Origin: a virus
Direction: 5' to 3' (one strand)
Virus record (IMG/VR): IMGVR_UViG_3300033183_000232
Location: 1 to 39,754 of that record
Length of the DNA stretch: 39,754 bases
The position numbers and the translations under genes are program-made. The notes under the pieces were generated by a model. That model had not been told where the DNA came from and did no database searches. It saw nothing but the letters and a program-made list of their open reading frames with translations. Positions 1 to 39,754 of the stretch are shown here, in pieces; the stretch's first letter is position 1; each line of letters begins with the position of its first letter.

Positions 1-2
1 GA

Positions 3-128
3 GGGCTGCTGCAGTCAGGAGAGGAGGAAGCTGCGTATGGGTTAGTTATATCATCACTAGGTGCTGTAAGTCAACACCTTTTTATGGACTTAGTTAATGA
101 TTTTTTGATTGACGGGTGTGCAAAGTAG
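3..128 (+). other. Possible 3' end of a plus-strand gene entering from the left
   Basis: An open frame runs from the window edge to a TAG at 126-128 and would encode about 41 residues of ordinary protein composition (ending LIDGCAK). A plus-strand intrinsic terminator at 458-493 would suit plus-strand transcription entering from the left. Against it, a good minus-strand promoter (45-74) lies inside the frame. I do not recognise the peptide. Confidence 0.2.
45..74 (-). promoter_or_regulatory. Minus-strand sigma70-like promoter with CTAGGTGCTGT element
   Basis: On the minus strand, TTGACT (69-74) is followed by an 18 bp spacer and TATAAC (45-50). The spacer contains the recurrent element (57-67, CTAGGTGCTGT on the plus strand). 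It would transcribe leftward out of the window. The target gene is not visible. Confidence 0.55.
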
Positions 129-149
129 CTGTATACTAACGTAGTGGTT

Positions 150-158
150 CCCCCCCCC
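150..158. repeat. Run of nine C
   Basis: A homopolymer of nine C lies between the possible left gene and the DUF1127 gene. No function is evident. It is a likely spot for length variation or sequencing error. Confidence 0.6.
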
Positions 159-219
159 TATATACCCTATAATAGGATACATAGCTAAGGTTCCCCTTGC
201 TATGCTATAGCCGAAATGA

Positions 220-375
220 TCAACGGCTATGCTTCCACACAGCATCCTTAATCTCTGATCTAGAGATGCCCATGTCATTCAACTGCTTATCAGACAAACG
301 CATCAACTCTTGCTCAACAAGATAGTTCGCACGTTTCTGTAGGTATGACTCAAAATAACGTAGGATACGTTCCAT
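220..375 (-). CDS. Small DUF1127-family protein (51 aa)
   Basis: The minus strand has an ATG at 373-375 preceded by GGAG seven bases upstream, and stops at 220-222. The 51-residue product is basic at its N-terminus (MERILRYFESYLQKR). Residues about 27-41 carry the DUF1127 core LSDKQLNDMGISRSE. DUF1127 proteins are short alphaproteobacterial and enterobacterial proteins; those studied have been linked to RNA metabolism and stress or nutrient responses. In a phage, a host-mimic RNA regulator is an inference. The gene has its own TATAAT-type promoter. The match rests on reading the motif by eye, but it is a close one. Confidence 0.75.
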   Translation of the reverse strand: MERILRYFESYLQKRANYLVEQELMRLSDKQLNDMGISRSEIKDAVWKHSR

Positions 376-411
376 AATAGTTCTCCATCAATGTAGGGGT
401 TATAATGGGGT

Positions 412-440
412 ATTATAACACCACCTAGCTAAGAGAAGAA
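412..440 (-). promoter_or_regulatory. Promoter of the DUF1127 gene
   Basis: On the minus strand a perfect TATAAT (412-417) lies about 37 bases before the DUF1127 start. The position expected for -35 reads TTCTTC, a poor match. Immediately upstream of the -10 sits CTAGGTGGTGT (418-428), a one-base variant of the recurrent CTAGGTGCTGT element. Confidence 0.5.
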
Positions 441-457
441 CTAACAAGATCGAATAG

Positions 458-493
458 CCGCTATGCACTATCCTGCATGGCGGTTTTTTCTTT
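458..493 (+). terminator. Plus-strand intrinsic terminator overlapping the end of the endonuclease gene
   Basis: A 10 bp stem (458-467 with 474-483, one G-U pair) is followed by a T-run (TTTTTTCTTT, 484-493) on the plus strand. No confident plus-strand gene lies to its left in the window, so it may stop transcription entering from outside. Confidence 0.65.
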
Positions 494-865
494 ATGGGCT
501 AACAGGTAATCTATGGCCTTTTGCATTACCTCAATATCGTCACCAAACCTACCTAGGCCAGAATTGCAGTTACTGCACAGAAACCCACGGAATGTATTCG
601 TCTCGTGGCAATGATCTAATCGCCATGGAGTCAGTCTTTTCGAAGTTTTACCTCCGAAATTAACAGGTAACTCATCTTCAGACTTACCACAAATGTCACA
701 ACGATGATCTATTGGATAAGGATTAGCCTTCTTTAAATGATAAAGTGTCTTTTGATACTCACGGCTACAATTAGCGCAGTAGGTAGAAGTCACGTTATCA
801 AAAAACTTAACTTCCCTACTGGTTAGTCCACATTTAGGGCAGGTCTTATAGGCATCCTCAGTCAT
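461..865 (-). CDS. Endonuclease VII-like (recombination endonuclease) HNH nuclease
   Basis: The 134-residue product has the endonuclease VII layout. An N-terminal zinc-binding CPKC (about residue 9) and CANC pair is followed by CDIC, then the catalytic DHCHETNTFRGFLCSNCN (about residues 84-101) and GLGRFGDD. Phage T4 gp49 is the prototype; it cleaves Holliday junctions and branched DNA before packaging. The start at 863-865 gives MTEDAYKTC and overlaps the upstream stop by a few bases, so translation is probably coupled. An in-frame upstream start at 889 lies inside the previous gene and is less likely. A role as a free-standing HNH homing-type nuclease cannot be excluded. Confidence 0.8.
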   Translation of the reverse strand: MTEDAYKTCPKCGLTSREVKFFDNVTSTYCANCSREYQKTLYHLKKANPYPIDHRCDICGKSEDELPVNFGGKTSKRLTPWRLDHCHETNTFRGFLCSNCNSGLGRFGDDIEVMQKAIDYLLAHKEKTAMQDSA

Positions 866-1175
866 CAATATCAAACAGACTATTAACAACCGAAGAACTG
901 TCTTCTATCAGCACAGCCTTCTCACGCATCCTAGCAGCCATCCTGCTAAACTCATGAGCCAAACAATACAGCTTCTGATAACCAGTAACGTCACCATGAT
1001 ACTCAATCAGTGACTCTACTACGCCTTCGAAGTTCACAAAGACCTCTACCGGGTCTTCATCATCATCATTGTAGATGATTGCTACGACACTGCATTCACC
1101 ATCAGCATCGATCTCGAAGTCCACATCCACATGGATAGGCACTCCTAGGACAATGTCCTGTCCGTATTCACTCAT
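858..1175 (-). CDS. Hypothetical acidic protein (105 aa)
   Basis: The frame opens with an ATG at 1173-1175 (MSEYGQDIVLG); a TTG six bases upstream is less likely. The product is strongly acidic (IDADGE, YNDDDEDP and the C-terminal FDIDD), with a helical-looking second half. I recognise no family. It is the first gene behind the promoter at 1220-1248 and its end overlaps the endonuclease VII-like gene, so the two form an operon. Small acidic phage proteins are often DNA mimics or inhibitors, but nothing here shows that specifically. Confidence 0.6.
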   Translation of the reverse strand: MSEYGQDIVLGVPIHVDVDFEIDADGECSVVAIIYNDDDEDPVEVFVNFEGVVESLIEYHGDVTGYQKLYCLAHEFSRMAARMREKAVLIEDSSSVVNSLFDIDD

Positions 1176-1219
1176 AACCAATCTGGGGCTATAGTCGCAG
1201 GCCGAAGCACTGTGGTATC

Positions 1220-1248
1220 ATAATACCTACAGCACCTAACTAGGTCAA
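1220..1248 (-). promoter_or_regulatory. Minus-strand sigma70-like promoter with embedded operator-like element
   Basis: TTGACC (1243-1248), a 17 bp spacer and TATTAT (1220-1225) lie on the minus strand, 45 bases before the 858-1175 gene. The spacer contains TTAGGTGCTGTAGG, a copy of the recurrent element. Both hexamers and the spacing are near consensus. Confidence 0.7.
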
Positions 1249-1803
1249 CAGTAAACTGCACCAATCAGTTTACATTTTGATCACACCCAAATTTTCCCTA
1301 GGCGTTAGGGCGTTTACGGATTTGCATCCTGAGTCCACTAGGGGAGGGCCATGCAGGAGGCCATTTACGGGTCTAAAAATCCAATCTCTGGTCAGGGTTA
1401 TACACGCTAACGGTATAGGGGGCCATGGCACTCGCCCCCGCCCCTATGCCATAGGCCTAGACCTAGCAAAATATAATGGTTTCAATGGTTTAGCGGTTAA
1501 ATGCTGCAATAAAATAATAAGCTGATACCTAACAGGTCGCAGCACAAAGCCCGCAAAAGCCTTTAAAATATACCCCTACCCCCTATGCTGTGGGGCTATA
1601 TCTGTGGGAAAAATAAAAGCCTAGGCAAAAGATAGCCCTGTGAAGCCCTCAGAAAGCCGTGGGCGGGCCTTGGCGATTTCGGGCCATAGGATAGCGGGGC
1701 CGCGTGATGCACGTTATAGCGCCATCCTGTGCCTTCCCTAGGGCTTCCCCTATTGCCGCCCCTTGTGGCCTTTCTGTGCGTCTCTCAGGCTATGCTATAG
1801 CCC
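1249..1803. other. About 550 bases with no supported gene
   Basis: No open frame here has a plausible start and composition; the plus-strand frame 1277-1525 lacks a ribosome site and looks random. The stretch is unusually rich in CTAG, CCTA and TAGGG words and in short palindromes around CCTAGG and TAGGCCTA. GCTATGCTATAGCC occurs near 1790-1803 and again near 199-212. A replication origin, a structured RNA or decayed coding sequence are all possible. I see no single convincing signal. Confidence 0.4.
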
Positions 1804-1834
1804 AAAAGAAAACCCCCGCCGATTAGGGCAGGGG
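1804..1834 (-). terminator. Minus-strand intrinsic terminator
   Basis: On the minus strand an 8 bp G+C stem (1827-1834 with 1813-1820, one G-U pair) with a 6-base loop is followed by TTTTCTTTT. It lies just past the end of the 1861-2046 gene and would end that transcript. Confidence 0.8.
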
Positions 1835-1860
1835 CTAAGGCTTAGGGCTAGGTCTAAGGG

Positions 1861-2046
1861 CTAAGGCTTGGGGCTTTGGTCTAGGTTGATCCTGACAATA
1901 TCAACGGCATCGTCATAATCACCGTCATACGTCTTTATATGCCCCTCGCCTCGCTTTGCCTTGCGGTAGGCATCCGCTTCATTTTCAGCCTCGACCCTGT
2001 AGATGTCGCAAGACGTATAACTTCGGGTTACTTCAAAAAAGGGCAT
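1861..2046 (-). CDS. Hypothetical protein (61 aa)
   Basis: The start at 2044-2046 (MPFFEVTRSYTSCDIYRVEA) is preferred because the preceding gene stops at 2048-2050 and AGGGGG-type purines lie just upstream. The pattern of FEVTRSYTSCDIYRVEAENEADAYRKA resembles small phage proteins with a beta hairpin followed by an E-A-E-A helix, but no function is assigned to these. It is the last gene of a run of short minus-strand genes and is followed by the terminator at 1804-1834. Confidence 0.6.
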   Translation of the reverse strand: MPFFEVTRSYTSCDIYRVEAENEADAYRKAKRGEGHIKTYDGDYDDAVDIVRINLDQSPKP

Positions 2047-2047
2047 C

Positions 2048-2218
2048 CTATCGCCCCCCGTCAATCTGCAGCGGTATCATGATCATCACCAACATAAGCA
2101 CAAAGCAAATCAGCAAAGCGCAGATTGCAATGGGCAGGATATGGGCAAAGGTTAGGGCCACCATAGCGAAGGCAAAAAAGCCCGCAGCGCAGCCTAGGAA
2201 AGTTAGAAGATACAACAT
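2048..2218 (-). CDS. Small two-helix membrane protein (56 aa)
   Basis: ATG at 2216-2218 overlaps the TGA of the upstream gene (TGATG) and the frame stops at 2048-2050. The 56 residues are almost all hydrophobic. One membrane segment spans about residues 2-24 (MLYLLTFLGCAAGFFAF) and a second about 26-50 (HILPIAICALLICFVLMLV). The tail is short and polar (QIDGGR). The coupled start and perfect operon fit support a real gene. It could be holin-like or an inner-membrane accessory protein; the sequence does not decide. Confidence 0.65.
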   Translation of the reverse strand: MLYLLTFLGCAAGFFAFAMVALTFAHILPIAICALLICFVLMLVMIMIPLQIDGGR

Positions 2219-2505
2219 CAAACCGACTCCCCTAGATCCATTTTAACCCCTGTGCAGGCTTCCACGCATTTGGCCGCTATCTCTTGCCAGTAGTCATTCA
2301 ATTCTAGGCACATGGCGCGATTAACTTTCGCAATATGTTGGCGCAATTCTTGGGCCGTCATCATATCGCCCTGCTCTTTGCAAAACTGTTGGCTTTCCAA
2401 AACGTGTTCGAAAAGAATTCCCCAATGCATTTTGGTTTTTCCACTTAGGCGGGGCTGTTTTCCTGGATGGCGAATAAAGCACGAAAACACTTCGTTATTA
2501 GTCAT
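2218..2505 (-). CDS. Hypothetical protein (95 aa)
   Basis: The start at 2503-2505 (MTNNEVFSCFIRHPG) has AAAGG eight bases upstream, inside the recurring CCTAACTGAAAGG leader. The C-terminal two thirds look alpha-helical (AQELRQHIAKVNRAMCLELN). It contains four cysteines but no clear metal motif. It is first in an operon with the membrane protein and the 1861-2046 gene. I do not recognise it. Confidence 0.6.
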   Translation of the reverse strand: MTNNEVFSCFIRHPGKQPRLSGKTKMHWGILFEHVLESQQFCKEQGDMMTAQELRQHIAKVNRAMCLELNDYWQEIAAKCVEACTGVKMDLGESV

Positions 2506-2513
2506 CTTTTAAT

Positions 2514-2526
2514 CCTTTCAGTTAGG
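2514..2526 (-). repeat. Recurring leader CCTAACTGAAAGG, copy 1
   Basis: Thirteen identical bases occur just before minus-strand genes here, at 4204-4216 and at 5159-5171. Each copy contains the ribosome site GAAAGG and so provides the translation start of its gene. A partial copy (AACTGAAAG) precedes the 2839-3225 gene. Confidence 0.7.
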
Positions 2527-2558
2527 TTTGCGGCCTGTGGTCAATCAGGCCTAGGCCC

Positions 2559-2587
2559 TTAGTAAATCAATTTGGTGCTGTAGTAAA
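2559..2587 (-). promoter_or_regulatory. Minus-strand promoter candidate with GGTGCTGT element
   Basis: TTTACT (2582-2587), a 17 bp spacer and TACTAA (2559-2564) lie on the minus strand ahead of the 2218-2505 gene. The spacer again carries the element core ACAGCACC. Seventeen bases around the -35 (2581-2597) are repeated at 4272-4288. Confidence 0.5.
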
Positions 2588-2603
2588 GCATTTTATTAGC
2601 GCA

Positions 2604-2633
2604 ATAAAAAAGCCCCCACGAAAGGCAGGGGCT
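2604..2633 (-). terminator. Minus-strand intrinsic terminator
   Basis: The minus strand reads AGCCCCTGCC, a short loop, then TGGGGGCT and TTTTTATT. It lies just after the end of the 2657-2839 gene and separates that operon from the 2218-2505 promoter. Confidence 0.8.
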
Positions 2634-2656
2634 TTGGTCAATTCTCTCAATGGCCT

Positions 2657-2839
2657 TCACCACTGAATGCTAAGATGGTTGCCATCAGGCGGCACTGAAA
2701 CCCTGTCACCAATGGCCTTGAAGAATTCAGTAGACGTAGGGTTAGGGTCATCATCTGCTAACCACCATTGCCCCTGATCATCGCGGCGGGCGATAGTCCA
2801 AGGCCCGTGTGGCAATTGCACAAAGTAAAAAATATTCAT
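2657..2839 (-). CDS. Hypothetical protein (60 aa)
   Basis: ATG at 2837-2839 overlaps the upstream stop (TGATG). The product MNIFYFVQLPHGPWTIAR is rich in tryptophan and acidic residues (QWWLADDDP) and ends HLSIQW. It looks like a compact beta protein. No family is recognised. Confidence 0.6.
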   Translation of the reverse strand: MNIFYFVQLPHGPWTIARRDDQGQWWLADDDPNPTSTEFFKAIGDRVSVPPDGNHLSIQW

Positions 2840-3225
2840 CAATCTACTTTGCCCCCTAGCTGTTCAATCGCCCTGTCTATGCCGTTCATATAATCGACAC
2901 ATTGCAGCACATTTTGAAATTCAGGCGTTCCGCAGCTATAGGCGTTGATCAGCTCAAAATGGTTATCGGCCAAACCGAATTGATAGCGCAAATCACGGCG
3001 GTAATTCTGCAAGGCTTCAAGGGCTGTTATGGGCTTGCCTATGCTTTCCGCCTTTTCTGCGATTTCAGCGTTTAGCCTGTCCAAATAGCTTTGGGCATTT
3101 TCTAGATAGCGTTCCCGCAAGGTTAGCCCGCTTTCGGGGTTTTCTTGGGTTTCTTCAACGGCCCAAAGTTCTAGGGCTTCAAGGGTTTGGTCAATGATAG
3201 CGTCTTCGCTTTTTTCGTAATCCAT
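2839..3225 (-). CDS. Hypothetical helical protein (128 aa)
   Basis: The start at 3223-3225 (MDYEKSEDAIIDQTLEAL) follows GAAAG at a spacing of about ten bases. The protein is acidic and mostly helical, with heptad-like stretches around residues 35-70 (RERYLENAQSYLDRLNAEIA). I do not recognise the family. It is coupled to the 2657-2839 gene and follows the small membrane protein at 3240-3341, so it belongs to the same operon as the DUF932 gene. Confidence 0.6.
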   Translation of the reverse strand: MDYEKSEDAIIDQTLEALELWAVEETQENPESGLTLRERYLENAQSYLDRLNAEIAEKAESIGKPITALEALQNYRRDLRYQFGLADNHFELINAYSCGTPEFQNVLQCVDYMNGIDRAIEQLGGKVD

Positions 3226-3239
3226 GGGTCAGGGTTCTT

Positions 3240-3341
3240 TCAGTTATAGCCCAAGGCATGGGCGGCAATTAAGAAAAGGTAGGGGATAGCGAAAACCGCT
3301 ATCGCCCCGATTAAATCGCCTAGCAAATCACGCAATCGCAT
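3240..3341 (-). CDS. Very small membrane protein (33 aa)
   Basis: ATG at 3339-3341 overlaps the end of the DUF932 frame by 14 bases. The product MRLRDLLGDLIGAIAVFAIP continues into one clear hydrophobic helix to about residue 28 and ends ALGYN. The positive N-terminus fits an N-in single-span protein. It is supported by the overlap and the membrane segment only. Confidence 0.45.
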   Translation of the reverse strand: MRLRDLLGDLIGAIAVFAIPYLFLIAAHALGYN

Positions 3342-4195
3342 CGGCCAAATCCCACAGGTTGCGATTGATCCGCACGATCTCAGACAGGGAAGCCACGGCC
3401 TTTGCTTGGCGCAATGTGCCATAGGGCTTGCGGTCAGTATAAGACAGGATAGAAACCCCGCCCCTGATCAAGCTTTCCTGCACCCGATTGAAAACCCGCC
3501 ATAGGTTAGGCCCCCTGTCCTCATAGCGGCGGCTTTGCAGCATATCCATTACGGTGTAACGGCTTGCAAAAGCCCCCCGCAATTCGCCCTGATATTCGCG
3601 GCCATGTTCGCTATCGTTAGGGTCAAAATCCCACCGCAAGCTTGCGGCTTTCAAGGTGAAAGCTTTGGCCTGTGTCAGGTCAATCTCCCGCTCTTTCATG
3701 TTTTCGGCTCGCTCTAATAGTTCGGGCAGGGCTTGCGCCTGTTCAATCATCATGTCCGCGAAGCTATCGGCGGTTAGGCGGCTATGGCGCAGCTTTGCGC
3801 TAAAGCCTTCCCCTGCAACAATTCCGTTGCTGCAAACAAAGCGGAAAATTCCCGCGTATAGGCGCAGGCTCGATTTGCCGTTGTGCGAATTATATAGCAG
3901 AATTTCGGGGCTTTCGTGGCCATTGTGCGAGAAAGCGGCAGTTGGCTTAAATGCAATCATGTGATCCGCGAAAGGCAATTGCGCGGCCTTGCACAGGCTT
4001 TTGGATTGCCCGCACAGGGGCAAAGCCGTGATCCGCCAAAATGTCGATTGCCTGTGCGGTAGATACAAAGCCGTATCTTTCCGACAGTTCAGGGCTTGCG
4101 TGGCCTGTGAAAGCGGCGGGGCAATCTTGCTGCAAGGTTTCGCGGCTAAGTTCCGAATAGTTGCCATTGCGGCTGTAGATCAAATCAAAGGGCAT
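3328..4195 (-). pseudogene. DUF932 family gene broken by a frameshift
   Basis: Two overlapping frames together make one DUF932 protein. The first frame starts at 4193-4195 (MPFDLIYSRNGNYSELSR) and carries the N-terminal signature SERYGFVSTAQAIDILADHG followed by FAPVRAIQ. The second supplies FADHMIAFKPTAAF, PEILLYNSHNGKSSLRLYAG and FRFVCSNGIVAGEGF through to the stop at 3328. The switch needs a +1 shift, best placed at four A (minus strand) at 3999-4002; removing one A restores continuous homology. The family is common on phages and plasmids, with no firmly known function. The break may be a real mutation, a sequencing error or, less likely, programmed frameshifting. Confidence 0.8.
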
Positions 4196-4203
4196 TTTTG
4201 TTT

Positions 4204-4216
4204 CCTTTCAGTTAGG
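4204..4216 (-). repeat. Recurring leader CCTAACTGAAAGG, copy 2
   Basis: This is identical to the copies at 2514-2526 and 5159-5171. It provides the GAAAGG ribosome site nine bases before the DUF932 start. Confidence 0.7.
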
Positions 4217-4271
4217 TTTCACAAGGGGCGGTCAATCCCCTTGGGTTAGTTAGTGCCACAGTTAAATGCGT

Positions 4272-4288
4272 TAGTAAAGCATTTTATT
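4272..4288. repeat. 17-base repeat of 2581-2597
   Basis: TAGTAAAGCATTTTATT occurs identically here and at 2581-2597. Both copies lie in leader regions of minus-strand operons. On the minus strand each gives TTTACT, usable as a -35. The downstream sequence here (CTGTGGCACTAACTAA) only loosely resembles the recurrent operator element. Confidence 0.6.
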
Positions 4289-4365
4289 GCGACAGTTAGG
4301 CTAGGTGGTGAAATACCCACGCCCAAACAGTGACAAAGCCCACAGCGTAATAAATCGCCCCCATG

Positions 4366-5148
4366 TTATGCGGCCCCCTGTGCTACTAGATCAGCCTTGC
4401 GGGTTCTAAAGCCATGGGCAGGAAAGCCGACAATTACCTTGCGGCTTTGCCGTTGGCACAGTTGGCAGGCCTTGCAATTGGTTTCGCTGTAGGTGGCAGG
4501 GCAAACCGCAATGGCGCGGCCTTGCGGGGTTTCATGCTTTAGCCCCGCCATCCGTTCCCGATATTCCGCAAGGGTTTCTGTCCATTCCCCCTTGTGGTTT
4601 TTGCGTTCATATTCTTGGGGCAAAACAGTGACCACAGGCCCCGCCCCTGTTTCGGCTAGGCGGTCAGCGTGGGCAGGGTTGTTTCCTGAGAGATTAACAG
4701 TGAAGCCCGCGCGGTTTGCGGCGGCTATGCTTTCCCTGTTGGCGCGGTTTTCGATAGGGTCAAAATGGGTATATGTGAAACCCCGCTTGCCTTTGTTGGC
4801 CATGGCCAAATCAATCAGCGCGGCGTGATCTATGGTTTCGCTATCGGTAGGGTCAGGGATTAAATCCCCCGCTTGATTGTGCCGCCACAGTTGGCCATCG
4901 GGTAGGGCTTCAATCTGATTTAGGAACAGGTCAAAAGCTTGCCCCGCTTTCTTTTCTGTTACCTTTTTCCAAAAGATAACCAACGGCCCGCCACCTGCAT
5001 AACAACCTGCATCTTTCAAGGGGCAGGCATCGGGGCAGGTTGCGGCGCTTGAAGTAGAGACAGGAATAGGCCCCACCTTGGCATTGCGGCTTTTCAAGGT
5101 CAGCGCCACGAAAATAGCGGTTTCGGTTTTGGTCATATCAAAGGGCAT
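4366..5148 (-). CDS. Cysteine-rich conserved phage/plasmid protein (260 aa)
   Basis: The start at 5146-5148 (MPFDMTKTETAIF) follows a GAAAGG leader ten bases upstream. Residues about 26-53 read GPIPVSTSSAATCPDACPLK then DAGCYAGGGP, a cysteine cluster (CPDACP, GCY). A second cluster lies near the C-terminus (CPATYSETNCKACQLCQRQ). I remember this arrangement from unassigned phage and plasmid proteins and cannot give a proven function; the two clusters suggest a bound metal. The gene is the first of the minus-strand operon behind the promoter at 5190-5220 with its paired palindromes. Confidence 0.7.
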   Translation of the reverse strand: MPFDMTKTETAIFVALTLKSRNAKVGPIPVSTSSAATCPDACPLKDAGCYAGGGPLVIFWKKVTEKKAGQAFDLFLNQIEALPDGQLWRHNQAGDLIPDPTDSETIDHAALIDLAMANKGKRGFTYTHFDPIENRANRESIAAANRAGFTVNLSGNNPAHADRLAETGAGPVVTVLPQEYERKNHKGEWTETLAEYRERMAGLKHETPQGRAIAVCPATYSETNCKACQLCQRQSRKVIVGFPAHGFRTRKADLVAQGAA

Positions 5149-5158
5149 GGGTCAGTTG

Positions 5159-5171
5159 CCTTTCAGTTAGG
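5159..5171 (-). repeat. Recurring leader CCTAACTGAAAGG, copy 3
   Basis: The third identical copy supplies the ribosome site of the 4366-5148 gene. It directly abuts the palindrome at 5172-5188. Confidence 0.7.
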
Positions 5172-5244
5172 GTTGCACTCTATGCAACCTTATAGGCAAA
5201 GCCCCCCGCCCCCTGTCAATTAAAAATGTTGCATCCTGTGCAAC
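5172..5244 (-). promoter_or_regulatory. Promoter flanked by two GTTGCA-N5-TGCAAC palindromes
   Basis: Two perfect palindromes of the form GTTGCA-N5-TGCAAC lie at 5172-5188 and 5228-5244, centres 56 bases apart. Between them on the minus strand are TTGACA (5215-5220), a 19 bp spacer and TATAAG (5190-5195). One palindrome sits upstream of the -35, the other over the start of transcription. This is the layout of a repressed promoter with cooperative or looping binding. The promoter serves the 4366-5148 gene and probably the DUF932 operon. The binding protein is unknown; the XRE regulator next door is one candidate. Confidence 0.75.
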
Positions 5245-5256
5245 TATTGCAGACAC

Positions 5257-5280
5257 AAAAAAACCGCCCCGAAGGGCGGC
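5257..5280 (-). terminator. Terminator of the XRE regulator gene
   Basis: On the minus strand CCGCCC-TTCG-GGGCGG is followed by seven T. It ends the 5377-5577 transcript and separates it from the promoter at 5190-5220. Confidence 0.9.
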
Positions 5281-5335
5281 GGCGGGGGCGGTATAGGAGC
5301 AGGCGCTAAGTCCTACCAGTATGGGGAATGAATAC

Positions 5336-5380
5336 TACACATGAGGTGTTATTTGAGTTGACGCGCCAGTAAAATTTCAA
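5336..5380. repeat. Imperfect 40-base direct repeat, copy A
   Basis: TGAGGTG, a less conserved part, then TTGACGCGCCAGTAAAA (5358-5374) and TTCAA occur here and again at 5624-5669. The two copies bracket the regulator gene at 5377-5577. Confidence 0.75.
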
Positions 5381-5577
5381 TCTTGGCTTGGCCAGTCTTC
5401 TGGCCTGTATCCTGCTAGATAAGCCTTCAGCAGCCTGATCGATACCTCACCCAAGGGCTGAGTGTTGTTCTCTATCTTGCTTATGTAGGTCTTGCCTGTC
5501 AGCCCCATGACCTCAGCTAACTGCGTCTGCGTCAGTCCAAGTTGCTTGCGGGCTTGCTTTACTTCATCACCTGTCAT
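5377..5577 (-). CDS. Small XRE-type helix-turn-helix regulator (66 aa)
   Basis: Residues about 5-55 form an HTH_3/XRE domain: VKQARKQLGLTQTQLAEVMG followed by TGKTYISKIENN. The rest is a short helix and tail (LAGYRPEDWPSQD), so there is no separate oligomerisation or peptidase domain as in lambda CI. The ATG at 5575-5577 lies only about ten bases from a TATACT -10, so the mRNA may be leaderless or nearly so. With an integrase nearby it is a good candidate for a lysogeny or cassette regulator. Its site could be any of the nearby palindromes; the sequence does not say which. Confidence 0.85.
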   Translation of the reverse strand: MTGDEVKQARKQLGLTQTQLAEVMGLTGKTYISKIENNTQPLGEVSIRLLKAYLAGYRPEDWPSQD

Positions 5578-5587
5578 GGTTGCTCTT

Positions 5588-5622
5588 AGTATAACCCTTG
5601 TCCGATCTCTGCAAGGACAATC
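5588..5622 (-). promoter_or_regulatory. Regulator promoter with inverted repeat
   Basis: On the minus strand TATACT (5588-5593) lies about ten bases before the regulator ATG. Just upstream an inverted repeat TTGTCC-N11-GGACAA (about 5599-5621) covers the -35 area. A -35 match is weak (TTGCAG at 15 bp or TTGTCC at about 20 bp), as expected of an activated or autoregulated promoter. Confidence 0.5.
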
Positions 5623-5623
5623 T

Positions 5624-5669
5624 CATATGTGAGGTGCTATCTCGTTTGACGCGCCAGTAAAAACTTCAA
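5624..5669. repeat. Imperfect 40-base direct repeat, copy B
   Basis: This partner of 5336-5380 has the identical 17-base core TTGACGCGCCAGTAAAA (5646-5662) and the conserved TGAGGTG and TTCAA flanks. Confidence 0.75.
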
Positions 5670-5742
5670 CTATTGGTTTGTCATATTTACCAATTCACTG
5701 TTTTGTGACCCCACTCAGCAATTTTTTCTTGACTGCCTCTAA

Positions 5743-5791
5743 CTAGGTGCTGTTTGTATCCCTTGACGGTTTGTCTCTTCTAGAACATAAT
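5743..5791 (+). promoter_or_regulatory. Plus-strand promoter with CTAGGTGCTGT element
   Basis: TTGACG (5763-5768), a 17 bp spacer and CATAAT (5786-5791) precede the 5819 gene. The recurrent element CTAGGTGCTGT lies at 5743-5753, just upstream of the -35. A second TTGACT (5729-5734) precedes the element but has no good -10. Confidence 0.65.
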
Positions 5792-5818
5792 AAGAACATT
5801 CAAACATCGGAGGCTACT

Positions 5819-6010
5819 ATGATTCTGACTGCACAGCAGGCTTTGGAAGTCGGTGAAGCTTTGTTGGATGCCGCCAAGGATGCATCACGATATGGCAAAG
5901 ACCATGCTGTGGTTACCATCTGCGGTGGCGATGTGGCGGTAGCAATGAACCTTGACGAATATATGACCGAACTTGGCTATGAGCCAATTATAACCGTTAA
6001 ATCAGCTTGA
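5819..6010 (+). CDS. Hypothetical protein (63 aa)
   Basis: ATG at 5819 has GGAGG at ideal spacing; the longer frame from 5747 would start upstream of the promoter and is rejected. The product MILTAQQALEVGEALLDAAK has an N-terminal helix followed by a beta-rich part (HAVVTICGGDVAVAMN). It is the first rightward gene next to the regulator, in the position of a cro-like or antirepressor gene, but it has no visible DNA-binding motif. A strong terminator follows. Confidence 0.65.
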   Translation: MILTAQQALEVGEALLDAAKDASRYGKDHAVVTICGGDVAVAMNLDEYMTELGYEPIITVKSA

Positions 6011-6035
6011 AGTTACATGAACATAAAACGAAGAC

Positions 6036-6056
6036 AGGCCCTACGGGGCCTTTTTT
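6036..6056 (+). terminator. Plus-strand intrinsic terminator
   Basis: AGGCCC-TAC-GGGGCCT followed by TTTTT ends the single-gene 5819-6010 transcript. Confidence 0.85.
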
Positions 6057-6069
6057 CATGTCCTAAAAC

Positions 6070-6106
6070 AAAAAAAGACCCTGCACCGTGGAGTAAGTGC
6101 AGGGCC
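6070..6106 (-). terminator. Minus-strand intrinsic terminator
   Basis: The arms CCCTGCAC (6079-6086) and GTGCAGGG (6097-6104) form a stem. On the minus strand they are followed by TCTTTTTTTG. No minus-strand gene lies immediately to the right, so it would stop stray leftward transcription before the 5819 gene. Confidence 0.7.
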
Positions 6107-6191
6107 TAGTTGGGCAGTCGTGGACAGGGAGGAAGTTCCACTAAGAGAAACCTAACGCACCTACCAAAGTGCTGCAAGTGTTTTTTTATGA

Positions 6192-6221
6192 TTGACATCT
6201 ACTAAGTGCTGTTTCTATGCT
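6192..6221 (+). promoter_or_regulatory. Integrase promoter with embedded CTAAGTGCTGT
   Basis: TTGACA (6192-6197), an 18 bp spacer and TATGCT (6216-6221) lie 36 bases before the integrase start. The spacer holds a perfect CTAAGTGCTGT (6202-6212), so a protein bound there would block RNA polymerase. Confidence 0.75.
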
Positions 6222-6256
6222 CATAACTAGTTTGGGTTATGAGACTGGAGGCCACT

Positions 6257-7333
6257 ATGGCTAAGATAAAATACTTGGAGCAGCGCCTACGCGCTGATGG
6301 AACCCCTTATTGGGCCTACAATCCACCTGCTGCAGTTAAGGCACTTGTTGAGAATGCTGCCTTCATCAGCTTCGACAATCGCTTAGATGCAGAGCATCAC
6401 GCCCGCTACGTCAATCAACTCTATGACGATGCAAAGCGGGATCGTGCAGGCAAGGTCTACATCGATCTAGGCACAGTGCGTGGCCTGATCAGCACCTACA
6501 GACAGACCAACGCATGGACATCCCTGCGGCCTAACACCCACCGCACCTACTTGATGCTGTTCGAGAAGGCGATGGAGATCAGGCTAGGGGAATCCCCCAT
6601 TACCTTCGGTGAGATGCAGGCTGTGCAGGTCAAGCCAATGCATGCAGAGCAGTTGTATCATTATCTGAAAGAGAATGTGTCTGAGCATAGAGCCAATCAC
6701 ACGGTCAAAGTGTTACGCCGTGTATGGTCAATCGCTACTAAGAAAGGCTTGGCCCGTATCAACCCATTCGCACAGATGGGTCTGCGGGCTTTGCCTGACC
6801 GTGTTGTGCTGTGGGAACCAGAACAGGTTCAGAAGTTCATAGAGACTGCAGATGATCAGGGATACTGGTCTGTCGGAACATTGGCTCTGCTTTGCTATGA
6901 CCTTTGTCAACGTCCGGGCGATATGCGTCAGCTTCGGTGGTCTAACTTTGATGGTGAGGTCTTCGACTTCGTCCAAGAGAAGACCCGTGAGCGGGTTACC
7001 ATCCCTGCATCCCCACGCATTCTGAAGCGCCTGCATGGTATCAATGGTGAAGCGAATGACTTCATCATCAAGTATGAGCCAACAGGCAAGCCATTCACCC
7101 GCTTTGATTACTACAAGCTTGCTGCGCGTATCCGCAGCACTGCAGGCCTGCCTTCTCACCTACAGCTACGCGATCTGCGCCGCACTGGAGCCACAGAGAT
7201 GGCCGAAGCAGGGGTTACTGAAGACGAATTGCGGTCAGTGACTGGCCACAAATCCCGTGGGGTTCTGAACACCTACGTTCGCCCCACCAAGAAACTTGCC
7301 GCTCATGGCATGATGAAGAGGTTTGCACAATGA
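6257..7333 (+). CDS. int: Tyrosine recombinase / phage integrase
   Basis: The 358-residue product has an N-terminal arm-binding and core-binding region, then the catalytic domain. Box I arginine lies in CQRPGDMRQLRW (about residue 219). Box II reads LRDLRRTGATEMAEAG (about 304-320); the usual first histidine is an arginine here, and the second arginine is kept. TGHKSRG follows, and the nucleophile tyrosine is in NTYVRPT (about 340). The start at 6257 has GGAGG five bases upstream; an ATG at 6239 lacks one. Integrases of this type insert phage DNA at a tRNA 3' end. The tRNA-like segment at 9228-9265 is the likely attP, about 2 kb downstream rather than adjacent. Confidence 0.93.
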   Translation: MAKIKYLEQRLRADGTPYWAYNPPAAVKALVENAAFISFDNRLDAEHHARYVNQLYDDAKRDRAGKVYIDLGTVRGLISTYRQTNAWTSLRPNTHRTYLMLFEKAMEIRLGESPITFGEMQAVQVKPMHAEQLYHYLKENVSEHRANHTVKVLRRVWSIATKKGLARINPFAQMGLRALPDRVVLWEPEQVQKFIETADDQGYWSVGTLALLCYDLCQRPGDMRQLRWSNFDGEVFDFVQEKTRERVTIPASPRILKRLHGINGEANDFIIKYEPTGKPFTRFDYYKLAARIRSTAGLPSHLQLRDLRRTGATEMAEAGVTEDELRSVTGHKSRGVLNTYVRPTKKLAAHGMMKRFAQ

Positions 7334-7488
7334 GTATCCAGATACCCCTCAGCCTCGAAGCTGAACTGATGAACCTTGGCGTGTTGGATAACAGCCAGAT
7401 CGATGAAGCCCTAATCGAAGAGCCTGTTGAACGAAACTACGAGTTTCGGTGGCCGATCTTCGATGAAAACGGGGAGCCTGACTTCTGA
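7330..7488 (+). CDS. Hypothetical protein (52 aa)
   Basis: ATG overlaps the integrase stop (ATGA) and the frame ends at 7486-7488, overlapping the next start. The product begins MSIQIPLSLEAELMNLGVLD and ends FDENGEPDF. It is acidic. A role as an excisionase is tempting from the position, but there is no winged-helix motif and it is not basic. The function is unknown. Confidence 0.6.
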   Translation: MSIQIPLSLEAELMNLGVLDNSQIDEALIEEPVERNYEFRWPIFDENGEPDF

Positions 7489-7709
7489 TGATTGAACCAA
7501 GGATACACGAAGAGCCTTATGCAATCGGCGTAGGAGAGATCACTGAGAACGATAACGGCACATATACCTATGAGGTTCACATGAGTGATGCGGCCAGTGC
7601 CACAGTTACGGAGTTGGGCCTCAAGTTAATCTTCTACTGCGCTGCCACAGGAACAGACATCCAAGATGCGCTTGATTGGATACTGAAACAAGAAGGCAAG
7701 GATGACTAA
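7488..7709 (+). CDS. Hypothetical protein (73 aa)
   Basis: ATG shares a base with the preceding TGA. The sequence MIEPRIHEEPYAIGVGEITE, then NDNGTYTYEVHMSD and a helical end (DIQDALDWILKQEGKDD), suggests a small alpha/beta phage protein. No family is recognised. It belongs to the coupled chain of genes that runs from the integrase to 9080. Confidence 0.6.
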   Translation: MIEPRIHEEPYAIGVGEITENDNGTYTYEVHMSDAASATVTELGLKLIFYCAATGTDIQDALDWILKQEGKDD

Positions 7710-7863
7710 ACGAGAGTGGTTCTATAATGCCGCCCGTGATTGGTATGAGGGGCCTCCAGTTATAGAGGTTCGTGATGGGCAGGAATACATTATTCGTATT
7801 CCACACATGGAATATTACCACGGAACCACAAACATCCCAGAAGTGAAAAGGTCTAAGAAATGA
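7702..7863 (+). CDS. Hypothetical protein (53 aa)
   Basis: ATG at 7702 follows AAGG and overlaps the end of the preceding gene; its TGA overlaps the thyX start (ATGA). The product begins MTKREWFYNAARDWYEG and ends VKRSKK. It is rich in aromatic residues and has no recognised domain. Coupling on both sides supports it as real. Confidence 0.6.
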   Translation: MTKREWFYNAARDWYEGPPVIEVRDGQEYIIRIPHMEYYHGTTNIPEVKRSKK

Positions 7864-8603
7864 GTAAGATTGAAGTAACCTATATCGATCACATGGGTGA
7901 TGACCTGTCAGTCGTTAATGCGGCACGGGTGTCGTTTGGTAAGAAGAGTGAATTTGTAGACGGTGAAATCAAAGAAGACGAAGTGGGGCCGTATATGGAA
8001 ATGGTTCTGTCTAATAAAGACAAGAAGCTGATCCGCTATCTAGCCAAGCACAAGCATCTGTCACCATTCGGTCATGCCTTTGCATCATTCCATGTCAAAG
8101 CACCTATCTTCGTAGCACGACAGCTAGTGAAGCATAAGTTCTTGCGGTGGAATGAGATCAGCAGACGCTATGTAGATGAAGAGCCTGAGTTCTATGTGCC
8201 AGATGTTTGGCGGGGCCGTAGTGCTGACAAGAAGCAAGGGTCTGATGGTGTAGTTAATCTAGACGCTATCAATTCTGATGGCGATCCATACGAGGGCCGC
8301 TTCGGTGAAGGCACTATGAATGAGTCTATAGAGCATGGCTTAGAGTTCCTTCTGAAAGACTACAAACTGTTGCTTCAAGCAGGCGTAGCCCCCGAACAAG
8401 CCCGTATGGTTCTCCCACAGTCCACCATGACAGAGTGGTATTGGTCTGGGTCTTTGGATGCGTTTGCAGCGATGTGTCAGCTACGGTGTGCATCAGATAC
8501 TCAATATGAGTCACAAATCGTAGCCAATCAGATCAGTGAACATATGGCTAAACTGTTCCCCGTGTCATGGGAAGCATTGATGGAGAATAACCATGCACAA
8601 TGA
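7860..8603 (+). CDS. thyX: Flavin-dependent thymidylate synthase
   Basis: ThyX makes dTMP from dUMP with FAD, NADPH and methylene-tetrahydrofolate. The 247-residue product has VNAARVSFGK near the N-terminus, HLSPFGHAFASFHVKAPIF and then VARQLVKHKFLRWNEISRRY (about residues 84-103). That segment holds the ThyX motif R-H-R-x7-S, here with conservative changes to KHK-x7-S (about residues 90-100). A later segment, GVAPEQARMVLPQSTMTEW, also matches the family. The gene starts by ATGA overlap and ends overlapping the next frame. It supplies thymidine for phage DNA together with the RNR and MazG-like enzymes downstream. Confidence 0.92.
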   Translation: MSKIEVTYIDHMGDDLSVVNAARVSFGKKSEFVDGEIKEDEVGPYMEMVLSNKDKKLIRYLAKHKHLSPFGHAFASFHVKAPIFVARQLVKHKFLRWNEISRRYVDEEPEFYVPDVWRGRSADKKQGSDGVVNLDAINSDGDPYEGRFGEGTMNESIEHGLEFLLKDYKLLLQAGVAPEQARMVLPQSTMTEWYWSGSLDAFAAMCQLRCASDTQYESQIVANQISEHMAKLFPVSWEALMENNHAQ

Positions 8604-8964
8604 TGGAAGGATAACCTTAGAGCAAGTTGAACAGGCCATCGAAAAACAAAAGGTTCTAGCCGCTCAAGAGTATGAGGTGAATTACGACAAAAGTTACTCA
8701 GGAGACAGCGAACAGAAAGAACTAATCAGACTGGAGAGAACCAGAGAGATACTGTTGGCAGGTGCCACAGAAGTGCATCAGGGCATCGGCTGTGTATACA
8801 TCCATCATAGGGATACAACCTTCTGCTTTTATCTACTCAACCAGATTTGGGCAGCGCAGAGAAACCCCTACAGGAAGGATGTTAATTGGGTGGGCAGAAA
8901 AACCTACCGCTGCAAATCACCTACAGACTTTGTGAAGAGATACGTATTGGGGAATAACGCATGA
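8593..8964 (+). CDS. Hypothetical protein (123 aa)
   Basis: The ATG at 8593 overlaps the end of thyX. The N-terminal 60 residues look helical and charged (EQVEQAIEKQKVLAAQEYEV, LIRLERTREIL). The C-terminal half is mixed (FCFYLLNQIWAAQRNPYRKD). No family is recognised. Confidence 0.6.
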   Translation: MHNDGRITLEQVEQAIEKQKVLAAQEYEVNYDKSYSGDSEQKELIRLERTREILLAGATEVHQGIGCVYIHHRDTTFCFYLLNQIWAAQRNPYRKDVNWVGRKTYRCKSPTDFVKRYVLGNNA

Positions 8965-9080
8965 AAACTATCCGTCCTATGACGGAAGAGGAGAAGCAAA
9001 GATCGAAGGAAAAAGAGGCTGCGAATAAAAGTCTTGACCAAAAAGACGAACGCGGCAATCTTGCTCCACAGGGGAACTAG
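8961..9080 (+). CDS. Very small hydrophilic protein (39 aa)
   Basis: ATG overlaps the upstream stop (ATGA) and GGGG lies ten bases ahead. The product MKTIRPMTEEEKQRSKEKEA continues lysine- and glutamate-rich to LAPQGN. The function is unknown. It is supported by coupling only and closes the integrase operon. Confidence 0.45.
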   Translation: MKTIRPMTEEEKQRSKEKEAANKSLDQKDERGNLAPQGN

Positions 9081-9227
9081 TTACGCCCCTATTGAGGAAA
9101 CAGGCCAAGGCAAGGATTACAACGAGCAGCACTAGAGAGATGAAAATAACCTGATAAAAGGTTCAAAATCTCCACAAATCTCAACTCCACAGACATGAAG
9201 TCGATCATCGCCTTATTTTGTTGGGGT

Positions 9228-9265
9228 TGGTTGCGGGGGCAGGATTTGAACCTGCGGCCTTCAGG
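9228..9265 (-). other. Candidate attP: 3' portion of an initiator tRNA-fMet
   Basis: Read on the minus strand, the segment gives the 3' side of an anticodon stem (CCTGAAGG), a T arm with GCAGGTTCAAATCCTGC, an acceptor 3' strand CCCCGCA and ACCA. From memory this equals the last 37-38 bases of alphaproteobacterial tRNA-fMet. The 5' half is absent, so it is not a working tRNA. A tRNA 3' end carried in a phage beside an integrase module is the hallmark of an attP core: integration would rebuild the host gene. Identity with a host gene could not be tested here. Confidence 0.78.
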
Positions 9266-9327
9266 GTCGTGTCAGATCACTATAAAATCAATGACTTAGA
9301 AGGCAGTTGGTGTTGAAAACCTCATAA

Positions 9328-9338
9328 CTAAGTGCTGT
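9328..9338 (+). promoter_or_regulatory. CTAAGTGCTGT element
   Basis: A perfect copy of the recurrent element lies in the 9266-9417 control region. A TTGAAA at 9313-9318 has no good -10 at standard spacing, so this copy may act as an auxiliary operator for the promoter at 9349-9377. Confidence 0.6.
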
Positions 9339-9348
9339 TACTAAATCA

Positions 9349-9377
9349 TTGACGAGACATCTAACTAAGTGTATCCT
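9349..9377 (+). promoter_or_regulatory. Promoter of the primase operon
   Basis: TTGACG (9349-9354), 17 bp and TATCCT (9372-9377) precede the 9418 gene. The spacer ends in CTAACTAAGTG, the first half of the recurrent element, fused to the -10. Confidence 0.7.
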
Positions 9378-9417
9378 CATGTAGTCCATGCCGAGGCCCA
9401 TACATACAGGGTCAGTT

Positions 9418-9612
9418 ATGGAAGAAATTACAAGAGAGTATGGTGAGATACTGCGTAATGTGGCGTGTGATTGCTGCGGCAGATGGATCATCAAGGGCAG
9501 TGAAGCCACATTGGTAGCCTATCGTGTCGCTGCCAAACATCACCCAGAACTAGGTAAGAAGAACCTTCACTTCGAGTGGTTCTGTCCAGACTGTGAGGGG
9601 GTGGGACAATGA
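9418..9612 (+). CDS. Small zinc-ribbon-like protein (64 aa)
   Basis: The start at 9418 (MEEITREYGEILRN) has AGGG upstream; an ATG at 9388 is possible but lies close to the expected start of transcription. CDCCGRW (about residues 19-25) and CPDCEG (about 56-61) form a CxxC-x(n)-CxxC pattern that probably binds zinc. The end overlaps the primase start. It may help the primase or a nucleic-acid complex; the function is inferred from position only. Confidence 0.65.
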   Translation: MEEITREYGEILRNVACDCCGRWIIKGSEATLVAYRVAAKHHPELGKKNLHFEWFCPDCEGVGQ

Positions 9613-10400
9613 CCTACAGCTTCCGTGAACAAGCACAGTTAGTCCGCCAGATCAGACTGTCTGAAGGCGAGAAGAAAACCTTGGATTGCCCCTTCTGTGG
9701 GGGCAGTCGCAAGTTCTCCATCACAAAGCTAGATGGCCGTGTTCTGTGGAATTGCTTCAGAGCCTCGTGCGGGGCCAAGGGAAGCCTTCAGGGGCCTCGC
9801 AGTGTAGATGCCATCAAGAGCCGCTTAGAGGGCCGCACAGAGCCTGTGGTGGCCGCTCCTAGGACTACACCCCTACCTCGCATCACAAGCAGCATACTGA
9901 ATCATCCTGCGGCCTTAGATTACGTCATCGATAATAACTGCATGGATGCCTACAACAGTGGATACATAAACATCCGATACGCTCCTGCTGAGAAACGAGT
10001 GTTGTTCTACACCAATGATGGCAAAGGTGCTGTCGGAAGATCACTGGTTGGACATAAAGCTAAGTGGTGGACTTATGGGGACGTTTCAGGTGGCTACCGA
10101 ATAGGAACTGGCACAACTGCAGTGATTGTAGAAGACGTTCCTTCCGCGTGTTCCGCAGCAAGGCTTGAAGGCGTAGTAGGCATTCCTCTTTTAGGAACAA
10201 ATGCCACTAATTTTTCGTTAAATGGCTCATATTCAAGAAAAATAATTATCCTTGACAGTGATGCCTCAAGTAAGGCAGTGTCCTTAGCTAAGTGCATTGG
10301 TGGTAGTTCAACTATTAGGTTAACAAAGTCCGACATCAAGCATTTAGAGCCGAAAGTGATCTTATCGCTTTTAGAACTTGAGGCAGAAGAGCCTCTATAA
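9609..10400 (+). CDS. DNA primase, T7 gp4 N-terminal half type
   Basis: The 263-residue product has a zinc-binding domain with C27-x2-C30 (CPFCGG) and C49-x4-C54, then a TOPRIM domain. VIVEDVPSACSAARL (about residues 171-185) carries the TOPRIM glutamate and IIILDSDAS (about 211-219) the DxD metal site. In phage T7 the primase and helicase are one protein (gp4); here the primase is separate and the helicase is a second gene starting at 10793. It makes RNA primers at the phage fork. The ATG overlaps the zinc-ribbon gene. Confidence 0.85.
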   Translation: MTYSFREQAQLVRQIRLSEGEKKTLDCPFCGGSRKFSITKLDGRVLWNCFRASCGAKGSLQGPRSVDAIKSRLEGRTEPVVAAPRTTPLPRITSSILNHPAALDYVIDNNCMDAYNSGYINIRYAPAEKRVLFYTNDGKGAVGRSLVGHKAKWWTYGDVSGGYRIGTGTTAVIVEDVPSACSAARLEGVVGIPLLGTNATNFSLNGSYSRKIIILDSDASSKAVSLAKCIGGSSTIRLTKSDIKHLEPKVILSLLELEAEEPL

Positions 10401-10466
10401 CAAATCGCAGAGGAAAACTGCGTTACCAACAACCCACTGCCCGAAAGGGTAACAAAGGAGAATTAT
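10401..10466 (+). other. Structured leader between primase and 10467 gene
   Basis: Two short hairpins can form: CGCAG-AGGAAAA-CTGCG (10406-10422) and GTTACC paired with GGGTAAC at about 20 bases spacing, with CCC-GAAA-GGG inside. They may modulate translation of the next gene or protect the mRNA. No T-run follows, so they are not terminators. Confidence 0.35.
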
Positions 10467-10670
10467 ATGAAAGCCCGTGCAATCGTAGTCATCGACTACA
10501 CGATAGAGGGCGGTTTCAAGGAAGCTGCTGAAGAACAAGCGAAACTAGAAGAGCAAATCGCTGCGATGGTCAAAGGTAACAAGAGCGTTGTCTTCCATGC
10601 AGTAGATATGAGGGAACGCCGTGGGGATGGACAACCAGACCTCAAGAGCATGAAGTTTCGCTCCTACTAA
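10467..10670 (+). CDS. Conserved small phage protein (67 aa)
   Basis: A strong AAAGGAG lies eight bases before the ATG. The product MKARAIVVIDYTIEGGFKEA has a beta strand, a helix (EEQAKLEEQIAAMVKGN) and the end HAVDMRERRGDGQPDLKSMK. I remember similar short proteins from many phage replication regions, always without function. A terminator follows, so it closes the primase operon. Confidence 0.65.
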   Translation: MKARAIVVIDYTIEGGFKEAAEEQAKLEEQIAAMVKGNKSVVFHAVDMRERRGDGQPDLKSMKFRSY

Positions 10671-10695
10671 TTTCTGAGTCGCTTCAATGATTTAG

Positions 10696-10725
10696 CCTCT
10701 GCCATCCGGCGGGGGTTATTTTTTG
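10696..10725 (+). terminator. Terminator of the primase operon
   Basis: CCTCTGCC-ATCC-GGCGGGGG forms an 8 bp stem with two G-U pairs, followed by TTATTTTTTG. It lies directly ahead of the helicase promoter. Confidence 0.75.
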
Positions 10726-10727
10726 TC

Positions 10728-10758
10728 TTGACTGCACCCTACTACAGCACCTTATAGT
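10728..10758 (+). promoter_or_regulatory. Helicase-operon promoter with inverted element ACAGCACC
   Basis: TTGACT (10728-10733), 19 bp and TATAGT (10753-10758). The element is present in reverse (ACAGCACCTTA, 10744-10754) and runs into the -10. This promoter precedes the chain helicase to polymerase. Confidence 0.6.
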
Positions 10759-10792
10759 GTCCATTGTTGAGGCACCAATAAGGGAGACTGTC

Positions 10793-12010
10793 GTGCAGAC
10801 ATCACTATTAAACTCCCTGCTATCAGCCGACTTCTATGAGCAGAACAAGAGCAGGCTAAAAGAGACCTTGTTCGATGATCGTTGCTCTGAAGTATTCAAG
10901 CTGATCGCAGAAGCACATTCCAAATACAGCCATGACCTAACCGTCAGTGACATTCTGGCGATTTGGAAGGCAAAGCATCCTGCAGCAACCAATACTGACC
11001 GCACCCAGTTCACTGATCTGGTAGCGGCTGTGGCTGATGCAGACCCATTAAGCCCAGACATTGCATCTGACGTTATTGAGAACCTGTGGAAGCAGGAGAC
11101 AGGGCGTGAGATTGCAAATCTGGGCATTTCTATTTCTGAAGGCCGCTACGAGGCCATGGATATGCTCAAGCGCCTACTGGACAAGGTAGGTGAGCATTAC
11201 GTTTCAGATGATTTCGGTGAGCCTGTCACTGATGACATCTACACTCTTCTGGCTGAGGCATCTGATGATGCGCGGTGGAAATTCAACATCGAAACACTGT
11301 CACGCAATGTCTACGGCATTGGCCCTAGTGAGTTCGGCATTGTCTTCGCCCGCCCTGAGACAGGTAAGACAGCATTTGTGGTAAGCCTAGCTGCTGCCCC
11401 TAATGGTTTCTGTCAGCAAGGCGCAAAGGTTCTTTACCTTGGCAATGAAGAAGCAGCCCGCCGCACTAAGCTTCGTGCAGTGCAAGCATGGGCAGGTCTG
11501 ACCAAGGCAGAAGTTCATGATAACCCTGACCTAGCCATGACCCGCTATCTGGCGATCCGTGATCGTCTGGTGATGAAGGACATCCAAGAGAAGGATTTGG
11601 CTTGGGTTGATGCCTATATCGGCTACATCAAGCCGGATGTCGTGATCATTGACCAATTGGATAAGGTCAACCTCACAGGATCATTCAATGCATCACATGA
11701 GCGTCTTCGTGAGTTGTATCGGCAGGCCCGTGAGATGGCCAAGCGCCATGAGGTAGCCCTGATCGGCCTATCGCAGGCTTCTGCAGATGCTGAGGGCCGC
11801 ACCCGCCTAGACTTTTCCATGATGGAAGGCAGTAAGACAGGTAAAGCCGCTGAGGCTGACCTGATCATCGGTATCGGCAAGCATTCATCGCAGGACGATG
11901 ACGAGCCTAACACCACCCGCTTCCTGAACGTCTCAAAGAACAAACTGAGCGGTTACCACGGCGTGATCGCCTGCAACATCGAACCGGAGATCAGCCGCTA
12001 TGTCGTTTAA
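10793..12010 (+). CDS. Replicative DNA helicase, DnaB / T7 gp4 C-terminal type
   Basis: The 405-residue product has an N-terminal helical domain (LLNSLLSADFYEQNKSRLKE) and a RecA-like motor. The Walker A is FARPETGKTAF (about residues 184-194), and Walker B is DVVIIDQLDK (about 282-291). LSQASADAEGR and SKTGKAAEADLIIGI match DnaB-family motifs. It unwinds DNA ahead of the family-A polymerase and works with the separate primase. A GTG at 10757 lies inside the promoter -10 and cannot be used by that transcript; GTG at 10793 has AGGGAG six bases upstream and is chosen. The end overlaps the next gene. Confidence 0.88.
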   Translation: MQTSLLNSLLSADFYEQNKSRLKETLFDDRCSEVFKLIAEAHSKYSHDLTVSDILAIWKAKHPAATNTDRTQFTDLVAAVADADPLSPDIASDVIENLWKQETGREIANLGISISEGRYEAMDMLKRLLDKVGEHYVSDDFGEPVTDDIYTLLAEASDDARWKFNIETLSRNVYGIGPSEFGIVFARPETGKTAFVVSLAAAPNGFCQQGAKVLYLGNEEAARRTKLRAVQAWAGLTKAEVHDNPDLAMTRYLAIRDRLVMKDIQEKDLAWVDAYIGYIKPDVVIIDQLDKVNLTGSFNASHERLRELYRQAREMAKRHEVALIGLSQASADAEGRTRLDFSMMEGSKTGKAAEADLIIGIGKHSSQDDDEPNTTRFLNVSKNKLSGYHGVIACNIEPEISRYVV

Positions 12011-12242
12011 GTTGAAAGCAAGCCAATTGGTAATCGATTTGCACAGCGAAGAGGCGGATCGGTTTGTATTAGCAGCTTTGGTTGAGGCCAAAGAGAGCGT
12101 CACTGAAAGTATCGGTGATACGCTCCAGTATATCGCCCGCAATGCTGAGGTTCCGAACTTCTATGTCGAAGACCTAGAGGTGAACTTCCGTGTGTTGGAC
12201 GCACTGGATGAAGTGATCAAATACTTCGGGGGTGATCTATGA
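12000..12242 (+). CDS. Hypothetical helical protein (80 aa)
   Basis: ATG overlaps the helicase stop by 11 bases. The product MSFKLKASQLVIDLHSEEAD is followed by an acidic helical stretch (LAALVEAKESVTESIGDTLQ). No domain is recognised. Its place between helicase and nuclease suggests a replication accessory role. Confidence 0.6.
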   Translation: MSFKLKASQLVIDLHSEEADRFVLAALVEAKESVTESIGDTLQYIARNAEVPNFYVEDLEVNFRVLDALDEVIKYFGGDL

Positions 12243-12760
12243 ACCTCTTGATCAAACTCACCCGTCCAGAGATCAGCCTATGCAAGCAGGCTGCATCCAT
12301 GCGGTGGCAGCTATCCCGTGTTGCAGGTGTCTTCAATCAGCGCAAAGACAAGCGGTCTGATGAAGAGATCGATTACCTTGGCATTCGTGCTGAAGCCGCT
12401 GTCGCTAAGGCATATGGCCTTGAACATCACCCTACAATGATTGGCATCGATGACGGTGCTGATCTGTTCGATGGCGACACAACCATCGATGTTAAAAGCA
12501 CATGGCATTCTGAAGGCCGATTGCTGATCAAATCCAAAGAAGCTGCCCGTGCAGATGTCTTCGTGTTGGTCACAGACACGCCTCAGGACGATGTGATGAA
12601 CATCCTTGGGTGGACTACCCGCCAGAAGTTCTTGGATGAAGCAGAAGAGACTGACTTCGACAATCGTGGCGTTTGCTTCACGATGAAGCAGGATCGTCTC
12701 TATCAGCCCGCCCAGTTGTGGCTGCACCTCACGAAGAAAAAGTATGGGGCTGCAGCATGA
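12239..12760 (+). CDS. PD-(D/E)XK nuclease-like protein (173 aa)
   Basis: ATGA overlap at the start. The catalytic core of the restriction-endonuclease fold is visible: E52 in LGIRAEAAVAKAYG, D75 in GADLFDG, and D84-V-K86 in TIDVKST. The C-terminal half has beta-rich FVLVTDTP and NILGWTT. The family usually cuts DNA as repair, resolvase or host-degrading nucleases. Substrate cannot be told from sequence. This is one of three PD-(D/E)XK candidates in the operon. Confidence 0.7.
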   Translation: MNLLIKLTRPEISLCKQAASMRWQLSRVAGVFNQRKDKRSDEEIDYLGIRAEAAVAKAYGLEHHPTMIGIDDGADLFDGDTTIDVKSTWHSEGRLLIKSKEAARADVFVLVTDTPQDDVMNILGWTTRQKFLDEAEETDFDNRGVCFTMKQDRLYQPAQLWLHLTKKKYGAAA

Positions 12761-12912
12761 TCAACGAGACAGACCTACTGGAATACTACGAACTCCTTGA
12801 GAAGAAAAAAGAGGAGTGGGAACAGAACCGTCAACCCCTGCTGATGCGGCAAATCGAACTGCTGCAGGAATTGATCAAAATTCAATCCAAGCTATTGGGG
12901 GTGCGGTTGTGA
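12757..12912 (+). CDS. Small coiled-coil-like protein (51 aa)
   Basis: ATGA overlap with the upstream gene; the stop overlaps the polymerase start (GTGA). Nearly the whole product is a charged leucine-rich helix (LLEYYELLEKKKEEWEQNR, LLQELIKIQSKLLG). It may bind a partner such as the polymerase encoded next; this is inference. Confidence 0.6.
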   Translation: MINETDLLEYYELLEKKKEEWEQNRQPLLMRQIELLQELIKIQSKLLGVRL

Positions 12913-15020
12913 AACGACTAGTTCTGGATTTGGAAACAACCGTCCAGAAGCTGAACGACAAAACAGACAACAGCCCCTTTAATCCAGACAATTGGTGCGT
13001 TTCAGCACATTTCGGATGGATCGGTTGGGATACCGTTGATGACGTTCAGTCTCTGGTCTTCAATCACAATCAAAAGCAATGCCCTGATCCGATAGAGGCG
13101 CTTCAGAACGCCCTCTCTCAGGCTGACATGCTTATTGCCCACAATGCTAAGTTTGACTGCCTGTGGCTTCAGGAGATGGGGCTTACCCTACCGCCTAAAA
13201 TCTACTGCACCATGATCGGTGAGTATATTCTGGCCAAAGGGCAACGTCAGGAACTGTCCCTGAAGGCAACTGCAGAACGCCGAAACGTAACCCGCAAGAA
13301 ATCAGACCTTGTGGACGAGATGTTCAAGAAGGGCATCGGCTTTGAGGCCATGCCCCTTGAGACTGTCTTGGAATATGCGGAAGCAGACGTTGTATCGTGC
13401 GGGGAAATCTATCTGGCGCAGCTAGAGGACTTCCACAAAGACGAAAACAAGAGCCTGAACAGCATCGTTGATCTTATGAACGAGATGCTTGTGTTCCTGT
13501 TGGAGATCGAAACCAACGGCATTCATATCGACATGGACGCTTTGGATGATGTGGAGCGTGAGTTCACGGCTGAGAAGCAGCAGCTTGAGCGTGACCTAAA
13601 CCGCATTGTCGAAGAGGTTATGGGCGATACGCCTATCAATCTGAATAGCGGGGCAGACATGACAGCGGTGGTCTACAGCCGCCGTGTTAAGGCTCGTGAT
13701 CTGCATCAGAGCGTTTTCAATATCGGTATGCAGCCCAATGGACGGCCCCTACGCCGCCCTCGCATGAACCAAAAAGAGTTCAACACTGCAGTCCGCACCA
13801 CAACTGATGTGGTTTATCGCACTGTGGCTGTTTGCTGCACGGTTTGTGATGGCCATGGCAAAGTATTCCGCACCAAGAAGAACGGTGAGAAATACGCCCG
13901 CCCCAACATCTGCAAGAACTGCAATGGTGCAGGGGCAATCTATGAAGACACAGGTAAAGTGGCAGGGCTGAAGCTGAAGCCACTGAATGTCGAATATGCC
14001 ACCATCAATGGCTTTGCTACCGACAAGAACACCATTAAAGCCCTGATCAATCAGGCACGAGAAAAAGGTAATCTGCAGGCTGAAGAGTTTCTGACAAAGA
14101 TCAGTAGGCTCAATGCAGTCAGCACTTACCTCGACAGTTTCGTCCAAGGTATCCGCACTTGGACGCGGGCAGACGGCCTGCTGCATACAAATATGAACCA
14201 GACCATTGCAGCAACTGGCCGACTATCAAGCAGTAACCCGAACTTCCAGAACCAACCAAAGCGTGGCTTTCCGATACGCAAGGCGGTGACGAGCCGCTTC
14301 CCTAACGGTTGCATCGTAGAGGCCGACTTTAGTGGTCTGGAATTTCGGGTAGCGGGCGAGGTGTCTCGTGACCCTCAAATCATTGAAGACATCCTGAATG
14401 GCAAAGATGTTCACAAGCAGACTGCATCGATCATCAATCGGTGTAAGCCTGAGGATGTGGACAAGGATATGCGCCAAGGCGCAAAGGCCTTCACCTTTGC
14501 CCCACTCTACGGTGGCATGGGGGCAAACGAACCCCCGCACATTCAGGAATACTTCAAGCAGTTCTTCGTGATCTACAAAGGACTGGCTGAATATCAGAAG
14601 AGGTTAATGGATGGTGTCCTGAAAAACGGCATCGTTCAGACCCCTTCTGGTAGGCAGTATTACTGGCCAAATGTTCGCAGGCTGAAGAATGGCCGCACAA
14701 CGAACGCCACCCAGATCGTGAACTACCCGATCCAAGGCTTTGCCACAGGCGATCTGGTGCCATTGGCCTGCATCCGTGCTTATCACCGTTTCAAGGCCGC
14801 AGGGCTGAAATCCCTACTGATCCTTACCGTCCATGACAGCATTGTGGTGGATTGCGTTGAGGATGAACTGGATCAGGTCTGCGACATTCTGAAGGAAAGC
14901 ATGATGGGCGTGTCAGACGAGGCGAAAAAGCGGTGGGATTATACCTTCGCTCTGCCTTTGGACATCGAAATCAGCAAAGGGCCAAATTGGTTAGATCAGG
15001 CGGAATTAGTGCTTGACTAA
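12909..15020 (+). CDS. Family-A DNA polymerase with 3'-5' exonuclease and DnaJ-type zinc centre
   Basis: The 703-residue product starts at GTG 12909, overlapping the upstream stop. The exonuclease begins at once (LVLDLETT, D7 and E9; HNAKFDCLWLQEMG). Polymerase motifs follow: A, EADFSGLEFRVAGEVS (about 471-486); B, RQGAKAFTFAPLYGG (about 521-536); C, LTVHDSIVVDC (about 638-648), where the usual HDE is HDS. Inserted at about 307-342 are CCTVCDGHG and CKNCNGAG, two CxxCxGxG units as in the DnaJ zinc domain. A polymerase with this insertion is the reported mark of HMO-2011-type phages. It copies the phage genome with the adjacent helicase and primase. Confidence 0.92.
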   Translation: MKRLVLDLETTVQKLNDKTDNSPFNPDNWCVSAHFGWIGWDTVDDVQSLVFNHNQKQCPDPIEALQNALSQADMLIAHNAKFDCLWLQEMGLTLPPKIYCTMIGEYILAKGQRQELSLKATAERRNVTRKKSDLVDEMFKKGIGFEAMPLETVLEYAEADVVSCGEIYLAQLEDFHKDENKSLNSIVDLMNEMLVFLLEIETNGIHIDMDALDDVEREFTAEKQQLERDLNRIVEEVMGDTPINLNSGADMTAVVYSRRVKARDLHQSVFNIGMQPNGRPLRRPRMNQKEFNTAVRTTTDVVYRTVAVCCTVCDGHGKVFRTKKNGEKYARPNICKNCNGAGAIYEDTGKVAGLKLKPLNVEYATINGFATDKNTIKALINQAREKGNLQAEEFLTKISRLNAVSTYLDSFVQGIRTWTRADGLLHTNMNQTIAATGRLSSSNPNFQNQPKRGFPIRKAVTSRFPNGCIVEADFSGLEFRVAGEVSRDPQIIEDILNGKDVHKQTASIINRCKPEDVDKDMRQGAKAFTFAPLYGGMGANEPPHIQEYFKQFFVIYKGLAEYQKRLMDGVLKNGIVQTPSGRQYYWPNVRRLKNGRTTNATQIVNYPIQGFATGDLVPLACIRAYHRFKAAGLKSLLILTVHDSIVVDCVEDELDQVCDILKESMMGVSDEAKKRWDYTFALPLDIEISKGPNWLDQAELVLD

Positions 15021-15030
15021 CAGCACTTAG
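15013..15030 (+). promoter_or_regulatory. TTGACT with adjoining ACAGCACTTAG element
   Basis: TTGACT (15013-15018) overlaps the polymerase stop and is followed by a perfect inverted copy of the recurrent element (15020-15030). I find no good -10 at 16-18 bp, so promoter activity for the 15077 gene is only possible. Confidence 0.45.
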
Positions 15031-15076
15031 TAATGGCACCTTGTTAGGACTTTAATCCACCTATGGAGCAGAAAAC

Positions 15077-15943
15077 ATGAATGAACTGGCAACAGTCAAT
15101 CAGGCCGAACTTGCAGATTTGGCCGCAGAACTTGGCGCAAAGTCAAGCGCAAGCAACGGGCCTCGTATGCCCATGCTGCGTATCAACCGTGCATTCGAAG
15201 ATGCTGATGGGCGTGAACTGCCCCGTGGCCATATCTTCCTGAGCGGTGAAAAGCCCGTCTATGCCACAGAGGTAAAGTTTCGCCCTCTGAGCCATCACTT
15301 CCAATACTCGAAGTATGATGCGGCAGCGAACAAATACACCTGCATGAGCCGTCAGATTTCTGATTGGTCTGAAGAGGCTCGTGATACCCAAGGCACAATT
15401 CGTTGCGGCAAGCCTGATGGTAAGACCATGCAGACCTTGTCGGCAGACGAACGCGCTAAGTATCGTGATGTGAAACTGGCCCGTCTTGTGCGTGGTGTTG
15501 TTTCTTACACAGGCAAAACCATTGATGGAGAAGAGGTCACGATTGAAAATCAGCCGTGCCTTCTGAAGCTAACAGGCCAGAACAACTTCCAGTCTGGTTC
15601 TGGGGATCGTCCATACGCACCGTTCGAAGAACAGTTCAAGCGCCGTATCCCTAAAGGCTACGACATGTGGAACTTTGAGGTTACACTGACCACAAAGAAG
15701 AACAAGAACGCTACAGGCGACATCGTCTGGTATACGTTCGAGTATGCCTTTGATCCAACAAGCCCTCTGCCTGTCACTCAGGAAATCTTCGATAGCGTGA
15801 AAGCTGTTGCTGATCTGGTTCGTGCAGAAAACAAGCAGGTTGATGACGCATATATGTCCGCGATCCGTGATGGCATCGATGCTACTGAATATTCCTTCTT
15901 GGATGATGGCGATCTGGATAGCGATTTGGAAGACGTAGCCTAA
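15077..15943 (+). CDS. Probable ssDNA-binding protein (288 aa)
   Basis: GGAGCAG lies nine bases ahead of the ATG. After a polar N-terminus the protein is beta-rich with aromatic residues (HIFLSGEKPVYATEVKFRPL, FQYSKYDAAANKYTCMSR). It ends in a strongly acidic tail (FLDDGDLDSDLEDVA). The acidic tail, the size and the place between polymerase and exonuclease fit the role of T7 gp2.5-like or other phage single-strand binding proteins, whose tails contact replication enzymes. I have no direct motif match, so this is inference. It may have its own promoter (15013-15018). Confidence 0.5.
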   Translation: MNELATVNQAELADLAAELGAKSSASNGPRMPMLRINRAFEDADGRELPRGHIFLSGEKPVYATEVKFRPLSHHFQYSKYDAAANKYTCMSRQISDWSEEARDTQGTIRCGKPDGKTMQTLSADERAKYRDVKLARLVRGVVSYTGKTIDGEEVTIENQPCLLKLTGQNNFQSGSGDRPYAPFEEQFKRRIPKGYDMWNFEVTLTTKKNKNATGDIVWYTFEYAFDPTSPLPVTQEIFDSVKAVADLVRAENKQVDDAYMSAIRDGIDATEYSFLDDGDLDSDLEDVA

Positions 15944-16794
15944 TGCTAGAGGCTTCTATCAGACATACGCTTGAGAAGCTATCGAATGATGAAGGGGAAG
16001 ACCTGTTCATCGATGATGCTTGGATTGAAGAGGCAGGAGAGCAGTTCAAGGACACTCTCCGCCGCCAATTCAACCGTGAGAAGGAAGATTTCCGCTTACG
16101 GATGTCCAACATCGGCAGACCTCTCTGTCAGCTTCAAATGGCTAAGTCTGGTGCGGAAGCAAAGCGCAAGCCATACAACCACATTGTTCGCATGATCCAT
16201 GGAGACATCTTTGAGTGCGTCATGGACGTTCTCTTGAAGGTGGCGAAGGTCAACATAACCGGTGCCAAGAACAAAGTTCAATTGGAGATCGGTGGAGAGA
16301 CCATCAAGGGCGAAGATGACCTGCACATTGATGACAAGGTGTGGGACATCAAGTCCGCCTCTCCGTGGGCCTACGACAACAAATGGAGCCAAGGCTACGA
16401 AGGCCTCAAGAAAGACGACAGCTTCGGCTATATCGGACAGCTTGTAGGTTACGCCAAGGCACAGGGTAAAGAACCCGGTGGTTGGATCGTTGGAAACAAA
16501 TCAACTGGCGAGATCATGGTGGTGGAGATGAATGCCACCCCTAATGAGATCGAACAGACCGTTTTCAAGATTAAGCATACGATTGAAACAGTATCGCAGG
16601 ACAAGCCTTTGGATCGTCAGTTCGAACCAGAACCTGACACATGGCGTGGTAAGCCAACAGGCCTAAAACGCCTTAATCCAAAGACCTGCGGTTTCTGTGA
16701 CTTCGTCCACGCTTGTTGGCCTAACGCTGAGTATAAGCCGCATCCAGAAAGCACGGCAAAGAACCCACCTTATTACTGGTTTGTGAAGGATTAA
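15943..16794 (+). CDS. Cas4-like PD-(D/E)XK exonuclease with probable Fe-S cluster
   Basis: The 283-residue product has the RecB/Cas4 nuclease motifs: D125/D126 in KGEDDLHID, D135-I-K137 in VWDIKSAS, and motif QLVGY (166-170). C61 (GRPLCQL) with C249, C252 and C258 (TCGFCDFVHAC) gives the four-cysteine arrangement of Cas4/AddB Fe-S nucleases. Such enzymes degrade DNA ends 5'-3' or produce single strands for recombination. The start overlaps the stop of the putative ssDNA-binding gene, so the two probably act together in recombination. There is no CRISPR array or other cas gene in the window. Confidence 0.82.
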   Translation: MLEASIRHTLEKLSNDEGEDLFIDDAWIEEAGEQFKDTLRRQFNREKEDFRLRMSNIGRPLCQLQMAKSGAEAKRKPYNHIVRMIHGDIFECVMDVLLKVAKVNITGAKNKVQLEIGGETIKGEDDLHIDDKVWDIKSASPWAYDNKWSQGYEGLKKDDSFGYIGQLVGYAKAQGKEPGGWIVGNKSTGEIMVVEMNATPNEIEQTVFKIKHTIETVSQDKPLDRQFEPEPDTWRGKPTGLKRLNPKTCGFCDFVHACWPNAEYKPHPESTAKNPPYYWFVKD

Positions 16795-16798
16795 CCCA

Positions 16799-17167
16799 AT
16801 GCCCATCAAGCCTTCCTCAGCGAAGGCGAAGGGGCGAAAGCATCAGCAATGGGTTAGGGATAAAATCTACGAGGCATTTCCATCACTAGAGGATGGAGAC
16901 GTAAGAAGCACCTCAATGGGTGCAGGTGGAGAAGACTTACAGCTTTCTCCTGCCGCTCGAAGAGTCTTTCCCTACTCCGTTGAATGCAAGGCTTTCAAAT
17001 CCTTCGCTGTCTACAAGGTGATGGATCAGGCGGCTGAAAACGCCCCTGCAGGTTCAGAGCCAATAGCCATCATCAAAGGTGACAGGCGGAAGCCACTGGC
17101 TGTCATCGATGCAGAACATTTCTTCCAATTAGTGGCCCCCTCGAAGGGCAGAAAGAGTTCAAAATGA
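16799..17167 (+). CDS. PD-(D/E)XK endonuclease-like phage protein (122 aa)
   Basis: The order of conserved parts is GRKHQQWVRDKIYEAF, DVRSTSMGAGGEDLQLSPAA (E45, D46), then FPYSVECKAF (E62, K64). This matches a short phage nuclease family with the restriction-endonuclease core; a Holliday-junction or branched-DNA target is likely but unproven. It follows the Cas4-like gene by four bases and overlaps the next gene. Confidence 0.7.
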   Translation: MPIKPSSAKAKGRKHQQWVRDKIYEAFPSLEDGDVRSTSMGAGGEDLQLSPAARRVFPYSVECKAFKSFAVYKVMDQAAENAPAGSEPIAIIKGDRRKPLAVIDAEHFFQLVAPSKGRKSSK

Positions 17168-17508
17168 CTGACTTCCATTTGGACGATGATACCATCCCCG
17201 ACAACAGCATGTTCATGATGATGACGATCCTTGAGGATGGTGATCTGCGTGTTGCTGTAGGCCATAAGTTTGCTTCTGATCTCAGCACTGAAGAGGCCTA
17301 CCAATACTCTGACTTGCTGAATGGCCTGAATACCATCCTGTCCATGGCCCCTGAGATGGTCATGCACTTTGGCAGCTTGGCCCGCACTGTCGTGGAGTAT
17401 CAGGAATACTATGACGATGGCGAAGAACTGGTGTTCGAGCCTGCAGAAGAACTTCAGGACGCGATTGCTGAAGCAAAGATTGTGAACCTGAAAGATCGGA
17501 TGAACTGA
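17164..17508 (+). CDS. Hypothetical acidic protein (114 aa)
   Basis: ATGA overlap at the start. The sequence is acidic throughout (MTDFHLDDDTIPDNSMFMMM, YYDDGEELVFEPAEELQDAI) and mostly helical. No family is recognised. Confidence 0.6.
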   Translation: MTDFHLDDDTIPDNSMFMMMTILEDGDLRVAVGHKFASDLSTEEAYQYSDLLNGLNTILSMAPEMVMHFGSLARTVVEYQEYYDDGEELVFEPAEELQDAIAEAKIVNLKDRMN

Positions 17509-17509
17509 C

Positions 17510-17926
17510 ATGCATCCGGTCAATGATTTCTGCAATCGCTGCGATAAAGCGATCATCGGAACGGTCTATAGCAGGGGCGACTTTGACCTTTGCTTTGACT
17601 GTTACAAAGCCACAGCCACTCGTGCAGATTTTGGCGGCAAAAATGAATCCAATGCGTCCGCTCAGACGTATAAGGACTTGTCGCCTGTCGATATGGTCAA
17701 TCGCCCACCGCACTACAATCAGGCGGGTATTGAATGCATCGATGCAATGCAGGCTATGACAGAAGGCGCTGAGGTAAACCCTCATGCGGCCTATTGTTGG
17801 CAAAACTCTTTCAAATACCTGTGGCGTTGGCCCTACAAAAACGGCCTGCAAGACCTGCAGAAAGCCCGTTGGTATTTGGATCGACTAATCTCTGAAATCG
17901 AAGGTGCTGAAAATGCTAATCGCTGA
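17510..17926 (+). CDS. DUF3310 protein with N-terminal zinc ribbon (138 aa)
   Basis: Residues about 8-31 hold CNRC and CFDC, a small zinc ribbon. Residues about 60-130 match the DUF3310 (SaV-like) family: DMVNRPPHYNQAGIECIDAM and then WQNSFKYLWRWPYKNG, QDLQKARWYLDRLI. These domains are common in phage nucleotide-metabolism regions and are sometimes annotated as nucleotide kinases, without firm proof. It overlaps the MazG-like gene, which fits a role in the nucleotide pool. Confidence 0.85.
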   Translation: MHPVNDFCNRCDKAIIGTVYSRGDFDLCFDCYKATATRADFGGKNESNASAQTYKDLSPVDMVNRPPHYNQAGIECIDAMQAMTEGAEVNPHAAYCWQNSFKYLWRWPYKNGLQDLQKARWYLDRLISEIEGAENANR

Positions 17927-18239
17927 TTATCAAGATCAGGCGGTGAAGACCGCTATTTATCCTGACAAGTATCGCATCATGTATCCCGCACTTGGACTGG
18001 CCAATGAGGCCGGTGAGGTTCTTGGCAAGATCAAGAAGGTTCTGCGGGACAGCAATGGCGACTTTGATGTCGATCAGCGCCTGCAGATCGCAGACGAGAT
18101 TGGTGATGTGCTTTGGTATATCGCAGCCCTGTCTGCAGACCTTGGCACTCCAATGGAGTTGGTAGCCCAACGCAATCTGGACAAGCTGAACAGCCGAATG
18201 GCGCGTGGCGTTATTGGCGGCAGCGGCGATGATCGATGA
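17913..18239 (+). CDS. MazG-like nucleotide pyrophosphohydrolase (108 aa)
   Basis: The metal-binding E-x2-E...E-x2-D pattern is clear: GLANEAGEVLGKIKKVLRD and then ADEIGDVLWYIAALSADLG. MazG enzymes hydrolyse NTPs to NMPs and PPi; phage versions are thought to adjust alarmone or nucleotide pools. ATG at 17913 has AAGG eight bases upstream; a GTG three codons earlier is an alternative. It is encoded between DUF3310 and RNR, with overlaps on both sides. Confidence 0.85.
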   Translation: MLIADYQDQAVKTAIYPDKYRIMYPALGLANEAGEVLGKIKKVLRDSNGDFDVDQRLQIADEIGDVLWYIAALSADLGTPMELVAQRNLDKLNSRMARGVIGGSGDDR

Positions 18240-18415
18240 TCACCTACAAGGACATGACGTTCTGTGAGTGCGACTGCACCAACACTGAATGCAGCAGATA
18301 TTACGATGCAGGTGTTGCGAAAGATGCTGAAGACTTTGGCCTTCCAATAAGCATCGCTGACATGTCGAAAGGATGTCCTTCTTACCTTCCACCTCAAAAT
18401 AAGAAGAGCAAATAA
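18236..18415 (+). CDS. Small cysteine-rich protein (59 aa)
   Basis: ATGA overlap at the start; its stop overlaps the RNR ATG (TAATG). The product has MTFCECDCTNTECSRYY (C10, C12, C14, C19) and another cysteine in SKGCPSYLPPQNKK. Five cysteines in this spacing suggest a zinc or Fe-S site. Coupling to RNR suggests a helper role, by inference only. Confidence 0.6.
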   Translation: MITYKDMTFCECDCTNTECSRYYDAGVAKDAEDFGLPISIADMSKGCPSYLPPQNKKSK

Positions 18416-20328
18416 TGAGCAACAATTACCTTCCCACGGACTACCAAGCATTCATCCATACCTCTCGCTATGCCCGTTGGCTTGAAGACGAACAGCGGCG
18501 TGAGACATGGGGTGAAACCGTAGAGCGTTACATTGATAACGTGGTTAACAAGAGCCTTGCTGAGATTGGCTCTGCGGGCAGCACGGCCACCGAACTGAAA
18601 GAAGCCATCCTGAGCCTTGAGGTTATGCCTTCCATGCGGGCGATGATGACTGCAGGCCCTGCTCTGAACCGTGACAATGTAGCAGGCTATAACTGTTCCT
18701 ACCTGCCTGTAGATGACATGAAATCGTTTGATGAAGCGATGTTCATCCTGCTTTGCGGAACAGGCGTGGGCTTCTCTGTAGAGCGTCAGTATATACAGAA
18801 GCTTCCTGAAGTGCCTGAGCAACTGTTCGACAGCCAAACCACCATCATCGTAGCTGACAGCAAGGAAGGTTGGGCTAAGGCCTACCGTCAGCTTATCGCG
18901 TTGCTCTATAGCGGTGAAATCCCCAAGTGGGATACAAGCAAGGTTCGTCCTGCCGGTGCAAAGCTGAAGACATTTGGTGGCCGTGCATCTGGCCCTGCAC
19001 CATTGATCGATCTGTTCAACTTCACTGTAGAAACTTTCCGCAATGCTGCAGGCCGCAAGCTTTCGTCTATCGAATGCCATGATCTGATGTGCAAGATCGG
19101 TGAGATTGTTGTGGTAGGCGGTGTTCGCCGTTCTGCAATGATCAGCCTGTCTAACCTGTCAGATGACCGTATGCGCCATGCAAAGACAGGCCAGTTCCCT
19201 ACCCACCGTTACTTGGCAAACAACTCTGTATCCTACACAGAAAAGCCGGATGCACAGTCCTTTTTGCGTGAATGGTCTGCATTGGCTGATAGCGGTTCTG
19301 GTGAGCGTGGTATCTTCAACCGTCAGGCTTCACAGAAGCAGGCAGCTAAGAATGGGCGGCGTGATCCAAACTTTGAGTTCGGCACGAACCCTTGTTCAGA
19401 GATCATCCTTCGTCCTTATCAATTCTGCAACCTGACTGAGGTTGTCATCCGTGGCACAGATACTGAAAAGGACTTGGAGCGTAAGGTTCGCCTTGCCACG
19501 ATCCTTGGCACTATCCAGTCCACATTCACTAAGTTCCCATATCTGAGGAAGGTTTGGCAGAAGAACACCGAAGAAGAGCGTCTGTTGGGCGTATCTATGA
19601 CAGGCATCATGGATAACGTGCTGACCAACGGCAAGAAGGGCGATCTGAAGGCTCTCCTAGAGCGTCTGCGGGAAGTAGCGGTAGAGACTAACAAGGAATG
19701 GGCTGAGAAGCTTGGCATCCCTGTCTCTGCAGCCATCACTTGTGTGAAGCCTTCTGGCACAGTCTCACAGCTTGTAGACAGCGCCTCAGGCATTCATGCC
19801 CGCCACAACCCCTACTACATCCGCACAGTTCGCGGGGATAACAAAGACCCATTGACCCAGTTCATGAAGGATCAGGGCATCCCCTCAGAGCCTTGTGTAT
19901 ACAAAGGTGATACCACAACGGTCTTCAACTTCCCTGTCAAGTCTCCAGATGGTGCTATTACCCGCACTCAGATGACTGCGGTAGAACAGCTAGAGATGTG
20001 GCTGATCTATCAGCGTCACTGGTGTGAGCATAAGCCGTCTGTGACTGTATCGGTGAAGAAGGATGAATGGCTTGAGGTAGGCAACTTCGTCTATGAGCAT
20101 TTCGATGAAATGTCTGGCGTAAGCTTCTTGCCATTTGATGACCATATCTATCAGCAAGCACCTTATCAGGACATCGGCAAGAGCGAATACGAGCAGCTTC
20201 TCTCTATGATGCCTGAGCGGATCGATTGGTCACTCCTGCAGGAATACGAAAAAGAGGATGGCACTAAATCATCCCAAACCTTCGCCTGCACTGGTGATGT
20301 CTGTGAGATCGTAGACATCTCAGCATGA
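18415..20328 (+). CDS. nrdJ: Class II (adenosylcobalamin-dependent) ribonucleotide reductase
   Basis: The 637-residue product matches the monomeric class II RTPR type. The N-terminal redox cysteine is C94 in AGYNCSYLP. The radical site is NPCSEIIL (about 325-332), followed by QFCNLTEVV. VKPSGTVSQLVDSASGIH and HNPYYIRTVRGDNKDP match the core. A C-terminal CTGDVC pair (near 627-632) regenerates the active site. It makes deoxyribonucleotides without oxygen but needs host cobalamin. It is shorter than the about 740 residues of the Lactobacillus enzyme, and no intein is seen. The end overlaps the DUF1289 gene. Confidence 0.93.
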   Translation: MSNNYLPTDYQAFIHTSRYARWLEDEQRRETWGETVERYIDNVVNKSLAEIGSAGSTATELKEAILSLEVMPSMRAMMTAGPALNRDNVAGYNCSYLPVDDMKSFDEAMFILLCGTGVGFSVERQYIQKLPEVPEQLFDSQTTIIVADSKEGWAKAYRQLIALLYSGEIPKWDTSKVRPAGAKLKTFGGRASGPAPLIDLFNFTVETFRNAAGRKLSSIECHDLMCKIGEIVVVGGVRRSAMISLSNLSDDRMRHAKTGQFPTHRYLANNSVSYTEKPDAQSFLREWSALADSGSGERGIFNRQASQKQAAKNGRRDPNFEFGTNPCSEIILRPYQFCNLTEVVIRGTDTEKDLERKVRLATILGTIQSTFTKFPYLRKVWQKNTEEERLLGVSMTGIMDNVLTNGKKGDLKALLERLREVAVETNKEWAEKLGIPVSAAITCVKPSGTVSQLVDSASGIHARHNPYYIRTVRGDNKDPLTQFMKDQGIPSEPCVYKGDTTTVFNFPVKSPDGAITRTQMTAVEQLEMWLIYQRHWCEHKPSVTVSVKKDEWLEVGNFVYEHFDEMSGVSFLPFDDHIYQQAPYQDIGKSEYEQLLSMMPERIDWSLLQEYEKEDGTKSSQTFACTGDVCEIVDISA

Positions 20329-20522
20329 TCTCACCTTGTAAGAAAATCTGTCGCATCCACGGAGACACCTGCATTGGGTGCGGCAGGACTAGAGAGCAGA
20401 TAACGCACTGGGCAAAATACAGCGACACCAAACGGGAGGCCATAATGAGGCAACTATGGCTGACACAGAACGCAAGAAGAAACCATTTAACGAAGGATAT
20501 GAAGCATTCCTCAGAGGAATAA
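20325..20522 (+). CDS. DUF1289 protein (65 aa)
   Basis: ATGA overlap with RNR. MISPCKKICRIHGDTCIGCG continuing RTREQITHWAKYSDTKREAI is the DUF1289 signature, with four conserved cysteines that probably bind metal. Family members are widespread in proteobacteria and of unknown function. The last 22 codons overlap the next gene in another frame. Confidence 0.8.
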   Translation: MISPCKKICRIHGDTCIGCGRTREQITHWAKYSDTKREAIMRQLWLTQNARRNHLTKDMKHSSEE

Positions 20523-20671
20523 TGACATGTCCCGCAAAGCGACCGGGCGTATTCTCAAGAGAATGGCACAGGGGGTTCAACACTGCATATTTCGACAACC
20601 TTGAAAGGATCAAAAAGCATGTCGGACAAAGTAACCGAAGCCATCGAACAAATTACAGCAGAAGCGCCTAA
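20456..20671 (+). CDS. RMF/CrpP-like small protein (71 aa)
   Basis: GAGG lies six bases before the ATG. Residues about 10-50 read KPFNEGYEAFLRGIMTCPAK and then REWHRGFNTAYFDNLE. This matches the ribosome-modulation-factor-like pattern (GY-x2-F/G...CP...W-x2-GF/W). RMF dimerises ribosomes in resting E. coli; phage and plasmid members of the fold are mostly uncharacterised. A role in host ribosome control is inference. It overlaps DUF1289 by 67 bases and the next gene by 53. Confidence 0.65.
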   Translation: MADTERKKKPFNEGYEAFLRGIMTCPAKRPGVFSREWHRGFNTAYFDNLERIKKHVGQSNRSHRTNYSRSA

Positions 20672-20825
20672 GGCTGTTATTGCCATTGGTATCAAGGATG
20701 ATGGGACTACCGTGATCCGCACAAGCGAGACTAACGTGGCTGTAATGCACTGGCTGTTGAACAAGGCGATCTTTGAACTGAACGTCTTTGAGGCAAACCA
20801 AAAGCAGGCTGAAGAAGCTGCATAA
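20619..20825 (+). CDS. Hypothetical protein (68 aa)
   Basis: AAAGGA lies upstream of the ATG at 20619 (MSDKVTEAIEQITAEAPKAV). A central beta hairpin (VIAIGIKDDGTTVIRTSETN) and a C-terminal helix (WLLNKAIFELNVFEANQKQA) are visible. I remember similar short proteins in other phages, with no function. A terminator follows. Confidence 0.6.
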   Translation: MSDKVTEAIEQITAEAPKAVIAIGIKDDGTTVIRTSETNVAVMHWLLNKAIFELNVFEANQKQAEEAA

Positions 20826-20833
20826 ACACTCAG

Positions 20834-20862
20834 GGGCCGTATCTTTTCAGGTGCGGCCCTTT
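20834..20862 (+). terminator. Probable terminator after the RNR operon
   Basis: GGGCCGT and GCGGCCC form a stem with a 12-base loop, followed by only a short T-run (TTTG). It may be a weak or partial terminator. Confidence 0.5.
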
Positions 20863-20870
20863 GCTATGTA

Positions 20871-20879
20871 TGGTATAAT
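20871..20879 (+). promoter_or_regulatory. Extended -10 promoter of phoH
   Basis: TGGTATAAT is a perfect extended -10 (TGnTATAAT), 58 bases before the phoH start. No matching -35 is seen, as is usual for this class. The recurrent CTAAGTGCTGT element is not present, so phoH may be controlled differently from the early operons. Confidence 0.6.
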
Positions 20880-20936
20880 AGGAACTGTAGCAGGCATTAG
20901 CTACACCCCCTTATTTCCCTTAACATTATTGGTAGC

Positions 20937-21650
20937 ATGAGCAAAAACGCCCGCCGTTATACGCGCAGGCAGAAGGCCGACCAAGGCTTTGTGCCAACCC
21001 CTAAATCCCCTAAAACAATCGAACTCATACCACAGACGTTTAACCAACGTCTTTATGCCAAAGCCCTCGAAAATGATGATCTGATATTCGTCACAGGCTG
21101 TGCAGGCACTGGTAAGACCTACATGGCGGCTACGATGGCCGCAAAGATGTTCACAGAACGATCAATCAAGCGGATCGTAATCACCCGCCCTAACGTGGCA
21201 TCAGGCAAAGGCCTTGGCTTCTTCCCCGGCGATCTACAGGAGAAGATGGCCCCATGGATCGCCCCTATCGTGGAAGTGCTGAAAAAGCATCTAGGGCGTG
21301 AGAAAGTCGAAGGGATGATCAAAGACGGGCATATCGTCATTGAGCCTTTCGAGACCATGCGTGGGCGTAGCTTCGATGATGCATTCATCATCTTGGATGA
21401 AGCACAGAACACGACATACGATGAATTAAAGATGTTCCTGACCCGCATCGGTCAGAACAGCAAAGTGGTGGTGAATGGCGACATTCAGCAAACAGACCTG
21501 AAGCAGAATAGTGGCCTGCGTAAGATCATCACCATCATCAAGCAGCAGATGCTGCCTTTCCCAGTTATCGAAATGACTGAGGATGACATCCTTCGATCAG
21601 ATGTCTGCGCGACATGGATCAAGGCATTTAGCAAATACGAGAGACAGTAA
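20937..21650 (+). CDS. phoH: PhoH-like ATPase
   Basis: The 237-residue product has Walker A GCAGTGKT (54-61), ITRPNVASGKGLGFFPGDLQ (about 83-102) and Walker B FIILDEAQNTTYDELKMFLT (about 147-166), followed by VVNGDIQQTDLKQNSGL. These are the PhoH family landmarks. PhoH is common in marine phages; it is linked to RNA metabolism and phosphate stress, but the phage role is unproven. It has its own extended -10 promoter and is coupled to the small membrane gene behind it. Confidence 0.9.
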   Translation: MSKNARRYTRRQKADQGFVPTPKSPKTIELIPQTFNQRLYAKALENDDLIFVTGCAGTGKTYMAATMAAKMFTERSIKRIVITRPNVASGKGLGFFPGDLQEKMAPWIAPIVEVLKKHLGREKVEGMIKDGHIVIEPFETMRGRSFDDAFIILDEAQNTTYDELKMFLTRIGQNSKVVVNGDIQQTDLKQNSGLRKIITIIKQQMLPFPVIEMTEDDILRSDVCATWIKAFSKYERQ

Positions 21651-21814
21651 TGATTTTAGCAGCAATCCTTTACCTGCTAGGCAGCATCTTTGTGCTGACC
21701 TTTTTGGAGCCTGAGGAAAACTACGAGAAAGAGATGATCACATTGGCCATCTTCTGGCCGTTCTTCACCATTCTGGCGGTAGTGACCGAACTGATTAACT
21801 CCAAAAAAGAATAG
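21650..21814 (+). CDS. Small membrane protein with two helices (54 aa)
   Basis: ATG shares a base with the phoH TAA (TAATG). The first helix is residues 1-19 (MILAAILYLLGSIFVLTFL), an acidic loop follows (EPEENYEKEMI), and the second helix is about 31-49 (TLAIFWPFFTILAVVTELI). The shape resembles small phage holins or antiholins, but it lies in the early block far from the endolysin, so that is uncertain. Confidence 0.65.
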   Translation: MILAAILYLLGSIFVLTFLEPEENYEKEMITLAIFWPFFTILAVVTELINSKKE

Positions 21815-21831
21815 CCCCGCCGGAGCGGGGC
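21803..21831 (-). terminator. Terminator between converging transcripts
   Basis: GCCCCGC-CGGA-GCGGGGC (21814-21831). On the minus strand it is followed by TATTCTTTTTT and so ends the 21838-22223 transcript. The stem may also slow rightward transcription, although no plus-strand T-run follows. Confidence 0.8.
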
Positions 21832-21837
21832 CATCTA

Positions 21838-22026
21838 TTAGCAGCGGATTAAGATGTCTGACTGGGGATCAAACGATCCTTCTTCTCCATCATATGCAGC
21901 CCACCTGATTTCATCAGACAATGGGCATTTGTAGACCACATACTCCCCGCCTTTCTCGCGGGTTACCTTGGCCAGATCACCAAGGATGTATGCCAACTCA
22001 TGTGCTTCGATAGGCGATACCTGCAT
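21838..22026 (-). CDS. Hypothetical protein (62 aa)
   Basis: ATG at 22024-22026 overlaps the upstream stop (TGATG). The product begins MQVSPIEAHELAYILGDLAK and ends SFDPQSDILIRC. It looks like a small alpha/beta protein. The frame extends further upstream, but there is no ribosome site there. Unknown function. It forms a two-gene cassette with 22026-22223. Confidence 0.6.
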   Translation of the reverse strand: MQVSPIEAHELAYILGDLAKVTREKGGEYVVYKCPLSDEIRWAAYDGEEGSFDPQSDILIRC

Positions 22027-22223
22027 CAGAACTCCATCCTTTGCTGAAGGAAGACTGATATATCTTCGTTGATTTCGCCATGCAGAGTGACGGTCAGCCT
22101 GTCGTGATCCGCACGAACATGCCAATGTTCATCATTCTTGCGGTTACGCTTTTTGCAGACGCTGCCTGCTTCAAGTAAACGCTGTCCAAATAGCACAGCT
22201 TCAGATGCTGAATAATCCATCAT
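22026..22223 (-). CDS. Hypothetical protein (65 aa) under possible antisense control
   Basis: A strong AAGGAGGG lies about seven bases before the ATG at 22221-22223. The product begins MMDYSASEAVLFGQRLLEAG, has a basic stretch (CKKRNRKNDEHWHVR) and ends VFLQQRMEF. No family is recognised. Its leader contains a 24-base stretch that recurs with one change at 22592-22615 and a palindrome AACAGT-A-ACTGTT. Both suggest regulation. Confidence 0.6.
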   Translation of the reverse strand: MMDYSASEAVLFGQRLLEAGSVCKKRNRKNDEHWHVRADHDRLTVTLHGEINEDISVFLQQRMEF

Positions 22224-22227
22224 CGGA

Positions 22228-22251
22228 TTACCCTCCTTATAGAACAGTTAC
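22228..22251. repeat. 24-base repeat, copy 1 (leader of 22026-22223)
   Basis: Twenty-three of 24 bases are identical to 22592-22615. On the minus strand this copy spans the ribosome site of the 22026-22223 gene and CTATAA just upstream of it. It overlaps the perfect palindrome at 22243-22255. Confidence 0.85.
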
Positions 22252-22255
22252 TGTT
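22243..22255. promoter_or_regulatory. Palindrome AACAGT-N-ACTGTT
   Basis: A perfect 13-base inverted repeat lies just upstream of the 22026-22223 ribosome site. AGAACAGT half-sites recur at 22568-22575 and 22605-22612. It is an operator candidate. Confidence 0.5.
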
Positions 22256-22411
22256 AGTGGCCTTTATTGGGGTGCTTAATCCCGACCACAGAATCATCGT
22301 GAACCGCCCCGCCGCTGACCGCAAGCCCTTCATTTAGGTTTTTTGTGGATAGCGGAGAGACAAGCCACAGCTATTGAATACCATTGGTTTAGTGTGGGGG
22401 GAATAGCAAAA

Positions 22412-22484
22412 ACACAAGATGTTGATGAAAATTGACATCGTGTAAATTTTTTAGCGAAACACCTTTTCTAACTACATCTTGTGT
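22412..22484. repeat. Perfect 11-base inverted repeat
   Basis: ACACAAGATGT (22412-22422) and ACATCTTGTGT (22474-22484) are exact reverse complements, 51 bases apart. The DNA between is A+T-rich and contains TTGACA (22432-22437) without a good -10. It could be a protein-binding pair, an origin element or a large RNA stem-loop. Confidence 0.7.
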
Positions 22485-22591
22485 CACGGTGTCTCTTTAA
22501 GGCTCATTTCGTCTTATACTGTCCCATATTGTCCCATAAGGTGTTGTGGATTAGTTGTGGTTTAGTTAGAACAGTGTCTAAGAAGGACTGC

Positions 22592-22615
22592 TTACCCTTC
22601 TTATAGAACAGTTAC
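22592..22615. repeat. 24-base repeat, copy 2
   Basis: This differs from 22228-22251 at one base (T for C), which changes the minus-strand GGAGGG to GAAGGG. No gene follows it on the minus strand. Confidence 0.85.
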
Positions 22616-22648
22616 GCCCAGAGCCTTCATGGTTCTGGGCTTTCTTTA
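22616..22648 (+). terminator. Plus-strand terminator of the candidate small RNA
   Basis: GCCCAGAGCC (22616-22625) pairs with GGTTCTGGGC (22631-22640, one G-U) and is followed by TTTCTTTA. No plus-strand protein gene lies ahead of it after 21814. Confidence 0.75.
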
Positions 22649-22649
22649 T

Positions 22650-22683
22650 GAAAAAGCCCCCTGACCTACTTGATCAAGGGGCT
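22650..22683 (-). terminator. Minus-strand terminator of the late operon
   Basis: On the minus strand AGCCCC (with TTGA) pairs with TCAGGGGGCT and is followed by TTTTTC. It lies about 90 bases past the last late gene (22771). Confidence 0.7.
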
Positions 22684-22708
22684 GATGATGCTTATATTCT
22701 CTGCAGAG

Positions 22709-22730
22709 CCGGTTTGGTCACCGGTTTCTT
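22709..22730 (+). terminator. Weak plus-strand hairpin with T-rich tail
   Basis: CCGGT (22709-22713) and ACCGG (22720-22724) are followed by TTTCTTT. The stem is only five pairs. It is one of three stacked plus-strand hairpins here and may be a minor terminator. Confidence 0.35.
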
Positions 22731-22741
22731 TCAGTTAGGAA

Positions 22742-22772
22742 GCCCGTCACTTCGGTGGCGGGTTTTTCTTTT
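22742..22772 (+). terminator. Plus-strand terminator against the end of the late operon
   Basis: GCCCGTCAC-TTCG-GTGGCGGGT has a stable TTCG loop and is followed by TTTTTCTTTT. It overlaps the stop of the 22771-26130 gene and faces against it. It would stop rightward transcription from entering the late block. Confidence 0.7.
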
Positions 22773-25700
22773 AGTCGCTAAAGACTTCGCGCATCTCTTG
22801 CTCTACACCTGCAGCGCCATCGATTGCGTCATCAACGCCCGTGTCGTTTGCACGAACTCCTGCAGTCAACAATGCGCGGGTTAGCATAGCCTGTGCCTGT
22901 GGATCGTTAGGCTGACGGTTGTAACGGCGAGACAGTTCTACAAAGTAGTCTGGATCAGCCATAATGTTGTCGAGGATGATAGCTGCACGTTCATCAGGAG
23001 CAATTGTCTCAAGAAGACCTGATACAGCAGAACGAACCCTTGTGCCTGTTCGAGAAAGAGGCCCGATAAAGGTGTAGATCAATCGGTTTGTTGCCGTGGT
23101 AGCCTGACGGTTAAATTCTGTAGCAGACATAGCCGCAATAGGCGTTGCGTTACGGGATGATGCTGTATCAGAAGCGAGTTCTGACATCATCCGCAATGCA
23201 TCCATCACCTCAGGCTTGTCACGGAATACCGTATCTCCAACACGGAAGATGGACTGAACTTCATCTAGCCCCATCTCAATTCGTGCAGGGTTAACAGGAC
23301 GAACACCGCCGCTTTCCATACGCCGACCTAAGAAGCGTTCACGGAATACCCGCATATAGGCCGTTTCTATGCCATCGATCACAGCCATGCGCTGTTCTGG
23401 TGGAAGGGCGTTAGCACGATCCATCAATGCTGTGACTGTTGCTGTGGTATCGTTGGCGTTGCTTGTCAGGACACGAGCAAATGCCGCCTGCGGATCAGAT
23501 GCAGTAGCAAGGTCACGCAAGACAGGGTTGTCAGATTGCCCGTATTCACGGCGGAAGAAGCTGCGCAGTTCTCCATTACGGACTTCATCTACTGTCGCCT
23601 TTAGGCGATCTTGTGCTTCAGTCATAACACGCTGAAGCTGTTCACGGTTACCCTGTGCATCTTCAACACGGCGAATGAAATCGTTTAGTTCAGCCGCTCG
23701 TTCTGGGAAGTTCTGGTTCAGGGCCTCAGAGTATTGCCGCAATTGACCAACAAAGCCGCCTAGCTGCGCCTCCGTGCCGCCAGAAGCACGAAGAGAAGCC
23801 GCTGCTGCGGAAATAGCGTCTGCAACCATGTAGTCTGCCAACGGGCTAACATTGCCGCCTGCTTCACTCCGGGCCAACAGATCACGGAACTGTCCTACGA
23901 GGGCAGCATCACCGCTGCGCATAGTAGTATCAATGATGCCACGGCTTCCGCTTGCGTAATCTACACGCCCAATGTCATCAGCACGGCCAATCGTGCTGTC
24001 GAACAGTTCAGCGTATTCACGCAAACGTCCATCACGGAAGAATGGTGCAAACTCTTCACGGTAGTAACGCTTTGCTTCTACGGCTGCGTCTGCCAGTTCA
24101 GGGTTATTACGTCCCACGAAGTCAACCATTTCGTCATCAATAGTTCTGATAACGTCACGGACTGCGTTGGCTGCGAGAATATCGTTGTTTTGGAATAGTC
24201 CAGAAGCAAGGTCAGACAGTTCTGGCCGTATCACATTCTGGAAGTAGCCGAAGTTATACATTTCAGGGTTACGAGCAAACCACCCATTAACCCGTTCAAT
24301 TACTTCGTCACGGGTTTCAAGCCGCATTTGCTGTTCGCCCGGAACTGCATCTGCTGCAAGTTCTAGGGAGTCAGACGGAGTAGTGTCTGGAACCCTGCGA
24401 GGCTGAAACAGTTCAGCAATTTCACGCAAAGGAGATGTGCGGCGCAGCGTGGTTGCCTGACGAGATAGTTCGTCCAAACGAACATTGGCCAGAACATCAT
24501 ACAAGCTTCCAGTATCAATGGCCCCACCTTCAATAGCAGAATAGAGGGCATTTTTCTGACTACGCATCTGACGATACGCCGCCTCTACACCTGCAAGGAT
24601 TTCTTCGCGGGCTGCAGTGCGAGATGTATCGATCTCAGTGCCTGTAGCACGGCTCAGGCGCGTGATTTCATCTGACAATTCCAGATCATTTGCCACATCA
24701 GAAACGAGGTCTGCTGCAGAGCGTTCGTAGGCCGCTGTGGCCTCTTGTGCGGCTGCTTGTGCATCCAATACCTCACGCCGCCCAGACCCTGCTAGTTCGT
24801 CCGCTGCAGCCGCCATAGTAGCCGTCTGTTCTGCCGGTGTCTCGCCACCAACCTGTTCAAGGTAATCACGGGTCTGTCGTTCTAGGGCTACAGAAGGCTC
24901 ATTTACACGAGCCAGTGTCTGATTGCCACCAGACTGAATAACACCAGAACGGCGAGAGCCTGCTGCTGAGATCAATGGTGCTTGTGCATCTTCATCCAGA
25001 CCACGGATCAAAGCCGACATACTATCCAAGTTAACTGGCAGGTCTTCTTCAAGGCGGGTAAGGTATGGCACCAAAACGCGGCGATTGTTGTTCACGATCT
25101 CTGTAATACGTTCTGCCACTTGGAAACGGACATTAGGATCGCCCATGTCTGCTGCGGACAAACCAGAAGTTTCATCCACAAGCTGACGAAGAATTTGGTT
25201 AATCGCTTCATCTTCAATGCCTGCATCACCACGCAAGAAGGTATTGACCAAAGGTTCAATAGCAATGCCATAAGCAAATTTAAGCCCAGTGGCTACGCCT
25301 TGGGCTGTGCCTGCTACAACACCGCCCGCGAGAAGACCATCGGCAAGCAGATTAAGGCGGGCCTCAATTACATCATTGGCCGCGCTGTCTTCCAGATCAA
25401 TACCGCGCAAAAGAGGAATCATTGCGTTGTCGCCAATAGCAATAGTTCCTGCTTCATTGTTTGAAGCTGCGGCTGCACCAAGTTCACCGCCTATCGCTGC
25501 AGCACTACCACGGACAAGAAGATTTCCGCCCTGCGCAGTCTTTAACGCAAGACCTGCACCAAGCAGCGAGGATGCCAATACAGGAACGCCCTCGACAATG
25601 AGAGCGTCCATTGTGCTTTCACCAGTATCAACGCCCGGAATGAGATTATCAGCGGCTTCTGTTGCCCCTTCCACCCCCATCTTTTCAATGGCTGCACCTG

Positions 25701-26130
25701 CCATTTCAATGACGTTTCCAAGGCCTTCTGCTAAACCAACAGCCGCCAAGTCCATGGCACCTGCCTTAGCACCTTGACCAAAAATGGTAGGACGAGGCGG
25801 AACAAGATACGTCCGCTCACCTGTCTCTGGATTAGTTTGGAAGGCATAGCCAATACCCAATGGTGGGCGTGAAGTGTAGGGCGAGTTATAGAACTCACCA
25901 TACGTTTCCATGGCCTGATCAAAGTTTTCTGCGTTGTCGTAAATGTCTGTAGTGAACTGACGGAAGGGGGCAGGTGCATTCACTGCGTCATCGGCTTCTA
26001 CGTCTGCCGCAGAGTCTCCTACGGGCTGCTGAGGTTCTACAACTTCAGGCTCTTCTACTGTCTGTTCATCAAACTGATCAAAAGGGTTTTCCTGTTCATC
26101 GAACTGATCGAATGGATTTGTTTCCGCCAT
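22771..26130 (-). CDS. Very large probable internal virion / DNA-ejection protein (1119 aa)
   Basis: The protein begins with a tandem repeat, NPFDQFDEQ at residues 5-13 and 15-23, a motif I remember at the N-termini of phage internal proteins. An acidic Pro/Glu-rich linker follows. Residues about 120-290 contain several Gly/Ala-rich hydrophobic stretches (VLASSLLGAGLALKTAQGG, LLADGLLAGGVVAGTAQG) that could insert in membranes. The rest is long helical sequence. Large size, membrane-active part and place next to another very large helical protein fit podovirus ejection proteins (compare T7 gp15/gp16). No lytic transglycosylase motif was seen. It is the last gene of the late operon. Confidence 0.6.
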   Translation of the reverse strand: MAETNPFDQFDEQENPFDQFDEQTVEEPEVVEPQQPVGDSAADVEADDAVNAPAPFRQFTTDIYDNAENFDQAMETYGEFYNSPYTSRPPLGIGYAFQTNPETGERTYLVPPRPTIFGQGAKAGAMDLAAVGLAEGLGNVIEMAGAAIEKMGVEGATEAADNLIPGVDTGESTMDALIVEGVPVLASSLLGAGLALKTAQGGNLLVRGSAAAIGGELGAAAASNNEAGTIAIGDNAMIPLLRGIDLEDSAANDVIEARLNLLADGLLAGGVVAGTAQGVATGLKFAYGIAIEPLVNTFLRGDAGIEDEAINQILRQLVDETSGLSAADMGDPNVRFQVAERITEIVNNNRRVLVPYLTRLEEDLPVNLDSMSALIRGLDEDAQAPLISAAGSRRSGVIQSGGNQTLARVNEPSVALERQTRDYLEQVGGETPAEQTATMAAAADELAGSGRREVLDAQAAAQEATAAYERSAADLVSDVANDLELSDEITRLSRATGTEIDTSRTAAREEILAGVEAAYRQMRSQKNALYSAIEGGAIDTGSLYDVLANVRLDELSRQATTLRRTSPLREIAELFQPRRVPDTTPSDSLELAADAVPGEQQMRLETRDEVIERVNGWFARNPEMYNFGYFQNVIRPELSDLASGLFQNNDILAANAVRDVIRTIDDEMVDFVGRNNPELADAAVEAKRYYREEFAPFFRDGRLREYAELFDSTIGRADDIGRVDYASGSRGIIDTTMRSGDAALVGQFRDLLARSEAGGNVSPLADYMVADAISAAAASLRASGGTEAQLGGFVGQLRQYSEALNQNFPERAAELNDFIRRVEDAQGNREQLQRVMTEAQDRLKATVDEVRNGELRSFFRREYGQSDNPVLRDLATASDPQAAFARVLTSNANDTTATVTALMDRANALPPEQRMAVIDGIETAYMRVFRERFLGRRMESGGVRPVNPARIEMGLDEVQSIFRVGDTVFRDKPEVMDALRMMSELASDTASSRNATPIAAMSATEFNRQATTATNRLIYTFIGPLSRTGTRVRSAVSGLLETIAPDERAAIILDNIMADPDYFVELSRRYNRQPNDPQAQAMLTRALLTAGVRANDTGVDDAIDGAAGVEQEMREVFSD

Positions 26131-28571
26131 TACTGGTTCCCTCCAAGGTATTGATCAGCCGCACCGGCACCGTATTTTTCATCGAATGCTTGCCGTAGCG
26201 ATGGATCGGCTCGAAGCATGTCAATTGCACCTTGTGGGATAGATGCAGGAGTTTCTGGAGTATCTTCACGAGGAACCAGATTGGTTTCACCGGACAGCCA
26301 CCGAAGCGCATCGCCTGCACCACGAACATCCGCAATCTCTTGGATAGGACGAAGAACACCTCCTGTGAGATCAAGGTCAGTGATATTCGCATCCGCCAGA
26401 ATACGGTTTGATGCGATAACCTGCGGATCGTTTGCCAATGCATCTTGCCGTGAAAGGACGTTGATCCGGTCACGATCAATGATCTGACGCAACGAGTCTT
26501 CCACAGTGCTGCCACGGCTGCTTGTGCGAACCTGTGCGATGGCCGAAGCAAAGTCAGTGTTAGAGATAGGCCCTGTAGGCTGCTGTGAACGAACGATCAT
26601 GTAGGCCAAGCGAATTTCTTGGGCTTGATACATTGCGTATGCAGCCGCACGTTCATTGATCCTGCCGCCTGCAAGTTCATCCGCAATCTGACGTTCAAAG
26701 GCAGATACGCGGGCTTCTGCCTCTGCAATACTACCTTCACGCTCCCCAAGTTCACTCATAACTGTGGTGAAAGATTGGACTTCGTTGTCCACACTAGACA
26801 GGAACGATGGAACCGTGCCGCCAAAGAATGTGAGAATTTGAGGCTCACGGGCCAAAATGCTGACCATGTTGTAGGCAGAGTCCGCTGCATTGATGAAGTT
26901 GCTTTGGGACTCTTGTGCTTCACCGATACGAGTGTTGATACGAGCCAACGTAGATGATGCAGCCTCAATTGCGTCAGCTTTTGCCTGCATACCATCAGGA
27001 TCAGTGTTGGCCATCTCTTCACCCACCCGCAGGATTTCTGCAGCAAGGTTTGGATTACCCCGCTGAGTTGCTTCAGCGGCCAATGCTTGGAAGTTGTTTG
27101 CACGAACATCCGATAGTTTTGGAAGTTCCACTTCATCAGGCATCTCGTCACGGATACCCAAGGCAGTCTGTAGGTCACGAACCACAGGGTGGTCAGAACG
27201 GAGGCTACCTTCCGCACTCCGTAGCAGACCTGTCAATTCACGTTCAGTCCGTGCATCGTCAAAGATATAGTCAGGAGTTAGGCGGCTGCCGTAGCGATCA
27301 TTAAACTCTGCCTCAGCCAATGCGCTGTTAAGAGTTTCACGCCATTCCCGTGGGACGTAAGTAGGGTTGCCAAACTCACCTGCTTGAACACGGGAGTTCA
27401 TCGCACGAAGATCATCTAGGCCAGTTGGAATACTGGGCATCGACATTGCCGAGCCTTCGAGTTCCTCTGCGCGGCGAACATGTGCAAGTAGAGTTTCTTC
27501 ATCTACGATACCACGGAACCGCTCCCATCCACCGTTGATATATTCCACCAATTCGTCACGTTTGTTTTCTTGCAGCAATTCGCCAAGGTCTGGCAAACCA
27601 CCTTCGCCTAGGGACTGAATACGCTGTTCTAGAACAGGCATGTAAGTGCGGTAGTAATCGTCAATACCGCCTAGATACTGCCGCCGACCCTCAAGAACAT
27701 CACGAACTGCAAGAGCGGACTCAAGCGTGGTGATGTCGGTCAGGCTAGGCAGCGCAAACATTTCAGGGACACGTTCAGCGCCTCTTACAACAGTTGCAGC
27801 CGCTGCGGCAGGAGTTTCACCTGCAGCCACACGATCTTCATAGGTGATGGGCTGAGACCCTACTGGAGTATCGCTAGAAGCTACTTCGGCTACTACTTCT
27901 TCAGCACGTTCAATCAAAGGCTGTTCAGTGTCTGTGCTTGTAATCAAAGGAATAGGAATATCCGTCACCGTGTCGCCACGGGAAGCAATCTCGATAAACC
28001 CTTCTTCTTCCTGTGCGGGGGCAGGCTCCGTGGCTAAGAGGTCATCTGCTTGTGCAGTCTCTGCAACAGAAGGAACGGAAACAGATGGAACTGCAGAAGA
28101 CGTTTCTTCAACGGCAGGCGTGACAGGTTCCTCAGTAGTGACAGGTTCATCAAGGACAAGACCAGTGACTGCGCCAGTTCCGGCAGCACGTTCGTTGGTC
28201 AAGGCTGTGCCTGCCTGTGAACTATCCCAATCACTTGCAGCAAGGATACGAATAGCTTCCTCAACAGAAACGCCATATTCTTCTGAAAAGGCCTGCGCCT
28301 CTTCAAATTGCTGCACTGTTGTGTTGTTTGCTGAACGAGAGCGAGTAGCTGATGCGCGTTGATTTGCCAAAGTCTCACGCAAGCGGATTTGTTCTAACTC
28401 ACGCTCTTGCTGACGTTCTGCAGCAATATCAGTCGTAATAATGTCTGCAGCTTTAGAAATGCCTGCATTGAATGTGGCGGCAAAACCTGAGGCAAAGCCG
28501 CCTTGATCAGATGTTAGAGGCCCGCTGTAGTTGCCTGCGCGAAATGCTGCGCCTGTAGAACGCCAACCCAT
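26130..28571 (-). CDS. Large helical probable internal virion protein (813 aa)
   Basis: The product begins MGWRSTGAAFRAGNYSGPLT and is alanine-rich. A charged helix (RQQERELEQIRLRETLANQR) lies near residue 55. A Glu/Pro/Val/Thr-rich disordered region spans about 130-230 (TTEEPVTPAVEETSSAVPS), and long coiled-coil-like stretches follow. There is no enzyme motif. It overlaps its neighbours by one base on each side. With the 1119-residue protein it probably forms the ejected internal complex; this is inference from size, order and composition. Confidence 0.55.
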   Translation of the reverse strand: MGWRSTGAAFRAGNYSGPLTSDQGGFASGFAATFNAGISKAADIITTDIAAERQQERELEQIRLRETLANQRASATRSRSANNTTVQQFEEAQAFSEEYGVSVEEAIRILAASDWDSSQAGTALTNERAAGTGAVTGLVLDEPVTTEEPVTPAVEETSSAVPSVSVPSVAETAQADDLLATEPAPAQEEEGFIEIASRGDTVTDIPIPLITSTDTEQPLIERAEEVVAEVASSDTPVGSQPITYEDRVAAGETPAAAAATVVRGAERVPEMFALPSLTDITTLESALAVRDVLEGRRQYLGGIDDYYRTYMPVLEQRIQSLGEGGLPDLGELLQENKRDELVEYINGGWERFRGIVDEETLLAHVRRAEELEGSAMSMPSIPTGLDDLRAMNSRVQAGEFGNPTYVPREWRETLNSALAEAEFNDRYGSRLTPDYIFDDARTERELTGLLRSAEGSLRSDHPVVRDLQTALGIRDEMPDEVELPKLSDVRANNFQALAAEATQRGNPNLAAEILRVGEEMANTDPDGMQAKADAIEAASSTLARINTRIGEAQESQSNFINAADSAYNMVSILAREPQILTFFGGTVPSFLSSVDNEVQSFTTVMSELGEREGSIAEAEARVSAFERQIADELAGGRINERAAAYAMYQAQEIRLAYMIVRSQQPTGPISNTDFASAIAQVRTSSRGSTVEDSLRQIIDRDRINVLSRQDALANDPQVIASNRILADANITDLDLTGGVLRPIQEIADVRGAGDALRWLSGETNLVPREDTPETPASIPQGAIDMLRADPSLRQAFDEKYGAGAADQYLGGNQ

Positions 28572-29137
28572 TAGGCCATCTCCTCTTCATCATCTGCTGT
28601 CATACCAAGCATCGCTGCCTGTTCATCGTCTGGCGCTACTTCCACAATGTCCTGTGGTGCTGCAGCCATAAGACCCATGCCTTCTTCTTCATCTGCCTCA
28701 GGGCGATCTTTTTCAGGAATGTCCTGCAGGCTTTCGATCCCGCCTGCCTGAAGCTTCAGGAAGGTAGGAGTAATGGTCACACGATTAGGGTCTTCAGTTT
28801 CCATGTTGGGAGACTGGCCGTTGTTCTTGCCAATGATCTCCACCATACGAGCCATAGGCCCTGCCATCAGGATTGCTATATCGATAGGGATGAAACCACG
28901 CATGATGTGGCGCATCAGGAAGTTCGATACGATCAGATAAACAGGAACTTCCAACTCAAGCAGGGAGTAAATCAACTCACCTTCTTTGTCGGAGTTCAAA
29001 CGATCAATCATTGCATCGATGGCTTCATCGTATCCGCTGAACTGCGGTGGGCGATGCCATGGATAATTGCGGGTATCCGCAGTGTAGTTTTCGCCGGGAA
29101 TAGGGCCGTCAAATCGTGGCTTAGGAGTTATCTTCAT
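28571..29137 (-). CDS. Virion structural protein, marine-phage type (188 aa)
   Basis: The start at 29135-29137 (MKITPKPRFDGPIPGENYTA) is preferred. The segment PIPGENYTADTRNYPWHRPP near the N-terminus resembles a structural protein I remember from marine T4-like and podo-like phages. A central hydrophobic part (LEVPVYLIVSNFLMRHIMRG, IDIAILMAGPMARMVEIIG) and an acidic tail (DDEQAAMLGMTADDEEEMA) follow. The function is unknown. Confidence 0.6.
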   Translation of the reverse strand: MKITPKPRFDGPIPGENYTADTRNYPWHRPPQFSGYDEAIDAMIDRLNSDKEGELIYSLLELEVPVYLIVSNFLMRHIMRGFIPIDIAILMAGPMARMVEIIGKNNGQSPNMETEDPNRVTITPTFLKLQAGGIESLQDIPEKDRPEADEEEGMGLMAAAPQDIVEVAPDDEQAAMLGMTADDEEEMA

Positions 29138-29303
29138 CGGCCTCTTCCTCTTCTGGCATGTCCGCCAATTCTGCTTCGAGTTCATCGAAATATTCGGGGG
29201 TGTATTTGATCACCCCGTCTTGGCTCTTCTCGATTTCAGAGAGGTTCAGACGGCCTTTGAGAAATTTGGCCATCGACTCACGAACAGCATCGGTAAAGTT
29301 CAT
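29121..29303 (-). CDS. Hypothetical small acidic protein (60 aa)
   Basis: ATG at 29301-29303 overlaps the upstream stop (ATGA), and the end overlaps the 28571-29137 gene. The product begins MNFTDAVRESMAKFLKGRLN and ends in an acidic run (DMPEEEEADEDNS). It is probably a minor structural or assembly protein of the same operon. Confidence 0.6.
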   Translation of the reverse strand: MNFTDAVRESMAKFLKGRLNLSEIEKSQDGVIKYTPEYFDELEAELADMPEEEEADEDNS

Positions 29304-31615
29304 TGGAGGACTTTCTTGTAATTAACCTTCAGGTAGCCATCCTCGCCTGTCTCAACGGCATCTGGATGCGTTTCCTGAATTTCCTGCGCGATAACACCAA
29401 AGGGTGGATATTGATCTGCACCAATTCTCTTGGCTTCTTCGTTCCAAACCCATGTGTAGAGACGGACACCATTGGCGAGAGTATCGAAATGTTCGATGTC
29501 ATCCTTTAGACGGCTATCCGACCGAAGCCATGCAGCGCCGATTGTAGCTGCACCACCAATGATCGAACCCCAGATAGAGCCTCTAGATGATGCAGATGCC
29601 TGTGCTGCAGCACCTTGTGCAGCCATCTCAGCCACAAGCAGATCGTAATCACGCTGTTCGTCTGCTTCGGTAGAACGCCAGATGTAATCAAGTTGGCTAT
29701 CAACACGATCCCACAGACGGTTCAGGGCTTCTGTAGACAAGCCCAACGCATTTTTCACATCCATAGAGGCTGCTTCAAACTGAAGGCTTGTGTTGGTGGT
29801 TTCTACAGTCTGCCGCCACTTAGCGTTAGCCGCATCGATGTTATAGGCCATGTTAGCCTCAAACTGCTGACGGGCTGCTTCAAGGCCTAGGTTGAACTGA
29901 GATGCTGCATTCTCTTCACCTGCATTAAAGCGGGAGACAGCATTGGCTGCTTCTGCATTAAATGTCTCAGCTTGGAAGGAGATTTGGTCATAGAACTGCG
30001 CCATATCCATTTCATTGGTAATGTTGAAACGGCGGTTCACGTTCTCTTCTGCAGTAGCGGTAAATAGCGCATCTACACGCGCCTGCTTGTTGATCACCTC
30101 AGCCTGTTGCTCATTGGACAGGTTAGTCAAATCCATCTGCAAGAAGGTCTTGGCGTTTGCAACAGCCGCAGCCTCACGAGCATTCAGGTTTTCAACTTCC
30201 ATCTGAGCCAGAACATTGGCCTTGTTAATAGTTGCCTGCTGCCGATTAGTCAGGTTCTGCATTGTTGCAGTCTGGAAGAACTTGGCTTCACTCTCAGCAA
30301 TACCAAGCGTGGCTTCCATCATGGCGTTGGCCACAGCCGCTTTAGCTGCAGTGCCAGTAACACCAGTAAATGCAATTGTGCGGTTGATCTCACGGGCTAC
30401 AGACTGGCCCCAAGCAGGGATGCGTGGGTTACCGTTGCTATCCTTAAACTCACCAGAAATGATCTCCATCTGGCCAAGGATCGTAGCTTTGGCATCTGTG
30501 TAGTTACCTTCGCCCAATGTCTGGGCCAGAAGCTTACCTGCGGCTGTGCTTGTATCGATAATACGAGAGATATTCAGCGTAGCAGCTTCATTCAGGGCAG
30601 CGCCTGTGTAGTTGATAGAGCCATCTGCATTACGGCCAGTAGCAAGGCCTGCCATATCTGCAACAATGCCGTCAGCATTTACCAATGCTTCGTCACGAAC
30701 AGTGCCTGTGGCTGCATCTACAGTGAATGGCTCACCTGCAACACGCCCTGTAGCGTCTGCAGTGACCGCTGTATCGGCCACACGCTCAATTGGGCCGGTC
30801 ACCCCCTCTGCAGTGGCTAGAGACGGGTCATAGGCCGTGTCATAACCTACAGCAAAGCGAGGGTCATTAGGATCAATGGTGGTGCCTGCAGCATTAGGGT
30901 CTACCTGAGGCGTATTGCCTGTCATGGTCAGGCCACGATCATCTAGAAAGCCAGTAGGATCGTTTGCAATGCCTGTGAGTTCCGCATTGCTTGTTTCCAT
31001 GCCGGTGGCTGCAGAAATAGCGTCAAAGCGTTCTGTGGCTGCAGTGACGTTATCTAGGCTACTTTCTCCAGAACCTTCAGCGTCCTGTTGGTTAACCTCA
31101 GCCTCTTCCATAATCCGATTAGCGCGTTCATCATCGCCATTATCACGGGCTTCCTGAGCCATACGCTCATAGCCAGTCATGCCATCGTCACCACGGATAG
31201 ACAGGGCATCAACAACCTTGCCATCGATAACTTCAACCTCATAGGGCATCCCTAGGAAGTTGTAGGAGTATTTCATCTCGCCATTGTCATAGACTGTGCG
31301 GTTTCCTACGACAGTGCTGCTGTCTGTTTTCGGATCAAGGTTGTTTGCCCATCCCGCAATAGAGCCAATGATACCTGTGGTGGTAAAACGCCCAATACCA
31401 GTAGGCGCTGCGCCTCGAACAGGCTGAGGGGCAGAGCCATCTTCACGGGCTTGCTGTGTATTAGTGACACGATCCATAAACGTGGTGTCACCAGAATTGG
31501 TGCCGCCTGCAGCAACGTATTCTTCGTTGGTGCCGCTATAGAATGTGTCGCCAGAGCCGCCCTTGCCCCCGCCATCAAACATATCTGCAATACTGTCGTA
31601 GCCAAAAATGCCCAT
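29300..31615 (-). CDS. Large structural protein with C-terminal S74 chaperone domain (771 aa)
   Basis: The C-terminus (about residues 697-771) reads RSDSRLKDDIEHFDTL, then YPPFGVIAQEIQETHPDAV and YLKVNYKKVL. This is the S74 / endosialidase intramolecular chaperone, with the Ser and Lys of SDxRLK that perform self-cleavage. Such domains trimerise fibres and spikes and are then cut off. The body is Asn/Ala/Thr-rich, with long helices near 520-690 (NAEAANAVSRFNAGEENAAS). The N-terminus is Gly-rich. A fibre-like role is usual for S74, but the place among internal proteins is notable. Confidence 0.7.
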   Translation of the reverse strand: MGIFGYDSIADMFDGGGKGGSGDTFYSGTNEEYVAAGGTNSGDTTFMDRVTNTQQAREDGSAPQPVRGAAPTGIGRFTTTGIIGSIAGWANNLDPKTDSSTVVGNRTVYDNGEMKYSYNFLGMPYEVEVIDGKVVDALSIRGDDGMTGYERMAQEARDNGDDERANRIMEEAEVNQQDAEGSGESSLDNVTAATERFDAISAATGMETSNAELTGIANDPTGFLDDRGLTMTGNTPQVDPNAAGTTIDPNDPRFAVGYDTAYDPSLATAEGVTGPIERVADTAVTADATGRVAGEPFTVDAATGTVRDEALVNADGIVADMAGLATGRNADGSINYTGAALNEAATLNISRIIDTSTAAGKLLAQTLGEGNYTDAKATILGQMEIISGEFKDSNGNPRIPAWGQSVAREINRTIAFTGVTGTAAKAAVANAMMEATLGIAESEAKFFQTATMQNLTNRQQATINKANVLAQMEVENLNAREAAAVANAKTFLQMDLTNLSNEQQAEVINKQARVDALFTATAEENVNRRFNITNEMDMAQFYDQISFQAETFNAEAANAVSRFNAGEENAASQFNLGLEAARQQFEANMAYNIDAANAKWRQTVETTNTSLQFEAASMDVKNALGLSTEALNRLWDRVDSQLDYIWRSTEADEQRDYDLLVAEMAAQGAAAQASASSRGSIWGSIIGGAATIGAAWLRSDSRLKDDIEHFDTLANGVRLYTWVWNEEAKRIGADQYPPFGVIAQEIQETHPDAVETGEDGYLKVNYKKVLQ

Positions 31616-31861
31616 CTAGATGCTATCCCTTGCTTTCGTGCAGGCGCGGATACGGTCTCGTAATTCGATGTAGTCTATGAGGGCTTCTTCCATTGCTGTT
31701 GAAGAAGGTAGGCTCTGGACTTCGTCCGCTAGTTGTTGATTGAAGTCTTCGGAGTAGTTCCGAATTGAAGGACAGAAGACCTCTAGCCGAGGCTCAAAGA
31801 CCGTCCTTGCGCAGCCGGTCAATAAGATCGCTCCGGTTGCTAATGCTATGATCGCCTTCAT
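31616..31861 (-). CDS. Outer-membrane spanin lipoprotein (Rz1-like, 81 aa)
   Basis: ATG at 31859-31861 gives MKAIIALATGAILLTGCART: a charged start, a hydrophobic core and the lipobox LTGC with cysteine 17. The rest is a short helical periplasmic part (NQQLADEVQSLPSSTAMEEA). It overlaps the gene upstream by 68 bases in another frame. An outer-membrane lipoprotein overlapping a membrane-anchored partner next to an endolysin is the Rz/Rz1 arrangement. The pair would disrupt the outer membrane in the last step of lysis. Confidence 0.75.
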   Translation of the reverse strand: MKAIIALATGAILLTGCARTVFEPRLEVFCPSIRNYSEDFNQQLADEVQSLPSSTAMEEALIDYIELRDRIRACTKARDSI

Positions 31862-32039
31862 GTTCGGCCATCCGTTTGTAGAAATCCGCAGCGTCATTTG
31901 CTGCCGTGTTCGCATCAACGATGCGGTCATGCTGTGCAGCCTTACGCCCAAGGAGTGTCCCTAAGGCGTAGATCACAGGCAGGGCCAAGAGCAGGCCACC
32001 AATGATGTAACTCTTGATCTTGCCTATGATGCCAAACAT
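31794..32039 (-). CDS. Inner-membrane spanin-like protein (Rz-like, 81 aa)
   Basis: ATG at 32037-32039 overlaps the endolysin stop (TAATG). One transmembrane helix spans about residues 9-30 (KSYIIGGLLLALPVIYALGT). A hydrophilic helix follows (AAQHDRIVDANTAANDAADF), as expected for an i-spanin's periplasmic part. It is shorter than lambda Rz. Position between endolysin and the lipoprotein gene supports the call. Confidence 0.65.
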   Translation of the reverse strand: MFGIIGKIKSYIIGGLLLALPVIYALGTLLGRKAAQHDRIVDANTAANDAADFYKRMAEHEGDHSISNRSDLIDRLRKDGL

Positions 32040-32773
32040 TAGCGTTCGCCTTCTTTGTGGTCTTTCCAACGGGCATACATAGCCAATCCAACGCCGGCTA
32101 ATGCCAACACGAGGAACAAGGTCTTCATGTTCTCAGAGTATGGAACCAGTGCCTGTATCTGAGGGGTGATCTCTGACAGGATTGTGGCAGCGCCTGCTAC
32201 CCCTGCACCTGCCATTGTTCGAGACGTAGCAAGAGACTTTGTAGATGCCGTTGTGATGTTCCGCTGAGGGGCCTCAGTGCCACCTTCATCAGAAGGCAGG
32301 CGGGCATCTAGGGAGAACAGAGAGGCTTCTGCAGCACGGCGGCGGGTAAGGCCCGGCAGGACTGTCAGAACGCCATCCACACGGGCTTTGTTCCAACGGA
32401 TGATCTGCTCAGGAACTTCCTGATACAGGCCACGGTTAAGCTTCTTGAGCAATGTGCTTGAGCGAAGATTGCCTTCGCCTAGATTGAACGTCCAACTAAC
32501 CAATGCATCAAACTGATACTGGCTGAGAGGGACAAGCACATTACGCTTAACGATTGCTTCGAACTCACGGATGTCTTCCATCAGGCGTTCTTCAGCTTCG
32601 GCTTGCGTGATCTTCATACCAGAGCGAACGCCCTTGGTTGATCCATAGCCGATTGTCCATTTGCCTGCGGGACAGCGGTAGGATGATACCATCCCGTCAG
32701 GCTGAATGCGGTGGAGACCTTCAAATCGTTTGATAAGTTCCACACAGTTTTCTGAAACATGTTCAGGATGCAT
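32039..32773 (-). CDS. GH24 endolysin (lysozyme) with C-terminal membrane segments
   Basis: Residues 1-150 are a GH24 (T4-type) lysozyme: E18 in IKRFEGLHR, then SYRCPAGKWTIGYGS with C34 in the place of the T4 aspartate and T40, then FDALVSWTFNLGEGN and GLTRRRAAEASLF. About 70 further residues hold a Gly/Ala-rich hydrophobic stretch (MAGAGVAGAATILSEI, about 187-202) and a clear helix near the end (TLFLVLALAGVGLAMYARW, about 217-236). The enzyme cuts peptidoglycan; the membrane tail could tether it or act like a holin. No separate holin is seen in this operon. Confidence 0.88.
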   Translation of the reverse strand: MHPEHVSENCVELIKRFEGLHRIQPDGMVSSYRCPAGKWTIGYGSTKGVRSGMKITQAEAEERLMEDIREFEAIVKRNVLVPLSQYQFDALVSWTFNLGEGNLRSSTLLKKLNRGLYQEVPEQIIRWNKARVDGVLTVLPGLTRRRAAEASLFSLDARLPSDEGGTEAPQRNITTASTKSLATSRTMAGAGVAGAATILSEITPQIQALVPYSENMKTLFLVLALAGVGLAMYARWKDHKEGER

Positions 32774-32812
32774 AGTATTTCCTTAGTGAAAGCCTGTGGC
32801 CCTCACTCCCTG

Positions 32813-34051
32813 TCACGCAGCAGGCAAATCGCTGTTTGGTAGAGCGGCGTATGCTTGTAAAAGATTGATGCTGCGTTCGTTCGCAATTTGACCGCGTGGA
32901 TCGTATACACGGATGTTCAAATTGCCTGCATTGTCGATGTTACGAGCAACAGAGTTGCCACTTGCGTCAATGCTGCTCATGATCACGTTGCCATTGTTGT
33001 CGAATGACTGCGCAATCATAGCAAAGTTCTGGCGTAGGCCGGGATCAAGATTGGTGTTTCCTGCCGCCATTGCTGCAAGGTCACGGTTTCTAACGATGGT
33101 TTCAGGGCCTAGTTCATTGATCAAGCTGTCGAACTGCTGCTCCATGAAGCCTTGTTGCTTTGCAGTAAACTGATCATTTGCTTGCTGTGTCCGGGCAACC
33201 TGATCGCGAATACGGTTAACACCTTGCTCCAAACCAAGAGCAAGATCAGAACGGCTCTGATTAGCAAGTGCAGTATCCTCAGAGTAACGCTGCACATAGT
33301 CATCAAAGTTTGTGAGGAACTGATCCTGTCCCTGCTCTATGCTTTGCTGACGCTGTGCAAGGTCATCATAGTATACGTCTTGGCGGTCACGGACTTGCCC
33401 AATGCCTTGATCCAACAAAGCCTGCCCGGTCAGCACATTATTCTGCACGGTGTCCAAGCGGTTCTGTGTGTTATTGTCCAAGTCAGAGAGGCTTTGACCA
33501 ACGGCTGCAAAACCCTGTCCTGCAGTCTCGTTAACGTCAGTAAACCCATCTCTCATTTGGGTTCCTAAATCGTTAAAGGCATTGTTCTGTGCTTGGAAGC
33601 CTGTGTCGATAGCAGACTGTGCTTCGCTTTGAGCATCATCTACGCGATCAAATCGCTGATTAACGTCTTCGAAGTTATCGTCCATGTTACCAAAGCCACG
33701 ATCAAGGCTGCGGTCTACATTGGCAAATCCTGTCTGCATACCTGACTGAATCTGGCCAGTGGACTGGTTAATAGTCTGACCCAAGTTAGACAGGCCCATC
33801 TGGTTCGCTTGGTTCTGTGCCTCAACCATATTCTCAAGGGACATAAAGCCCGAAGACACGTTGTTGCCAACATTACCTAAGTCAGTGCGAAGACCACCAA
33901 TACTAGTGTCGAGAGTATTGAAACGATTGCGGGCATCTTCGTGGCCCTGATCAATGCTTCCTGCAATATTCTTCTGGTTGTCGGACAGCGTTTTATACTG
34001 CTGTTCGCTCATTGCGCCATCAACAACCGTTGTTGATTTCTTACCGCCCAT
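32813..34051 (-). CDS. Long coiled-coil structural protein (412 aa)
   Basis: Residues about 15-340 are a continuous, Gln/Asp/Asn-rich helix-forming sequence. It has repeated phrases such as IDQGHEDARNRFNTLDTSIG, VDRSLDRGFGNMDDNFEDVN and QRFDRVDDAQ, spaced like heptad or 11-residue repeats. The end is a short beta-rich domain (GNVIMSSIDASGNSVARNID). This suggests a long trimeric stalk, perhaps tail needle or fibre shaft. It begins immediately after the HlyC-like gene. No family is recognised. Confidence 0.55.
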   Translation of the reverse strand: MGGKKSTTVVDGAMSEQQYKTLSDNQKNIAGSIDQGHEDARNRFNTLDTSIGGLRTDLGNVGNNVSSGFMSLENMVEAQNQANQMGLSNLGQTINQSTGQIQSGMQTGFANVDRSLDRGFGNMDDNFEDVNQRFDRVDDAQSEAQSAIDTGFQAQNNAFNDLGTQMRDGFTDVNETAGQGFAAVGQSLSDLDNNTQNRLDTVQNNVLTGQALLDQGIGQVRDRQDVYYDDLAQRQQSIEQGQDQFLTNFDDYVQRYSEDTALANQSRSDLALGLEQGVNRIRDQVARTQQANDQFTAKQQGFMEQQFDSLINELGPETIVRNRDLAAMAAGNTNLDPGLRQNFAMIAQSFDNNGNVIMSSIDASGNSVARNIDNAGNLNIRVYDPRGQIANERSINLLQAYAALPNSDLPAA

Positions 34052-34473
34052 TAGAATCTCCTTTTGTGTAGCCTGTCTGGCTGCTTAAACCGCCGCCAGT
34101 GGGCGGGTATCTGTGTTCCAAGATGATTGAGTGAATGTTGGCGCATCTGCCGCATAACGCTGCGGGCGTGGCCAAAAGGGGCTATAAATTCGATACCCCA
34201 TAGTTCCAGTTCAGGATCAACCTTATCTGGACGCTTGTAGGCCGTTTCATCAGGAACATAGTCCTCAGTCAGAAAGGCCTGACCCTCTTCCTTCGTAAGC
34301 CAAACCCACGAAACAAACCCAATAGGCTTATCATCTTCGTAGAAGATGCGGCACTTATTGTGGATGATAGGGAAGAGGGCGTAGTGGTTAAATTCAACCA
34401 ATGTGTAGATGCTATGATCTGGAGACTGGTTGAACAGATAAAGACTGTCTAGGACAGCTTTCTGCAACTGCAT
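34051..34473 (-). CDS. HlyC-like toxin-activating lysine acyltransferase (140 aa)
   Basis: The HlyC family (GNAT-related) moves a fatty acyl chain from acyl-ACP to lysines of RTX toxins. The expected landmarks are present: LFNQSPDHSIYTL with the catalytic-type H20, KPIGFVSWVWLTKEEGQAFL (about 49-68), and LWGIEFIAPFG (91-101), where the family's aspartate is a glutamate (E95). The length fits (HlyC about 170). No RTX toxin is visible in the window. Its place at the head of the operon with stalk and lysis genes suggests it acylates a virion protein or a membrane target; that is inference. Confidence 0.72.
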   Translation of the reverse strand: MQLQKAVLDSLYLFNQSPDHSIYTLVEFNHYALFPIIHNKCRIFYEDDKPIGFVSWVWLTKEEGQAFLTEDYVPDETAYKRPDKVDPELELWGIEFIAPFGHARSVMRQMRQHSLNHLGTQIPAHWRRFKQPDRLHKRRF

Positions 34474-34506
34474 TTGGTTCTAACTATGTGGGTAACTGGT
34501 GAGATT

Positions 34507-34535
34507 AGTATAGCCCATAGTTGATAACATTGCAA
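34507..34535 (-). promoter_or_regulatory. Late minus-strand promoter before the HlyC-like gene
   Basis: TTGCAA (34530-34535), 17 bp and TATACT (34507-34512) on the minus strand, 34 bases before the start. The CTAAGTGCTGT element is absent, unlike in the early promoters. Confidence 0.65.
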
Positions 34536-34541
34536 GTGTTT

Positions 34542-34928
34542 TTATTCCGGCTTAGTAGGCCACACCACATCATCAAGCGATGAATAGGTATTGGTGATGT
34601 CGCGTAGTGCTTGGCGGTATGCTGTCTGTTCTGCGGTCATTGTCAGGTCAGACGATGCCCACCAATCGGTTTCAGCAATGCGGCGGTTGCGTTCTTCGCG
34701 CAAAGCCTTCAACGGCGCTGCCACGATCAATTCATCCCGCTTGGCTGACACCTCAGCCCAAGTCACACCCCAGTCGGCGGGGTTTGCGCTTTCGATTGCA
34801 GTGCCATTGGCATCTGCGCCAGTGACCTTGCGGAACATCTCCGCAAACTCTGCTTCAGTTGTTGGCTCCCCACGGAGAACCCATTCAGTGATGCCCAGTT
34901 CGCTCAGGGCGTTTGCGATGTCAGTCAT
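34542..34928 (-). CDS. Tail-assembly chaperone-like protein (128 aa)
   Basis: The C-terminal half, LREERNRRIAETDWWASSDL, then TAEQTAYRQALRDITNTY and DVVWPTKPE, follows the phage tail-assembly-chaperone (APC) pattern of R...L..DW...D......YRQ.LRDI...WP..P. Such proteins sit beside tail fibre genes and help fibre assembly. Here it ends the fibre operon. The N-terminal half is acidic and unassigned. Confidence 0.75.
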   Translation of the reverse strand: MTDIANALSELGITEWVLRGEPTTEAEFAEMFRKVTGADANGTAIESANPADWGVTWAEVSAKRDELIVAAPLKALREERNRRIAETDWWASSDLTMTAEQTAYRQALRDITNTYSSLDDVVWPTKPE

Positions 34929-34942
34929 CTGTTGGCCTCCTT

Positions 34943-35521
34943 TCAGCCTGCAATTTCTTGAACATAAAATGTTGTGGGCATATTCTGATTGTTATTACCG
35001 TCCTGATACTGGTTCGTTCTAAGCGTGTTGTTACCCCAAGCGCCAATGTAAGGCTCAAACGAAACTGTAGACCCCACAGGAAGTGATGTTTGCCACATGT
35101 GGTTTATTGTCATCGGCTCGATTTGGTTAATGTGATACTGATGGTTTGTTACTAAACCATCCATGTCAGAAGCTATTTTTTCACTTAACCAACCGGAGGT
35201 GGCCCCTGAAACAAAAAAGTCAATGTAATTATGGGAGCCGCCATTACTACCTAGCAACATTGAGCCTCCAAATTTAAGAATTGGATTTTCAGATTTTAAT
35301 GTCACACTTGTATTATAGACTGAGCCAAGACTTACAAAGTTTGCTTTCTGGTTGTTGTAGAAAGGAACAGAGGCAGTTATTCGTGTAATAGTAGGAAACA
35401 AAACTGTTTGGATAACAGTTCCAGATGGCAAATCTGTAGAGGCCACACCGCCAATGTCAGAGACAGCAAAAGAAGTTCCGTTTACCTTCTGAAGAGTATC
35501 GACTTTAAGAATGCTGCTCAT
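34943..35521 (-). CDS. Tail fibre / adhesin family protein, copy 3 (192 aa)
   Basis: The product begins MSSILKVDTLQKVNGTSFAV and ends TTFYVQEIAG. It is beta-rich (Thr, Ser, Val, Asn). It shares its N-terminal design (a short MSS..KVD-type start) and C-terminal EIAG with the next gene upstream, so the genes are probably paralogues. Such proteins usually form fibre tips that contact host sugars or proteins. Overlap ATGA with the upstream gene. Confidence 0.6.
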   Translation of the reverse strand: MSSILKVDTLQKVNGTSFAVSDIGGVASTDLPSGTVIQTVLFPTITRITASVPFYNNQKANFVSLGSVYNTSVTLKSENPILKFGGSMLLGSNGGSHNYIDFFVSGATSGWLSEKIASDMDGLVTNHQYHINQIEPMTINHMWQTSLPVGSTVSFEPYIGAWGNNTLRTNQYQDGNNNQNMPTTFYVQEIAG

Positions 35522-36081
35522 CCTGCAATCTCCGCAACAATAATATTAGAAGCGAACCTTGTGTCGTATGTGGTAGTGTTACGGTCTGGAACTGATCGGT
35601 TCACATATGATGTGCCTGAATATCCTTCCCCTGCCGCTCGTCCTGACATCTGTAGTTTGTAATTCACAGAAGAGGTGGTGCTTGGAGAATCTAGGTATTG
35701 CCCGACATGGTGATGGACAAAACCGTGGGCATTAGATTCCGCAACGGAATTCGCCATTTGAGAAGTCCCCGTGAAACGAACTCCCGCACTGTCGCCCGTG
35801 AATAGAGTAGTAGAATCCCGAACTACCTTCATATAGGAAGCATAGTAATCCGCAGACATAATTAAGCGCCAACTTATCAGAAACTTACTATTAACAGAAC
35901 TTGGGGTAACCGTAATTGATAGACCCGTTACATCCACAAAGTTAAAACCTTGAGATGATTGAGTATCTGTTTTAACAGCCTGCCAAGTATTTATAACACT
36001 CCCTGTAAGCGGTTTAAGCTGTGGGATTTGCACCTGACTGCCCAAGTTTGGCACGATGTTGTCAACGTATAGGCTGCTCAT
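35518..36081 (-). CDS. Tail fibre / adhesin family protein, copy 2 (187 aa)
   Basis: The product begins MSSLYVDNIVPNLGSQVQIP and ends NIIVAEIAG. The middle is a beta-sandwich-like sequence (SITVTPSSVNSKFLISWRLI) resembling virion proteins of marine T4-like phages. It is a likely paralogue of its neighbours. Overlaps both flanking genes by four bases. Confidence 0.6.
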   Translation of the reverse strand: MSSLYVDNIVPNLGSQVQIPQLKPLTGSVINTWQAVKTDTQSSQGFNFVDVTGLSITVTPSSVNSKFLISWRLIMSADYYASYMKVVRDSTTLFTGDSAGVRFTGTSQMANSVAESNAHGFVHHHVGQYLDSPSTTSSVNYKLQMSGRAAGEGYSGTSYVNRSVPDRNTTTYDTRFASNIIVAEIAG

Positions 36082-36698
36082 TGCTTAATCTCCGTTGCGA
36101 TAAGCGAGACTGGAGCCATCCACCCCCACGTTCCATTGTTACTTTGGGAGTGGCAAAAATAAGTGGTGTTAGTCCCCTCAGAGCGAAAGTGAAAACCATA
36201 TGTTAAGGTCGATGTCGTTCCCGCTGACTCACTCGCTATAACAACGTGGTTTTGCATGTCATTGTAGTCATAGCCGTTGTTACTTCTGAAAAAGGACACG
36301 GCGAGATTATGTCTGCTTCCCAAGTTAACAGCGTCACCTTGTGCTAGTCTGGTCTGAGTTGCTCCCCCATCGGTAGAACGCCACGGGGCTACAGCCATGA
36401 GTATGTTAGAAGCACCAGTTGGGTTCATTGGAATGTGAAATTCCAACTTGATCAAACTAGTCGAATATTTTGGGGTTATGGAAACCCTGTATCTAGAATC
36501 CATTTCAACCCAAACATTAACGGGATTCCCTGAGGAAAGGCCATTTTCCCTAGTAATCACCGTCTGCACCACGCCTCCGGCAGGCGGCACAAAACCCGCA
36601 CTCGCATCCAACGTCTGGCCTGACGGGATGATGATCTTGTTGGCATTGGCCCCGCTAGATGGGCCTTGGATGTTCTGGACTGTTAATGTTCCCGCCAT
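36078..36698 (-). CDS. Tail fibre / adhesin family protein, copy 1 (206 aa)
   Basis: The product begins MAGTLTVQNIQGPSSGANAN and then KIIIPSGQTLDASAG, a repeat-like phrase typical of fibre proteins in marine phages. It ends SLIATEIKQ. Like its neighbours it is beta-rich with a tryptophan-containing middle (NVWVEMDSRYRVSITPKYST). Probable fibre component. Confidence 0.6.
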   Translation of the reverse strand: MAGTLTVQNIQGPSSGANANKIIIPSGQTLDASAGFVPPAGGVVQTVITRENGLSSGNPVNVWVEMDSRYRVSITPKYSTSLIKLEFHIPMNPTGASNILMAVAPWRSTDGGATQTRLAQGDAVNLGSRHNLAVSFFRSNNGYDYNDMQNHVVIASESAGTTSTLTYGFHFRSEGTNTTYFCHSQSNNGTWGWMAPVSLIATEIKQ

Positions 36699-36699
36699 A

Positions 36700-37497
36700 T
36701 CATACCACCGTTAGGTTGCCGTTGACTGTCAGCGTAACGCCTGTAGCCACGGTCAATGGGCCTGCTGCTGAGGCATTTTCGTCTGCGTCAATGGTTGTGT
36801 TTGAAGTCAATGTTTGTGCGTTAACGCGGAACACATCCCCTGCACCACTAAACGTATCCCCTGTAGTGCCGTTGTTTCCTTTGAAGAGACCGGCACCACT
36901 TTGTATTGTAGCACTGGCCAAATAAGTGACATGGCCAAACTCGTCTAAGGACACTTCCTGAATAAAATTGTTGCCAGTGTTGGCCACGGAAGCCTGAGAA
37001 GAGGTGTCTGAGTGGGATAGAGTTACATTCCCTGTTCCACCACCAGTAAGACCGCTACCTGCTGTGATTGTTTGGTCTGCAGTTGCCCCTGCCTCTACCC
37101 CTGCAAGCTTAGTTTTCTCAGCGTCAGTGAAGGCATTGGTATCCGCATTACTTTCATATGCTGTCTTTATTTCAGCGGCAGTTTGATCGCCTGTAGCACC
37201 GGCTTCTACTGTTGATAACTTAGCCTTTTCTGCATCAGTAAATGCGTTGGTATCCGCATTGCTTTCGTAGGCGGTTTTAATCTCAGAAGCAGTAGGGTTA
37301 ACCTCAGCACCGGCTTCGATAGCATCAAGCTTTGCACCGTCTGCTGCAAGATCACGGCCATCTACTGTGCCGCCTACAGTAATGTTAGCATCTACAGTGA
37401 TGTTAGACGCAGAAATGTCTTGGGAGAAATCAGCGTTTCCTGAATTGTCTACGTCTACCTGACGGGCTAATTCAGCTATTTCGCGGGCTTTAGACAT
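36700..37497 (-). CDS. Tail fibre protein with tandem 37-residue repeats (265 aa)
   Basis: After an N-terminus shared with the 37513-39279 fibre (MSKAREIAELARQV), two nearly identical 37-residue units contain EIKTAYESNADTNAFTDAEK, followed by KL..VEAGAT. The C-terminal part is beta-rich (TAGSGLTGGGTGNVTLSHSD, ATGVTLTVNGNLTVV). The repeats are a shaft-building module common in phage fibres and are likely to change copy number. Confidence 0.7.
   Translation of the reverse strand: MSKAREIAELARQVDVDNSGNADFSQDISASNITVDANITVGGTVDGRDLAADGAKLDAIEAGAEVNPTASEIKTAYESNADTNAFTDAEKAKLSTVEAGATGDQTAAEIKTAYESNADTNAFTDAEKTKLAGVEAGATADQTITAGSGLTGGGTGNVTLSHSDTSSQASVANTGNNFIQEVSLDEFGHVTYLASATIQSGAGLFKGNNGTTGDTFSGAGDVFRVNAQTLTSNTTIDADENASAAGPLTVATGVTLTVNGNLTVV
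37090..37311. repeat. Two tandem 111-base repeats inside the fibre gene
   Basis: Units 37201-37311 and 37090-37200 encode 37-residue repeats. The protein sequence is more conserved than the DNA, with many third-position changes, so the duplication is old or under protein-level selection. Confidence 0.85.
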
Positions 37498-37512
37498 GTA
37501 TCCCCCAGTCCA

Positions 37513-39279
37513 TTATTTGAGCCAAAGTTTGAAGTATTGTGGATACGGCGACATAGATGTCGCTAGATCATCATAGCCTCCGTAACCACTAGAAAATATG
37601 AAATATCCGCCTGAGTTCATGTTGTTGTTTTGAAAAGGCGAAAGTAGATAGCTTCTATGAGAGTTATAATAACCTACCCAAATTCTATCGTCATAGTAGG
37701 TTCCTTTAGCATCCCAAGTATTCCCCGGAATGCTACCTGTCCCACCCGCTTTCATGTAGGTTACATTACGAACAGCGACTAAATTGTCCCGCGTAGTTTC
37801 GTTATAATAATAGGTGTCGTGTGACTGCGTCTGGATGCGGATATAGTTAAAGTCCAAGTCGTGGCGCAGGCGGGACTGATAGTTGTTGTTGTCCGCGCTA
37901 TACTCGACATTGTTGCTAGTATTTCCAAAGGTATTCCATCCGTAGCCGCCAACACTTGTTCGGCCTACTACCTGCACCCACCCATCATCAAACTGAGTCT
38001 GGACTATGCCACCGGTTTTGGACTGGATATATCCAACGCCCGTAAATCCTGCCGCTTGCGCAGCATTTGAGAATGCACGGTCTGTTGTGGAGCCATCAAT
38101 CAGACGATTAACCACAATAGAGAAAGATCGCGGAATGCTTGTGGTAAAACCGTTGTTGGTAGAACTTGCGGTTACTGTGAAAGGATATGTTGTAGACCCT
38201 GAAACGTCTGCCTGATCCCCAGAAATAAGACCTGTAGAGGATAAAGATAGCCCTGTGGGCAAGCTTCCGCTTGCAAGAGAAAAACTTACAGTGTCACCGT
38301 CTGGATCGGTTGCTGACAGTTGAATGTTAGCATTCGGCCCACGGTCATCTAGAATAAATTGCGCATTATTAGCAGTGACCCAAACAGGGTCTGAATCGAT
38401 GGAACCCGCATTGGGCAGAGTTCCAGTTAGACCGGAAGCAGCCTGAACAATTACATCAAACAACTGCCCTGCCGCATAATTAGAAGCCGAAGCGCCTGTC
38501 GTTGCAGTTAACTGCGTTGAACTTACAAATGTTGTTGGTAGTTCACGGATTGAATTGTTTGCACCGGGGCCTGAAATTTTAACAACACAGCCTTCTGAAA
38601 ATTCACGGCCAGTGATTGTGATAGTAGTATCAGTGTCTTGGTTTATAGCCCCCGAAATACCCTCAGGAACTGGTGGAAGGGAAAGTTGCTTCCATCCAGT
38701 AGGGGTATACACCTCTAAAACGCCTGCCTCAGAATTTACACGGACGTTGCCTGTAGAAGGAGATGGAGGACGCTGCGCCGTAGTTCCAGAAGGAAGATCA
38801 AAGAACCCTGTCGATGATGTGCTTACGTCATAAACTGCCGGATCGGGCATGTTTATGAAATTGTTGGCATCTAGATAGTATGAACCATGCTGTCCATCTA
38901 ACAAATCAGCATTGATAGAAGACAGGGTCACGTTCAGAGAGTTACCATCTGAAGTAGCAATGTTTAAAACGCCATTTTCGGCGTTAAAAGTCGCGCCAGA
39001 TATAGAAGCAACACTGACTTCTGTGGCACCTGTGATAAGGCCATCACTGTTGAATGTAACTACTGGAATAGCCGAACTGGAACCGACAGTTGCCCCAACA
39101 ACATCGACTTTTGCAGCGCGTCTGCCCAACGCCAAGCCTACGTTCTCAGTAACGCCATCCAGAAGAGCAAGCTTTTCAGCAGCACCAGTCAGTCCTGTAA
39201 CGTCATCGATGTCGATGCGGCCATCCGAAAGCGGATTACCTGCAGATACAAAATCGGCCAAGCTACGGGCTTTGGTCAT
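37513..39279 (-). CDS. Large tail fibre with IPT-like and Ig-like domains (588 aa)
   Basis: TAGGAG lies ahead of the ATG. The N-terminus (MTKARSLADFVSAGNPLSDG) probably binds the tail. SSINADLLDGQHGSYYLDAN (about 117-136) is a fibre motif seen in T4-like marine phages. An IPT/TIG-like domain follows (GAINQDTDTTITITGREFSE, about 210-229). A putative Ig domain comes next (LSATDPDGDTVSFSLASGSL, PTGLSLSSTGLISG, about 322-358). The Tyr/Asn/Gly-rich C-terminus (YYNSHRSYLLSPFQNNNMNS) is a likely receptor-binding tip. Confidence 0.8.
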   Translation of the reverse strand: MTKARSLADFVSAGNPLSDGRIDIDDVTGLTGAAEKLALLDGVTENVGLALGRRAAKVDVVGATVGSSSAIPVVTFNSDGLITGATEVSVASISGATFNAENGVLNIATSDGNSLNVTLSSINADLLDGQHGSYYLDANNFINMPDPAVYDVSTSSTGFFDLPSGTTAQRPPSPSTGNVRVNSEAGVLEVYTPTGWKQLSLPPVPEGISGAINQDTDTTITITGREFSEGCVVKISGPGANNSIRELPTTFVSSTQLTATTGASASNYAAGQLFDVIVQAASGLTGTLPNAGSIDSDPVWVTANNAQFILDDRGPNANIQLSATDPDGDTVSFSLASGSLPTGLSLSSTGLISGDQADVSGSTTYPFTVTASSTNNGFTTSIPRSFSIVVNRLIDGSTTDRAFSNAAQAAGFTGVGYIQSKTGGIVQTQFDDGWVQVVGRTSVGGYGWNTFGNTSNNVEYSADNNNYQSRLRHDLDFNYIRIQTQSHDTYYYNETTRDNLVAVRNVTYMKAGGTGSIPGNTWDAKGTYYDDRIWVGYYNSHRSYLLSPFQNNNMNSGGYFIFSSGYGGYDDLATSMSPYPQYFKLWLK

Positions 39280-39323
39280 CTAGCCGCTCCTATTGTGCAA
39301 AGTCAGCAATAAAAAATGATAGT

Positions 39324-39521
39324 TTAGATGGGACAGACCCACTCACTGTCGGGGGGCAAACTGTCATAAACAGATTGAAGTTCTTCTTGTGTCTTCATTT
39401 CACCTGCCTGCCCGTGGGCATGTAGATACCTAACAGCGTCTACCTGAGGAGCGGTCAACAAAGAGTAGGCTTCGTAGTCATCAGTTGTCTCAGAAGTGAT
39501 GGGCCAAACTATCTTAAACAT
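39324..39521 (-). CDS. Hypothetical protein (65 aa)
   Basis: ATG at 39519-39521 (MFKIVWPITSETTDDYEAYS) with GAGG six bases upstream. The product is acidic, ends PPDSEWVCPI and has a helical middle (APQVDAVRYLHAHG). It lies between two fibre genes and may be a fibre-assembly or tail-assembly helper. No family is recognised. Confidence 0.55.
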   Translation of the reverse strand: MFKIVWPITSETTDDYEAYSLLTAPQVDAVRYLHAHGQAGEMKTQEELQSVYDSLPPDSEWVCPI

Positions 39522-39529
39522 CACACACC

Positions 39530-39754
39530 TCAAAAACTGACATACGTTACAGAACCACGACATGAGGTATTGCTGACATTAGGATTGATAAATAGAGATG
39601 TTCCACTTGTTAATGCAGAAGCCATTGCAACAGAACCATGGCCGGGTGAGAAGTAAACATTTTCACTTAAACCAGACCAGTTTCTATTCATGCCATCCGC
39701 ATCTGAAACTGTGCCAAAAGCAACGCCACCTGCACGGGTAGTAATTGTTCTTCC
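39530..39754 (-). CDS. C-terminal part of a tail fibre protein (74 aa visible)
   Basis: An open minus-strand frame enters from the right edge and stops at 39530-39532. The visible end is beta-rich (ENVYFSPGHGSVAMASALTS, SCRGSVTYVSF). It resembles the tips of the neighbouring fibres. The gene is cut by the window edge. Confidence 0.65.
   Translation of the reverse strand, partial: GRTITTRAGGVAFGTVSDADGMNRNWSGLSENVYFSPGHGSVAMASALTSGTSLFINPNVSNTSCRGSVTYVSF

Follow-up and report, generated by a model that had tools for sequence, protein, structure and literature searches.

What is the 11-bp element CTARGTGCTGT that recurs between the genes of this phage, and what might bind it? The window (the whole stretch of DNA analysed, 39,754 nucleotides of IMG/VR record IMGVR_UViG_3300033183_000232) comes from an HMO-2011-type roseophage with an integrase, related to CRP-3, CRP-212 and CRP-235. 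Its family A DNA polymerase (12816-15020) carries two CXXCXGXG motifs (CTVCDGHG and CKNCNGAG), its helicase is 52-59% identical to those of CRP-235, CRP-212, CRP-738 and CRP-3, and the gene order integrase, thyX, primase, helicase, polymerase is conserved between the window and the isolates. Two features bear on integration:

6239-7333, plus strand: tyrosine integrase.
9228-9266, plus strand: candidate attP, conserved in relatives and similar to the 3′ terminus of a minus-strand tRNA gene.

ARAGORN found no whole tRNA; the integration site of CRP-3 is the 3′ end of tRNA-Met (PMC6918029). A helicase-profile scan of bacterial genomes for prophage relatives gave candidates, none confirmed.

Exact copies of the element begin at 57, 5743, 6202 and 9328 on the plus strand and at 15020 on the minus strand. 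Copies with one mismatch lie at 418 and 1229 (both minus), copies with two at 2571 (plus; previously placed at 2574) and 10744 (minus), and a half copy, CTAAGTG, at 9365-9371. All seven copies with at most one mismatch are intergenic, falling within 3.8 kb of intergenic DNA as delimited by a hand-made CDS list. Under a first-order Markov model of that DNA, 0.006 exact copies were expected (5 found), and copies with at most one mismatch averaged 0.145, with a maximum of 3 in 1000 runs (7 found). With no motif preset, CTAGGTGCTGT was the top recurrent intergenic 11-mer (7 copies with at most one mismatch), against a maximum of 3-5 copies in 100 second-order simulations of intergenic DNA, and a de novo motif search of the window recovered the element as its second motif. 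The recurring element of the original prediction is thus real, with its coordinates right, and the equal frequency in genes or shuffled sequence that would have counted against it is contradicted, none of the seven copies lying in a gene. When two mismatches were allowed across the whole window, the count exceeded expectation just modestly (31 against 19.5) and the signal was nearly lost, so weaker copies require backing from relatives. That modest excess is what could be said for chance or promoter composition as the source of the copies, an explanation made scarcely credible by the intergenic enrichment, the 11-mer simulations and three results given below (recurrence at the SSB-like junction, spelling covariation and core conservation in relative L129). 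Taken together, the copies are not chance, although individual weak ones (2571 and 4301) may be.

We placed each copy relative to sigma70-type promoters, with the following predicted sites:

57-67, plus strand: operator copy CTAGGTGCTGT, within the 18 bp that separate TTGACT (74-69) from TATAAC (50-45), the -35 and -10 of a promoter on the minus strand.
412-428, minus strand: operator copy CTAGGTGGTGT (element at 418-428), abutting the -10 TATAAT of a DUF1127 gene.
1220-1248, minus strand: promoter TTGACC-17-TATTAT ahead of gene 858-1181, with operator TTAGGTGCTGT (1229-1239) in the spacer.
2571-2581, plus strand: degenerate copy TTTGGTGCTGT, ahead of gene 2218-2505 (minus strand); weak.
4301-4311, plus strand: degenerate copy CTAGGTGGTGA upstream of a DUF932 gene; weak.
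5729-5791, plus strand: promoter region of gene 5819-6010, with TTGACT, operator CTAGGTGCTGT (5743-5753), and then, just downstream, TTGACG-17-CATAAT.
6158-6175, plus strand: one more operator, CACCTACCAAAGTGCTGC, an imperfect inverted repeat that precedes the integrase promoter.
6192-6221, plus strand: promoter of the integrase gene, TTGACA-18-TATGCT, whose spacer contains operator CTAAGTGCTGT (6202-6212).
9328-9338, plus strand: operator CTAAGTGCTGT, just before the -35 hexamer of the promoter serving the primase operon.
9349-9377, plus strand: promoter of the primase operon, TTGACG-17-TATCCT; its spacer contains the inverted-repeat copy CATCTAACTAAGTG (9358-9371, including the half copy).
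10728-10758, plus strand: helicase promoter TTGACT-18/19-TTATAGT, with an operator (10744-10754, minus) in the spacer.
15013-15042, plus strand: promoter-like region after the DNA polymerase gene and ahead of an SSB-like gene, with an operator (15020-15030, minus) in an 18-bp spacer and a weak -10.
15054-15063, minus strand: possible second copy for the SSB-like gene, TAGGTGGATT, located in its leader.

All six intergenic (T)ARGTGCTGT sites lay within 30 bp of a TTGAY (background 33%, p=0.0013), a test run with a cruder gene caller that hid the site at 5743; the same proximity was not above background in L138, CRP-3 or CRP-212. Several sites have counterparts in relatives. The arrangement at the DUF1127 gene, with the operator against the -10, is also found in L138, CRP-3 and CRP-212; the operator at 1229 is kept in L128, spelled CTAGGTGCTGT; and that at 9328 aligns with CTAAGTGGCGT or CTAAGTGGCAT in L138, L130 and L132. 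In L129, 28 of 31 bases of the helicase promoter core are kept against 36 of 66 in its surroundings, and all 10 bases of the SSB-like promoter core CAGCACTTAG against 40 of 62. The architecture of the SSB-like promoter region is matched in 34 relatives, and CACYTA occurs in the SSB-like gene leader of several.

These promoter positions, together with the matching promoters of relatives, bear out the earlier claim that an operator-like element lies within or beside sigma70-type promoters on both strands of an integrase-bearing phage. Its restriction to early promoters holds for most copies and probably fails at 57. The promoter there transcribes off the left edge of the window, and synteny with L138 (L163) and CRP-235, whose counterparts precede the late operon, makes it probably the promoter of the late packaging and structural operon and so probably not early. 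Most early promoters and one probable late promoter carry the site.

The unit was originally described as an 11-bp element that is not a perfect palindrome; rather than an asymmetric site of that length, it is one arm, the stronger, of an inverted repeat of imperfect form, CACYTA-RY-TARGTG. In CRP-212, CRP-3, L184 and L139 the repeat is perfect at some sites. Searched as an inverted repeat with gaps of 0-3, the two-mismatch pattern had its good copies at gaps of 2 and 1. In the window the density of inverted repeats is 1.93 per kb of intergenic and 0.27 per kb of coding DNA. A palindromic form was the top motif of a de novo search in CRP-212; in L138, CRP-235 and other relatives such searches were dominated by terminators and low-complexity words, and the element did not come first.

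Relatives carry the element at matching promoters: those of the DUF1127 gene, late operon, integrase, primase and helicase, and the junction of the DNA polymerase and SSB-like genes, where the exact element is found in 20 of 34 non-redundant loci. The outer bases differ by phage (GTGCTGT in the window, GTGGCGT in L138, GTGCG in CRP-3, GTGTC in CRP-212). Among 19 representatives, spellings at the SSB-like and helicase promoters covary within a phage (permutation p=0.0002), the longest word shared by the two averaging 8.26 within the same phage and 6.40 with another; no covariation was seen for the primase promoter (p=0.65). In HMO-2011, CRP-1, CRP-207 and HTVC033P the junction promoter is present but lacks the element, and L173, L159 and CRP-738 showed no enrichment of TARGTG. 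A scan of viral contigs for TTGAC-N2..10-CTARGTGCTGT gave matches that, as listed, are mostly chance by rough estimate; among them the L128 contig alone stood out.

The element in this phage and in related ocean phages points to a coordinated, repressor-type system, and we think it probable that a repressor encoded by the phage, its recognition particular to each phage, binds the element as its operator. The arm TARGTG with its clade-specific outer bases (CTGT in the window) would pair with the weaker inverted arm CACYTA, 1-2 bp away. Since the site lies in a 17-19 bp spacer or directly against a -35 or -10, a bound protein should exclude RNA polymerase; and since copies lie at nearly every early promoter of the left and right arms, at the integrase and, by synteny, at the late operon, one protein could silence the prophage and confer superinfection immunity. 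Each phage group would then recognise its own spelling. That a protein binds the element, represses these promoters and takes part in lysogeny is what we infer from the sequences.

Two small proteins were considered as the binding partner:

5377-5577, minus strand: 66-aa HTH_3 (XRE-type) protein, candidate regulator (HTH_3 E=1.2e-12; best PHROG match a transcriptional regulator).
5819-6010, plus strand: 63-aa protein, encoded immediately before the integrase in many relatives.

The first had been proposed as the regulator. It is a real HTH_3 protein, its gene sits where the left and right arms diverge, flanked by degenerate element copies AGGTGTTAT and AGGTGCTAT, and it is kept at 98% in L128, a close relative whose spelling of the element is identical; among the window's proteins it is the strongest single candidate, and plausible as a regulator of this phage. 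As regulator of the whole group it fails, since a genome search with HTH_3 and the closest PHROG found it in the window and L128 only, and gave no HTH_3 in the element-carrying relatives of 47-53 kb. When 63 small proteins from CRP-3, CRP-212 and CRP-235 were scanned against Pfam and PHROG, no HTH_3 was among the Pfam families listed (each listing covered the 25 commonest families, out of 46 and 54, and a match with a single member could lie hidden beyond it). That this protein is the lysogeny repressor, binding these sites as a dimer, with non-homologous regulators serving the spellings of relatives, is possible but doubtful: at 66 aa it has no recognised second domain, and the TARGTG core is kept across phages, which is unexpected if each recruited an unrelated protein. 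The 63-aa protein is no obvious DNA binder, though it may still be one, its confident model (mean pLDDT 94.7) predicting an alpha-beta-beta-beta fold rather than an HTH, with no significant match in the PDB; a 67-aa protein between primase and helicase gave a low-confidence model (mean pLDDT 72.8).

No DNA-binding protein common to all carriers was recognised by genome searches, family scans and two follow-up scans of ten proteins each. A host-encoded regulator would fit that result, and is improbable because CRP-3, CRP-212, CRP-235 and CRP-207 share the host FZCC0040, yet differ in spelling (the first three) or do not carry the element. Even less probable is a MerR-like activator binding promoter spacers. 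The sites do lie between -35 and -10, but MerR-type promoters have 19-20 bp spacers, whereas those here are mostly 17-18 bp with good hexamers, and at 17-19 bp an activator is unneeded for realignment; nor did general family scans recognise a MerR-type protein. A Cro-like, lytic-phase regulator serving early shut-off or temporal control, with no part in lysogeny, is unlikely, though less so: the late operon and the replication genes also have sites ahead of them, and no CI-like repressor was recognised. Against it, integrases occur in all examined loci with an identified integrase region, and the element is absent from all four HMO-2011-type phages examined outside the clade, including HTVC033P, which lacks int, although three of these four have integrases. 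Of the two roles, lysogeny repressor and lytic-phase regulator, we infer the first. More tentatively, a network of operators spanning the genome may control the integrase-bearing HMO-2011-type clade, with a regulator from a DNA-binding family not yet recognised and a recognition that diversifies phage by phage into separate immunity groups. If the element is an operator, spelling-matched DNA could be used to fish out the regulator, promoters and immunity groups could be predicted from sequence, and one could test whether, like mycobacteriophages, the abundant phages of the ocean fall into immunity groups.

Known operator systems offer partial parallels. In phiC31 one repressor acts on conserved inverted repeats (CIRs) at many early promoters; the likeness lies in that arrangement, the sequence and hosts differ, and the comparison here is of sites. 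The operators of lambda, 434 and P22 are 14-17 bp dyads that overlap promoters, bind HTH-type dimers and are grouped at two promoters adjoining the gene for the repressor. The window likewise has dyads overlapping promoters, but dispersed over 57-15030 across most transcription units, and in place of a CI-like repressor its sole HTH_3 match is the 66-aa protein. Cluster A mycobacteriophages (L5, Bxb1) have 20-30 asymmetric operators or stoperators of 13-14 bp, without dyad and bound by a monomer, which are oriented with transcription and lie mostly outside promoters; their consensus differs between subclusters, and immunity specificity follows site spelling (PMC6550527, PMC9283540). Shared with them are many sites dispersed over the genome and a consensus varying between related groups. 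The window differs in having about 8-12 sites, nearly all at TTGAC-type promoters and in both orientations (57, 10744 and 15020 run opposite to their promoters), in the inverted repeat, perfect at some relatives' sites, and in an HTH_3 protein too short for both the HTH and the stoperator domain of an L5-type repressor. A further comparison is with CRP-3, CRP-212, CRP-235 and CRP-738 (PMC6918029, PMC9038755), in whose two reports the word "repressor" is absent from the main text; these phages belong to the window's group, have its gene order and, by the present analysis, carry related elements at corresponding promoters, the outer bases being particular to each phage.

Every coordinate listed for the element CTA(A/G)GTGCTGT in the original prediction was correct on re-checking, and the element is not equally frequent inside genes or in model sequence. 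The seven copies that have one mismatch or none all fall between genes, compared with 0.145 expected under a first-order Markov model of the window's intergenic DNA. With no motif preselected, CTAGGTGCTGT is the top recurrent 11-mer of that DNA, with 7 copies against a maximum of 3–5 across 100 simulations of intergenic DNA; both tests relied on coding regions picked manually out of the ORF table, which makes the amount of intergenic DNA approximate. The wider form CACYTA-N0..3-TARGTG (≤2 mismatches) occurs in the window at 1.93 per kb of intergenic and 0.27 per kb of coding DNA. Window copies combine one good arm, TARGTGCTGT, with a weaker second arm, as does an additional copy:

6158-6175, extra copy of the element, good arm plus weaker arm

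Some sites in relatives are perfect dyads with a 2-bp centre, namely those at 349, 25973 and 48590 in Roseobacter phage CRP-212, 46711 in CRP-3, 2212 and 38496 in the marine-phage locus L184, and 4481 in locus L139; other sites in each of the four are imperfect. We had already inspected the sequences when we ran the tests of dyad form, spelling and covariation, and we ourselves chose the gap range (0–3), the mismatch limits, the 11-base word and the lengths of the regions.

The virus record behind the window is linear, with 39,754 bases. Its DNA polymerase (12816-15020) has two CXXCXGXG motifs, a pair that marks HMO-2011-type phages (PMC9038755), and its helicase is 52–59% identical to those of CRP-235, CRP-212, CRP-738 and CRP-3. 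It encodes a tyrosine integrase, and 9228-9266, kept in relatives, resembles a tRNA gene's 3′ end; the integration site of CRP-3 is the 3′ end of tRNA-Met (PMC6918029). ThyX (7860-8603) has 87% DNA identity to its counterpart in Roseobacter phage CRP-804, and since this is the only stretch of CRP-804 matching the window, exchange between phage groups is suggested.

The element is kept at the same promoters in relatives. L128, 92–95% identical to the window across most of its length, retains the copies at 1229, 5743, 6202, 9328, 10744 and 15020. In L129 (~74% identical) the helicase promoter keeps 28 of 31 bases versus 36 of 66 in its surroundings, and 3′ of the polymerase gene all 10 bases of CAGCACTTAG are kept versus 40 of 62 around them. 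At the primase promoter, CTAAGTGCTGT of the window aligns with CTAAGTGGCGT or CTAAGTGGCAT in L138, L130 and L132. At the polymerase/SSB-like junction of 34 non-redundant loci, the element or a recognisably similar sequence lies no more than a few bases past TTGAY (exact CACYTA or TARGTG in 20/34). The element also adjoins a TATAAT-like -10 5′ of a DUF1127 gene in the window, L138, CRP-3 and CRP-212. This gene (220-375), directly behind the operator-bearing promoter in the window, is common to CRP-3, CRP-212, CRP-235, CRP-738, L138, L175 and L201.

The sites had been described as lying in early promoters, which does not hold well for that at 57. The promoter there is directed off the left edge of the window, and its counterparts lie upstream of minus-strand genes, a small one followed by those for packaging (L138), or of gp53 and genes leading to terminase (CRP-235), so the set is probably not purely early.

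Spelling is phage-specific: intergenic TARGTG is mostly followed by CT in the window, by GC in L138, by CG in CRP-3, and by either TT or TC in CRP-212. Among 19 representatives, picked for dissimilar helicase-promoter sequence, the words that the SSB-like promoter spacer has in common with its own phage's helicase promoter are longer than those in common with the helicase promoters of others (8.26 versus 6.40, permutation p=0.0002); with the primase promoter, this test gave no covariation (p=0.65). Common descent of the representatives is only partly controlled for. CRP-3, CRP-212 and CRP-235 have one isolation strain, FZCC0040, yet differ in spelling, which argues for a phage-encoded binding partner.

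The gene proposed for this partner (5377-5577, minus strand) does encode an HTH_3 protein (E=1.2e-12), but in genome searches HTH_3 passed the cut-off in the window and L128 alone, and in none of the 47–53 kb relatives; its absence from L138 is not proof, because L138 lacks ~3 kb present in the window. A below-cut-off match (E=6.7e-6) lies at a contig end of L173 (G021:C1:33084-33164). Among 63 small proteins of three isolates, a Pfam scan gave no HTH_3 among the 25 most frequent of 46 families; one protein matches HTH_23 (E=2e-4). CRP-3 gp59 (95 aa, L229:2076-2363), near the left-arm end, and its CRP-212 homologue look winged-helix-like by eye, have no Pfam or PHROG match, and could possibly be the regulators of these two phages. 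The small protein 5′ of the integrase, widespread in the clade, has a confident model, which is not HTH and has no significant match in the PDB. A strongly conserved 67-aa protein with a conserved ERRGD (10467-10670, between primase and helicase) occurs in element-bearing relatives; HMO-2011, CRP-1 and HTVC033P have no gene annotated there.

HMO-2011, CRP-1, CRP-207 and HTVC033P have a TTGAC-type promoter at the polymerase/SSB-like junction, with neither CACYTA nor TARGTG in it. Non-coding DNA of HMO-2011, CRP-1 and HTVC033P is not clearly enriched in TARGTG; the CRP-207 stretch has 2 sites in only 332 non-coding bases, too few for judging enrichment. Integrases of HMO-2011, CRP-1 and CRP-207 belong to other subgroups, and none is annotated within the HTVC033P stretch examined.

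As an inference from sequence, the placing of the sites, their dyad form, their dispersion and their clade-specific spelling are what would be expected of an operator bound by a phage-encoded repressor. Dispersed sites with spelling that differs between groups recall cluster A operators (PMC6550527, PMC9283540), but we do not class the element with them, since it differs from that family in asymmetry, orientation and non-promoter location. The word repressor is absent from the main texts of the main papers on this phage group (PMC9038755, PMC6918029), the titles and abstracts of papers retrieved for HMO-2011 and promoters concern other subjects, and we found no description of the element in the open-access journal literature.

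A second repeat, [CT]TGACG(T/C)(G/C)C..GT, occurs as a pair 240–290 bp apart flanking the small gene 5′ of the integrase in CRP-235, CRP-3, L184, L173, L175 (with a third match elsewhere) and L138. The window's pair lies instead on either side of the HTH gene:

5358-5370, second repeat, one member of the pair
5646-5658, second repeat, other member of the pair
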